From assembly GCA_964036295.1 (NCBI GenBank), contig OZ038466.1:21566597-21630596 (forward strand): 64,000 bases of DNA, read 5' to 3'. The stretch comes from Plumapathes pennacea. Its lineage: Eukaryota > Cnidaria > Anthozoa > Antipatharia > Myriopathidae. This document shows positions 1 through 64,000 of this stretch, piece by piece. Position 1 is the stretch's first letter. Each line of letters begins with the position of its first letter. The position numbers and the translations under genes were made by a program. The notes under the pieces were generated by a model. It had not been told where the DNA came from and did no database searches. It saw only the letters and a program-made list of their open reading frames with translations.

Positions 1-113
1 TGCCCACAAAATTCTGAAAAAAGAAAGTGTTTCATTAGATAACGATGTATCTGAATGTTGTGGCAGAGATAAGCCTGTCAAGCAGACATGCGAAACGATT
101 CAACGCGCTTCAC

Positions 114-437
114 TTTTCCACCAGTACATGCCAAGATACACCATTATTCATGTCAGGTCTTGCAAGATGTTTCCAAGATCACGCAAGGAGTTTTAAATCC
201 GTCGAAATCTTGCTTAAACCTTCAGGATTTTGCCAAGATTGTAAACTTAAAAAAACTATCATTATATTACCATTCAATTTTCCACAAGTACATGCCAAGA
301 TACACCATTATTCTTGTCAGGTTTTGCAAGATGTTTCCAAGATCACGCAAGGAGTTTTAAATCCGTCTAAATCTTGCTTAAACCTTCAGGATTTTGCCAA
401 GATTGTAAACTTAAAAGAACTATCATTATATTACCAT
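114..437. repeat. Tandem duplication, 164-bp unit, two copies
   Basis: The segments 114-273 and 278-437 match at an offset of 164 with only a handful of differences, so the duplication is recent. It lies in the intron that follows the domain 26 first exon. Confidence 0.9.
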
Positions 438-471
438 GTCAAACCGGTGTTAAAACATGACAAATTTATAC

Positions 472-776
472 CTTCGTTCTGTGATTCTCCTTATAATAGT
501 AGAACTTCATTCCATCCACACTGTATGAGACAGTGTACCGTTTGACCCACTGATTCGAGTCTTGGCGGCCTTGGGAAGCGACGCCCTTCACTCTCATGGG
601 CTCCACAAAGTTCATCTGCAGCCACTGTCGGTTGTTCCTGTGCCGGACGCTCCATGACCAGCGGTGATTAAGTCGGCCATGCCAAGGAGCCAGGTTATGG
701 TTATAGTAAGTGGTGGCTGACATCAGTCCATTTCGAAGACGCTTATCCTCCAGTCCGAGTGGCATTGCACAGCGAT
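472..776 (-). CDS. F5/8C domain 26, first exon only (octad 4, class a)
   Basis: A 305-nt exon, the exact class a length, with APWHGRLNHRWSWS and RCAMPLG. The core is ASQGRQDSNQWV (Ala-Ser instead of Ala-Thr). The exon ends in phase 0 before gtataa. Its second exon must lie left of base 1. Class a at this position predicts that a fourth octad continues outside the window. Confidence 0.9.
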
Positions 777-2244
777 CTGTTTACATACAGAATACCTTCA
801 CAATTATCGAAAGAAAAACGACTTTTCGCTTATTCGGAATGTTACGCTGAATTGGAAAGTTCGACCATTAGCTTTCTTTCTGCAATGTTTGTTTCTTTTT
901 ATTATTACTGTTATTATTTTTTTTATTATTATTATTTTATTATTATTATTTTTTTAATTTTTTAATTTTTTTTCATTTTTTTCAAAATATGGAAATGCTC
1001 AGACAAACAGCTTTTGTACAACATCTTGGGAACTAGAGCGAGTTTTCCGGTCAAACTTCAGCAACTGAAATTAAATGAAGGAAAAATGATTTTGGGCTTT
1101 GCAGTTCAACTTTAATTTCAAAGCCAACGAATGTACGAATCATCATTACAGCACTCATCTAACTCCGATCAACATAAGACACAGTGCATACTTACAGTAC
1201 TACATATAGAGGATATTACACGGCGGCGCGAAGATATAAATTTTATTTTCGAGTGGTAAAAACAATATTTTACGAACGAGCGCTTCGCGAGTGAGTAAAA
1301 TATTGTTTTTACCACGAGAAAATAAAACCCATATCTTCAAGCCGCCGTGTAATTTTCTTTTTATTATATTAGGCACGAGTGTTTTACGAGAAATTGCACA
1401 AACAACCGTGCAAAAGCGGGAAATGATGCCAACGATATCCTCACTAGTGCCACTCGGGTCCCGGATGTAGTTTCGTATGGATTTTACGCACGGTATATTT
1501 TCCAGTAAAACACTCGTGTCTATATAATAAAAACTGACATTTAACTCAGCTCTATAACACCACTTTGGTAACTTCAATAAAGCAATTTACAAAATAGAAG
1601 TGATCTTGATAATATAGTGGACCCTGTAGAACAAATTAGCGAAAAAAGATAAACTTCACGATAAAATTGTATTATTTTTTAAGTTCAGTACTAGCAATGG
1701 CAAATGGACAAAGCAAGAAACCTACCTTCAGCACAGCCGTAAAACTCCGTCCTCATGGAAATGTGTGAGTACCAACTCCACGGGTGTATGCGGATGTAAC
1801 GAGCCCTTATTGGCGGATAAAATCCATTTTGTTTGACGCTGTTCTGGTCTTTGTTGCCTTGGAAGTACTGTAAGAACACGATAGAATAAGTTATACAGAC
1901 AACTCCCTTTCAGCGGACACCCCTCTAAGACCGACACCCGGTAGGAGTGGTCCCAGTCGTTTCTTGTCATTCACTCAACAGAACTCTCTTTAAGACAGAC
2001 ACCTCTCTTAAACGGACAGTTGGAGCCGGACCCGAGGGTGTTCGCCTCAGACAGAGTTCACTGTAGACAACTGGACTAAATTGTACGCGGTGTATATACT
2101 GTATAAATGCTTTGTAAACGAATGAAGAATTGTGATGAACAGTGAGTATCTACTAAGTTTGGTTTGTTCTTGTTTTGCTAACTCAGCTCTGTCTGCCTGT
2201 CTGTCTCATTCTTCTCTCTGTTCTTACTCAATCACTCATACACG

Positions 2245-2304
<60 letters not shown>

Positions 2305-5300
2305 TTCTCCTTCTATCTACAGACAATATACAGCAACTCTAATTCCATGAACGCAATTTGATCCCCGAGCTCTGCGAGGGTAATAATCGAGACGCTAAAG
2401 GGTATCTCGCTTTTTTGTGACGCTAAAGACAAGAATCTTGGATCCCGAAAACACACCTACAGAGCGAGGAGATATCTGCGATTATCGTATTTCTAGTATT
2501 ACCTTTCTGTTGCTGTTGATCTTGTATTCAGCAAAATGTGCCCCGTCCTGACTGAATGTCACATAGTATTGTCTCACCCATTGACGGGCCTCTTGTCGTC
2601 CTTGGGTGGCGATTTTGGTTACCCGGGTTGGCCGACCAAAGTCCACCTGCAGCCATTGATGACGAGTGTTGTGACGCGCAGACCAGGCCCCAGTCCTCCC
2701 ACGGGCTTTTCGCCAGTGCAGCCTGGCGTTGGAAGGTCCATGGTGTTTGTTCCAACTGGACGAAGCTGAGATCTGGTTGGCACGAAGGCGACCATTTTGC
2801 ATGCCCAAAGGTCTATTGCAACGGGGTCCTGTCGATATTTGAAAGAAAAACACTTTAGGTTTGAGAATTTCCGATCTTAGTTGTGCCAGAGTGGTTAATG
2901 TTTGTTGAAGCAGTGGCATGGGAAAAAGGTATGAAAATGGACACAAATAACTCACCAACGATGCATCCGTAGAACTCCACTCTCATGGAAATCCAGCTTC
3001 GCCACGTGACAGGATGGATCCTGAAGTAACGCCCTGTCACAGATCGGGCAAAGCGTTGCGTGACAATCATGTATCTGTCGTAATTACCTCGGAAAACCTG
3101 TAAACAAGTGACAAAAAAGAAAAACGTGACTGCTGCGACGTAAGCTGACCAAGGAAACAACCCTTCACTCTGTCTATCAACTTTGATCGTGACAGTGGCC
3201 GGCTAGATTTGATCTCTGGCGGCAATTGACCCTTTAAGTTAGTGTGTCACATGACCTGAAATAGGACAACACACCAACATGCGTCTCTAAGTAACAGTAA
3301 AATATCACGGTGTTACCAGATTTTTCACTATCAATCAGATAGTTCGCCCAGAAATACCCGAATGAGTGAGCAAACGTCTGGAAAATAACTTGTCATTTCT
3401 ATTTTGAGATCCTATTTTAGCGTGTTGTCTCATTTCGGGTCACGTGACACACTAACTGAAAGGATCAATTGCGTATGATTGTGAAAGTGGTTTACCACCA
3501 TTCTGCTAACCTTGGTTCTGCCCTTTTCTCTGTACGTTATATATCTCCGTCCCTTCTTGCTGTAAGATACGTAGTAACTCTTGACCCATTGATCGGAATT
3601 CTGTCGACCCTGAGTTGCAATCCTCGTCACTCGAGTCAAACCTCCAAAGTCCACCTGCAGCCACTGAGCTCTGTCGCGTCTCTTTGAGCACCAGGCCCCT
3701 CCGTTTCTGCCCGCGCGGCGCTGGTTGAGTCGCGCGTTCCACGGACCACAGTAGTAGTTGTAGTAAGACGACGCGCGGATTACAGGGTTGGGCAGGCGTC
3801 TATCTTCCAGGCCCAAAGGCATATCACACTTGTCTAGAAATAACGTTGTTCAGAATATTGTTTTAACACATCAGATGCCTACAATGACGAAGAGGGACAG
3901 TCACAGACAAACAAACAGACTAAAGAAGAAACACTTTTCTTACTCCAAACACATCCATACAACTCCACTCGCATCGAGATATGTGACTTCCATCCTCTTG
4001 GTCGAATACGCACGTATCGACCATACAGCGGCGTCTCAAACGAGTGAGTCCTCAGCGACCTCCTGTCCACGTTGGCTGGGAAGGTCTGGTACGAGAAATG
4101 TGTCAATAAGACTTTTGGGCCGCGTTTATTCTAGAATACGACTACCTACAACAGCTCAGACAATTGCTTGTTTTGGGAAATGTTTTACAAACCAAAACAT
4201 TTTATTGAATTCTTTCCCTTTTTTACAGCTAAAGTATAATTTCTTTTCTGTTTTGTTTTGTCAACATTTTTTCAAACACAGCTACACTACCAACAATATA
4301 ACAACAGTTTCTCCCAAGAACCCGGGTTTCCATTACTTACCTTCACGCTGTTCCACCAAGTTTTTACACGTGAGAAATGCAATCCATCAGAACTGAACTC
4401 CACCCAGTAAGTGGTGACCCACTGGTTCGCGTCCTGTCTTCCCTGGGTCGCTATTCCAGTGATCTTCATGGTCCGTCCAAGGTCCACCTGCAGCCACTGG
4501 TTGTGGTTGTTGTGACGCGCACTCCATGCGCCCATATACCGTCCGTGTCTCGCGCGGTGAAGACGCCCGAGGAACGGAGCGTGGAAATTGTTGTAGTAAG
4601 AAGACGCTGTCATGGCCTTGTTTCTGATGGTACCTCGCTGAATTCCCACAGGTATATTGCAGAAGTTTTCTAGAATTTTGAGAAATTACGTCGTTTACAA
4701 TGTTCGTTTTAATAATCAGTGAGAATTTATCAATATGAGCCGGGTTGTTCCGGTCTAAGATCTGTGTTAACCGGGAGCCCGGCTTTCCTAGCTTGCCCAG
4801 TTTTTATGTTATCGCGCACCTGATTTTTGATGTTTTTTTCTGCTCACATAACAGGCCCTAAACATGCAAAACAGCCTTATGGCCGGTGGCCGAGAAACAG
4901 CAACAAAGAAGTATACATCAATAAATCCTGAAGTGTACGACTCTGAAAGCGAGTACTGCTTAGGTGGTCAAAAAGTCAGACACCAACAACAGTCTCACCC
5001 GCTCTTTCAAACTTTACAAGTTCCAAATTCGTCTCTCGAACTTAAACTTGATGTTTCAGCATCTTTAAAGTCGTTTTGCGTACGTTAAATACACTTTGCT
5101 CTATTTGTCCAGTTCGTATATCTACTAAAATGCAACGTACACTAATCAAATATGACTCATAAATGACAAAAAATGGGATTAGGCAAAGTGTGTTTCAGAA
5201 TCAAAACGTACCACGCATACGGCAACCGTACAACTCCACTCTCATAGCGATGTAGCTCCTCCAGGAACGGGGAGAGATTCGAATGAACCTGGCCTTGATT

Positions 5301-8300
5301 GCTGGCAAAATCTTGTGTGCTGATGTTGTGTAAATGTCAAAGTTGCCGCGGAAAATCTGGAGAAGATACCAGAAAATTAGTCGTGACTAGTGGGACAGTT
5401 TTCAGACAGGATGTAATGTATACATATATTGCCACAGTACAACGTTCGTTTAACGCATTTAAACGCGTAATGACAGACAGGATGTGATGTTGCTTTGGCC
5501 ATCTTTTAGAAGTACAGTAACTTGATCGACTATACAGAAAGGCTCCGCCCGAAAGGAGTCCCAAGCCTCTGGGACAGAAAAACCAAGTTTTTTGATATTT
5601 GAAAGGATCGGTACGAAGGCTGGCCAAAGGAAAACTCGTATTGGCATTAGGTTTTAAAACTCGTCTCTCGATTGAGAAGTTTGCAAAAGTCACGCTAACA
5701 AGCGATTTGCGTGCGGTTTTTGTGGACGTTTCCTGTTCAAAGTCATAAAAAAGGTGCATCTATTTTACTAGAAGACTGGTAGAATATCTGGCCAGTCTAT
5801 CTCGGCCAACAAATACGCACGAGTGTGAAAGTGGCCTCTTGAGAATAAAAAAACATATATACCTTCAGCCTTCCAAAGGCCAAGTAGTGCTTAAAGCGGT
5901 AGCCAAAGCGACTGTAGGACAGCATGTAGCTAGTCACCCACTGATGCGCCTCCCTTCGTCCCTGGGTGGCGATACCTTTGACGACACTCATTCCACCTAA
6001 GTCGATCTGCAGCCACTGTTTGGTGTTACGCAGACGAGCGACCCAGGCTCCGGTTCTGCCGTGACCTGCGTAGATGTTGAGTCTCGCTCGGTCGGGTCCG
6101 TGCTTGTAGTTGTAGGAGGAGGAAGCACGGAGGGAGCCGGACAAGATCCTGCCGTCCTCCATACCCAGCGGCATAGTGCAACGATCTGGCGAAAGGAATG
6201 AACCCAGTAAGATTTTAGTTTTCCACCTTAGTTTTTTCTTCCACCAAAACGTGATTATAACAAACCTATCAAGCAACCGTAGAACTCGAGTCTCATGGAG
6301 ATGTGACTGCGCCAGCCCCACGGGCGGATGCGAATGAAGCGTCCTCTGATGGCGGGAAAGAACGCATACGACACCACGGTGTTTCTATCACGGTTTCCAG
6401 TGAAGTACTACAAGTATCGAGATGGGATAACCGTTAGACACATCAAATATCAAGTTCCTGGCCCCAACGTCTACGAAAAACGCACCCCAATTGCAAATAG
6501 GCCATTCTAACTTAGACTATTAGTTTTATTTTGTTTGTTTTTTGTTTGTTTGTTTGTTTTGTTTTGTTTTTTGTTTTTTTGTTTTTTTTTTTCATAAAAG
6601 GATCATTTTCATCTAAATCAACCTCATTTTCGCATCTCGTTTCGTTTTTAAAAAGAGGCAACAGGCATCTCGGAAATGGCCTACTACGATTGGTTGTGAT
6701 TACAAGGAATAGAGATGAACCACTCCACAATAATCTATCTTACTTGAAATTACAGTGGAAAGCTAGTACTTGGGAGAAACTGCGTTACCGTGGAGAAAGG
6801 CGTTTGATGAATTGGCTAAAGGTCGATGTGTAAAAGCTGGACGCCATTAAGAACTTTGAGCTGACGTTTTGAGTGTCAAAGCAAGTAAGAAATTTGAAAT
6901 AATACCTTCAAGTTGTTTCTTTCCTTGTACTGAACATAATGGATTCCATCCAAACTGTGTAACACAAAGTACTGTGTCACCCACTGGTCCGCGTCTTGTC
7001 GTCCCTGGGTCGAGATCCTAATGATTTTCGCCGCTCGACCAAAATCAACCTGTAGCCACTGGTAACGATTGTTGTACCCAGCAGACCACGCGCCCATGTA
7101 GCGACCACGCCTCTTTCTGTGAAGCCGCGCGAGGTATGGGCCGTGGTAGTTGTCCCACCTGGACGAGGAAGTGACGTAGTGGTTCTTGATTCGTCCGGCC
7201 TGCATTCCCATTGGCCTGTTGCACATTTTGCCTGGAGTGCACAAAAAGTATCAACATTGCTCCAAAGAGAGAATCTTCACAAAGGTTCACCGAAGTTCAG
7301 CACACTGGTGCAACAACATATCATGAACTTACACATGATTGAGGAGCTTTTATATTAAGCACTTCTTGAACTAAAATTATACAAGCAGTGAATTCGTGTA
7401 GAAATGATACAAATGTTCATGACTGATAATGATAATAAACATTATGACGATAAACTGACGATCATGACGATGTTCGTGATAAACGAGTTGCAAAATTTCA
7501 CGTGAAAACACGCACAAACCTGCAAACGAAAAAGGGGAATTTACCAATATCGGAAAGTGGCACAAACGATGACTATAAGAAAGATTCCTCCAAAGAGATG
7601 GCCTGCATAGCGGCTCTCCCAGGGAAGGGGAGGAGAAACGAGGTCACTATAACAAATAACTAAACTGCTCATAACAAACTTACCCAGCCTGCAACCATAC
7701 AGCTCGACTCTCATTGCAATATGGCCGTACCATGAGATGGGGTGAACACGAACATAGCGAGCTTTAAACGAAGGTCGGAATCGGTTCGTTACCACATAAT
7801 ATCGCTCACTGTTGCCCTGGAATATCTATAGAAAGCATGGAATGAAAGTACACGAGTATGAGTATTTATGTCCGTCTGCCCGTCCATCTGTCGTCTGTGT
7901 ATCGTCTCCTTATTAAATATCACGTCTTTCCCTGTCTTGAAAAGCAAAGCTCAGAAACGACAAAAAAAAGCACAACAGCAGACTCTGATTCCGTGTTTAA
8001 AGTGAGACAAAAAATTACTGACGACCTAAACAATCTTAAGAAATATTTTAAAAATATTTTAAAATCATTAAAAATATTTTAAAATTATTAAAAATATTTT
8101 AAAAATGTTTTTCCTAAGCAAAGAAGGGAAGAAAAATGACAAGAAATACGGGAAAATAGTCAAACAGCATGATGCGTCTTTTAAATCAGGGATATGAATT
8201 GTCTGGACCCGACATCACGAGATGATAGGACGAGGACTCGCACTGTACCTTCACTAAGCGTCCTTCCTTGACAGGATAAAACTTCGCTCCGTTGTGACTG

Positions 8301-11300
8301 TAAGACACCGTGTATCTCTTGACCCACTGATTCGCGTCGTACCGACCCTGGGTCGCAATTCTCTTCACTCGAGCAGCCGTTCCCAAGTCAATCTGAAGCC
8401 ACTGCTTTCGGTTGTTGTACCGAGCAAGCCAACCACCTCGCGTGGAGCCGTGGTTCCGCGCCTGAAGTCTGGCGCACCACGGACCGTAGTAATGGTTGTA
8501 CATGGAGGATGCAGTGAACATTGACTTTGTAACACGGCCGTCTTGCATACCGAGTGGGGCATCACATGGATCTAGAGACACGCAAGGGGAAATCAGAGTT
8601 CCAAACATGAGAGCGCTCTTGCGCGAATTAAAATGCTCTTTCTTGACAAGCATTATTAAATGATGCAAATTGGTAAAGAGTCGCAGAAAGGAAGAACTGT
8701 CAATCTTCCCTTATAACTATAGAGTCGTTTTCGGATGACTGTCGAAAGTAATCGTGTGATTATTTTGGTTTTGGGTTTGCTGCCCTTCTTATTGGTCCTA
8801 ACATGTTTGACAGCACTCTCAACCAATCAGAAGCAAAAGTCAGTTTTGTGTAGCAACATAACTTACCAGCCCGGCAGCCGTAGAATTCTATCCTCATGCA
8901 AATATGTCGATACCAGCCCCTGGGACGAATGCGGATGAACCGAGCAATAATCGGAGGGTTGATGGCATTACTGACCACACTTTGCTGATCCCTATTAGCT
9001 TGGAAATACTAAGGAAAAATAAAGAAAAGAAATGTGAACAAGATCCATCCGTGATTTTGCCAAAATGCAAATACATATTATTGATGCCCAACCAATCCCA
9101 TGGCATGATGCAAAGACAATTCGGCCATGTTAGGTAATTTTACAATGGAGCTAACTAAATAAATAGTCTAACATGGCTGCCATGACGTCACAATAAATTT
9201 GTAGGACAAACTGTAAACCACTGATTACAAAGAAACTGCAAACCATAAACGTGGAAATTCAAATCGGCATAACCCTTGCTGAATCGGCCCTAACAAGGCA
9301 AGTGGCGTAATCACTCAAAATGCCTTTACCTTGTCGCTGTTCTTGTATCTGTATACCGACCAGTGAACACTATCGAAACTAGAGGACACTGTGTATCTTG
9401 TCACCCATTGGTTGGTGTCCTGTCGGCCTTGAGTGGCAATTTGCGTGATTTTCATTGGTCGACCAAAATCCACCTTGTACCACTGGTTGTGGTTGTTGTG
9501 TTTTGCGCACCAGGCCCCCTTGTACGCGCCGCGTTTGACCCGGTGTAGTCTTCCCAGCCACGCAGCATGCGCGGAGTTCACCTCAGACGAAGCAACGATC
9601 TTGTTGTTTCTGATCCGACCATTCTGCATACCCATCGCTCGGTTGCAAGGAGATGCTACGAAGAAAAACTCGCGTGTTAACACACAATTGCGGTTTCTTG
9701 AGAAACACATGTATAGCGTTAAATGCATGGTGTGTCGGGTCATAGATCGAATGTAATATGGCTGCCTTGGGGGAAAGAGATCGTTTGTACCAAGTTAAAG
9801 GATATCCTAAAATCGGTAAAGTCCTCCAGGTTGGGCGTTTGAATATTTTACATTTCAAAGTTGTGGCTATTTCAAAAATTGAAATTTGTGTGAAAAGACC
9901 AATTGCATTTTCATTGTTTTCAAGTACCAGTAATAATTGATACTAAACAACGTGACGGGCGAAAAACCTCTTTTCCTCAGGCAAACGCATAACATACCAA
10001 TACCAATTCTTAGTCGACAAAATCCGTCTCTGCGCAAAATAAGACCAGCTTTTACAGGGTCTAATCGCTAACAACGTCAAAATTTTCTTCTTACTACCCA
10101 GAGCAGGAGCATTAATAGTATGGTAAGGAGAACCTACAACAGTTGATCAAACTATGAATTCTCTTTTTGTCACTCTTACTATCTTTTGATGATTGGTGGG
10201 GAGAATTTGTATTTCAAGTCTCAAAAGTAAAGGGTTATAACAGAGTGAACACGTGCATTGACCTAACAGCTCGAAAATATACTTCCTCGATTAACAAAAT
10301 ATAGGTAAATCTGGTTATGTTACACAATGGACATGTCTGTTTATCCTGAAGACACTAACAAACTTACGTGTGCAGCCGTATAACTCTACCCTCATGGAGA
10401 CCCAGCTGTACCATAACTTGGGGTAGAATCGCACATACACTGTCGTGAAAGGGCGCAAAAATTGGTGGTACACCACAGAATTCCTGTCGGTGTTTCCTGT
10501 GAACATCTACAACAACAAAAAAACCAAGGTCCCTCAAGTCAAACATAAACGCGCAACTTACTGTAACTTGCCATACATTTAATAAAACTTAGGGTGCATT
10601 CTTTGATGACTATTCTGAAATGAAAATAGCGGTATACTTGGAATATTAGCCATTAGTATATACCACACAAGTGAATAGTGATTTTCGCGCGCTCTGACTG
10701 GCTCCTCAATCTCGGAATATCAAGTACTATTCACCTCCCGGCGGCTTTCGGTAAAACAAAATGGCGCGCAAACCCAGTTTTTGCCCACTTTTGTCGGAAA
10801 TAAAATAGCTATTTGGGAGTTGGCTATTAAACTTGTGTGGTATACACTAAAACAATTATCTATTCCTTTTAGTCTCATTCCGGACTATTCCCAACAGAAT
10901 GCACCTTATTTTCTTATAATTCCTACGCGTCTTACCCTAATCCTGCGCCTCTCTCTGTACGCATGGAACTTCATCCCTCCGATGCTGTACGTGATGACGT
11001 AGCGCTTGACCCACTGATTGGCGTCTTGTCGTCCTTGAGTTCCCACGCCTTTTACCTTCGTTAATTCGCCAAAGTTCACCTGAAGCCACTGACCGTGAAT
11101 CCTGCGCCGCGAGCTCCATGACCAGCGGTGATTGAGCCGGCCGTGCCAGGGCGCCAGATAGTGGTTGTAGTAGGTTGAGGATGATAGCTGGCCATTGTGA
11201 ACTCGCTTGTCCTCAACACCAAGGGGCATGACACAACGATCTGCAAAGTTAAAAATTTTTAAATCAAATTATTTGGCAATCAAAGGCTCCTGTGAGCCAA

Positions 11301-14300
11301 CTCGTTAATGCGAAACGCTCACGACTAGATCTCAATCAATCAATCAATGCAATCGCATTCACGAGTTAAAAGTGAAACCAGGCAAGTTAACACTGCTTTA
11401 TTCACCTTCAGCGCAACCATAGAACTCGGTTCTCATAGAGATGTGTCCGTACCAGCTCCACGGGTGAATGCGGAGGTAACGGGCTTTGATTGGCGGGTAA
11501 ATACGATGGCCAACAATAGAGTTCTGGTCTTTGTTGCCACTGTAATACTGCAATGTAATATGTATATAGCTTCGTTGTAAAGGATGGAACAGGAAGGGGA
11601 GACAAGGGTAAGGTCATAATCAGAGACGCGAGCAAGAAAAAGATTAAGGGAGGAAAAGAAGGAGAAAGAAAAGCAGGAGGAGGAAGGGGGTGAGATGGAA
11701 GAGATTGAGCAGCAGAAGAAGACGAAGATGAAGGAAAAGGAGGAGAAACATGTGGAGCAGGAAAAATGGAAAATACGTCAAGAAAAAATGACGAAGAATA
11801 AAAATACCTTTCTGTTGCTGTTCACTTTATATTCAGCAAAATGCGCACCATCCTGACTTGAAGACAAGTAATACTGCCTAACCCATTGCCGGGCGTCCTG
11901 TCGTCCTTGAGTGGCAATCTTCGTTACCCGGGTCGGTCGTCCAAAGTCCACCTGCAGCCACTGGTAACGGCTGTTTTTGCGTGACGACCAGGCCCCAGTC
12001 CTCACACCGGCTCTCCGCCAGTGAAGCCTGGCATTGTTTGGTCCGTGGTGTCGATTCCAGCTAGAGGAGGCCATCAATTGGTTGGATCTTATACGTTTAT
12101 TGCGCATGCCTAATGGCTTGTTACACCGAGCACCTGAGGTGACAAAAAGAGAAAAGAAAAACGTTTGACGTCACACAAAAATATATACAGCTGTCAATAA
12201 CCAAAACACATTCTGTCACTAAGGGTTTAAAATTCTTAAAGTCTTAAATTTGACTTATAGAAGTATTGTCAATCTTGATGGGAACACTGTTCTAATACGT
12301 CCTCGTCACCGGATATTTCATAGTACGCACACTATCTGATATTCTTTATATTTTAATTTCAAATACACGTGAGACAAACCTGTTACAATTCCATAGAACT
12401 CCACTCTCAAGCAAATCCAACTTCGCCACGTGACAGGGTAAATTCTGAAGTAACGTCCAACAGCTGGTTTTTTGAACTTGTGCGTCACAGTCACAAATCT
12501 GTCAAAGTTGCCGCGGAATATCTTTGGACATAAAAAGAAAAAATACAATCAGCAAGACACAAAAAAGTCTTCAAAATATGCAGCAAGCGCTTTCCTTCCG
12601 TGATTCTAGACAAAGAGTAACAGTGGCTGACGGGTAGGTGATTTTGGTAACACAACGCAATGGGTATGCGACATTGTTTTAGCCAAGCGAGTATTCTTTA
12701 AAAGACCAAAAACACATGTAACACCAGGAATTTTTTATGCCAACTAGCAACAAAATGCCACTAAAAACAATCTTCCACTTTTAGCAACGTTGCGTGCATG
12801 TGCCAAAGAAAGATGCAAGCGTCTGACACCGCACATCAACTCGCGATGGTTTAATGTCCTCAGCGTTGCGTTGAGAGCACGGAAAATTGCATCGTTTAAC
12901 AGGGCCTTCTTAAATTTTAATACCTCGCACAAGTAGAGAATGAATCCCACTTTACCTTGGTTCGCTTGTGTTCCGTGTACGGGACAAATTTGTGTCCGTC
13001 CCTACTGTATGACAGATAGTAGCTAGTGACCCATTGGTGAGCATTCTGTCGGCCCTGAGTAGCAAATCTGCGGACGGTTGTGAGCGCTCCAAAGTCCACT
13101 TGAAGCCACTGAGCGCGGTTGTTTCGTTTGGCGCACCAGGCCGCCCCGTTTCTGCCCGCTCGATGTTGATTGAGTCGAGCGTTTCGCGGGGCAAGGTAAT
13201 AGTTGTAGTAAGACGACGCTTTAAGCTCTTGATTGATAATACGCCCGTCTTCTACGCCAAGTGGCATGTCATGACGATCTGAAACAAGGAAGCGTCACAT
13301 AATCTTAGTTAGGAATATTTTAGAGTTTATTTTCAATCAGTCTTGCTCACAAAATGAAGACAGGCTTGCATCAACTTAAATGAAACGCCTACATCAAGTG
13401 TCGGCAGTTTAACATAGAGAATGCAATATATATGATTCAATCTTCTACAAGAGAAGAGAGAAGAGATATTAAGACAAAATCTTACTCCAGTTGCATCCAT
13501 ATAGCTCCAATCGCATGGAGATGCGGGACCGCCATCCTCTCGGTTGAATTCGCACGTATCGTGCATAGATAGGGGGGTCAAACGAATGTGTATTCACAGA
13601 CCTGGCATCCACGTTGGCGCGGAATGTCTGCAACAAACAAATAAAAGTGACTCGGTATATTTAAATAGATTTTTGGGAAAAACGATTGTTTTCTAAGAAA
13701 CTGCGAACTTCCCCTTAGAATTCCCAAGAGCAAAGACAAACAGATTTCGTAGAACATTGAAAAGATTTTGTTAAAAATACACTACTACCATAGCATTCTT
13801 GTTTGGTGTAAATCATTTCCAGGAACAGTTGCAACAGTTGCAACATTTCTAGGAATTCAACTTGTACTCTTAAGACTCGATTTCTATAGCAGCCGGGTGC
13901 ATCTTTTGGCCAGGATACGAGCTTATTTACCTTGACAGCACTCCACCAATATTTCACAATTGCGAAGTTGGATCCATCTGAGCTGTAGCGAACCCAATAA
14001 GCGGTGACCCACTGGTTCGCGTCCTGCCTTCCCTGGGTCGCTATTCCAGTGATCTTCATGGTCCGTCCAAGGTCCACCTGCAGCCACTGGTTGTGGTTGT
14101 TGTGACGCGCGCACCACGCACCCACGTAGCGTCCGCGTTTCGTGCGATGAAGACGGCCGAGGAACGCAGCATGAAACCTGTTGTAAGAGGACGAGGCTCG
14201 CATGGCCCCGTTTCTGATTCGTCCTCTCTGGATCCCCACAGCTCGATTACAGAAGTTTTCTGCGCCACAGAAAAACAGTGTTAGCCAGATATTCGACAAA

Positions 14301-17300
14301 AACGATGAAGCCCTAAACACCTTGGTAACATCACCACGGGCACATTTTTAGGTTTCAAGAATTGCAAACTTTACAGATTCCACTCCCACATATGCCCCCG
14401 CCCCAGTTTTAGTGCTACGCTCTGCGTTTTTGGTTCTTAACCTCGAAAGCGAACTTTAATTTTCTTGTGAAACAATTCAGCTAGAGTTAAACTAAATGAA
14501 GTACTTTCAGTACGGAATTCACTAACTGAACTTCGACGAGCCGACAGCCAAACTTCGTTCATTAAATTTTACAAACTTCTTTTGCAATTTGGCGAACTTC
14601 TTTTGCGCTTTAACTGACTAACTCGAAGGTACATATGTTTAAAAGATTAAGAAGGTTCAGACGAAGCAATGTTACCTCGCAGTCGACACCCGTATAACTC
14701 CACTCGCATTGCGATGTAACTTCTCCACCTCAAAGGCAGAATACGTATGAACCTGGCCTTTATAAGCGGGACAATTTTGTGGGCGACAGTGCTGTAAATG
14801 TCGAAGTTGCCACGGAAGACCTAAAATGGATGAATATCAACGTCAATAATTTGTTAAGCTGACATGTTTTTGTTTACATCCGGCGACGTGTACAAAAAAG
14901 ACCAAAGCTGCTTCTAATAACTTATAAAACATTTAAAACAGGAAAACAACAATTAGGCTCAAATAAAAATCGTCTTATTCTCAAACGAGTCTGGCGAAAT
15001 GGTATATTACTGATAGTATATTTCCTTGATCTATGTGTATAAAAGTCTACACATAGTCAATCTTCGTTCAAAGACCATTCTGTTTTAAATCTGAACTCAT
15101 ACTGTAAGTGTATCAACATGTACTGTGCTTTTAACGCATTTTCTATTCTATGTGATACAAATTTTGTCGTTGTTTTCATTGTTTTTGCTCTGGAAAAGGA
15201 TTGCTAACTACTTCCATATTTGGGGCCCCAGAAAACGAAAGATAAAGATCAAAGACATACTGCAGTGAAAGGGTTATTTATACCAGGATAGCACGCCCGA
15301 CGTGAACAAGCTGCATCCCCACACGACGAGCGCATAATAACTGATCAACCCTTATACACAGTAAGTTACCTTGAACTTTCCATAGGCGACATAGTTCCTG
15401 AAGCGAACTCCGTACCAGCTGTAGGACAGCCGATACATGGTAACCCACTGGTGAGCTTCCCGTCGTCCTTGAGTAGCGATGCCTTTAACGAGACTCAGCG
15501 TTCCTAAGTCGATCTGCAGCCACTGTCGAGTGTTACGAAGACGAGCGACCCAGGCTCCGGTTCTGCCGCGACTTGCGTAGATGTTGAGTCTCGCTCGGTC
15601 AGGTCCGTGCTTGTAGTTGTAGGAGGAGGAAGCACGGAGGGAGCCGGACAAGATCCTGCCGTCCTCCAGACCCAGCGGCATGGTGCAGTGGTCTTAAACG
15701 AGAAAGTGTACGTACTTGAGTCGTTGACGTTAGCGGAAAATCTATTATAATGATATTGATAATAATCTTATTCATGGAGCCTACTTGGCCCGAAATAATT
15801 TTAGGAAAGGGCTTGACTATAGAAGTAATACAGTATTCTCAAAAGATAATCGAACAACAAACAAACGTAAGATTCTTGAATTCAGGTATCCCGTCTAAAT
15901 AGCAGATCAAGTCGACTGCGCAAATAATACATTCTGGTTTAGGGACCTTTTTATTAGTTGTAGAGTGCAGTATGGTAAGAAATAAGGTCTATCTATAAAG
16001 GCCACTAATATCTCTGGTTCTGCAGCTGATAAAACGGTCGAGTCGTGTTTAAATTGTATCTTTCACAACTCCCAAGAAACCTCCGTTTTCAGGTCATTGT
16101 TTTAGTGTGGACGAAAGGCAAAAACGTATAACAAAATATGCGTTTTCGTGAACGTCGCCTCGGGCTGCGTTTACGCAAATGCGTTTACACTTTTCGTTAT
16201 TGCTGTTTACACAAAAACAGAAACCGGAGAGTTTTGAAAACGATTAATTTGGGCTGCGTTTTCATTGCCGAATTCGATCGTTTTCGTGTAAACGAGAGAT
16301 GAAAACGCATCGGTTTAAACGCAGCCTCGGGGAAGCGGAATCTGTGTGCGGTTATGATGCCTCGCCCTCAAATCTCATACCTGTTAAGCAGCCGTAGAAC
16401 TCGACTCTCATGGAAATGTGAGAGCGCCAGCCCCACGGGCGGATTCGAATGTAGCGCCCTCTGATCGCCGGGTGGAAGGAGTGAGACACGACTGTGTGAC
16501 GGTCACGATTTCCACTGAAATACTGCAAAGAAATCAAACAAGCTCATTTAGCTTCACCAGTCACGCGACGAAAAAATGGCGGACATCAACGAGGTGTCAT
16601 AAATTACCATACCTTGAGGTTGTTTCTTTCCTTGTATTGAACAAAATGGATTCCATCCAAACTGTGCAACACAAAGTACTGTGTCACCCACTGGGCATAA
16701 TCCTGCCTTCCCTGGGTCGCGATCATTATAATCTTCGCCGCTCGACCAAAATCGACCTGCAACCACTGGTAACGATTGTTATACTTCGCAGACCACGCGC
16801 CTATGTAGCGACCACGCTTCCTTTTGTGAAGGCGCGCGAGGTACGGGCCGTGGTAATTGTCCCACCTGGACGACGATGACACCATCTTATTGCCAACACG
16901 TCCATTTTGCAGTCCCATTGGTTTATTGCATAGCCGTCCTGTGCACAGAAAACGAGCATAATTTCTTAGTAAAGGAGTTCGAATGGTTTAATAGCTCACC
17001 AAACATTTGGAGGATTTTACGCTTTCAGCCAAAAAGGTGAATTTCACTTAACCTAGGCAATACCTACCTTCTGAAATTTCATAAGAAGCGTACAAGTGCA
17101 ACCACTCAAATGTCGTGTTGTTGATATTGTTTAGAAGAGTTCAAGTTTTTGCATTTTGATATTTTATTGGTCAGAGAAAAGGCGGTAAAAAGGTTAATAA
17201 TACCAGATCAAACCAGAACTACAGGCTCTGTTGTATCTGAAAGAGGGACAACGTAGCGACAGTCACGGCGCATAAAAAGTCGTGCCATTTTTAAACGGAT

Positions 17301-20300
17301 TCCATCGCTATACAAGATGAGCATCAACAATCCGAGATTTCCAATACGAAAAAAAAAACGAAGACAGAGGAGACAGAAAATTAAGCAAATCGATTGTTTC
17401 CCCTTCACCTTTAAAAACCAGAAAGACGAGGCCGCTAGCTCAATGAACCTACCTAGCCTGCAGCCAAACAGCTCGACTCTCATAGAAATATGACTGTACC
17501 AACTCCTTGGGTGAACGCGAATGTAATGAGCTCTAATGGAAGGGCGGAATCTGTGTGTGACCACGTAGTATCTCTCGCTGTTTCCCGGAAACACCTGCAA
17601 AGGTAAAAACGACTTCTAATGCAAATCATTCTTTATAAGGAAGCATCCTCACTTATGTAAGTGCACGTGCCATTTCATTATGTACGAACTGAATTACACC
17701 TTGATAATTAAACAATTTCTAATGAAGCAATGCCTGTGTGTGACCGTAAGTACATAGGAAAGAAAGGAGGAGGGCAAGCATCCTTCTATCTGGTAACGTC
17801 TTCACTCGCGACCCGCTTCAACCAATCTGTCGTTGGGTTGAGAATCAAGTTACATTGGCGAAATGCACAAACCGTGGCCATGGGACTCGGTGAATGCGAC
17901 CCCAAACATTGCAGTGCTTACTGTTGTGTTGATTTGCGTAAGCTGTTGAACGAAGTAGAAGTGGGTTCTACTTCGTACAACGTGTTGCTGCAACTTGCAA
18001 CACGGTGGTAATACGCGCAACATTACGGTGCAACTTGCAACGCAACATTGCTGCACGACAAGTTGCACTGAAAATGTTGCCCGTATTACTTCACCTTAAA
18101 GCCCGGTTTTCACGAGCTACGTAGGTACACGCGTAAGCATAAGCGCAAGCACCAAATATATGCGTTCGCGACAGCGGGAGACAAAGCACACGCACAAGCA
18201 CAAGGAAAGAAGATATTTTGATCCTTGAGCTAGTGATTGCGTCAATTCTGTTTTCACTGTGTTTCCAGTTATGCCTATGCTTGTGTCGCTCGTAAAAACC
18301 CAGGCTTAAAGAGAATGAAAAATGTGTGCCGTGAATATATTCAACTAATATAGCGTATCTATGCTCTGGACTCTTTCTCGAGATCAAGGTTCACTTGGTT
18401 AAATTTTCAGTTTCTTAAACTTGTGAAATCTGACTTAAAAAAGTTCTCTACATCAGTAATCAGTGATGCATGTTGTCTGTTTCAAAATGCGTACGCGTAT
18501 ACAGACGTTCAGAAGAAATGCATAGGCAGCTCCAAAACGCAACGTTAACGCAAAACTATGCACCAAGTGCGATCTCTAATGCTCCTTTAAATTACCTTAA
18601 CAACCCGTCCGTGCTTGTACGGACGAAACTGGACTCCGTTGTAACTGTACGAGATGGTATAACTGGTAACCCATTGATTAGCATCGTAGCGACCTTGCGT
18701 GGCGATTCTTTTCACGCGAGCAGTTGTGCCCAAGTCAATTTGCAGCCACTGATTACGATTGTTGTACCTGGCAACCCAGCCTCCTCGCGTGGAGCCGTGG
18801 TTCCGCGCCTGAAGTCTGGCGCACCACGGACCGTAGTAGCGATTATAGAAGGAAGACGCGGTGAACATAGACTTGGTGATTCGGCCGTCTTGGACTCCAA
18901 GTGGTACATCACAAGGATCTAACAAAAAGACGCAAATATTTCAGGCAAAGTAGGCAAATTACAGCCTTAAACAACCAATAATCAGAAATGTCTAGGCTAA
19001 GCTCGAATAATCCCTGGTATTTGCGAGGGTAATAATCGAGACGCTATTTCGTTTTCTTATGTTTATCAGTTTGTCCGTCCGATGGGCACAGTGGACAAAT
19101 TACAGCCTTAAACAACCGATGTAATCAAAAATATCCAGGCTAAATTTTCAGTTTAATATCGAATAATCCCCAAGCTTTGCGAATGTAATAATCGAGACGC
19201 TATTTCGTTTTTTAATGTTCGACAGTGGAAATCGAACAATCAGTGGCAAATTTCACGGTTTCTGATTGAAGTTTACAGGATCCACTGCAAATCAAACCTT
19301 TCTCTAATTGATATTTACAGGATCCAGGTTTTGCCAACAGGTACGGCGGTCAACGGAAATTATATGTTTCGTACTGTATGAGGACCGCTCTATATTTGGA
19401 AACCATGGTAACTTTAACCTTATTTCATTTGAACCAAGCAGACACAAATGTGTAGCTACCTGCTCGGCAACCGTAGAATTCCACTCGCATAGAAATGTGG
19501 CTGCGCCATCCTCTGGGACGAATTCGCACATAGCGGGCAGAGATCGGGGGGTTGATCACCTGACTGACGATGGTGTTTCTGTCCCTGTTGCCTTGGAAAT
19601 ACTGTTGATGACATATGAATTAACAAATTGACGTCAGTTTTTTATGTGTCTGTCCTCTTATTGATCATGAAACGCGTCATAACATTGTCAAAAAGTTGTG
19701 GATCCACGAGGCGCTTCGCGGGGAAAACACGCAAGAAAACTGGATTTTGTTCGATTTGACCGAAATGCTGTCAACAACTTTTCCCACTTTTCCCGCTTTA
19801 GAGCAATGTTCTTGCCACAAACATTACCGAGCACACAGTCGGCAGATTGGACAATACCAATGACATATTAATACTTCAAAAGTAAAGCGTATAATGCAGT
19901 TATCAACCTGAAATTTAATCCTGAACTATCTAACAATCTACATTGAACAATAAGTCGGAAAAGAAGGTACACTGATTTCTGATATACTTCTAACAACATG
20001 TTTTAGGAAATTATTTCTGAAAATGTTCCGTCTATCGTACAACAGCTTGTGAAAAGTCTGACGTCATATCCAGGTCAAAGTCAGTTTCTCATTGGCTACT
20101 TACCTTATCATTACTCTTGAACCTATACATAGCCCAGTGAACGTTGTCCATACTAGAGGAAACTGTGTAGCGCGTCACCCACTGGCTGGCATCTTGCCGC
20201 CCCTGGGTCGCAATCTTAGTAATTTTCATTGGTCGACCAAAGTCCACCTTAAACCACTGGTTGTGGTTGTTGTGTCGCGCGCACCAGGCTCCCACATACT

Positions 20301-23300
20301 TTCCTCGCTTAGCTCGACCCAATCTTCCGAGCCAGGCAGCGTGGTTGTTGTTGTACTCTGAAGACGCAGTGATCTTGCTGTTTGCAATTCTGCCGTTTTG
20401 CAGTCCAAGAGCCCGATTGCAAGAAGTTACTATAAAGACAATAATATACAAGTGAAGAAATAACATTGTGATCTACAGTATTACGATTAACATTGTGATG
20501 ATGATGACGATTAACATTTCGATGTACTTTATTATAAATTGAACGAACAAGATCCATGAGTGGAACACTTGTAAAACATCAAAACTTATCCTGAAATTCA
20601 GACCGTTCTATATCATAAGTAATGCGCAAGAAAAACGGGGCTTGCACATGTGACATTTTACCTCGACTTAGATAAGTAACAGTGACGAACGTCAGCGTTA
20701 CTGACTGTTACGTCACTCCTGACGTCACACAAGGTGTGACATCAGGAGTGACGTAGAGTGACGTCAGAGTAAACGGCAAGTGTGCTTTATGTTCACCTTT
20801 GAGTGATAAAATATAAAAAAGTGACTACTCACGTGAACAGCCGTAGAACTCGGCCCTCATGGAAACCCAACTGTACCACGATTTGGGATAAATTCGCACG
20901 TACAGGGCTTTGAACAATCTCAGGAACCGGTGATAAACAATGGAATGCCTGTCTGTATTTCCCATAAAGATCTGCATAAAGATGGAGGATAAAATGATAA
21001 ATATTACAACGCCTAGAGAAAGTCCATGCACCAAGGGTCAACTATCTTGCACTGAGATATAAAGGATGTTTGTTTATGTTTTCTTCAATAGCATAAATCA
21101 AATTTCAAGCTACAAACAAACAAACTTAGTAATACCGAAAATATGAAAGTTATACGCTGAATACATTTGAAAAATGACCTTATCAAAACTGAAAAAAAAA
21201 ATGTATGGCTGGGTGGAAATAGGTAAAGTTCTTTCGGGATATTCTTTCTAAACAAGACAATATAAAATCCATACCTTTATTCGTCTGTTCTCTTGATAGG
21301 GGATATATCTCATGGCATTTATGCTGTATGCTAGCGCATAGGTCTTCACCCATTGATTTGCATCTTGTCGACCTTGCGTAGCAACACCTTTCAGAGTCAT
21401 AAATTCTTTGAACTTGACCTGAAACCACTGCCCGTGAATTCTGCGCTTTGCGCTCCATGACCAACGGTGGTTGAGCCTGCCGTGCCAGGGCGACAAGTAA
21501 TGGTTGTAATAGGTGGAGGCGGAGAACTGGCCATTTGTGAGGCGTTTATCCTCCAAACCAAGAGGCATGGCGCAACGGTCTGAAAAGAAAAGGTACAGTT
21601 GAAGCTCCCGTAGACGAACACCCTTGGGAAGCAGAAAAACTGTCCATAACTGGAACTGCCCACTTACGAGAATGTGTAAATAAAGAGTTTGTCTGAGCCA
21701 GAGCTTATACGGGGTTTCGTAGGGGCGTACGTAACTGGAACTGTCCGCTTACGAGAATGTGTAAATACAGAGTTTGACTGAGCTAGAGTTTAAGCGGGGT
21801 TTCGTAGAGGCGTCCGTAGGTAGAGCTGTCCACTTACGAGAATGTGTAAATACAGAGTTTGACTGAGCTAGAGTTTAAACGGGGTTTCGTAGAGGCGTCC
21901 ATAACTGGAACTGTCCACTTACGAGAATGTGTAAATAAAGAGTTTGACTGAGCCAGAGCTTATACGGGGTTACGGCGTCCGTTAGTAGAGCTGTCCATTT
22001 ACGATAGTGTCCGCCTGAGAGCTTCGACTGTATTATAATTAACCCACTCACCTTCTCGACATCCGTAGAACTCAGCTCTCATAGAGATGTGTCCGTACCA
22101 AGACCACGGATGGACTCTGATGTAGCGTGCTTTGATGCGCGGGAAAAGATGATGCAGCACCACGCTGTTCTGGTCCTTGTTGCCTTGAAAATACTAAAAA
22201 ACAAAAAGAAAAAGAAAAAGAGTAAACTATTGGCATCAACTTCTCAGTTCACTTTTTATCGGTTTTAGAAAAAAAAACCTAGTCTGCTCGCAGCCGTTTT
22301 TGTGGTCGCAACACCTTGTGCCCCTCTCCCCCCTCCCCCCCCCCCCCCCCCGACCTCACAAAAAGCTGCAAGCAGACTAGAAAAAAACGAGATGGAAGAA
22401 AAATCGCCGTGCTTAAGGGCTGAGGAATACAACGACAAATTGAACGCTGATATTAATTTGTACTCATCGAGAGCTTTCATTCAGAGGTCAGAACTTTAGG
22501 TTGCTTTTGTTCAGGAGTTAGGAGTGAACCATTGCTATTAGAATGTACTCACTGAAAGCTTTCATTTTAATGGTCACGCCGGTTTCATTTGACAGTTAGG
22601 AGTTGAACGTGAACACGGCTATAAGAATGTACTCACTAAGAGCTTTTCACTTAAGTGGTATACAGACCCTCCTGTTGCTGTCCTTCTTGAACTCAGCAAA
22701 GTGCGCTCCATCCACACTGTAAGTCAAGTAGTACTGCCTGACCCACTGCCGGGCGTCCTGTCGTCCCTGAGTGGCGATCTTCGTTACCCGGGTCGGTCGT
22801 CCAAAGTCCACCTGCAGCCACTGGTAGCGGTTATTCTGGCGCGACGACCAGGCCCCAGTCCTCGAACCATGACGCCGCAAGTGGAGTCTAGCGTTGGACG
22901 GACCGTGATTTCTGTCCCATTTCGACGAAGACGAAACTTGTCCGGAGCGGATGCGACCGTTTTGCATACCCAGGGGTTGGTTACAGCGTTTTCCTGAAAG
23001 AACGAAGACGGTTAGAGGGCAAGAAAGCCCAGCAAACACACTCAACGGGAAAAGGAAGGTGTGGATAAAGGGCGAATGGCATATATACGACACTGAACAG
23101 TGAAACATTCAAAGACTCATTCCATAGTAGCCACGCAAACACAGAACCTCCCTTGATACCAACAAGGACTAGAAAACAGTAGATCGTAATCAGAAATGGA
23201 TGCCTCACAGCTCAAAACACGAAACGAAACTCACCGTAGACGTAACCGTAGAACTCAACTCGCATGGAAATCCAACTCCTCCATGTAACGGGATGCACTC

Positions 23301-26300
23301 TGAAGTAACGGCCCGTCAAATATCTTTTGAATTTGTGAGAGATGACTACGTATCGATCATAGTTTCCTCGGAAAATCTGCAAGAGAGATCACAAAGAATG
23401 AGAAAGAATTTCCTTGAGCCAAGGAAGAAAGGACTTCACTTGCAGAAACCGTTTGGGTAACAGCAATACACTGCTCAATGATTGTGGTGAAAGATTAAGA
23501 TGAAAAGGCATTTTCTTGTTAACCTCAAAGCAGGAATATGGAGCATGCTATAGAAAACGAAATATCTGATCGCTTCCATAGCTAGAAGTTCTCTTTCAAT
23601 TGCCCATAATTCTTCAAGGCAACAAAGAATAACAATTCGAATGCTTTTTTTCCCAGGATTTACGACAATGGATTCATGTTAGACGGGTCGAAATCCCCCC
23701 AGAAACGTACCCAAACAAAAAATGCTCAGGTAAGATATTGCGCCTTAACATTAGTCTTATCCTCAAAGATAATTTGAAAATAGGTATTCCCGCTCCAAAG
23801 GACAACAACTAAAACATCCTCAGGAACTATTCACGAACATTACCTTTGTTCGCCTTCGTTCTTTGTACGTCACAAAAGCCAGTCGATTCTTGCTGTACGA
23901 AACATAGTAACTCGTGACCCATTGGTCCGAATTTTGTCGGCCCTGAGTTGCGATCTTCGAGACTCGAGTCAGCGCTCCGAAGTCCACCTGCAGCCACTGA
24001 GCTTTGTCGCGTCTCTTTGCGCACCAGGCCCCTCCGTTTCTGCCCGCGCGGCGCTGGTTGAGACGTGCGTTCCACGGACCACAGTAGTAGTTGTAGTAAG
24101 ACGACGCCCTCATGAATCCGTTCGCTAGACTATGATCTTCAAGGCCCAATGGCAAATTCTTTTGCTCTAAAAAATGTTTAAAAGTGTCAGCATACGTTTT
24201 TCGACCTTGAACTTTGAACTTCATCTGTATATTATTCTGAGGTAGAGAATGGAATCCTAACCACACTTGCAAAGTTTTCGTAAAAGCAATATGACGTTGC
24301 CCTTTCCTATAAAGGTTTCTATTATTCAACCTAAAGTTTCCACATACGATTGCATGAAAAGGAAAATGACTTGATAAACGTTTGTCTAAACATACTAAGT
24401 AGACTATATTTAGATATACCCTTACTTATGACAGGGGTTATAAATTCTAATTTTCCATTCGCTGGCTGCACTATTTTCAACTTCGAAACGGCCAAATACT
24501 TACTCCAAACAACGCCGTAAAGTTCCATCCTCATGGAGATATGTCCGTGCCATCCTCTGATCCAAATCCTCACGAACCGAGCAAGGAAAGCGGGACTGAA
24601 GGAATGGGTACGAATGGTGCGTCGGTCAAAGTTCGCTTGGAAGGTCTGTAAAGAGGAAGTAACGCTACTTTAGCGACTCTCAACATCCTGAAGTCGACGC
24701 TAACCTTTTTCTTTGACACAGGACATTGTCTTAATTTCAAAATGGCTTCTTTTGAGTCCACCAGTCAACACGTGACGTCAAAATCAAGATGGCGGCGGGA
24801 ACCGTGAAAAGGGCTATATTAAGAGATATATTGATTGATATACCTTGATTGCGCCCCACCACGTCTTGTAACGTATGAAATGAATGCCGTCCATACCATA
24901 CAGAACCCAGTAACGAGTGACCCACTGGTTCGTGTCCTGTCTTCCCTGGGTCGCTATTCCAGAAATCTTCATTGATCGTCCAAAATCCACCTGCAGCCAC
25001 TGGTTGTAGTTGTTGTGACGCGCGCACCACGCACCCACGTAGCGTCCGCGTTTCGGGCGGTGAAGGCGAGCGAGCCACGCGATGTGATACCGGTTATAAC
25101 TGGATGAAGCTTTAAAGGCGCTGTTTTTGATGCGTCCATTTTGGAAGCCGAGGGAATACACAACGTAACGAACTGCAAGCCGATAAAATAAGAAGAGAAA
25201 TAAGACTCTCAAAGTCATGAGATCCATACTCTAATCCACCAGCACTGAACAAAACTATGAATAATACTGGGGGAATCGATAGTCTGACCAGCTTGAACCC
25301 AAGCACGAGATCACCTAATTCTCCCAACCTGCTCTGAACAAAATGTATGAGTAGTGTTAGGAGAATTGATAGTTTGACCAGTTTGAGCCCAAACCAGAAA
25401 TCAGTATACTAAAGTAACAGATAACTTGGCTCCTCTCTTGGGTCCCAAGGGCCAAACTGGAGTCGAAAAAAACATCGCGTCTTATTTCCTAGAATTCAAA
25501 TTTACCTCCTCCGTAGTAGCAACCAAAAAGCTCGACGCGCATAGCGATATAACTTCTCCATGCGTAAGGATGAATTCGGATATATTTGGCACGGATGGGC
25601 GGCCTAAACTTGTGGGAAACAATGGAATATCTGTTGCGATTTCCATTGAAGAACTGAAAGAAAAACAAAACAGTCATATTAACCCAGATTTAAACCCGTT
25701 TAGTACGATTGAAATAATGCGACCGCGCAATGATGGAAGATAATAAAGCCTCTGATATTTGCGAGATGAATATACCTTTCCCGCTCAAGTCCATACTTAA
25801 AGTATTTTCGCATTAAAAATCATTTAACAGTGAAAATAACCAAGCCCGCTCTAATCCAACATGACCGACACCTTTCGATTATCAAACTACAAGGCGCGCA
25901 AGGACGTATGGGCCATTTATTCCTGAGTGCACGTTTTGGGTGCTGATTGGCTGTTTTAAAAAAACGCAAGCGACACCTGATCACGTGGACTTTGAATTGA
26001 CAAGTGAGAACTCGGTATCGCACTCTACCTTAAACCTTCCAAGCTCCTTGTAAGGGGAAAACCTGTATCCTAGCACACTGTAAGTGACCCTGTAACGAGT
26101 GACCCACTGACTGGAATCTTGCCGTCCTTGCGTCGCTATCTTCTTCACCCGAGCGAGCCAAGGCAGCGTAATCTGCAGCCACTGGTTGCGATTCCGATGG
26201 CGCGCGACCCAGGCCCCGACCCGACCATGACCGGCGACCAAATTCAGCCGAGCACGGTCTGGGCCATGGTTATAATTGTATGAAGAGGAAGAACGCAAAG

Positions 26301-29300
26301 CGCCGCTTTGTATTCGGCCGTCCTCAAGACCAAGCGGCATGCTGCAGTGATCTGTGAGGGGACAGCAACAAGAGTCAAAAATTGCACCAATGCTCCCTTA
26401 ATTGCCTAATACTGTCAAACATCTTATCGTTGAAAATCGATTCTACATCATTCAGTACTAGTTGACTAGTAGAATATTTCTTGCTCTGAATATTGTGCCT
26501 ATGAAATTACACAAAAAAACTTGGTGGCAGAGATATACACATATATGTTATATTTAAAACTTGTGCAAATGATTTTAACAAATATTAAGTCCGTAAACAG
26601 TCAATCGAAAGGCGAAAGAAATAAACACAAAGGTTTATATAAACTGACGAAAGATGGACGACGACGCTTACCCGCGAAACAGCCATAAAACTCCACCCGC
26701 ATGGAGACATGGGATCTCCAGCCCCAAGGATGGATTCGAATCATACGGCCTCGAATTGTCGGATGCAGACTGTGTGCCATCAGGGTGTTCCTGTTACGAT
26801 TGCCTTGGAAATACTGAAGGTGTAAAAAGGGGAAGTGGCTCAACGAAGAACAGCGGGAAGATATGATCATCATCATCATCATCATCATCATCATAATGGT
26901 GATGATGACGATGACGATGAAAATGGTATAGATGACAACGATGGCAATAATGATAAATATAAAGAAGGAAGGAAACGGAAATGAACAACGGAAGAAAAAA
27001 GACTACCACAAACAGAAAGAAAAGGGAGTAACCAAAATACCAAAAAATCTTGAAGCGATGATCAGTCCGGACTTGTTTGAAACAAGCAAACAAGAATACG
27101 AAGGTGAATTATAAGCAGAGATGCAGGAATTAGAAATCAGGAGAGGCAAAACTACCTTTCTTGTGTTTCGCTGCTTGTACTCAGCGAAACGTATACCATC
27201 CATACTATAGCTAACATAGTACTGCGTGACCCACTGGCTAGCATCTTGTCGACCCTGAGTGGCTATGCGGACAACCTTGGCAGGTCGTCCGAAATTAACC
27301 TGCAGCCACTGGTAACGATTGTTGGAGGCCGCTGACCATGCACCCATGTAGCGACCGCGCCTTCTTCCTTGAAGTCTTGCGAGGAATGGTCCGTGATAGA
27401 CATTCCACTGCGAGGAGGCAGTTATTCGAGCGTTGGGGATTCGCCTGTTTTGCATTCCCATGGCCTTGTTGCATAAGGCACCTGAAATAATACGATGGGA
27501 AATGTAGGTTTGTTGCTGTACTACGTGTGTGAAGCCATGGTTGATCAAACTTTTAGTCACGTGGTAAATCTCGGGTCACGTGACTAGCTGGAAGTCACAT
27601 GACCCGATATTCACTACGTTTCAGAAAACTGTGTTGTTGCTGTCTCTACCGGTCGCAAACAACTGCCACTGAAACAAACTAGTAACAGCGCAACACTCAG
27701 CTACACAAATACACACACGAGTGTAAACCCACAAATTCAAGACAAGAACGCACCCAATCTGCGTCCATATAATTCCATTCTCATGGAGATGTAGCCGTGC
27801 CACGTGACGGGATGGACCCGAACGTATCGAGCCTTGAACGGACGACGGAAGTGATGCGTGACAACGTAGTATCTTTCACTGTTGCCGGTGAAGACCTGTT
27901 AGAGAACAAAGAGCAAAACGTTGAACGATACTGTCTTGTCAAACTCAATAGGAGTACGGACTGAACATATAATCAGTGTGTGTCCTAAAATAGTTTAAGT
28001 TTGTGGGATACAGTCAACTCTCTAATAACGGACACCCCCCTAAGACGGACACTTGGTAGGAGTGGTCCTTGTCTTTTCTTCAGTCATTTACTCTAACTGA
28101 GCTCTCTTTAAGACGGACACTTGTCTAAAACGGACAGTTTGAGCTGGCCCCGAGGGTGTCCGTCTTTATAGAGGAAGTTGACCGTATTCCTGTTGTCTTG
28201 AGGTTCAAACACTCGCCAGAAATCTTCAAGAACATTTACCTGATCCTCCAATTAGAGACAAAATCTTTCGAACCAAGCAGCACGGAGAACATGGCTTTTG
28301 ATACCTTCCTTAGGTGAAAGCTATCAGTTCTCGCTAAATCACTCACACATTTTCTTCTAAAAGGCTGAGAGAATCTGCATTTTGAACTTTGAAGTGAAAT
28401 GGGTAAGGCAATGTATGGGCAATATATATACCATACATACCCTGAATCTCCTCCCTTCTCTGTACGGAATGAATCTAAGTCCGTTGGTACTGTACGTTAC
28501 GGTATAAGTCTTCACCCACTGCGCCGCGTCATAGCGGCCCTGCGTGGCGATTCCCTTGAGGCGAGTCAGTGTCTGCAGATCAACCTGTATCCATTGGAGT
28601 CGGTTTCTCTGACGCGCAACCCACGCACCGCGTGTTACACCATGATTGCGTGCTTGCAACCTGGCGCTCCACGGACCGTAATACGTGTTCCACATGGAGG
28701 AAGCTTTCAGGTTGCTTTTCGTGATTCGGCCGTCCTGCATTCCCAAGGGCATGTACCACAGTTCTGTGGAAACGGCAGAATACAATCAAAGATGTTTTAA
28801 GCGGACACCCTGTATTAAGTGGACACTTAACAATTCCCAAAGGAAGTCCGCTTAATACGGTTTTACTGTACTTTCTTTTTCTTTTCCTTTTCTTACATAC
28901 TTTGTTAAGCCATTACTCAAGATTACAACGGAAAACCTTTTAAGTCGGCATCTGACATAAAGACCATACAAACAGACGAAAGCTCTGAATTAAAATCTTA
29001 TTTGTTGAATCTCGCGTATATCACTTCTTGTGTAAGACTTGCATTTCTTAGATATAGAAAGAATGCTTTACTTTGAGGGCAGCCGTAGAACTCCACTCTC
29101 ATACAGATGTGACTTCTCCACCCGCGTGGTCTGATTTTAATAAATCTTCCCAGGATCGGCGGATTCAACGCCTGGTTCACGACGCTATCCCTGTCTCTGC
29201 TGCCGGTAAACATCTGCCAACAAAACAACATTCCCTTAGTCTTCGGAAGCCTATCTTTGTCTGAATGAAATCCACGTTGCGTATGACTGAAATCTTCATT

Positions 29301-32300
29301 TACTCTATAATTATATAATAATCCCGGCAAGAAACACTGCACATTTGGTCTGCTTTGGTATGATAGTGAAGCATAGAATCTGCAGGCTTTGCAGAATTTG
29401 CCGTAAATACTTTGTAGGCGAACCTTACAAAAGCTGACCCTTCTACAGAGCATGAGGTATCATAAGTCTGGTCCGGGTTTGCGACTCATTGGTCACGCAA
29501 TGCAGAGTAAAAGTCTTGCCACCTGTTCTTACCCGTGACCTACGACTCCTGACCCCTTACCTCGTGACCTGTGACCCCTGTCCAGACCTGTGACATATGA
29601 CAATTGACCCACGACCCCACCAGGTCAGCTAATTGTAAAATTGTGTTTAAAAAAAACATCACCCACCTTATCATTACTCTTGTACCTGTAGATGGCCCAA
29701 TGAACGCCGTCTACACTGGAGTACACGTTGTATCTCGTCACCCACTGCTGCGTATTAGACCTCCCCTGAAGGGCAATCCCTGTCACTTTAGTCAATCGAC
29801 CAAAGTCCACTTTCAGCCACTGGTTGTGGTTGTTCACCCTCGCACACCACGCGTACGGTCGGTTGAGCCTTGCACGATACGTGCTCAGTCCGCGGTTGTA
29901 CGAGGAAGACGCGGTGATCTTGTTGTTTCTAATCCTTCCATTCTGCATCCCGAGGGCTCGGTTACACAGTGCGGCTGAAGAACACCAAACAAGCAACGCG
30001 AATCAAACGAGCTTCCAATCACCGACTTCATACCATTCAAATATTATAATAGAGTTTTGGAAACAAGGACCAAGAGTTTAAGTACATTCACGCTGATAAC
30101 TTCACGAGTGTTTACGTAACAAGTTTCACCTCTCAAGTAATGAAATTTTTCGCGAGTGAGTCCGTAGCGCTCATACCCAGGATTCCACGGGAGCGCGCGG
30201 GTTGCAGTCCCTCAGAAGACAATCAACCACAGCCACTCAGAGGGTATTACCAGGCAAATAGCAATGTAATCTATCAAAACGGAACGATTTGCTATCTTAT
30301 GAAAACACGCAGTCGCTTTGCGCAACTTAATTTGGCGATCAACACAAGAACTCGCGGAAAGGTCGCGATCCAAGCTCGGCAACAACTGAATGATTTTACA
30401 AACCTGTAGGGCATCCATAAACTTCCACTCGCATTGACATCCAACCATACCACGCACGAGGAAAAATTCGTAAAGATACGGCAACAAACGGGTATCTGAT
30501 GTTGTGATACACGATTCCTTTGCGGTTATTGTTGGCAGAAAAGTACTGAAAAAAAAAAAACAAAAAAACAAGATGTTGATTATTTGATTGGTTATTTGCG
30601 TAGAAACGCTACACAGAGAAGCCCGGGAGCTTCGCTTCTATGTTTCTGATGATCCCATCTCTGGCACTCCAAAAGCCTGAGGCAATGTATAACATTAACG
30701 TGGTTAATTTTGGCTCATGTGACCTATTAACCCTTTCGCTCTCAGAAGTGATCAGCTTCAAATTTCTCTTTCAGTTTCTCACGAGAAATATACCATACAG
30801 TAAGGAGAACTTTGCTTTTGATATCTTGCTCAAATTACAGCCTACTGAACTATCAATTCTCACTACATCACTCATACATTTTCCTCTTAAAAGGTTGGGT
30901 TAATCTGCATGTTGATCTTGGGAGTGAAAGGGATAAGAAACAGTTAATATCTTACCTTGACGCGTCTGCGTTCAACGTATGTGTAAAACTTCATGTTATT
31001 GACACTGCGTGAAAGTGTATATTTCTTGACCCACTGCCGGGAGTCCTGTCGTCCTTGGGTGGCAATTCCCTTGACACGAGAGCTTCCTCCAAAATTTACC
31101 TGAAGCCACTGTCCCTGCCTGTTGTACCTAGTGCTCCACGACCAGCGGTGGTTCAGCCGGCCGTGCCAAGGTGCCAAGTATTGATTGTAGTAAGATGACG
31201 CTGACATTGCGCCAGGGCGAATTCTCTTGTCTTCTACACCAAGAGGCACTTTGCATCGATCTGCAGAAAAAAAAAGATGCAAGTATTTGAAATGTCCGTT
31301 TGATTATCCTCATGCTTTAAATCTGCATTTTTCTGTTTACTTTGTTTAGTTGTCTGTCTGTCTATTTGTCCGTCTGTGCCTATATCTCTCTGTATATGTC
31401 TATTTCTTTGTTCATGTCTATTTCTCTGTATATATCTTGGTGTCTGTCTATTTCTTGCTGTCTGTTGTCGTCGGTCTGTCTATTTCTGCGTATTTTTCTT
31501 TGTCTGTGTTAGTATCAAATGAAGGGCTAACCTTAAAACATCAGTCTAAACTCACAAACACGCAAACTCACATCAGCCTTGCGTTGATGCGTTCGTTATG
31601 TCTCTCTATGTCTCTGTCTATTTTTAAGTCTGTCTAGGTTTGTTCACGCCTGTCGCCATGTCCCTTGCTACACTGTATTCTAGTCAGAGTATTCTCCAAA
31701 ACAGAAACACCATCCCCAGACCTACGTGACTCTGCCTGCTTTATCGTGTCATGATTATTACTATATACACAAGGCCGTATCTCTAACGAACGTTGTCGAA
31801 GTGACGGCGTCATTTCTTACCAAGAGGACAGCCATAGAACTCCACCCTCATTGAGATGTGTCTGTACCAAGTGTACGGCAAAATTCGGATGTAACGCGTA
31901 CGGATGGTCGTGGTAAGCTGGTGCCTTTTAATTGTGTTCCTGTCCTTGTTTCCCATGTAGTACTAAAAATAAGAACAAATAAATATAAATACTAAGATTA
32001 ACCATAATTTAGGTCACTACCATTTTGGCATGCTCTCCTAACCCTTCCTTCCTCAGAGTATCGGGTGACAGTAAAAGTGACCCTCGCAGTTATGAAGCAA
32101 CTTAAGCAGTTGCAAAGACAGCCCAGGAAAATACCCTTTTTTTTTTTTTGCAAGTCCTTAAGTTGCTTCATAACTGGGTCACTTTCACTATCATTCTATG
32201 TTCCGAAGTTCACATATATGTGAATAATCATGTATATCATATCATGAGTATTCAGTGCTCGACATTAAGGTTTTAGGTTGGTTGCCCTTCAGACTGTAGA

Positions 32301-35300
32301 TTGACTTCAAGCAATAGAAAGTTTCATAATTTCTAGTTGCCCGGCCCAGAATTTACCTGCCCGACCAAAAGTTTTGGTTGCCCCGGGCAAGCGGGCAACC
32401 GTTAATGTCGAGCGCTGAGCATTGAATGTAGCTTGGCTACGACTTGAGGTTTTAGTGTTGCACGAACTTTACGAAAATTGCCCTGAATTCGTCATTTCCA
32501 CAGTTTTGCGCAATGGTCGCTGACTCGTAAATAAGGTGATCGCACTTGCGCAGAGCCCTCTGAATATGGCCTTCATACCTTCACTCGATCTTTTTCCATA
32601 GACAGAGCCCACACAAACCCATCTTGACTGTAGGACACTTTGTACTTGGTAACCCACTGATTGGTGTCCTGTCGGCCCTGCGTAGCAATGCCCGTCACTT
32701 TCACCGACCTCCTAAAGTCAATCTGAAGCCACTGGTACCGATTGTTGTGTCGTGAGGCCCAGGACCCCACGTAACGTCCTCTTCGCGTCCAGTGCAGCCG
32801 AGCGAGGAATGGGCTGTGGTTGTTGTCCCAGCGAGACGAGGATGAAATGGCGCTGTTTGGGATTCGTCTGTTCTGCATTCCCATTGGAGCACTACACTGT
32901 CCTGAGAAAACGGAAAAGCGTAGGAATTGAAGATATCTTATTGTCACCTCCTTATGAAAGTTCTCTTTCTTTTCTTGTTTGCTTTAATAAAACGTAAGCT
33001 TTAAAGATGAGAACGACAAAAGGAGAACCTGAAACAGAGAAACAGACACAGACACAACAGATACGCAAACATACAGACACAGACACAAAGCCAGGGACAA
33101 AGAAAATGAAACAGAAGCAGAAGAGACACAGTAACAGACACACAGAGACAGATACAAATACAGAGATAGTTACATGCACAGACGAGCGCACGCACATAGA
33201 CAAATATACAAAAAGTTCTACGAGACAAAAACATACACAAACCACAGAAACAAATAAGACAAACACAATACAGAAACAGTTACATACAAAGACAAGCGCA
33301 TGCAGATACACAAATAAACAAAAAGTTCTACGAGACAAAAACATACACAAACCACAGAAACAAATAAGACAAACACAATACAGAAACAGTTCCAGACAAA
33401 GACAAAGACAAACAACACAGATACAGACACAAACACAGAAACACAGAAACAGTTACATACAGACACACAAAAACAGACAAATAACGTGCACCCTTACTTA
33501 TACATCGAATGTTTCCTCGCAGATCATCGAAGTTGATATGACCCCATCCTCCACTCCCGTAATCCACGAGTCGAACGAAGCCGATCCTTCCACGAAAATG
33601 GCGGACGTTCCACGACTTCCGCCTCATTCGCTCCTTACATCGCCCTTTGGCGCGCCGTACGACTCCTCGTCCTTCGATCACGAGCTCCGCGCGGTTGTAG
33701 TGAATGTTACAACCGCCGCCAATCAGAAAGTTAATATAACTGCCCGTGATCCTAAACTTTCTTGAGGTCAACGTTCCCACGGGGCGGTCGCCCTGTATTC
33801 CGCCTGCCCGACTCTGTGGTCTCGGGCGGTTTTCGTAGGTTCCGACCCACCATCGACCTTGCATACGAGCGCTTCCCGCGCGTCGCGCTTTTGAATTGTC
33901 GCCATAAGTTGGCTGGTTATTAAAGGCTGTGCCTGACTTGGACCATCCAAGCAGAGTTCCTCTCTCAAAGTCAAAGTTCGTGCATCCCGGAGGAGAACCT
34001 AAAACGACGGAAAACGGTGTTGACCCGAAGTTTAACAAAAATGAACCGACAATTTCCGCCAACATGCAGTTACGGCGACCTTTAAGACTCCGTAAGAAGA
34101 ACAAACTGACCATAAAAGGTAAAGAGTGACGTAACGGCTTGCTGAAAATAGCGGAGTCATGGGCTGGTGAAACCATGAACCGCTGCATTTCAACATTTGA
34201 AAAGCAACAGGAGAAAACATTAAAATTCCTAACTCACCTTGAGCAGCTGCCCAGTACCTGGAAAGCAAGAAAACAAGAAGTGTTAACTGATTGAGTGATA
34301 ACAGAATCCTAGCTTCTGGACGCGCAATAGGTTCTGGCACACCATATTACCTCAGAGCTAGCGTTTTAGCGCCCAGTTTATCATAGAGTGCACCAGATAT
34401 AATAATAATGATCGTTAATGAAAAAGCCAACTTCACCGACAAAGTGATTTACAGAGGGGTCCTCTGGGTATCGTGGAAATTGCGAGTAAACTTTGTTTTG
34501 ACAGTAAAGGTAACCCTCGCAGTTGTGAAGCAACTTAAGCACTTGCAAAAAATCCGGGCTTCAACGAGAATTGAACCCATCCGGCCTTTTCGACTAGGTA
34601 TATTTTAACTTCGGATCTAACATTACAAAGTTTTAAAACAGTTTTTGCAGGAAGTGTTACAACTATGTGGTAAAATCGACAGTTAAATTCGTCTTATAAG
34701 CAAGATATCAGACTTAACTGATCAAAAACGAGTCAAAGTTAACGCAAAACCAACGAAACCACAGTTTAATCCTCTCCTTTCGACGACCAAATTTCAAACT
34801 GCTTTGTTTTAGCTCCTTGATGAAAAGGACTTTGTTTGAACTCCGTCTAATTATAACTCCACTTTATTATTACTTGTTGTTCTTTTTCGCTGTTAATTGC
34901 GGCCGTGAATTGTCGCCCGACGCCATGTTCTATTTCTCGGAAGCCATTTTGTTTTATTTTGCTGTCCAATGGCGGCGCAGCTTATTCTGCCGTGACCAGC
35001 CCAGGTATACAAGCACCGGCACCATGACCGACAACTATAAATTAAATATTGCCAAATCTCAGGGCTCTTTAATTACGTTAACTAGATTAAAACATGCCAA
35101 ATAATAAGTGACAGACCCGCTGCAAGTCTGCTGCGTCGACTTTTGTCGAAAATTTGAAACACTAAAGCCTTCTTTTTACCCAGTCATGTTTCTATTTATA
35201 AAAGAACACACAAAGGAACACGATGAGACCCGCAAAACTTAAAAATAATAAGCGCAGTGTTTTGAAGTTTCAACCAATGAATGCTTGCTTAAAAACACCT

Positions 35301-36315
35301 TTTGCAATCACAAAGGAAACGACAATAAGTTTTGAGTAAAGAAGTTAATCTAAGAATTTAGTTTCGCTCAATCTGTAAATTCAATGAAACAGATTTGTGA
35401 TGGTTATCTCGTTTAGAGAATAATTTTCGTGAGGAATTCGGTTCATTTTTCAACCATCTTTTGTTCTTTCGTTCAGCCGCATAAGTCACATGTAACAAAT
35501 CTTCTGTGAAGTGCTAACATAAACGAAAATAATACCTTTATCCTAATCCCTCAACATTACAGAAAGTGGTTATAAAATTTACAGAAAGTTCTAAAAACTT
35601 GGAGCAATTTCGTCGGGAAATACAGAGAATACAATCACACCAAAACTACCACAACAATAAATACTAGTACAAAAACAGCAACGCTTTTCCACTCTCCAAA
35701 TTGATTTAACACGCACTAGCGATAAACCTTGCACAACAACGTCGAGTCTAAAATTGCGCCAGAGCTTCGTGAAAACTTCCCTGTCTTTTTATTTTCTCCT
35801 GAACACAAGACGGGAAGATCGAAAGTGACTTTCCTTGTTATAAATCATTTAACATCTGAAAATTGAAAGGGATTCGAATGACCTGAAATTGCTTGTTAGA
35901 CCATTTTTCACAGTAAGTGTAATATATTAACGCCTACCATAATTAGTTATAATTGCAAGTAATAGCGCAAAGAATCCAACGATCAGAAGTCCGTTTAAAA
36001 CACAGCCATTTGTCCTTGAATCAACATTCAACAAGAAAACGATTTTACATATTTCGGTTGAACCCCATTTCTGCTCGACATTCACTATAAAAAAAAGAAC
36101 AAAAATGCCTTTTTGTTCTTCTTTTATCGATGGTCACAAGAACACAATAAAACAGAAAGGAATAATGCTGTGATCTGACCGGATACGTTGATCACGCGCA
36201 TAAGAACAACAAGAGAATCAACTTTGGTAGTCACGAAATTATGTCGAAAATTTGACGAAAGTTGTACTTACAGTAGCCAAAGCAGCAAGCTTCGAAGCAG
36301 CTGAACAAAGCGCAT
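472..36315 (-). CDS. Giant secreted protein with GWGHI-type domain and at least 26 F5/8C (discoidin) domains, 3' partial
   Basis: The gene is built from 54 coding exons, each bounded by AG acceptors and GT donors. In order they encode a 22-residue signal peptide, a GWGHI-type beta-sandwich domain (about 165 aa) and 26 F5/8C domains of about 148-158 aa. Each F5/8C domain has a long first exon (305-329 nt) and a short second exon (139-148 nt). Introns between domains are phase 1 and introns inside domains are phase 0, at every junction I checked. The exon lengths sum to 12,474 nt, or 4,158 codons, without a stop or frameshift. Conserved cores are QW(L/F)QVDFG, ATQGRQDxxQWV and SMRVE(F/L)YGC. 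No transmembrane segment is seen in the window. The last exon(s) and stop lie left of base 1. F5/8C domains commonly bind glycans or phospholipids, so an extracellular adhesion or ligand-capture role is plausible. I know no named orthologue. Confidence 0.93.
1215..1353. repeat. Long inverted repeat (hairpin-type MITE)
   Basis: Arm attacacggcggc...gtaaaatattg is matched by its reverse complement ending at ccgccgtgtaat, with a short GC-rich centre (gcgcttcgcg). Located between domains 25 and 26. Confidence 0.75.
1358..1533. mobile_element. Second TIR element beside the hairpin
   Basis: Near-perfect terminal inverted repeats of about 28 bp (tttttattata...gagtgttttac at the left, gtaaaacactc...ataataaaaa at the right) around a unique core. 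Immediately abuts the hairpin element. Confidence 0.65.
1726..2828 (-). CDS. F5/8C domain 25 (octad 3, class h)
   Basis: Exons 2503-2828 (326 nt) and 1726-1867. Class h (HHGPSNARLHWRKARGRTG). The terminal pair is intact (RCNRPLG, YGCAEG). Its internal intron holds a CT microsatellite and a mariner-like MITE. It closes octad 3. Confidence 0.92.
1894..2064. mobile_element. Mariner/pogo-like MITE, degraded copy
   Basis: Starts tacagacaactccc and ends gagttcactgta, with internal ggacacc and ggacagttggagc blocks shared with the better copy at 28009-28186. Confidence 0.55.
2247..2302. repeat. (CT)n microsatellite
   Basis: About 27 uninterrupted CT dinucleotides in the domain 25 intron. Confidence 0.97.
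2359..2405. repeat. Intronic repeat fragment shared with 18956-19237
   Basis: The string gagggtaataatcgagacgct occurs here and in the duplicated block near 19 kb. Confidence 0.5.
2956..3833 (-). CDS. F5/8C domain 24 (octad 3, class g)
   Basis: Exons 3511-3833 (323 nt) and 2956-3097. Class g (ARLNQRRAGRNGGAWCSK). It is the only class g copy here with the terminal pair (KCDMPLG, YGCIVG). It also has NYYC and AWC, so four cysteines. Confidence 0.92.
3944..4669 (-). CDS. F5/8C domain 23 (octad 3, class f)
   Basis: Exons 4341-4669 (329 nt) and 3944-4085. Class f (APFLGRLHRARHGRYMG). The terminal pair is intact (NFCNIPVG, YGCVWS). The class f loop cysteine is serine here (GAWSARHNN), unlike domains 7 and 15. 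Confidence 0.92.
5212..6185 (-). CDS. F5/8C domain 22 (octad 3, class e)
   Basis: Exons 5863-6185 (323 nt) and 5212-5356 (145 nt). Class e (KHGPDRARLNIYAGHGRTG). The terminal pair is intact (RCTMPLG, YGCRMRG). It is the conversion partner of domain 14 over the first-exon 5' part. Confidence 0.92.
6266..7231 (-). CDS. F5/8C domain 21 (octad 3, class d)
   Basis: Exons 6906-7231 (326 nt) and 6266-6407. Class d (GPYLARLHRKRRGRYMG). The terminal pair is intact (MCNRPMG, YGCLIG). A T-rich low-complexity tract lies in the intron between its two exons. Confidence 0.92.
6520..6596. repeat. T-rich low-complexity tract
   Basis: Runs of tttg and poly-T in the intron of domain 21. The reading frames over it are translation of simple sequence only. 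Confidence 0.9.
7684..8571 (-). CDS. F5/8C domain 20 (octad 3, class c)
   Basis: Exons 8249-8571 (323 nt) and 7684-7825. Class c (GPWCARLQARNHGSTRG). Three cysteines (PCDAPLG, PWC, YGCRLG). It shares an uninterrupted 56-nt block with domain 12 around the ARLQARNHG codons. Confidence 0.92.
8867..9655 (-). CDS. F5/8C domain 19 (octad 3, class b)
   Basis: Exons 9330-9655 (326 nt) and 8867-9008. Class b (CNRAMGMQNGRI, HAAWLGRLHRVKRGAYKG). Four cysteines: the terminal pair, AWC and HIC, as in domain 3. Confidence 0.92.
10368..11240 (-). CDS. F5/8C domain 18 (octad 3, class a)
   Basis: Exons 10936-11240 (305 nt) and 10368-10506 (139 nt). Class a (APWHGRLNHRWSWS, WVSM). The terminal pair is intact (RCVMPLG, YGCTR). 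The first exon ends AGG before gtaag. It opens octad 3. Confidence 0.92.
11406..12133 (-). CDS. F5/8C domain 17 (octad 2, class h)
   Basis: Exons 11808-12133 (326 nt) and 11406-11547. Class h (HHGPNNARLHWRRAGVRTG). The terminal pair is intact (RCNKPLG, YGCAEG). The core region 11885-11965 is close to that of domain 9 at nucleotide level. It closes octad 2. Confidence 0.92.
12380..13278 (-). CDS. F5/8C domain 16 (octad 2, class g, disulfide lost)
   Basis: Exons 12956-13278 (323 nt) and 12380-12521. Class g (ARLNQHRAGRNGAAWCAK). The first cysteine is histidine (RHDMPLG) and YGC is YGI. Two other cysteines occur, AWC and WIC (RSWICLRVE), the latter replacing the usual WISM. The two may form a substitute bond. 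Confidence 0.91.
13486..14259 (-). CDS. F5/8C domain 15 (octad 2, class f)
   Basis: Exons 13931-14259 (329 nt) and 13486-13627. Class f (AAFLGRLHRTKRGRYVG, GAWCARHNNHNQW). Three cysteines: NFCNRAVG, AWC, YGCNWS. Bases 14003-14110 match domain 23 with a single difference. Confidence 0.92.
14676..15692 (-). CDS. F5/8C domain 14 (octad 2, class e)
   Basis: Exons 15370-15692 (323 nt) and 14676-14820 (145 nt). Class e (KHGPDRARLNIYASRGRTG). The terminal pair is intact (HCTMPLG, YGCRLRG). The part of the first exon from 15574 to 15687 is almost identical to domain 22 (3 differences in 113 nt). The downstream half carries most of the amino-acid differences. Confidence 0.92.
16149..16332. mobile_element. 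TIR element, MITE-like
   Basis: The left end reads cctcgggctgcgtttacgc. The right end, on the other strand, reads cccgaggctgcgtttaaac. The core has further gcgttttc motifs. In the intron between domains 13 and 14. Confidence 0.5.
16381..16938 (-). CDS. F5/8C domain 13 (octad 2, class d)
   Basis: Exons 16613-16938 (326 nt) and 16381-16522, with an intron of only 90 nt, among the shortest in the gene. Class d (GPYLARLHKRKRGRYIG). The terminal pair is intact (RLCNKPMG, YGCLTG). The tail of the first exon (FVLHSLDGIHFVQYKERNN) is nearly the same as in domain 21. Confidence 0.92.
17453..18918 (-). CDS. F5/8C domain 12 (octad 2, class c)
   Basis: Exons 18596-18918 (323 nt) and 17453-17594, separated by an intron of about 1 kb that carries a TIR element. 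Class c (GPWCARLQARNHGSTRG). Three cysteines: PCDVPLG, PWC and FGCRLG. A 56-nt block of its first exon is identical to domain 20. Confidence 0.92.
18098..18309. mobile_element. MITE-like element with cataagc motif
   Basis: Ends are inverted copies (aaagcccggttttcacgagc and gctcgtaaaaacccaggctt). The internal taagcataagcgcaagc resembles the palindrome at 52431-52609, so the two are probably related. Confidence 0.55.
18956..19237. repeat. Direct duplication, about 141-bp unit
   Basis: Both units begin aaattacagccttaaacaacc (18956 and 19097) and share gtaataatcgagacgctattt. In the intron between domains 11 and 12. Confidence 0.75.
19460..20429 (-). CDS. F5/8C domain 11 (octad 2, class b)
   Basis: Exons 20104-20429 (326 nt) and 19460-19601. 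Class b (CNRALGLQNGRI, HAAWLGRL, GAWCARHNN). Three cysteines: terminal pair plus AWC. The position that is HIC in domains 3 and 19 is HIS here. Confidence 0.92.
20708..20756. repeat. Short hairpin carrying TGACGTCA motifs
   Basis: The arms ttacgtcactcctgacgtca and its complement (one mismatch) flank a short loop. It contains CRE-like sites, but inside an intron of the giant gene, so regulation is speculative. Confidence 0.55.
20833..21579 (-). CDS. F5/8C domain 10 (octad 2, class a)
   Basis: Exons 21275-21579 (305 nt) and 20833-20971 (139 nt). The class a hallmark is SPWHGRLNHRWSWS. The WVSM core and the terminal pair (RCAMPLG, YGCSR) are present. It opens the second octad. The 85-bp minisatellite lies in the intron just upstream (in gene direction) of its first exon. 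Confidence 0.92.
21640..22000. repeat. 85-bp minisatellite, about four copies
   Basis: The string cttacgagaatgtgtaaat recurs at 21663, 21748, 21833 and 21918, exactly 85 bp apart, with few differences between units. Confidence 0.95.
22052..22993 (-). CDS. F5/8C domain 9 (octad 1, class h)
   Basis: Exons 22668-22993 (326 nt) and 22052-22193. The class h hallmark is NHGPSNARLH then SRTGAWSSR. The terminal pair is intact (RCNQPLG, YGCREG). The first exon ends AGG with the donor gtctgt, not the AAG-gta seen in most other domains. This is a weak but usable GT site. It closes octad 1. Confidence 0.91.
22326..22351. repeat. C homopolymer tract
   Basis: A long run of C interrupted by one T in an intron between domains 9 and 10 exons. 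Length in the assembly may be unreliable. Confidence 0.9.
22455..22665. repeat. Interspersed minisatellite-like family, copy 1
   Basis: Units with gtactcactgaaagctttcatt, gacagttaggagttg and gaacacggctat. The same family as 37300, 44330 and 63148. Confidence 0.7.
23235..24166 (-). CDS. F5/8C domain 8 (octad 1, class g, disulfide lost)
   Basis: Exons 23844-24166 (323 nt) and 23235-23376. The class g hallmark is ARLNQRRAGRNGGAWCAK. The first cysteine is replaced (QKNLPLG against KCDMPLG in domain 24) and YGC is YGY. Two other cysteines remain (NYYC and AWC), which could pair with each other. Over 114 nt of the first exon it is nearly identical to domain 24. Confidence 0.91.
24504..25172 (-). 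CDS. F5/8C domain 7 (octad 1, class f, disulfide lost)
   Basis: Exons 24844-25172 (329 nt, the class f length) and 24504-24645. The position of the first cysteine is valine (RYVVYSLG against NFCNRAVG in domain 15). The terminal YGC is YGV. The only cysteine left is that of GAWCARHNN. The rest of the class f signature (PKRGRYVGAWCAR, TWWGAIK) and all splice sites are intact. Confidence 0.91.
25506..26351 (-). CDS. F5/8C domain 6 (octad 1, class e)
   Basis: Exons 26029-26351 (323 nt) and 25506-25653 (148 nt, the longest second exon). The class e hallmark is NHGPDRARLN. The terminal pair is intact (HCSMPLG, FGCYYGG). By my hand alignment its first-exon protein differs from domain 22 at about a third of positions, while domains 14 and 22 differ at about a sixth. 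Octad 1 is thus the most diverged copy for this class. Confidence 0.92.
26672..27481 (-). CDS. F5/8C domain 5 (octad 1, class d)
   Basis: Exons 27156-27481 (326 nt) and 26672-26813. The class d hallmark is GPFLARLQ followed by RRRGRYMGAWSA. The terminal cysteine pair is intact (LCNKAMG, YGCFAG), with no extra cysteine in the loop. A trinucleotide (ATC) microsatellite lies in the intron between its two exons. Confidence 0.92.
26865..26893. repeat. (ATC)n microsatellite
   Basis: About nine ATC units inside the intron between the two exons of domain 5. Confidence 0.95.
27754..28763 (-). CDS. F5/8C domain 4 (octad 1, class c, cysteine-free)
   Basis: Exons 28441-28763 (323 nt) and 27754-27895. 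The class c hallmark is ARLQARNHGVTRG. The first cysteine is tryptophan (LWYMPLG), the terminal one is arginine (YGRRLG), and the class c cysteine of PWCARL is serine here, so the whole domain has no cysteine. Reading frame and splice sites are intact. The gene therefore still encodes the domain, and it must fold without the usual disulfide. Confidence 0.92.
28009..28186. mobile_element. Mariner/pogo-like MITE, well preserved
   Basis: Starts tacagtcaactctctaataa and ends agaggaagttgaccgta, forming inverted ends with TA at both boundaries. The interior has several gacggacac motifs. There is no coding capacity. In the intron between domains 4 and 5. Confidence 0.7.
29072..29974 (-). CDS. F5/8C domain 3 (octad 1, class b, shortened loop)
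   Basis: Exons 29667-29974 (308 nt) and 29072-29213. This is class b (CNRALGMQNGRI). It has lost six residues in the basic loop that precedes AWCAR compared with domains 11 and 19 (326 nt). The otherwise invariant ATQGRQD is changed to ALQGRSN. Cysteines: terminal pair present, plus AWC and HIC, so four in all. Confidence 0.92.
30404..31260 (-). CDS. F5/8C domain 2 (octad 1, class a)
   Basis: Exons 30956-31260 (305 nt, the class a length) and 30404-30545. The class a hallmark APWHGRLNHRWSWS is present, together with a WMSM core in the second exon (others of the class have WVSM). Both terminal cysteines are present (RCKVPLG, YGCPT). The second exon is 142 nt against 139 nt in domains 10 and 18. 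Its N-terminal half of the second exon (FSANNNRKG) is the most divergent of the class. Confidence 0.92.
30729..30934. mobile_element. MITE-like repeat with aaccctttc ends, copy 1
   Basis: Begins aaccctttcgctctcag and ends cttgggagtgaaagg. Shares its ends and the gtgat-agcttcaaatttct block with the copy at 49239-49374. Confidence 0.6.
31340..31500. repeat. TGTCTATTTCT-rich simple repeat
   Basis: Degenerate repeats of gtctatttctctgt in the intron between domains 1 and 2. No gene. Confidence 0.8.
31821..32901 (-). CDS. F5/8C domain 1 (solitary N-terminal domain)
   Basis: Exons 32579-32901 and 31821-31962. It has both terminal cysteines (GQCSAPMG and YGCPLG) and the core ATQGRQDTNQWV. Its variable region (SRWDNNHSPFLARLHW) resembles classes d and h but fits no octad position. 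The 323-nt first exon differs from the 326 nt of both. It is probably the founder or a separately retained domain in front of the octads. Confidence 0.92.
32060..32205. repeat. Inverted pair of a SINE-like fragment
   Basis: The fragment agttatgaagcaacttaagc is followed, after a T-run, by its complement cttaagttgcttcataactg. The same sequence occurs once at 34501-34600. Confidence 0.55.
32254..32416. mobile_element. MITE with 15-bp TIRs
   Basis: Ends agtgctcgacattaa and ttaatgtcgagcgct are inverted copies. The core has repeated gttgcccg motifs. In the intron between domain 1 exons. Confidence 0.75.
33007..33480. repeat. ACA/AGA-rich simple-sequence block with 110-bp duplication
   Basis: The string aaaaagttctacgagacaaaa occurs at about 33209 and 33319. 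The rest is degenerate acagacaca repeat. It produces long spurious frames on both strands. It fills the intron between the GWGHI exon and domain 1. Confidence 0.85.
33498..33998 (-). CDS. Exon 3: GWGHI-type beta-sandwich domain
   Basis: One phase 1-1 exon encodes about 167 residues. Landmarks in order are NFDFERG, TAFNNQPTYGDN, WWVGTYENR, VGTLTSRKFRITG, INFLIGGGC, AELVIEGRGVVRRAKG, and RLVDYGSGGWGHINFDD. From memory this order (QGD..GTLTS..F, FLIGGG, VDG..V..ATG, D..GGWGHI) is typical of a domain in bacterial, especially planctomycete, secreted proteins and near levanase or GH32-like proteins, where it is thought to be a carbohydrate-associated beta-sandwich. The animal copy is unusually arginine-rich. 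It has two cysteines in the domain (PPGC and GGGC) plus NIRC and KGRC near the end. It could instead be called a divergent MAM or lectin-like domain. Being symmetric 1-1, the exon is shuffling-competent. Confidence 0.8.
34238..34257 (-). CDS. Exon 2: 20-nt microexon completing the signal peptide
   Basis: The exon is flanked by a pyrimidine-rich tract ending ttccag and by the donor gtgagt. It encodes the end of a Leu codon, then YWAAAQ and the first base of a Gly codon. It enters in phase 2 and leaves in phase 1, matching exons 1 and 3 exactly. The alternative is a longer first exon beginning at ATG 34340, which reads through the same frame. That would give a proline- and arginine-containing, weaker leader. 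Confidence 0.72.
34258..36271 (-). other. First intron of the giant F5/8C gene
   Basis: Two kilobases without an exon I can support. It contains the SINE-like fragment. Short frames in it have no recognisable protein. Confidence 0.6.
34501..34605 (-). mobile_element. Possible tRNA-derived SINE fragment
   Basis: On the minus strand, gggttcaattctcgttgaag resembles a Pol III B box and is followed by gcttaagttgcttcacaactg, the block repeated at 32060-32205. The A box was not found. Confidence 0.35.
36272..36315 (-). CDS. Exon 1: start codon and signal peptide core of the giant F5/8C gene
   Basis: ATG at 36315-36313 opens 14 codons plus 2 bases before a strong donor (gtaagt). The peptide MRFVQLLRSLLLWLL has a basic n-region and a leucine-rich h-region. 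It joins in phase 2 to the 20-nt exon at 34257, giving YWAAAQG and then SPPGC, a textbook signal-peptide end with small residues before the cleavage point. An upstream ATG is out of frame, and another is followed at once by a stop. This start was chosen over an in-frame ATG at 34340 because the splice phases fit and the signal peptide is far better. Confidence 0.78.
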
Positions 36316-38994
36316 ATCGGTTCGCCGTTGAAAGCTTTGGCATTCAGTTCATGATGCCAAATTAACGACAAAAGGCTTTACGATCGGCCAGGTTAACTGA
36401 GCAACTTGCGAAGGTTTAATAATTGATGAATATCAACCTAACTCTATCTCAATGCACTTGCATTGTTTATATCAAATACGAGGGTACCACTGTGAAATGC
36501 TATTGGTCGCTGCTTGCGTCCAGAACGAGCCATGTGGCTATGAAGCACGCGAACGTCCTCAGTACCGGCTGGAAAAGTCACGACATTAAATATCATTACT
36601 CGGAGATAAGAAAAATCTCGCACGATGACCGACCGGACTAGCAATTAAACATCTCCCTCCGTTCGGACAGCATCAAATTCGTATATTTTAGTTTCACTAT
36701 AAAGACCGCAGCCGGTACTTTTTCTTTTATTTCTTTTTTTTTTCTGCTGGTAAACTGATAGAATATTGATATTTTAACCAAGCTCTACCTTCTTATATCC
36801 AAGCGGTAGAAACAGTTCTGCAAAAAATAACCTGAGGCAACAGAATATACAGTTAAACTATCATATGTTACTTCAAGCACCTGCCATATGTTTATCTATT
36901 GTCAAGTGTCTCATCTCGAAATATTAAACAAGTCAATTGTACCAAAGGAATAGAGACATTATTAACAAAGAGCAGTACAGTGGTATGCGGTATGTTCTGA
37001 CGCGCAGGCGTGGAAGGGACACAAAGTCAGGCGAACTCGAGTCTGCCAGCAAGCTCCGCGGGACAACCTCGTAAGCGACCACCTCCAATGGTGACAAGTT
37101 CACCCATTAGCGAGTCACCACATTCTACCTAAGCCTGATACAAGGAAGAGTGGCCGCTTACGAAAGGTTCTACTTCAGTAATATAGTCGATTCTTTGCCA
37201 AGGACATTTCTCGTATAAGGAAGGCACTGGCCGCCAGTCGTCCAAAACATCCACTGAAAATGTATGAACTCGCTCAAAAACAACGTGATTACTACTATTA
37301 GAATGAACTAACTGAGCGCTTCCATTTGAGTGGTCAAACCTTTAGGTAGTTTCATTTGACAGTTCAGGAGTTGGAAGTAAAGTGAACACTACTGTTATAG
37401 AATGTAGTCACTGAGAGGAGCCTTCATTGAGTCAATTCTTGGCAATTCAAGAGTTGGAAGTGAACACTGCTATTACAAGGGGAAATACAATGTACTCATT
37501 GAGAGCTTTCATTTGAGTGGTCACACCTTTACGTTTGACAGATTAGGAATTTTCTGCAAGTTGAGGCAAATTTGCCCTTGGCAATGAAAGTGCTCGAGAA
37601 GCTGGGTCCGAAGTGAAGCGAATCTTGATTCTCATCCCTGATATTGTAGTTCTTCTGTCCAAGGTTTTCTGTGATACTTTTACACGATAGAAGGTGAACC
37701 CTAATAACGAGCAAAGAAGCACTATATTCCACTAAAGTAAAAAACTAAAAAAGTACTAAAAAAGTACTATGCTAAGCAGAAAATATTTAAAGTTTGGTCA
37801 AATATTTTACACAACAGAGAAATATTCTCTCGTGTTAACCCTAATGGACGGCCGCTGAAAGGGGTTAACACGCAGGGATATGGTTTCATATGTACATCGG
37901 TACAATGACTAAAATTAAAACTAAGAGTACAGAAAAAAGATCAATAAAGATATTAAAATAAACACTTTTTTACTGAAAGACTTCCTGTAGTTAATAAAAA
38001 AAAGTTGAATTATTCATAACGCAGAAAAACGGTGATAACTCATTGACCGAAACTTGACACTTGAAAACTGTCGAGATATTAAGTGTACCGTGCTATTTCC
38101 TTTCCCTCTTCCGAAGGCTGCAACATGACAGGAATCGTTATGACATCAAAAGCGTTACGTAGGATCAACTTATTGTTATGCGAATGATGTAAATAACGGG
38201 GGCTTACATAAAAATTTCCTGCCTAATTCACCGAAAGAAAAAATCAATTAATTTATTTTTTCACTTTTATTTAATTCAACAAAAATATATCTAGTCATAC
38301 TGTATTTACATATCCCGTCGAACAATTTTATAAGTAAGAAATATAATTTCAACATGCTAAGGTGAGCTAAAATACATCCACTAGGGCCTCCTTAGAAATA
38401 CAAGAAATACTAAAAATCTAGTTACTCCACCCACGACTCAGATACTGAGGCAACAAAAAATAATCTCTTACATAATGTCATCCGTGTTGACGTGTTATCG
38501 CGCGCGAAATGGAATCAGCAATTAAAAGCTCATTATCGGCCCAAAAATAAAAAGACAGGTTTTTTGTTTATGGATGGATTTCATATATTCTTGGCTTGAC
38601 ACCTGCCAGTGGATAAGCGAGAAAGGCTGGAATGGGAGGACGGCTGCCTTACAACTGTCAGTACCTGACAAATGAGTCACCGTAATCCGGGGATTAATTA
38701 CAATTTTTCTAAGACTTGCTGTTTTAGGGTTGAAATAGCCAGCTGCTCCTCAAGTTACTGGTGCCACAGATCTATCCCCAGCCCGAACAGCGAGAACTGT
38801 GGATCTCACAAAGAAACGAGAAGCGAGCGCGGAAAAAACCAACTCAGGACCGGCGCATTTTTGATATAGTGTAAAGCGCGTGGATATTACAATACCAAAC
38901 AGTGTTAATTTGTGTCAACCAAGCCCGGACCAATTTTCTGATAAGCATCCGAGGACATCGTGGAGGCCAGAAAACAGCTGCAAAGACGTGTTAA
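36316..38994. promoter_or_regulatory. Divergent intergenic region between the giant F5/8C gene and the GPCR
   Basis: It must contain the promoters of both genes, which start in opposite directions. No certain TATA box or initiator was identified. It also holds minisatellite-family units at 37300-37545 and A/T-rich stretches. Confidence 0.5.
37300..37545. repeat. Interspersed minisatellite-like family, copy 2
   Basis: Three degenerate units with tttcatttgacagtt, gagttggaagt, gtgaacactactgtt and gagagctttcatttgagtgg. Confidence 0.7.
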
Positions 38995-40038
38995 ATGCGA
39001 AAGATGTATAGCGCGATATCAACGTCTTCGGCCACGGCAGATGATTCCTGTTTTACGCTGCCAAACCCCAGTTTCGATACGGTGGACCAACGAAAAACTG
39101 TTAACTTGACCACTGCTGCTATTAACGGTTTGTTTGCACCGTTCGCCGTGGTGTCTAACATTCTCATTGTCCTGGTCATCGCTCGCCATGTTGCCCTCCA
39201 CACTCCTTCGACCATTCTGCTCGGCAGTCTCGCGGCCTGTGACCTGCTGGTTGGTCTGGTCGTCCAACCGTGCTACGTTGCCTTCCGCCTCACCGAGACG
39301 TTTCACGGCTCCGTGCCCTGCGGTTTGCGAATGCTGTACTCGCAAAGTTTCTGGGTTTGTTATGGCGCGTCGTTCTTGACGTTAAGTGCGATTAGCCTCG
39401 AGAGATACGTAGCACTGCGTCTTCATCTACGCTACAAAGAACTGGTCACTCCGCGGCGTATTCTCAAAGTTATCGTCACGATATGGGTCGTGGATATCAC
39501 CCTGACCTCCCTGGAGTGGCTGGAGCTAACTCAGAGCCATTCCCGGTACGTTCAAGTGGCGCTGTGGCTGGCTTGTTTTCTGCTATCATGTCTGGCTCAC
39601 GTGGGGATCTTCGTCGTCCTTAGAAGGCATCAGAAGCAGATTAGCGCAACCACTCAGCCACAGGACGCACCAAGGCACAGACATCAGCGACAGATCAAGT
39701 TGGCTATCAGCGTCGCCTACATTGTTGGGATCTATTGCGCTTTTAACATTCCCGTTATGGTCGTTCAGGTCTATATACACTGGAAAAGAGGGCTGACGTC
39801 GTACGATATCACCAGCTGGACGGAGACGATGGCTTTCTTAAACTCGTCCATCAACCCCATTATATGCTGCTGGAGAAATAGAGACATTCGTCGTGAAGTC
39901 TTGAGAGCTGTAGTCGACGGTTGCCCGTGCGTCCGACGGTGGTGTACTTGGACGGTTCGCTTTCTTGCTGAGGAAGATCAACGGAGACGGAGCAGCTGTG
40001 TGGTGCATATGGCCGAGATCACTGCCAAAGCCCAGTAG
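38995..40038 (+). CDS. Class A (rhodopsin-family) G protein-coupled receptor, intronless
   Basis: The protein has 347 aa and seven hydrophobic segments at about 41-65, 72-96, 110-135, 154-175, 185-209, 234-260 and 272-293. Class A marks: SN55 in TM1, LAACD83 in TM2, C109 at the top of TM3, E136-R137-Y138 (a DRY variant), and N287-P288-I-I in TM7 where the usual tyrosine is replaced (NPIICCW). TM6 has CAFNIP in place of CWxP. The second extracellular loop is very short and has no cysteine, so the usual TM3-ECL2 disulfide is absent, as in melanocortin- and adenosine-like receptors. Residue N37 (NLT) is a glycosylation sequon before TM1. The cysteine-rich tail (CPCVRRWC) may be palmitoylated. 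M4 is an alternative start. Ligand unknown. It is divergent from the giant gene, across 2.7 kb. Confidence 0.9.
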   Translation: MRKMYSAISTSSATADDSCFTLPNPSFDTVDQRKTVNLTTAAINGLFAPFAVVSNILIVLVIARHVALHTPSTILLGSLAACDLLVGLVVQPCYVAFRLTETFHGSVPCGLRMLYSQSFWVCYGASFLTLSAISLERYVALRLHLRYKELVTPRRILKVIVTIWVVDITLTSLEWLELTQSHSRYVQVALWLACFLLSCLAHVGIFVVLRRHQKQISATTQPQDAPRHRHQRQIKLAISVAYIVGIYCAFNIPVMVVQVYIHWKRGLTSYDITSWTETMAFLNSSINPIICCWRNRDIRREVLRAVVDGCPCVRRWCTWTVRFLAEEDQRRRSSCVVHMAEITAKAQ

Positions 40039-40091
40039 CAGAGACCTTGAGCAAACGATGAAGACGACGATGGCAACCAGCTCTGTGAGAC

Positions 40092-40460
40092 TAAGGCCTT
40101 GTTTAGATGGAGGAAGGGTGACCCTCGTAAGAAGGACACCCTCCTTGAAGGGTCAGAAGATAGCCCCCCCCCCCCCCCCCCTTTACATGCCAAGCGCTAC
40201 CCCTAGGGCTATCTCGCCAAGAGTCTGAAAGTTATCTCGCGGTCGCGAGATTTGAGATAGTAACCCCCCTGGGAGGGTAACCCAACTTCAAACGTTTACA
40301 TGGCCAAAAGTTGTCCCTGCTGGGAGCGTAACCCTAGCAAGGAGATAGGGTAACCCTCCTCCTAGGTTGACTCTACCTTACCATGTAAACGGAACAAGGA
40401 ATTTCAATAGAGAAGGATGACCCTTCTAGGAGGGTCTCCTTCCATGTAAACAAGGCCTAA
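40092..40460. mobile_element. Non-autonomous DNA element with long TIRs, 54 bp after the GPCR stop
   Basis: The left end taaggccttgtttagatgga and right end tccatgtaaacaaggccta are inverted copies. Internal gggtgaccct and ggagggta motifs recur on both strands. A C-run at 40156-40175 sits inside. It probably lies in the GPCR 3' UTR. Confidence 0.75.
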
Positions 40461-42166
40461 GTGCAGAATATCTGATCTTGGTGTCCTCGTCGGCTCTTCG
40501 TGCGCGACTTCGAAGATTCTCGTTTCCAGGCTCTTTTCCCTACCGGAAAAGAGGCTGAGAACGAGATGGACTTCGAATGATGAATTAGCATAACCACAAC
40601 ATGCGCAAGCGCAGTGCTTCGATCAGCGCGCAAACCTGGGAACAGGTACAGATCCAAAATGGCCGGCGAAAAAATAGAATCACTAATCACTGCTTAGAAC
40701 TACTAATTATTGATTCCTATCTGCTTCTGTTTGTGTTTGCGTCGACCTACAGTTAACACGAAATAACTATGCAAGCACCAGAGCATCCCTTCTTCTTGTG
40801 CCTGCACTTGTGCTTACACAGTCGTCCCCGGTGCAAGTAAATTCTCTTGTGTCTTTGTGCTTTCGCTTATGATAATGCTTGGCCTCTTACGTGTGAGCAA
40901 TCCATACAAGTTGTGGTGACGCAGGACGTGATACATACGCATGAAACTACTCTAATTAACAGTAAATGGTAATTAAAATGTAATTAAAGCCTTTATTCAA
41001 ATCCAAACCATGAATGCTGTTTGTTATGTCTTCGGAGAAGCAATACATTGGTCGCCAAAGCTTGGTGTGTCATAAAAGACCTCCTTGAGTAGATTGGCAG
41101 CTCATATTTTCTAAGCAGTATCGCATCAGATAACAGGAAAAAGAAACGAAAGCACGACTTGGCCTGCGAATTACTCCTGCCCAAAATGCTGTGCGTTTCA
41201 TACAGAAAGCTACCAAGTGCGACCAAGTGCTTTTAAAATCTTCGCTATAGTCAGTGCGTCCAATACATAAACAGGAAGCTTCGCGTTGAGAAAGACTAAT
41301 GAGCTACGTTAGAACTGTAAGTAAAACTTATCGTAGATAATCACTAAATATTAGCTATTTGCTTCCGGCATTCAGATGATGATAATGATGATAGTGGTAC
41401 TGTGCATTGATCGTTAATCAACCGGTGATTAGTCCGAGAAACTAATTTGTCGGTGTTGTTTGTCAGATAATACAAATTTTTGGCGGATTTCGCATTGTTA
41501 CGTTGTTTTTCAATACACCGAGGACTTGAACGAAAAGGTAAACAGGGCAGAGCCCTGATACCCAATACAGATGTTTCCTGCAACGTGTCAGCACTATATT
41601 TGCACTAGTGATTGTGCCTCTTCATTTGCATCAATAAAAAAGAATTTAGATGTGAAAGAAAACAAAACACAATCCACCGAAGTTGTCCCGCGCGTTTCAA
41701 TTCAATAGAAAGTGTCAATTTAAAAGCAAACAGCATTGACAGCAGCCCATTAGAGAATAAAGACATTTCAGGAATCAGATATTGGCCACGTTAGTTGAGC
41801 TTCACTGCTTCAGAAACACCTCGTCTAAAACACTAAGTGTGGAAATGACGTGGGTTACAGTTCTCAAGATCTGAAGCTTATACCCAAGCGATGGATAAAT
41901 AATGCGGCGAGTACATCCCGTTCTTGAAGGTACAACGACAAGCAAAACGAAGCGACAATTCCTGGCGGCGTGTCTTCATTCCTGTTAATACAAAGGCACC
42001 GTCGTTCGCGGTTTCTCTGGGCCACCGACATCGAGTGTTGTTATAATAAAACGGAAGGACCAACATAAAGGTTTAAAAAGAAAGAAAGGCTCCTCAGCGG
42101 GAAACTTAGGTGGACAAAAGACAAGCTTCTCGACTAGCTCAATAGATTCAAAGAGGGCCCACTCTT
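40461..42166. other. Intergenic region
   Basis: No gene recognised. Around 40780-40880 there is gcacttgtgcttac-type repeat sequence akin to the 60440-60610 and 18.1 kb elements. The rest is A/T-rich and includes the promoter of the ankyrin gene. Confidence 0.5.
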
Positions 42167-42907
42167 ATGGCGACTAGTGTCTTTCAGGACACGGCTCCTC
42201 GGTCCCAAAAGTCTGTCCACTTCGCTGACTGTAAACATCCCACTGCGTGTGCAAACATGGAACAAGACCAGTTGTACAGCGCCAGTAAGCGCAGATACGC
42301 ACAACGAAAGCACAAGAAGAATGAGAATTGGCGCCGCGCATCAACAAATGCAGTGTCCAGGAGCGCGAAAACACGCGAAAAACGCAGAAACACAATTCAG
42401 GCTTCTCCAACACCAAGCATCCTTATCGAATCGCCTCTGGACGAAGAAGACCAATCCCCGACAGAAATGGACTACGACGAAAGCTTTCTAAACCCGTGCT
42501 ACGCGCTAGACGCAGCGGTAGCTAGGAACGATTCTAAGCAACTGGAAGCAATACTAAGCAGTGGGGGTGTTGCTCTAGACAGGTTCAACGCCAGTGGAGG
42601 CACCGCCATGCACGAGGCAGCGTTTCAAGGGAAGATAGAATGTGTCAACGTTTTCCTTCGATTTGGCTCCGACGTGAATCTTAAAGACAAAGAGGGTTGG
42701 ACGCCATTGCACGCGGCAGTATGCGGAGGCCATGCGCAAGTTGTGGCGTTTTTAATCAGCAGAGGAGCGAGTCTTGTCGCAACTACAGATGATGGTTTGC
42801 GAGCTATTGAGATTGCAATGGACGCGAAGAACACAAAGATTCTGCGAGTTTTGTCCATTGCGGAGGCCGGAGCTAAAAAGCAATCTTCGGAGCCACTCAA
42901 GCTGTAG
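42167..42907 (+). CDS. Ankyrin-repeat protein with PP1-docking motif, PPP1R27-like
   Basis: The protein has 246 aa. An RVxF-type motif, KSVHF (15-19), is followed by a basic segment rich in K and R (40-75), an acidic serine/proline stretch (80-108), and three to four ankyrin repeats from about 110 to 230 (GGTAMHEAAFQGKIECVN; GWTPLHAAVCGGHAQVV). The arrangement of an RVxF motif before few ankyrin repeats is that of vertebrate PPP1R27 and the PPP1R12/16 family. A role as a protein phosphatase 1 regulatory subunit is therefore likely, but inferred. The 42167 start keeps KSVHF in the protein. An internal ATG at 42257 would drop it. It is a single exon, with a poly(A) signal AATAAA at 43181. Confidence 0.8.
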   Translation: MATSVFQDTAPRSQKSVHFADCKHPTACANMEQDQLYSASKRRYAQRKHKKNENWRRASTNAVSRSAKTREKRRNTIQASPTPSILIESPLDEEDQSPTEMDYDESFLNPCYALDAAVARNDSKQLEAILSSGGVALDRFNASGGTAMHEAAFQGKIECVNVFLRFGSDVNLKDKEGWTPLHAAVCGGHAQVVAFLISRGASLVATTDDGLRAIEIAMDAKNTKILRVLSIAEAGAKKQSSEPLKL

Positions 42908-43180
42908 AAACATCAAATATGGTTGGCCGCACAGAGCGGGAAGAATGCACCGGCTGCGATATTCGCTTTCCTGGGCCATAAAGTTGATGACTACGAACAG
43001 ACAATCTCCAGCTCCAGTGTACAAGACAAGAAAGAGGTTCATTGACAGTGTATGTTTGTTTCACCGGCGGTTTACAAATAATCGTAGGCGATGCAACATG
43101 CATACATTACAACCGGAGGCTTTGGAAGTGATGGACGCCATATATATCTCCGCCAGAGAGCAAACAATTTTTAAAATTAG

Positions 43181-43186
43181 AATAAA
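43181..43186 (+). terminator. Candidate poly(A) signal of the ankyrin gene
   Basis: A canonical AATAAA about 275 nt after the stop codon, in the sense orientation, in an A/T-rich context. Confidence 0.4.
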
Positions 43187-44329
43187 TAAGAATCAAATTA
43201 TATACAGGAGGGAAAACTATAAGCCAACTATAAGACAACACGGTTGTTGAGACAGAACCATAACATATTATAATATTATCATGATGGGTAAAGTAACGCA
43301 TACAGGTAGAAAAACAAAACAGAACGGGATACTGTCAAAGACAGATTGTTGTGGAAGAGGATACGGACAAATGCAGAGACAGAGTAAATTAAAGACTTTG
43401 TGACAGACAGAGGGAATGACAGACAGACAGAATGACAGAGACAGGCGCAGACTCATAAACACGTGAGTCAGACAGTAGATACTAAGGTATTAGAACCTGG
43501 ACAAAGACGCAGCAACTGTAGAACAAACGGAGGAAGAAACTATAGATAAGAACTGGTAGCAGAAAATAGAGGCCAGACAAACGAAGACAGGACTAGCAAC
43601 CATAGGTAAAGACTGCAAAGAAACTTGAGATAAGACAAAGGCGGACAAAGTATAGGACGGACAAAAGATAGCATGTTTGTTTTCCTTTTTTTTTTCTTTT
43701 TTTTTCTTTTTTACGGATTACTACAGCGTTACTTCATACCACGTACGTACGGCAGATTCATAAAAGCCATTACATTTAAGGGCAGCTAATTAAAAAAATT
43801 CTCGACAATATTGGCCCAGGCGTGTTGGCCAAAGTGGCACGGTACAAAATGAGACAGACTCCTAAACTAACAGTAACTCACAGTTTGAGCACGTGCTTGA
43901 ATATGAAGCATCGTATAAGCAAGAAACCCCACACAAATATTGGAGTTACCCAATATGCAAAGTTTTCCCTGAAAAAACGTTGCCTTTCGCGAGGCTGCCG
44001 TGACAATACAGTAATCATTGACTTCCTCCACACTAATGGACAAGTGAACTTTGAACGCTAATATAACAAATATCTGGTAATGGATAGCCTTGTTGCCATG
44101 CCAACAATCACGTTTTGTATACGAGCGATACGACTCGGCTCCGGGGAGGCCATCGAAAATTAGTCCTATCTTCAGTCATTGGTAGTCATAACAGCAGTCA
44201 TCAGTTCTCAACATTGGCTTCATGAGTCTGATAGGGCGTAAAAGCCGCTCCACATCGGAGCATATTAAGCCTCGCAACTGCGACATGATGCTCATTTTAC
44301 TCTCAACCTAAAAAAACTTCCAACTCCAA

Positions 44330-44530
44330 TTATTGTCAAATAATAAAACTAAAAAGGTGACCACTCCCAATGAGCACATTGAAACAGACGATGTACATCG
44401 AGAGAGTGAGAAAGATAGATAGCAGTGAAGAAATTAATAAACTCCCGAATCTTGAGCAAAAAATATAACCCGGTTTACAACCCCTCTTTAGGCTCAAGGT
44501 GTGACCACTTTCAATGAGCACATTGACGTT
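44330..44530. repeat. Interspersed minisatellite-like family, copy 3
   Basis: Two degenerate units with aaggtgtgaccacttt and atgagcacattga. Confidence 0.5.
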
Positions 44531-47388
44531 CGCGTTGTTCGTGTAAGTTGAGAGAGAAAGGTATGTCAGTGAACGGTTTAATAAACCATGAATTCGTCTG
44601 ACTTACATCGCGTTTAATCTTAATAAAAGTAGTAGACTTTACTTCCTTCAATCCTTTTTCTTAGCTCACAGCATTCATCTTTTATATTAGTTCTATTTTT
44701 GAAGCAGCCATGTCAGAATCTCAGGAATATCCGCTGAAGTACTCCAACACAGGAAGTTTACGATTGTCATCTTTTCCATTAGTGCAGTGTATTCGACCGA
44801 CATTAGTAAGAACAAACCCAAAATACTGAAGTACAGCGCTAAACATAGACGACGAGGAAAACGCTTATCAACCGACACTTCCTTGGTTTCGAGGAATCGT
44901 TTCAACCAATGACAAAAAGCGCACAAAAACCAACAGCAAAGATGTCACTTTTGCAAAAATCACAGTCAGTCGTAAAATTCTGTAATAAAGCCACAAGTCA
45001 AGTCCTTGTGGACTGTAGTTTCTTAGATTGCAGTTCAGTTCCAAAATCAACTGCAACTCATATATATTGGTGTTCCCTGACGTACATGCCAAAAGGTAGT
45101 AAAGCACCATCAGAAGATTTACTTTCGTAGATAACATGAACTCTCGATCCCCAACGGCAAGTACGTGAACGTTGCCGTAATATAACGTATTAAGTGATAA
45201 CACTTAGGTTTTGTTAAGAGAAGGTGGGACGACTCGTTTGCGTCAGCACATGTAAATACTTCATTTACACTCTGGAATCAAGACCTTATACAAACGTTAC
45301 TTTGTTCATTATTACCCTTGCAAACTTTTCAGCCCATATAAGCCATGGTAACGTAAGTAATTTTGCCCTAAACAGCCAATAGCCAATCAAAATTAGGTAA
45401 CGTTGGATATCGCATGAGCTATTTCACCAACCTTCGTTCGGAATTTCCTGCGCGTTTCAGTTCAAGACCGTAATTACCAGTGCGTCGATCTGTCCACTGA
45501 TTACGTTGTACCAAGCTTCTCCCCATCATGAGATGATGCATTCCAGCTATGGGCAATTGATGATGGGTCTACCATTGAGTAGTTGCAGGAGAGATGAGAA
45601 GCAGATGCAGAGGTGAGTTCTTCATGTGTACTTTAGGATAGAGGTTCATGAAGAGGATGAAAATGTCTCCCATACTCCGTACGTTTCTTCGATTGAGAAG
45701 CAGGTGAGGTGAGTTCATGTACTTTAGGGTAGAGGTTCATGAAGGGAATGAAAATGTCTCCGCACAACGTTTCTTCGTAAAACGTCTTTCCGTCGACCAA
45801 CGTCTCTTCATCGACAAAGTTCTTATCAAAACGCCTTTCCGTTGTCTCAACGTCTCAGCATAATTATTTTTACCCGTTTCAGTAAAATCTCCCCGTAAAT
45901 CATGCAATTCTCTCTGTGTTTCTCTGCATCTCCGTCTCAGCATTTTCCCGTCTCCTCTGCCCTTCCAGTGAGTTCTTCCCAGTTTCTGTCTATTTTCCTA
46001 AGAAAACCGGAAAATAGTCGACTTATTAGTTGACACATACAAAAACTAGCACATAAAGCCCAGAAACAAATTAAGGTTATATACGTCACAAGACTAAAGC
46101 AAACCCAGACGTAAACGCAAGTGACCGGTTCACACGGGTAAAATTTGTGAAGCAAGCGCAAGTGTAAGCTTGAAACGCAATCATGGAGCTCCTCCTACCC
46201 CACCCAAACATGAAGTACAAATTGAACTCTGAAGGAGGGAATATATATAGCCCTACATGAAAGTGAGAAAAAGTTTAAAAAAATCATTGTCCCCACACTT
46301 TCAAAAAAGATTTTAGATTAGGTCCTTTGGCAGCTAATCCCTGTTTTTTGCTTTGTTTTGTTTTGTTTTGTATTTTTTGTACTTTGTTTGTTTGTTTGTT
46401 TTTTCGTTTTGTTTGTTTGTTTGTTTGTTTTTTTTTTTTGCAAGAGCCAAAAAGTAAATATGCACAAAATTATCACCGTAACATTTATGCTTATATGGAC
46501 TCAAATCTATGCTATGAAATTTCCTGACCAATCAGAAGTTGCATTTCCCATGCTAGCTTTGTCATGCCAAATGATGTGCGACTCACTGATTGCTTCCTTT
46601 TTGGCTTGGAGCAAGATAGGACGTCACTACACAGAAGGTTTGGTTGAGCCATCCTAGAGTTGTCTGTCATAACAGACACAAGCTGCAGGTTTAATTAGTA
46701 AACAGTTACGGAGAAATATACTTGCCAAACTAAAGAGCAAGACCTTTTCGGCCTACACTTAGGACCTTCTGGGACAAGCCCAGTCTCAGAAAGTTTGGTC
46801 GAAATGACTTATGCTAAAACAAAGCAAAACAAAACAAAATGGTGCTTTGCAAAATATAATTCTGACACTTGCTGGCAATTTGAAGGCATAAATTGAAGTG
46901 AGCACCCTGGCCAAAAGCCACACCCACCCCCTCCCTCTAAGGAAGTTAAATTCTGATTATATGTACCTTTTTGATTTTTGGTCAAAAAGAGAAGTTTGAG
47001 TTCTTAATATATGTAGTTCCAGAGTCTTCCTGACTTCTTTGTTGAATCTACTTGTTTGTCATGTTCCATTTCACAAAGTACCAATTCCTGGGGAATGAGT
47101 AGTTTGCAAAGAGAAACTTACGACCACACTTCCAAGATGAAAGTGAATTTTGGGCAGCTAATACAGAACTGTTAATTTACTAGAGAGTAAGTACTTTCAG
47201 TTGTCCATTGTCCGCTTCATGGTTGGTTCCATGGTCAGTTCATGGGAGGTTCCAGAGTCGTCCTGATTTCTTTCATGATATAACTTTTTTTCCCTCTCCA
47301 ATCATCAATTTTGCACCTTTGGTGAGCAAGACTGTAACAATGGCAAAAGTTATGAAATTCCAAGCTGAGCTAGGAAACGTAGAATTTA

Positions 47389-47890
47389 GGCCTGGTGCAC
47401 ACAAGCAAGTTTTCTGTGACAAGTATTTCTTTTTCTTTTCTTTTTTTTTTTATTATTATTATTGCTTGTGTATTACACGAGAGAACTTGCCATTGGCCAA
47501 ATTTTCTCTCACAAATGCATTTGCTGAAAAGCTGGCATGCTAGCATTTTTTTGACAAGGAAAACTTGTCACATATGAAATTTGCTCGTGTGCACGAAAGC
47601 TTGTCAAGTTTTTCGGAAAACTTTAGTTCCCAGGTTTTCATTTGCGAGCATATTCCCAGGGTCAAGATGGCGGCGTCCACAACATCGACAAGAAAATTCA
47701 TCAGATAATACAGTAAGCCTCTAACTAGAGGCTTTGAGATCACGCGAACACTGGAATACTCCAACTTCAAGTGTAAATAAACAAAAACAAATTGTCAGGA
47801 AACTTGTCGAAGGAAATTTCCTTGTATACACGGCAAATCATTCGTCACGGAAAAACTTGTCATAAAATACTTGCTCGTGTGCACGGGGGC
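47389..47890. mobile_element. Element with inverted ends (acaagcaagttttc)
   Basis: The left end ggcctggtgcacacaagcaa and right end ttgctcgtgtgcacgggggc are inverted copies. Further cttgtca motifs lie inside. Confidence 0.5.
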
Positions 47891-47931
47891 TTTACATAAA
47901 AATAAAGGCCAAAAGAATGTATGGACGAATG

Positions 47932-47937
<6 letters not shown>

Positions 47938-47961
<24 letters not shown>
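47938..47961. repeat. Poly-A tract
   Basis: An uninterrupted run of more than 20 A. It could be the tail of a retroelement or just slippage. Confidence 0.9.
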
Positions 47962-47962
<1 letters not shown>

Positions 47963-48066
47963 CAGATGCCGACGGAAAATCTCACACATATTTCCATATC
48001 AAGGTCGGACACGTGTGTTGACATCAAAACTGCATTATATTAGCGAGGTCCAGTGAGGAAATCCTT

Positions 48067-48210
48067 ACCTTGAGTTATTCTCCGAGAAAGTAGCAAAAAC
48101 AGTAGCGATTTCATAGACGTGTCGATTTCATAGCTACATTGGTTTAAAGGGTCGGAAATTGACAACACTCTCAACAACCGACGCGACGGCCGCGACCAAA
48201 AGCCCGCCAT
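48067..48210 (-). CDS. Candidate first coding exon, unrecognised
   Basis: ATG at 48210 in a good context (ccaaaATGGCGG) opens 48 codons beginning MAGFWSRPSRRLLRVL and ending LSRRITQ before the strong donor AAG-gtaagg. The Arg/Leu-rich start could be a mitochondrial presequence, but I do not recognise the protein and found no convincing second exon downstream. It lies head to head with the next entry, which suggests a shared promoter between 48210 and 48450. Confidence 0.35.
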
Positions 48211-48449
48211 TTTGGCATAATGAGCCAATGATATGTAGCGGTCAGTTATCATCCGCCAAATCAAAACATTGATCGGAATACGGAATTGTGGAAGGAAAAC
48301 ATGAAAAGAAAGCGTTTCTAGCCTCCAAGGATATTATGGATCACGATGAGCTGTGTGGCGTATTAAAACTTGAGAGTCAATAACAAAGAGTTAAGAGTTC
48401 AGTGCGATTGCTCACGGCTTTACCGAAAGCATACAATATTTGCAACGAA

Positions 48450-48604
48450 ATGTCTGTGGTAGCTTATGATCGACTTTCTATACTCTTGCAGCAGCGTCAA
48501 ATGTGGAAGGAGTCCTTGATGCGGCCAGTCTTTTCCAAAAAAAACCCTCCTCGTTGTCGATTCATGCACGATGAACGGTGGCAGGCCAAAATCAACCTGG
48601 CACG
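48450..48604 (+). CDS. Candidate first coding exon, unrecognised
   Basis: ATG at 48450 (aacgaaATGTCTG) opens 51 codons plus 2 bases, ending at the donor gtaagt. The peptide is well composed (YDRLSILLQQRQMWKESL, then VFSKKNPPRCRFMHDERW) and looks like conserved protein, not chance translation. I could not name it. No second exon was found on this strand up to the Rab3 gene, so the next exon may be small or the call may be wrong. Confidence 0.4.
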
Positions 48605-51600
48605 GTAAGTTAATACTCAGCGAATTCATTGACGAGACAAAAAGGACTTCGGAGGGAGAAGGGGATATCAAGGCTTATTCGGAGAGGGGCAGGGGACTGG
48701 GAGTACTCCACTGAGTTTTAGGTAGGTGTGTTCCACTAGTGCCCTCAAGCCCTGACCCTGCTTGCAAATTTGACAACCCTGTCTAAGGCAAAATATGGAT
48801 ATGTATGTCCTTCATTCTTTGTTCTAACGAAGGATGAGGCACAAGTCTTCCTTGGGTTGATATATGTACTAAGTTTCATTGCTATGAATTTCAGGACATT
48901 TTTAAATGCCATCCAAAGATTTCCAAGTGCAAGTCTGTACAGAAGTTGAGACAGAAAGTCAGATGGGGACATCACACACACACACAACTTGGGAGATTCT
49001 TTCTTACAGTTTATTTGCTTACACAATGACCATCAGGTCACACCTTCTTTCCAATTATCCTTAACTCTGCAGCTGACTACAGCAGCATCTTTTTGTGACA
49101 TGCCTCTTAAATATGTTAACCATTGTTTTCAAGCCAGAAATTTTAACAACCTGAAAGTGTCCTGGGAGTGGTCCCACTAAAATATTAATACTGGTGATAC
49201 ATTATAGACAGCTAGAACAATGGCTAATTTATTTCTTTAACCCTTTCAATCCCAAGTTCATGATACAGATTCTCCCAACCAATTAAGAAGTCAAAAGTGA
49301 AGTTCTCCATACATATATTTCTGGCAAGAAATGAGAGAAATTTGAAGTTAATCACTCTGGGAGTGAAAGGGTTAAACTTTACCAGAAAACAATCTGAAAC
49401 CCAAAGATTTTTCCACACATTCTACAGCATGACTAAAGTTACATGCATGCTAAATAATTTAAATTCTGTTAACTATTTTAATTCCAAAATAAGTAACAAG
49501 AATAATTTGGCATCTGGTCCAATCAAAATAATATTCCAGTACAGGGTAAAAATTCAGAAAGTAAATGGAAATAGACAAATTAAATGTGACAGTGGGAAGG
49601 AGCAAGACAGTCACTGACAACAACAGCATATTTTTTACAACACCATTCACTGAGCCTTTGGTCAAAATCAATAGTTGTTTTCACAAAACAAAACATTTTG
49701 ACATTACAATAGATATTTGTCAGATCTGTTATGATGTTGCTACAAAAAATGCCCTTTCAAACAAAATATGGCATGCTTAAACTTGTGACATACTATTGCT
49801 CTACAATATTAATGCCAGTTTCTAAGATTAGATTTGAATTTGCAACTACCCAATATTACTTTAATATTTGAATTAACAGATTAACATAACTAATTATTAA
49901 ATTTCATAATACTATTATGTCTATTATTCTAAATACAATGTAGTCAATTAACTAAAGGTGGGAATAAGACAAAGGTACATTAACTTCACTTCTGGATAAT
50001 TATTCCCAACGTTTGGTATGTATTGATCTCAAAGTACTGTTCCCGCTATTCACCATGGACTACAAGGTATAACTACACAGCAGAAGCGAATTATGTCAGT
50101 CAGAACAGACAAAAAAAAAAAGAGATTAAATTGCAGAACTGATATAGAAGACATCAAGGTCTATGGTCAGAAACTTGAGAATCTTTTGATATATACCATA
50201 TTTTACTTGTGCAGCCTAGAACTAATAATTAATATTGATTAATATTGATTAAGTAAATCACAGATTTCCAAACTTTTGTTTTCACATAGGAATGTTACTT
50301 ATTAATATTGCAATAATTGATCAGCAACATTATGCAGCCCATGTCATTGTGTAGTCAACATGTCCTGTTCACTGCTCGTGTCCTATTTTATTAGTTTGTG
50401 TGGCATACCATTCACAACATATTTCATCACTAATACTATACTCTACCCAAACTAGTCCCCACCCTACCCCTTCCAGGACAACACACCTGATTAATCAAAA
50501 TGGTGTCAAGCCCCATTTACAACCTTGCCTTCTATGATTTAAATATACTTTATGAGATTCCCATTGATTGATCAAAATTTGGACAACATTTTGAGAAAGA
50601 AATAGACTGGCTGGCTTATATTCATAAAGGTATGTCCTTATTTTTTAACAAAAATGTTTGCACCACACAAATCAGTCTGTTAATTCTAAAATAATTATTA
50701 CAACTTTGGAACATTATTTTACTGCTACATGTCACTCAATATTAGGTTGCACAAAGTGATTTGGGGATGTTCTTAATTTGATCATTGATGCTTTGTATAC
50801 AATAAAAATAAGGACCTTTATGGAGATGCTGGTCTTACTGAGTGTATAAGTAGTGCTTTGGACAACAAAAACTGCTGACCCATGCAAGTAATAAGGAAGG
50901 ATGAATGATAGTTAGCTTACTACACAATAATATTATACTGACAAGCTGGTCCATTATGTGAGAATATATACCAAAATGACAGCAAAGTAAAGCTTACACT
51001 CTGTATTCACAAGTAAATAAAACAATGGTTAAATTATCAAAGGTTTTTGATTAACTGTTGTAATTTAGTCATTCCATTCCAATTAGATTGCATCATTTCA
51101 CTACAACCAATCAGTAGCAAATTAAAGCAAAACCAACTCTTTGTCATGTGGTCATGCAAACTCCACCAACTAAGTGCAGATCACTGGAAACTTTGATGAA
51201 AATATTTGAGTGCTGATATCACAACAGCGTGGCGGCTTTTCCGCATGCCAACCAATAGGAAATGTTCTCTTATACTTATGCTCTAACTAGCACCCTTATT
51301 AATTTAGTATTGGTCTTGGTTTTACAAAAGTTGATCAAAAACCATTCTTGTATAACAGGACATGGAACTATCAAAAGCAACATATATATATAAACTGATG
51401 TAGTACATTATACACATAACTCCTCCAAACCACTGACACATAACTGTAAAATATTAACTATCAATGGTTGTACTCCGAGTTTGCAAACCAAAAATTCTAC
51501 CAGCACTTCATCTTTTTACTACCACCAAATCTAAGCATTGGAAGAACTATATTATCATAGTACTACTAAATGCAAATTACTAACCTTGTCATGGGCCTAC

Positions 51601-51721
51601 AACCAACAGGAATATTAACTTATCTTAGACACATGACAGAGGGTATTAATACTATTTGGTAAATAATGTACTGTATGTTCTGTCCTTCTGAACAAAAAAT
51701 GACATATTATGAATTCATACG
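48605..51721. other. A/T-rich region downstream of Rab3
   Basis: Probably contains the Rab3 3' UTR and flanking intergenic DNA. No coding exon recognised. One MITE-like repeat lies at 49239-49374. Confidence 0.5.
49239..49374. mobile_element. MITE-like repeat with aaccctttc ends, copy 2
   Basis: Ends aaccctttcaatccca and gggagtgaaagggtt are inverted copies. Shares interior sequence with 30729-30934. Confidence 0.75.
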
Positions 51722-54107
51722 CTAGCAGGCACACCCATCATTCTGTTGCTGTTGTGTTTTTTCACGCAGATTGGTCGTTCCTGGCTTCTGTCCACTGATG
51801 ATGGTTGGATCGTTATCTAAGCTTTCCGACATCTTGTCACAAATGATATCCACCAACCTCTCAAACACTTGCTTCACATTTGTGTTATCCTTTGCACTGG
51901 TCTCAAAGAACTCCAAACCGAGGTCATTGGCAAGTTGCTTTCCCCTCTCATAGCTGACCACTCTTTCATCCTCCATGTCACACTTGTTGCCTACCAAGAT
52001 AACCTGAGCATTGGACCAGGAGTAGGTCTTTACTTGGGTTGACCTGTCCAAGAAATCAAAACACTCTCATAAGCCAGAAATTGCATAAAAATAGCAATAT
52101 TTGTGAGCCTAAGCTGACTTAAGAAATTTATTGTCAACAATTGAAGGAATTTACAACTTCTACACATGTTATTATGAAACTTATGTACACAAATTTCTGG
52201 ATCATTTGCATACATTTTATGCACGACCAGAAAACCTCACTGAATAAGAATGCATTGCAAACATATACAGCTTTCAATTGAATGGTCGAACTTTAAACTC
52301 CTTTCAGACTACATGTCTACCCAAGAAAATAACCCCTGCTTACTATTTGAACCCTTTCACTCTTGCATTCAGCATAATATGAGATGTACTGAGAATAATT
52401 TGAGCAAGCTTAAATATCTCTAGCCAACTAAAGCCTTGTCCTCACTAGCGCATAAGCATAAGCATAAGAATAAGAGAGCGACAGTGGCGACATAAACATA
52501 AGCATAAGGATCAAACATGTTCATTCCTTATGCTATGCTTATGTCGCCACTGTCGCTCTCTTATTCTTATGCTTATGCTTATGCTTATGCACTAGTGAGG
52601 ACAAGGCTTAAATGAGAATCAGTGAAAGTTCATCACTCCCAAGTAGCAAATTTCCTGACAGCACCCAAAAACTTCAAAAAGAAATACATGTCACATTGAC
52701 TTATACAATGCTCATTTCTTAACATTGATGCTAACCTATTCCATTAAGTTTTGTAATCCATTAGCACCATATAACATGGCCTCACAGGATGACTGACCAA
52801 TGAAAACACGAAGATCACAGCAGTTGTAACACTAATGTAAATCCACACGAAAGGCCAAGACTCTTGGGTAAACAATTTTAAACTTAAGTATTTCAATTAT
52901 TCAAATGGATTCTTGTTCACATCCAGATGCGAAATGATGGTATTAAATCATTTTAAGCCTAATGCTATGGTCTACAACACGAAAGTATAAAATCGTACAA
53001 AATGAACTTCGAAGCTGCCCGGTTTGCTATTTTATCGAAGACTCGATCAAATAAAGAAAAATTAAAATGGTAAAATAATTTAGCATCTGAGATACGCCGA
53101 GAAAAACGGTTAACAGATATTTATACTTTGGATAATTCGAAGCAAACTATCACTTTCCATCGCTTGGTATTTATTGTGGGGAAACTGGCAATCAGAAAAC
53201 TAACTGTTTTGAGTCGGCTTGTTCGTTACGCTTCAGCGATTTATTTATTATTTCCAGAACATGCAGACTCCGGAGACAGTAAAAGAACTCATTCCTCGTA
53301 ATTTCCTAACAGGCCCGTGCAGCACCAGGAAGCGAAACGTATCTTACAAGTCCCAACAGATAAAAAGGAGACACGTATAAAAATATTGTAATTTCGCCGA
53401 CGCGTGTATACTACAGACCAACTCAACGAGTATATTGATGTCCATCTTTTGTTTATAACTTGATTTATAATGGGTTACCAGCTAGAAGATTTTAAGTTCC
53501 GTAGCGCTATTTTACGGCTTGCTGTCACCAAACAGAAACTGTCAACTTTTCTACAACTCCAAAGCAACCAAAACAGAAACATGATCCTTGAAATTAACGT
53601 GTTTTGTAAAGCTCGTCACGAAGGTAAATGTGTGCCATCCATATACATTTTACACTACTCTGCAAGAAAAAATTAAATAACAACAAGCGTCATACCAGTC
53701 CTGCACTGCTTGAAACGACTCTTCATTGGTGATATCATACATGAGAAGAAATCCCATCGCTCCTCGATAATAAGCCGTTGTGATGGTACGGTACCTTTCC
53801 TGGCCCGCTGTACAAGAAAAATAAAATATCAGAAAATTATATTTATTATGGTAAAGCAACTCGAGCGATGCTTACCTGTGTCCCAAATCTGGAGCTTGAC
53901 TCGTTTCTCGTTGCGGAAAACCGTCTTCACTTTGAAGTCTATGCCAACAGTCGACACGAACGCCGAAGTGAACGAGTCGTCCGCATAGCGGAAAAGAAAG
54001 GACGTTTTACCTACTGCCGAGTTTCCTATGATTAAAAGTTTGAACATGTAGTCAAAATTCTGATCGGCAGCATCTTTCTGAACCTGTTTGTCGCTAGCGC
54101 TCGCCAT
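51722..54107 (-). CDS. RAB3: Small GTPase Rab3, complete, three coding exons
   Basis: Exons 53876-54107, 53696-53807 and 51722-52043 join in phases 1 and 2 to give 221 aa. Visible motifs: P-loop GNSAVGKT (28-35), switch I with STVGIDFKV (52-60), [10 protein letters not shown] (76-85), NKCD (134-137), SAKDN, and the C-terminal CAC double-geranylgeranylation signal. The stretch from [15 protein letters not shown] through [20 protein letters not shown] is diagnostic of Rab3 and not Rab8 or Rab27. Rab3 acts on secretory vesicles and controls regulated exocytosis through RIM- and rabphilin-type effectors. Nothing in it is broken. Intron 2 is 1.65 kb and holds a palindromic MITE. Confidence 0.95.
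52431..52609. mobile_element. Nearly perfect palindromic MITE in Rab3 intron 2
   Basis: The left arm aagccttgtcctcactagcg...gacagtggcgacat is followed, after about 20 bp, by its reverse complement ending at 52609. Arms are about 78 bp each and contain tandem cataag units. Confidence 0.9.
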
Positions 54108-57100
54108 GATTTTTTCTTCGAGAACGCCTTTGAAGAAGTGTCCCGGATATCAATGAACGAAGGGCCAATCAGGATTCTCGATAAAACAACACAAGAGCGT
54201 CTCGCCCAATCACAAGCCGCAACATTCACCTGCCTTACACCCGCCCTCACCGCTAAACTAGGGCGCTGTTTTCGTAATTTTTCTCCGATGGGAAAAATAG
54301 ATTGTTCGTGAGTACTTCTCTTTTTTTTTCCCCCTTCAATTTAAAAAGATTTTACCATTAAAAACACACGTCAGAGCGTCACAGAAATGTGCCACGGACA
54401 GAAACCGAAATTTCCACAGGAAATTCAAGGCTCTTTTAGATGATCTTAATTACTAAAGCACTCTTTCATCTCAAAGCAAACAAATCATAGAAATATTTCT
54501 CTCCGTTCTTCCTTCGATTACATTTTTGTGACACCGGAAAAAATTTTTGATATTTTTTTGAGCAAGATAGGTTTTCTTTTTTTGTATTAATTCGTTGACA
54601 GCATGCTGCTTGAAATTGTTTGACCCCAGGTAAAAAATTTATGACGTTGTGAAAAAAAAATTGAGAGGAACAAGTGAACTGATTAACCACACTTGGCGCA
54701 TAGTTGCATTACTTGATAAACCAAAGAAGTTGTCCGGTAATATTCATATATTCGTCCACCCTTCGCGTGGCCAATTTCAGAAAATATGGTGCTCTTCCCC
54801 CATCGGTTGCTGTGACAGAATCCGTGCATATTTCTGGCCAAAAGGCAGTTTTCCCTGCAACGTGCGCGTGTGCAAAAGAGTTCACATTTCCCCATCCTGT
54901 TTGGCCTCTCCGATCCAATCACTCAATATTTTTTATTTAGCTAACTGATCGATAGCTATGACATCTCAAAAAGAATATGTGAACTAACATTTCTTCTATT
55001 ATTATTTGGAAAGTTTTAATAGTTTGGATTTAAATTAAATCCAAAAAATATTGATTGCAATCATGGGTAATTAGCCTCGTTTTGATGTATTTCACAATTT
55101 AAACGTTGATAAGGGCGGGATAAATGTCATGTCATTTTGAAACTTCTGCAAAAATCGTTTATTATGCATAACAATATAACATCGGCATTATTTTAGTCCA
55201 GAAGTACGTCCTCATGGTGGCCACATACTTTAGTAAACTTATGCAAATGTGGGCTGAACAATTCTGTTATCAATTGTATAATTGTGCCGATCGCCCACAC
55301 TTTTTCCACTTGTTGCCAGGACGATATCTTTTCAACCTTGCACCCATTCCGGCTCACCACAGAAAGGATGTTAGATATTAGTTCAATCGTTCTGGAGTGA
55401 ACTGTCGCGACCGCGGTTAAGGCGAAGGCGGAAAATAGAATTCCTAAAAATTGCTCGGAAGCACGGAGTCTTTCACCTGCACAAATTTGGTTGAAATTAG
55501 CTCTCTATTCTCGCGGTTTGTACACTCGCAAAATGTAGATTAAAAAACGTGTGCGTCCGATTTAATTGTTGGAAAATCTGGTATATAATTGACTGAACGA
55601 CAATCGGTCGCCAGGCGGTAGTACAGTTTTTGCTTGTACAATACAGTACCGTGTGAACTTTTTTAAATAAATTTTATTCCATTTTCTGACCAGAAATTGA
55701 AATTTGTGTTGTGTATCGTGGTGTGGTTTTAGCCACTTCAGACACTTTAGAGCGGTTTTCGGATGAGGGTTGACAGTTACGTGTCATTGCTTTAGTTTAT
55801 TTTGCATTTACTACGCTTTCTGATTGGTCCAAACAGGTTTAGGAGCATTCTTGGCCGATCAGGAACAAAAGCAAACCACGATTGCAATCTTCTCACTCAA
55901 GAAAGCAAGTAGCGTTTGATGACGTTTCCCAGTCGCACTGCTGATTGGTGTCTTCTTCAAAGAAAAAAATCAAATGCAAATTACTTTAGCTTGTGTTAGC
56001 TGAAAATGTTTCTTACAGCCTCTAGGATAGTAGGTGGTGTACTTACTTTGGCTTTTGGTCTTGCGACAGTCGTCAGTAAAATAAGAAGCAGAGATAAACT
56101 GTCTAGCTTATACTTTCTATACCAACCACGTGGCTTCCTTTTGTAGTTCATTCCAGTTGCCAGGTAATAGCAAAACCCATCTCCCTGTGCAAGCGATACC
56201 AAGCTAAGTTCCCCATATTGTAAAACTGAATATCCCTACTCTTTTAAGGCCAATGAGAGGACGGCGAACAGAACCAATCCCCCATACATAACCCTGTTCC
56301 ACGGTTAATTTCTCAAAATCTATTTTCAGTAAGTTTAGACTATTTAAGCCACGACCCCACAATTCAAGCTCTTTGACTTTAAAAACGTAGTCGTGGACAA
56401 ATATAGGTACTGTAGTGTATTGTAATTAACATGGCAATTGCAACCAATCACATTATCACTAGGCCGCGTGAGACCTCTGGTGCCAAACCTATTTGGCAAG
56501 TTTAAAAATAAATTTTGAAAAATTGGTCACTGGGTCGTCTCTCTTAGTCATACTCTCTTGAGATAACTTATACTCTTGATCGTTGCTAGGGCTCAAAGGG
56601 TACAGTGGGAAAGATCAGGCATTTTATTGGTCAAGAGCTCGTGATCAGGCATGCACCTCTCGCCGTGGTTTTGTTCCTTGGGAATTTGTTCCGGTGTAAT
56701 GTCCGGCAGGTCATGGCCTAGTCTGGGCTGGAATGCCCGGGGGCCGAAATGTCCGGCCGGACAAAAAAAAAAAAATGGAGGGACATTTCAGATTGCTACA
56801 CCGGCTTTCTTAATGAACTTTTAGAGTCGATTGTCACAAGGGCAAGAACACTGACATGAACTTGTGTGGTCTCACTCTAAAAATTATACCCTATTTGAAA
56901 CCAGGCAAACTATAAACATCCTATAAACATCTCTAAAAATCCTTTAGGTCGGCACATATTTATATATACCCCCATAGGAATATAGACAAGCGTTATCTCA
57001 TGCCGCCATAGACTGGGCGGCTGACTGCTGAAAAGAGGGCCAGAGAAGAGTGTTGAGCGGAGAGCACGCACGCGGTTTCATTTTTGTTATCATTACCACC

Positions 57101-57729
57101 ACAATGTTGTCACTAGTGTATTTTACAATCATTACTTCGTCTGTCAAAATAAAGAAACCATAAGTGATCTCACACATTAAACCTGCTAAACTTCGTAAAG
57201 AAAAAAAGACAGTTAAAGATCTGCTTCGACACGAAAAACCTTCAGTGACATTGAAATCCCATCAATAAGATCATACGCCCTTTGGTTTCCTTTAGGTCGT
57301 CCTTATCTAAGAAGTTGTTTACGTTGTGGGGCACCTGGTAAGCTTGTCTGACCACAGTAAGCCGCTTAAAAGGATCAATTAGCAAGCAAGTTGCAGATAT
57401 ATTTCTCGTCAGCAACCTTTATTTACACAGAAGTTTGGATTAGAAGGTACTAGACTAAAACGAGATACACCCTTCAGAAACACGGGGTTGAAAAGCGATA
57501 TCGGTTTATAGCTGTCTCTATTAGAGTTTTTCTAGCCTTTGCTACAAGTGACTCAGTTGTGTAGACAACCAAACAGCACAGATAAACAGGTGTTAAAGGA
57601 GCCCGCCAGCCTGTCAGTGTACAAACGGAAATGTTTAACCTCCCCTAAAGTGTGGAAGTAGCCAAGAAATAGTTCTGACACGCGAACAGTCGGCACCGTA
57701 TCACTGCACACCTGGTCAACTGCAACAAA
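54108..57729. other. Intergenic region between Rab3 and the TPMT-like gene
   Basis: It holds the promoters of the divergent Rab3 and TPMT-like genes at its ends. I see no conserved coding sequence in between. A minus-strand frame at 55996-56202 is not recognisable. A 13-A run occurs at 56763-56775. Confidence 0.5.
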
Positions 57730-58476
57730 ATGCAGAGATTGCCGATCTTAGACTATGCAAGTGCTGAAGTTTGGGAACATATGTGGGACGAAAAAACTCC
57801 GCCATTTTGGCACAATCCAGACGTCCATCCAGAGCTGGTCAAGCACTACAACGACTGGACCGCAGGTAGGCAGTCTGCTTTGAGACTTCTCCTTCCTCTT
57901 TGTGGAAAGTCCGTGGACATGCTATGGCTAGCAAATAAAGGACACGCAGTCGTCGGCGTTGAACTGGTCGAAAAAGCAGTGCGAGAATTCTTCACCGAGA
58001 ACAAGCTTGAGTACGAAGTAAGAGTCGAGAAGCCCCACTTGGCCACAGAACCAACTCTGAAAGTGTACTACTCGACAAACAAAGAGGGAAAGGATATCAC
58101 GATCTTTGTTTGCGACATCTTCCAGTTCATAAAAAGCCGACCCAAGGAGAAGTTCGATGGTATTTGGGACAGAGGGAGCCTCGTAGCAATTTGCCTCACC
58201 AAAGGAGAGCGGGTTCGAAGTTACGTGCAAGGGCTATTGGCAATGCTTGCTAGAGACGGACGTTACTTCACCGAGATCTGCCGCTACGACACGAGCGAAA
58301 ACGAAGGCATCAACACGATTCTAGTAAACGTGACTGAGAAGGAAATGGTTCAACTGTTCGGCGGCAGTTGTAATCTTCGTCAAGTGGACGTGAAGTCCTT
58401 CGAGAAGGATCCCAAGGCTATGGGCAGACCAATAATGGCTCATGAGATGATATACCATATGATAACCTTCAAGTGA
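57730..58476 (+). CDS. TPMT-like S-adenosylmethionine-dependent methyltransferase, intronless
   Basis: The protein has 248 aa, the normal length for thiopurine S-methyltransferase family proteins (human TPMT is 245). SAM-binding motif I is PLCGKSVDMLWLANKGHAVVG (split here as PLCGKS 56-61 and VVGVELVEKA 74-83). A second conserved patch, CDIF (128-131), precedes WDRGSLVAI (146-154), both typical of TPMT. No signal peptide, so cytosolic. The family methylates thiols or related soft nucleophiles. The natural substrate here is unknown. It has a single exon, unlike multi-exon vertebrate TPMT, which could reflect retroposition or a prokaryote-like ancestry. I cannot decide from sequence alone. Confidence 0.92.
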   Translation: MQRLPILDYASAEVWEHMWDEKTPPFWHNPDVHPELVKHYNDWTAGRQSALRLLLPLCGKSVDMLWLANKGHAVVGVELVEKAVREFFTENKLEYEVRVEKPHLATEPTLKVYYSTNKEGKDITIFVCDIFQFIKSRPKEKFDGIWDRGSLVAICLTKGERVRSYVQGLLAMLARDGRYFTEICRYDTSENEGINTILVNVTEKEMVQLFGGSCNLRQVDVKSFEKDPKAMGRPIMAHEMIYHMITFK

Positions 58477-61257
58477 TGCTGGAAATAGTCAAAGACTACT
58501 ATTATTAATTACGGCAACCGTTCGTACAATATACCACCCAGACAAAAATATGCTAAATATGCACGATAGATATAGTATAAGGAAGAAACCCATAAGGGTA
58601 AAAAAAATAGTCGCAAAAGTACAGCTGAAAGTGTAAAAGAAAAGGAGGAAGTAGTTTAAGGCCTCCGCAATTCAACGACTGCTTCCACTCTATTCGCGTT
58701 TTTCTACATTGTTTCAATTAAAAATGTTTTTCTTATTCTTGAAACTTGGCTGCGTGTTTGATATTATACCTCGCTTGTGTGCTGTGTCCCAGCTTGGCTC
58801 CTGTTTTTCCTTCAACTTGTCCGAATTTTCCTTTTATTTTAGGGTAAATTGTGGTTGCTGCTCTTTTGAGGTCAAACTTGCATGCTTACCGACACTTAAC
58901 CTGGCATTTTCAGAAAAATGATTATCTTACCTCTGGTTCAAAGGGCTACGCGGACTATGTACCCCACTTTTTAAGGAATTCTCAAGATCAACTCTTTTTT
59001 CGCATTATTTGCAGAATCTTGAAAAAGGTTTAAGTTTCACCTGAACTGATCGTGCATCTGAACAATTTTTCCCTTGTTGTTGCTGACTACACGGTTTTGA
59101 TCGAGTTATTACTTAGAAATTCACAAATTTGTCAAGGACTGCTGTCTAAATTCAAGGACTTTTCAAGGCATCGTACGAATTCAAGGACTTTTCAAGACAA
59201 GCAGTCCACTGAAGTGCTTTTCAAGAAAAATACGAACCCTGATATACTACACGACCAACAAAAACAGTATCATAACGACAGCAGGCGAATTTGACAAGTC
59301 AACCAACGAAAAAGTATCGACTCATGAAATGCGACTCTAAACTTAAAACTTCTCAATGAGCATGCACTTGCGCGTTCGATGGGGTCTATTCCGGAATATA
59401 TAGAAATAAGCGATACAGATTGATAATATATTTTGCTTTAGAGCTGAATTATCTCGAGATGTATCGGAAGCAGTTCGAAACGTCCAAGTGAAGGTCTTGA
59501 AAACAATCCCGAAAAAAGGGTTCCCCCATACCAAGCAAAACTTTGGGTCATTTTAGTAATTTCTATTCGGAGGGTCAATCGAACGCACCCTTAACCTGTT
59601 TGTTTTTACTTCTATTTTATTTCTATTTTGATTTTTGGACAAACACAGCAACGGAAGGATAATTTTTAGACTCACTTAAATCGGTTAACGAGGTAGTTTT
59701 ATAAGAAAATACGTAGCCGGAAATTGCGCGAAACTTTGGACAGGTTCTGCTTGGAGTTGTTTTGGTAGTTCGATGAATCACGAGACTGTACTTTAACATT
59801 CCTATTATCCAAGTAAGTACACTGTATAGGCCACGTACATACCGACTTATCGCCAGTTTTATTTCTGAAAAATAATCGTTTAAGCCGTTTAGGCGTCTCT
59901 GGTGTTTATTTGTCTCAGCACAGCTTACTAGCCCCTTCTTCTCTCTTTCCAAAACTGTATCGGGGTTCATTTTGATCATGTTATTCTAACAGTGACATCC
60001 GCACAGTGTAATATCAACAAAATTATACACAGCATTACAAAGGGAATCAGTCTGTGATTTAACAAATTCCCTGACAGCTGGGAGCCGGCGATACTTCGGC
60101 TTAGATACACTATAAGTCACGATAAACGGCTCAAAATTTGGCTGCAAGATGCTTAACTAAAAAGACAATGCCAACATGTACGAATTTCGAAATACAGATA
60201 CTGATTCTGCCACTTTTGGGTAACAAATGTCCAAGCCATATCTTCTGTCCAAATTCTGTTTGTACCGAGATACATTGGCAGGGGCCGGCAAGTGAGGCGG
60301 CACGAAAATTGTCGCAGCCACTCTCACGCTGTGCAGACTAAAAATCCGGAATTAAGTGGACCTTCTGCACACTACAGTACTGTTTTCTGACAACAGAATT
60401 CGACTGTTGTAAATTTGACATACGAATGATACACGATGTGAAAACAGCACGTCAAGGTTCAACGCAGATCTGCAAAAACACTCAGAGCATTATGAGGCAG
60501 TGTGTCAGTGACAACAAGCGACACAAACACAGTCTCTTGCATTCGAGACTGTTTTCACTGTTAAACCCCTTGTGCTTGCGTCACTCTTGCGTGTAAACCA
60601 CAGGCTTTATCAGTAGACTTGACCTTCCTATTATTTCCCGTCCCCTACGACTTCAACGATAACGGAAGTAATCAGGACATTGATAATCACCACATGAAAC
60701 ACGAAAGTTTCCATATGCCTTATGTTTCAGTACTACCGTTATATATTTTCTCAGTTTAATTGTCACCATCACTTTCTTGCTTAACAAACTGTGCCTTAAG
60801 TGTGACCTTTTAAAAAACTTTAGGCCGCCCACGTTTGAAATTTTGCACACCATGAGAAACCAGCAGGCATAATATCAATGTCCGCTTTATTTTTTTCGGC
60901 GAAGTGAGAGCAATCACGAAATACTTTGGTTACCGCCGAGAGGGTTCAGTTTCGATGTTCTCTTCTTAATCTATCTCAGTGACTCAGGCTAAGGAGCAGG
61001 TGAAGTAACCCGAGCATCGCAAACGCTCAATTTTAAACCACAGTTTCGATTTTTATATCAAAACCACACCCTATCCCTGACTGAAAAAAAACTCATTTCG
61101 TTTCTTCTCCAAAAATTCCTCAAAAGCTCGATAAATATTCAGCCTTTAAATAAAACTTTAAACGTATGGCTTCTTATATATTATGCAGTTCGTTTCCTCA
61201 AAACGGAAACTAGTTCGAAAGGTCAATTTTTGGTTTGCATTGACCAGTTTAAATTTA
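58477..61257. other. Intergenic region between the TPMT-like gene and Mnk
   Basis: Includes both 3' UTRs, since the genes converge. A 118-aa minus-strand frame at 59623-59979 shows no known motif. Around 60440-60610 there is repeat sequence with gcttgcgtcac motifs. Confidence 0.5.

Positions 61258-64000
<2,743 letters not shown>

Follow-up and report, generated by a model that had tools for sequence, protein, structure and literature searches.

The locus analysed here raises a testable question, namely whether a periodic partner reads the ordered series of unlike F5/8C domains repeated along a giant protein, or whether that order is a relic of the way in which the gene grew. The window (64,000 nucleotides of Plumapathes pennacea; contig OZ038466.1, positions 21,566,597 to 21,630,596) had been described as holding one giant gene, in which a solitary first domain precedes three rounds of eight domain classes and the start of a fourth. 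The best reading of the predicted product is a secreted, strongly basic scaffold or adhesive protein of approximately 1.5 MDa, and we regard the architecture and duplication history set out below as nearly certain.

The window itself contains 26 first exons, all on the minus strand, between positions 469 and 32901. That only three rounds had been counted is an effect of the window edge, which cuts an array that continues leftward for another 94 kb; the window and 180 kb of flanking sequence on its left, taken from the same genome, together contain 83 two-exon F5/8C domains (D1-D83), all on the minus strand and spanning 127 kb, with D26-D83 located at C5:21472233-21567372. The exon 1 and exon 2 pairs of all 83 domains can be read as phase 1-1 units in one direction. 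From D1, the order is the solitary domain, eight full octads (D2-D65), a decayed ninth octad (D66-D71), exons that match VWD (weakly) and EGF, a 12-domain array of period 4 (D72-D83), and finally a VWA exon. Two spacings are wide, a 17-kb gap between D56 and D57 and a 5.9-kb gap between D71 and D72. Two of the 83 spliced domains were scanned against PF00754 (F5/8C), and D26 and D76 scored 87.4 and 104 bits, respectively (cut-off 28.2); many array exons lie above the cut-off among the matches listed in the genome scan with the same model.

Within the window (all features on the minus strand), D1 lies at 31821..32901, belongs to the QNG type and is nearest to class D. Octad 1 (D2-D9; 22052..31260) comprises D2 (class A, 31260-30404), D3 (B, 29974-29072), D4 (C, 28763-27754), D5 (D, 27481-26672), D6 (E, 26351-25506), D7 (F, 25172-24504), D8 (G, 24166-23235), and D9 (H, 22993-22052). 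Octad 2 (D10-D17; 11406..21579) runs in the same class order through D10 (21579-20833), D11 (20429-19460), D12 (18918-17453), D13 (16938-16381), D14 (15692-14676), D15 (14259-13486), D16 (13278-12380), and D17 (12133-11406), as does octad 3 (D18-D25; 1726..11240) through D18 (11240-10368), D19 (9655-8867), D20 (8571-7684), D21 (7231-6266), D22 (6185-5212), D23 (4669-3944), D24 (3833-2956), and D25 (2828-1726). D26 (1..776), whose second exon crosses the window edge, is the class A domain that opens octad 4, and octads 4-8 (D26-D65), the decayed octad 9, and the period-4 array follow to the left. Thus the order given in the preliminary description held, and extension into the left flank, which it had suggested for counting further octads, raised the count from three rounds and a beginning to eight complete ones, followed by a ninth that has decayed and by the array of period 4.

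The eight-class order was evident from both identities and phylogeny. Across D2-D65, mean identity reached 72.6% at lag 8, fell to 50-51% for lags of 2, 4, and 6, and was lowest, 43-44%, for odd lags (43.4% at lag 1); the nearest neighbour by identity belonged to the same class for 64 of the 64 domains, compared with at most 21 of 64 in 10,000 label shuffles. The tree of domains, which had been proposed as a check, grouped them by class, that is, eight positions apart and not with their octad neighbours; its 14 labelled groups require 13 changes, the minimum possible. Five classes (A, B, C, E, and G) each occupy one starred side of a branch; the tree is less secure for classes D (inside which D1 is nested), F (98/48), and H (60/50). 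The register holds throughout D2-D65, including across the 17-kb gap, where G is followed by H. In the ninth octad, four of six domains (D67, D68, D70, and D71) are nearest to domains outside their own class, and D66-D71 do not form a group in the tree.

Finer marks of class identity agreed with this order, with small corrections. Each hallmark motif is confined to its own class among all 83 domains; that of class A, reported for D2, D10, D18, and D26, is present exactly as APWHGRLNHRWSWS in D2, D18, and D26, but D10 reads SPWHGRLNHRWSWS. The series of first-exon lengths (305, 326, 323, 326, 323, 329, 323, and 326 nt), said to be identical in octads 2 and 3, is found in octads 2, 4, 6, and 7, and in octad 3 if D20 uses the class-typical donor (the automatic donor pick gives 317); octads 1, 5, and 8 deviate at one or two positions. 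An intronic element of approximately 42 nt (6186..6227, minus strand), directly before exon 1 of D22, is common to D22, D30, D38, and D46, the class-E exons of octads 3-6, and is not visible before the class-E exons of D6, D14, D54, and D62. Taken together, the tree, the class-specific lengths, the register over eight rounds, and the shared intronic element bear out the proposal that eight domains, diverged beforehand, were duplicated together as one block.

A shorter period is nested within the octads. Two domain types, QNG and VED, alternate in 83 of 83 domains with a single break at the VWD/EGF insert, and the tree splits them 41/42 on a starred branch (100/98). A doubling from four to eight classes is visible for B-F (B+F 100/94 in the tree) and weakly for D-H; by identity D-H is highest and C-G marginal, and E is not the closest partner of A. 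We do not claim stepwise growth from 2 to 4 to 8, as B+F is the only supported pair in the tree, and period 4 is not a general rule inside the octads, the mean identity at lag 4 being 51.3% versus 49.8 and 50.0% at lags 2 and 6. The separate period-4 array, D72-D83 (array III), was rejected as octad ancestor; its four classes group apart (IIIa+IIIc 97/85), none of them pairing with an octad class.

A second F5/8C array in the same genome (C2:36.22-36.25 Mb) likewise alternates two types and has even-sized block duplications, among them a young eight-domain block copy of 7.8 kb at 97.7% DNA identity. In a tree of 35 of the 83 C5 domains and 11 of the 29 C2 domains, the C2 domains, both types included, form their own clade (99/99), and the C5 QNG type forms one clade (97/92). 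An ancestral pair common to the two loci is unsupported, given the separate C2 clade and the failure of the C5 VED type to form a clade in this reduced tree. The alternation thus apparently arose independently at C5 and C2, a reading subject to within-locus homogenisation, which could mask a common origin. The C2 array differs from that on C5 in its young blocks and in being less basic (pI 6.1-8.4 in the five domains examined).

The C5 octads are old and have been kept by selection, since their introns hardly align (0.1-5.4% of non-coding bases covered between octads) and median dN/dS is approximately 0.15. The latter was 0.146 at lag 8, where 33 of 56 pairs gave finite dS (median dS approximately 2), and ranged from 0.15 to 0.21 depending on lag. 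The few short non-coding stretches that do align reach 210 bp at 74% and 86 bp at 91%; the 86-bp stretch (octads 4 and 5) has no match in the introns of D29/D37 or D21/D45. Recent octad duplication is ruled out by these introns, which suggests that the octads are older than the plain wording "a block was duplicated" implies. Octad-octad identity drops with distance among octads 2-7 (Mantel r -0.69, p 0.003), and the middle octads are most alike (80.0% for octads 3 and 4 versus 55.7-66.5% for pairs with octad 1 or 8); the ends of the array have decayed, the last octads diverging without loss of reading frame. The protein probably grew by unequal exchange, of pairs first and of larger even-numbered blocks later, with new octads arising in the middle of the array.

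That D1-D83 and the VWD-like, EGF, and VWA exons, which stand in line with the array, form a single gene is probable; the claim of one giant gene is favoured by the register, and is a prediction from genomic sequence. The EGF exon matches EGF_Teneurin at 27.4 bits (cut-off 24.3), and the match to VWD (cut-off 22.9) is weak, at 13.2 bits when the exon is scored by itself and 17.2 bits after manual joining of a second piece. Upstream of D1, a single phase 1-1 exon (33498..33998, minus strand) probably belongs to the gene; it comes from a family that has 28 matches in this genome and none in Pfam at E up to 1. The search for a signal peptide upstream of D1 gave nothing convincing; the one weak candidate, an ATG at 38355 with a phase-1 donor, was not accepted as the 5' end. 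Division into two or three adjacent genes (for example D1-D56, D57-D71, and VWD-EGF-D72-D83-VWA) would account for the two wide gaps, for the period of 4 and missing terminal Cys pair of D72-D83, and for an ATG and hydrophobic stretch ahead of the VWD-like motif. We consider it fairly unlikely. The class register is unbroken over the 17-kb gap, and a screen of that gap for start-like exons followed by a donor yielded none; a phase 1 opening is available to the exon after D71; and, since the VWD-like exon has its own acceptor CAG, a pyrimidine tract is the better interpretation of the hydrophobic stretch. Long tandem arrays are also prone to misassembly, yet an expanded or misjoined repeat is very improbable here, as exon order and orientation are regular and reads from different octads are not easily confused, their introns being so dissimilar.

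The first and last Cys of an F5/8C domain normally pair, and F5/8C domains bind sugars and lipids. Cys residues near the two domain ends occur in 60 of 64 domains of D2-D65 for each column, in 6/6 of D66-D71, and in 0/12 of D72-D83; domains D1-D71 should therefore hang like beads from a short chain. Extra Cys of classes B, C, F, and G were considered as inter-domain disulfides and dismissed, their columns not being kept in all octads, with the exception of the class G exon-1 Cys (8/8 octads). Mean pI is 10.4-11.4 per class, with 12.7% Arg and high net charge in all eight classes. Only 1 N-X-S/T sequon occurs in 12,753 aa, versus 85 expected from within-domain shuffling and 34 (minimum 22) from column shuffling, a scarcity that points to an ER protein selected against N-glycans. 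A beta-sandwich carrying three spike loops is predicted from the alignment with factor VIII. Among the 30 columns most informative of class, 12 fall in 22 neighbouring columns of approximately 155, a spike 1/2 stretch aligned with factor VIII C2 and delimited after the ranking of columns had been seen; the earlier suggestion that eight classes bind eight ligands is plausible to that extent.

We rather favour the view that this hexacorallian cnidarian makes a giant secreted scaffold of matrix or adhesive type which, like titin, grew through recursive duplication of blocks; the scaffold or adhesive role taken by itself is tentative. Such a protein would pass the secretory pathway without N-glycans and display lectin-like, strongly basic domains in a close-packed row, the beads of D1-D71 carrying class-specific spike loops facing outward. 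The octad could then be a single unit of binding that recurs along the protein, in the way proposed for the titin super-repeat along the thick filament, and its putative partner would be polyanionic or periodic (a glycosaminoglycan, mucus, matrix fibre, or surface).

The class order could instead be a mere fossil of block duplication, in domains kept folded and basic within a functionless octad. Periodic order follows from unequal exchange alone, the second locus recently copied an eight-domain block, and the last octads diverge with the reading frame intact; nevertheless, class-specific residues and lengths have persisted over saturated synonymous distances at low dN/dS, these residues are enriched in the presumed binding loops, and alternation seems to have arisen twice, so that we hold the fossil reading to be possible and on balance unlikely. 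The sugar and lipid binding of F5/8C domains and the same enrichment in spikes 1/2 would equally suit a recognition protein whose eight lectin-like specificities, repeated for avidity, serve against microbes or to recognise a symbiont or self; uniformly high charge and low median dN/dS at every lag speak against it, and we judge it quite unlikely. Going further than the scaffold reading, the octad might serve outside muscle as a molecular ruler or a programmed ligand array, convergent in the extracellular matrix with the titin super-repeat: its building unit would be a rigid pair of two unlike F5/8C domains, which would have evolved in this genome at least twice, a periodic anionic partner would be recognised by the eight classes, and the gene would still grow mid-array by even-block exchange. 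We offer this as a doubtful conjecture.

With these data, F5/8C domains join those of muscle giants and complement receptors as a case of the super-repeat principle. Because one genome holds arrays of period 2, 4, and 8 of differing age, growth steps of a giant modular protein can be compared side by side, and near-absent sequons with extreme basic charge point to unusual matrix material.

The closest solved domains are those of the factor VIII light chain (whole-sequence E 3e-43 for D34, class A, and 9e-51 for D33, class H). Matches to factor VIII C1/C2 and neuropilin b1/b2 each cover two stretches, i.e. tandem pairs, and these proteins have only two such domains, flanked by other modules. 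The long homologous repeat of complement receptor 1 comprises seven modules, as does the super-repeat period of nebulin. The assertion that no described protein has such a layout is not supported, as titin C-zone super-repeats and the long homologous repeats of complement receptor 1 are of the same kind, built from other domain families. In the titin A-band, C- and D-zone super-repeats are blocks of diverged domains repeated as units, same-position domains are most alike, and growth by duplication in the middle has been proposed (PMC10665226). The octads share the repeated blocks and closest same-position domains; titin, however, is a muscle filament of Ig/FnIII domains, whereas this array consists of one domain family, is probably secreted, and nests period 2 in period 8 beside a second, period-4 array. 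Complement receptor 1 carries 30 homologous CCP modules in long homologous repeats A-D (PMC5845983); it is likewise extracellular, but is a membrane receptor with another domain and far fewer of them. Nebulin has super-repeats along a giant protein (PMC7109182), its modules being short and actin-binding, unlike these. Sea urchin nectin is a secreted adhesive of 984 aa with six tandem F5/8C domains 47-55% alike and a predicted negative charge, and the part of that account considered here does not mention a super-repeat (PMC10057474). As an F5/8C adhesive of that charge, nectin counts against the basic-scaffold reading. It has six domains where this array has 83 strongly basic ones, and of the F5/8C, VWD, and EGF set of nectin/Sfp1-type adhesives, the array has EGF above and VWD below the cut-off. 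Among papers judged by title or start of abstract, we found no F5/8C super-repeat protein; the principle is known, and the domain family, size, and nesting are unusual.

Profiles of the two exons that make up each F5/8C domain were run in six frames over 244 kb, comprising the window and an added 180 kb of left flank, within a genome of 290 Mb in 24 contigs; the window covers positions 21566597-21630596 of one of these (C5), and one of its class-A exons (A-H denoting the eight domain positions within an eight-domain block, or octad) matches places far to the left. The search recovered 83 first and 83 second exons, strictly paired and all on the minus strand, which span 127 kb from 32901 to -94363 (minus signs marking positions left of the window). 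The window itself holds 26 first exons, in agreement with the 26 domains of the preliminary description, the 26th domain spanning the left edge; the leftward extension suggested there for counting octads brings their total to eight (D2-D65), preceded by a solitary D1. Domain sequence amounts to ~12,750 aa (1.5 MDa), and each domain is readable as a two-exon phase 1-1 unit. Since splice sites were picked by script in the expected phase, finding them is not evidence in its own right; their composition fits expectation, with G as the fifth donor base in 72/83 second exons and 49/83 first exons. Between the two exons of D26, a 164-bp unit occurs as two tandem copies (109-442, 95%).

Mean identity within D2-D65 is 43.4, 49.8, 44.0 and 51.3% at lags of one to four domains, 43.7, 50.0, 43.6 and 72.6% at lags of five to eight, and 71.1% at lag 16. 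The nearest neighbour belonged to the same class in 64/64 cases, as against at most 21 in 10,000 label shuffles. The eight-class order proposed earlier was borne out by a maximum-likelihood tree of all 83 domains, in which the 14 labelled groups required 13 changes, the minimum possible. Classes A, B, C, E, and G formed groups with starred support, F (98/48) and H (60/50) were weaker, and D formed one group only when D1 was admitted, while the six rows of the decayed ninth octad (D66-D71) did not group in this tree (5 changes). A 41/42 split with starred support is the alternation of two domain super-types, VED and QNG; these labels were first assigned by position and then tested leaving out the domain itself, and by mean identity the alternation holds in 83/83 domains, with a single break at D71-D72. 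The hallmark motifs put forward as class marks are each exclusive to their class among the 83 domains: [AS]PWHGR[LI]NHRWSWS in 8/8 class A, ARLQARNHG in 6/8 class C, and GPDRARLN in 7/8 class E domains. Two class-B domains four octads apart, D11 and D43, are 81.3% identical, compared with a mean of 73.4% for their octads, an excess likeness that perhaps stems from gene conversion.

In DNA searches of octad against octad, 37-96% of coding bases aligned but only 0.1-5.4% of non-coding bases, the few short non-coding matches reaching up to 210 bp at 74% and 86 bp at 91%. At lag 8, median dS is 1.97 with 23/56 pairs saturated, dN is 0.187, and omega in the other 33 pairs is 0.146. Because the octads are barely alignable in non-coding DNA and dS is high, the blocks are old; the lag-8 dN/dS figures show that purifying selection maintains the classes. 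It is conceivable, though we think it rather unlikely, that the class order is merely a fossil of block duplications and the octad has no function of its own. Octad pairs are most alike among octads 2-6 (72-80%) and least alike where octad 1 (56-67%) or octad 8 (56-61%) is involved, and the farther apart two of octads 2-7 lie, the lower their identity (Mantel r -0.69, p 0.003, all 720 orders); this is the pattern of middle growth with decaying ends. An intronic stretch of ~42 nt directly before the class-E exon acceptor is common to D22 (6186-6227, minus strand) and to D30, D38, and D46, which lie left of the window; the other classes, compared over 60 nt of flanking intron, show a mean likeness of 0.24-0.38, and no pair exceeds 0.48. 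The element is a putative DNA witness for common descent of octads 3-6, and its conservation may reflect a splice element or late homogenisation.

Beyond the eight octads, D66-D71 stay in register, with only D66 and D69 nearest to their own class. They are followed by an exon able to open in phase 1, then by one bearing both its own acceptor and a VWD start motif, its VWD match being weak (13.2 bits for the exon alone, 17.2 for two hand-joined pieces, cut-off 22.9), and by an EGF-bearing stretch. D72-D83 (array III) have a period of 4, with identities of 57.5% at lag 4, 50.8% at lag 2, and 46-49% at odd lags, and carry the terminal Cys pair in 0/12 domains; a VWA exon (E 4e-32) comes after them. 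At the other end of the array, a 501-nt exon of phase 1-1 (33998-33498, minus strand) sits upstream of D1, and for it a Pfam search at E up to 1 gave no match; its family, an unnamed Arg-rich domain, has 28 matches in the genome, including seven copies clustered on another contig (C1, 21.87-21.88 Mb).

The domains are strongly basic, with class mean pI values of 10.4-11.1 (11.4 in array III) and a composition of 12.7% Arg, 4.7% Lys, and 4.8% Asp+Glu. They also avoid N-X-S/T sequons: a single one occurs in 12,753 aa containing 742 Asn, compared with 85.5 expected by within-domain shuffle and 34.3 by column shuffle (minimum 22 in 500 runs), while other X-x-S/T motifs deviate at most about two-fold from expectation. 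Sequons are likewise absent from five domains checked in a second array, on contig C2; an excerpt of PMC5562741 describes how sequons of secretory proteins come under selection. When class-informative columns were ranked from the 56 rows of octads 1-7, the 30 leading ones included 12 from alignment columns 25-46, an enrichment with hypergeometric p 6e-5, the stretch having been delimited after the ranking was seen. This stretch aligns with the segment of factor VIII C2 that bears spikes 1 and 2.

PF00754 has at least 172 matches in the genome (150 scored of 1,240 candidates). The C2 array occupies 40 kb (36.216-36.256 Mb) and comprises 29 paired domains out of 30 first exons; its domains lie at 36.221-36.254 Mb and F5/8C matches continue to 36.315 Mb. 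Two types alternate strictly (42.6% identity at lag 1, 78.1% at lag 2), and an eight-domain block has been copied recently (7.8 kb at 97.7% DNA identity, shift 8,775 bp); ten domains on, a further copy of two domains from this block occurs at 95-97% protein identity. Since all C2 rows fall into a single clade (99/99) of a 46-domain tree, with both C2 types inside it, the C5 and C2 arrays seem to have acquired alternation independently.

Elsewhere the window encodes a rhodopsin-family GPCR in a single open frame (38995-40038, plus strand; 7tm_1, E 4e-27), an ankyrin-repeat protein (42146-42907, plus; Ank_2, E 6e-20), a Ras-family small GTPase in two open stretches (51722-54149, minus), and a member of the thiopurine S-methyltransferase family, likewise in one open frame (57679-58476, plus; E 1e-37). 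Left of the array, open frames on both strands from -100000 to -121000 are presumably, by their look, pancreatic-lipase-type genes. On the 17,711-bp mitochondrial contig, ARAGORN, run on two halves, found tRNA-Met and a tRNA whose anticodon is UCA; a LAGLIDADG endonuclease lies inside the cox1 interval (E 2e-12), and nad5, with names read from frames, is apparently split in two, flanking nad1 and nad3. Such a set of traits marks a hexacorallian and most resembles that of sea anemones or zoanthids.

We propose that the array product would be secreted, with its domains arranged in a pendant-bead geometry and domain pairs serving as units, that it may bind a polyanion, and that the octad could be used in a ruler-like manner. 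In an excerpt of PMC10057474, nectin carries six F5/8C domains with no octad-like blocks described, and the combination of VWD, EGF, and F5/8C is cited as a recurrent one among temporary adhesives; for the sea anemone matrisome, an excerpt of PMC12549020 mentions FA58C in Polydom. The earlier statement that no described protein has this layout is not supported: going by excerpts, the super-repeats of the titin A-band follow the same logic as the octads, including central super-repeats proposed as more recent (PMC10665226), and CR1 is another case (PMC5845983). The array is thus unusual in its size, its nesting, and its parallel within the same genome, while the principle is already known.
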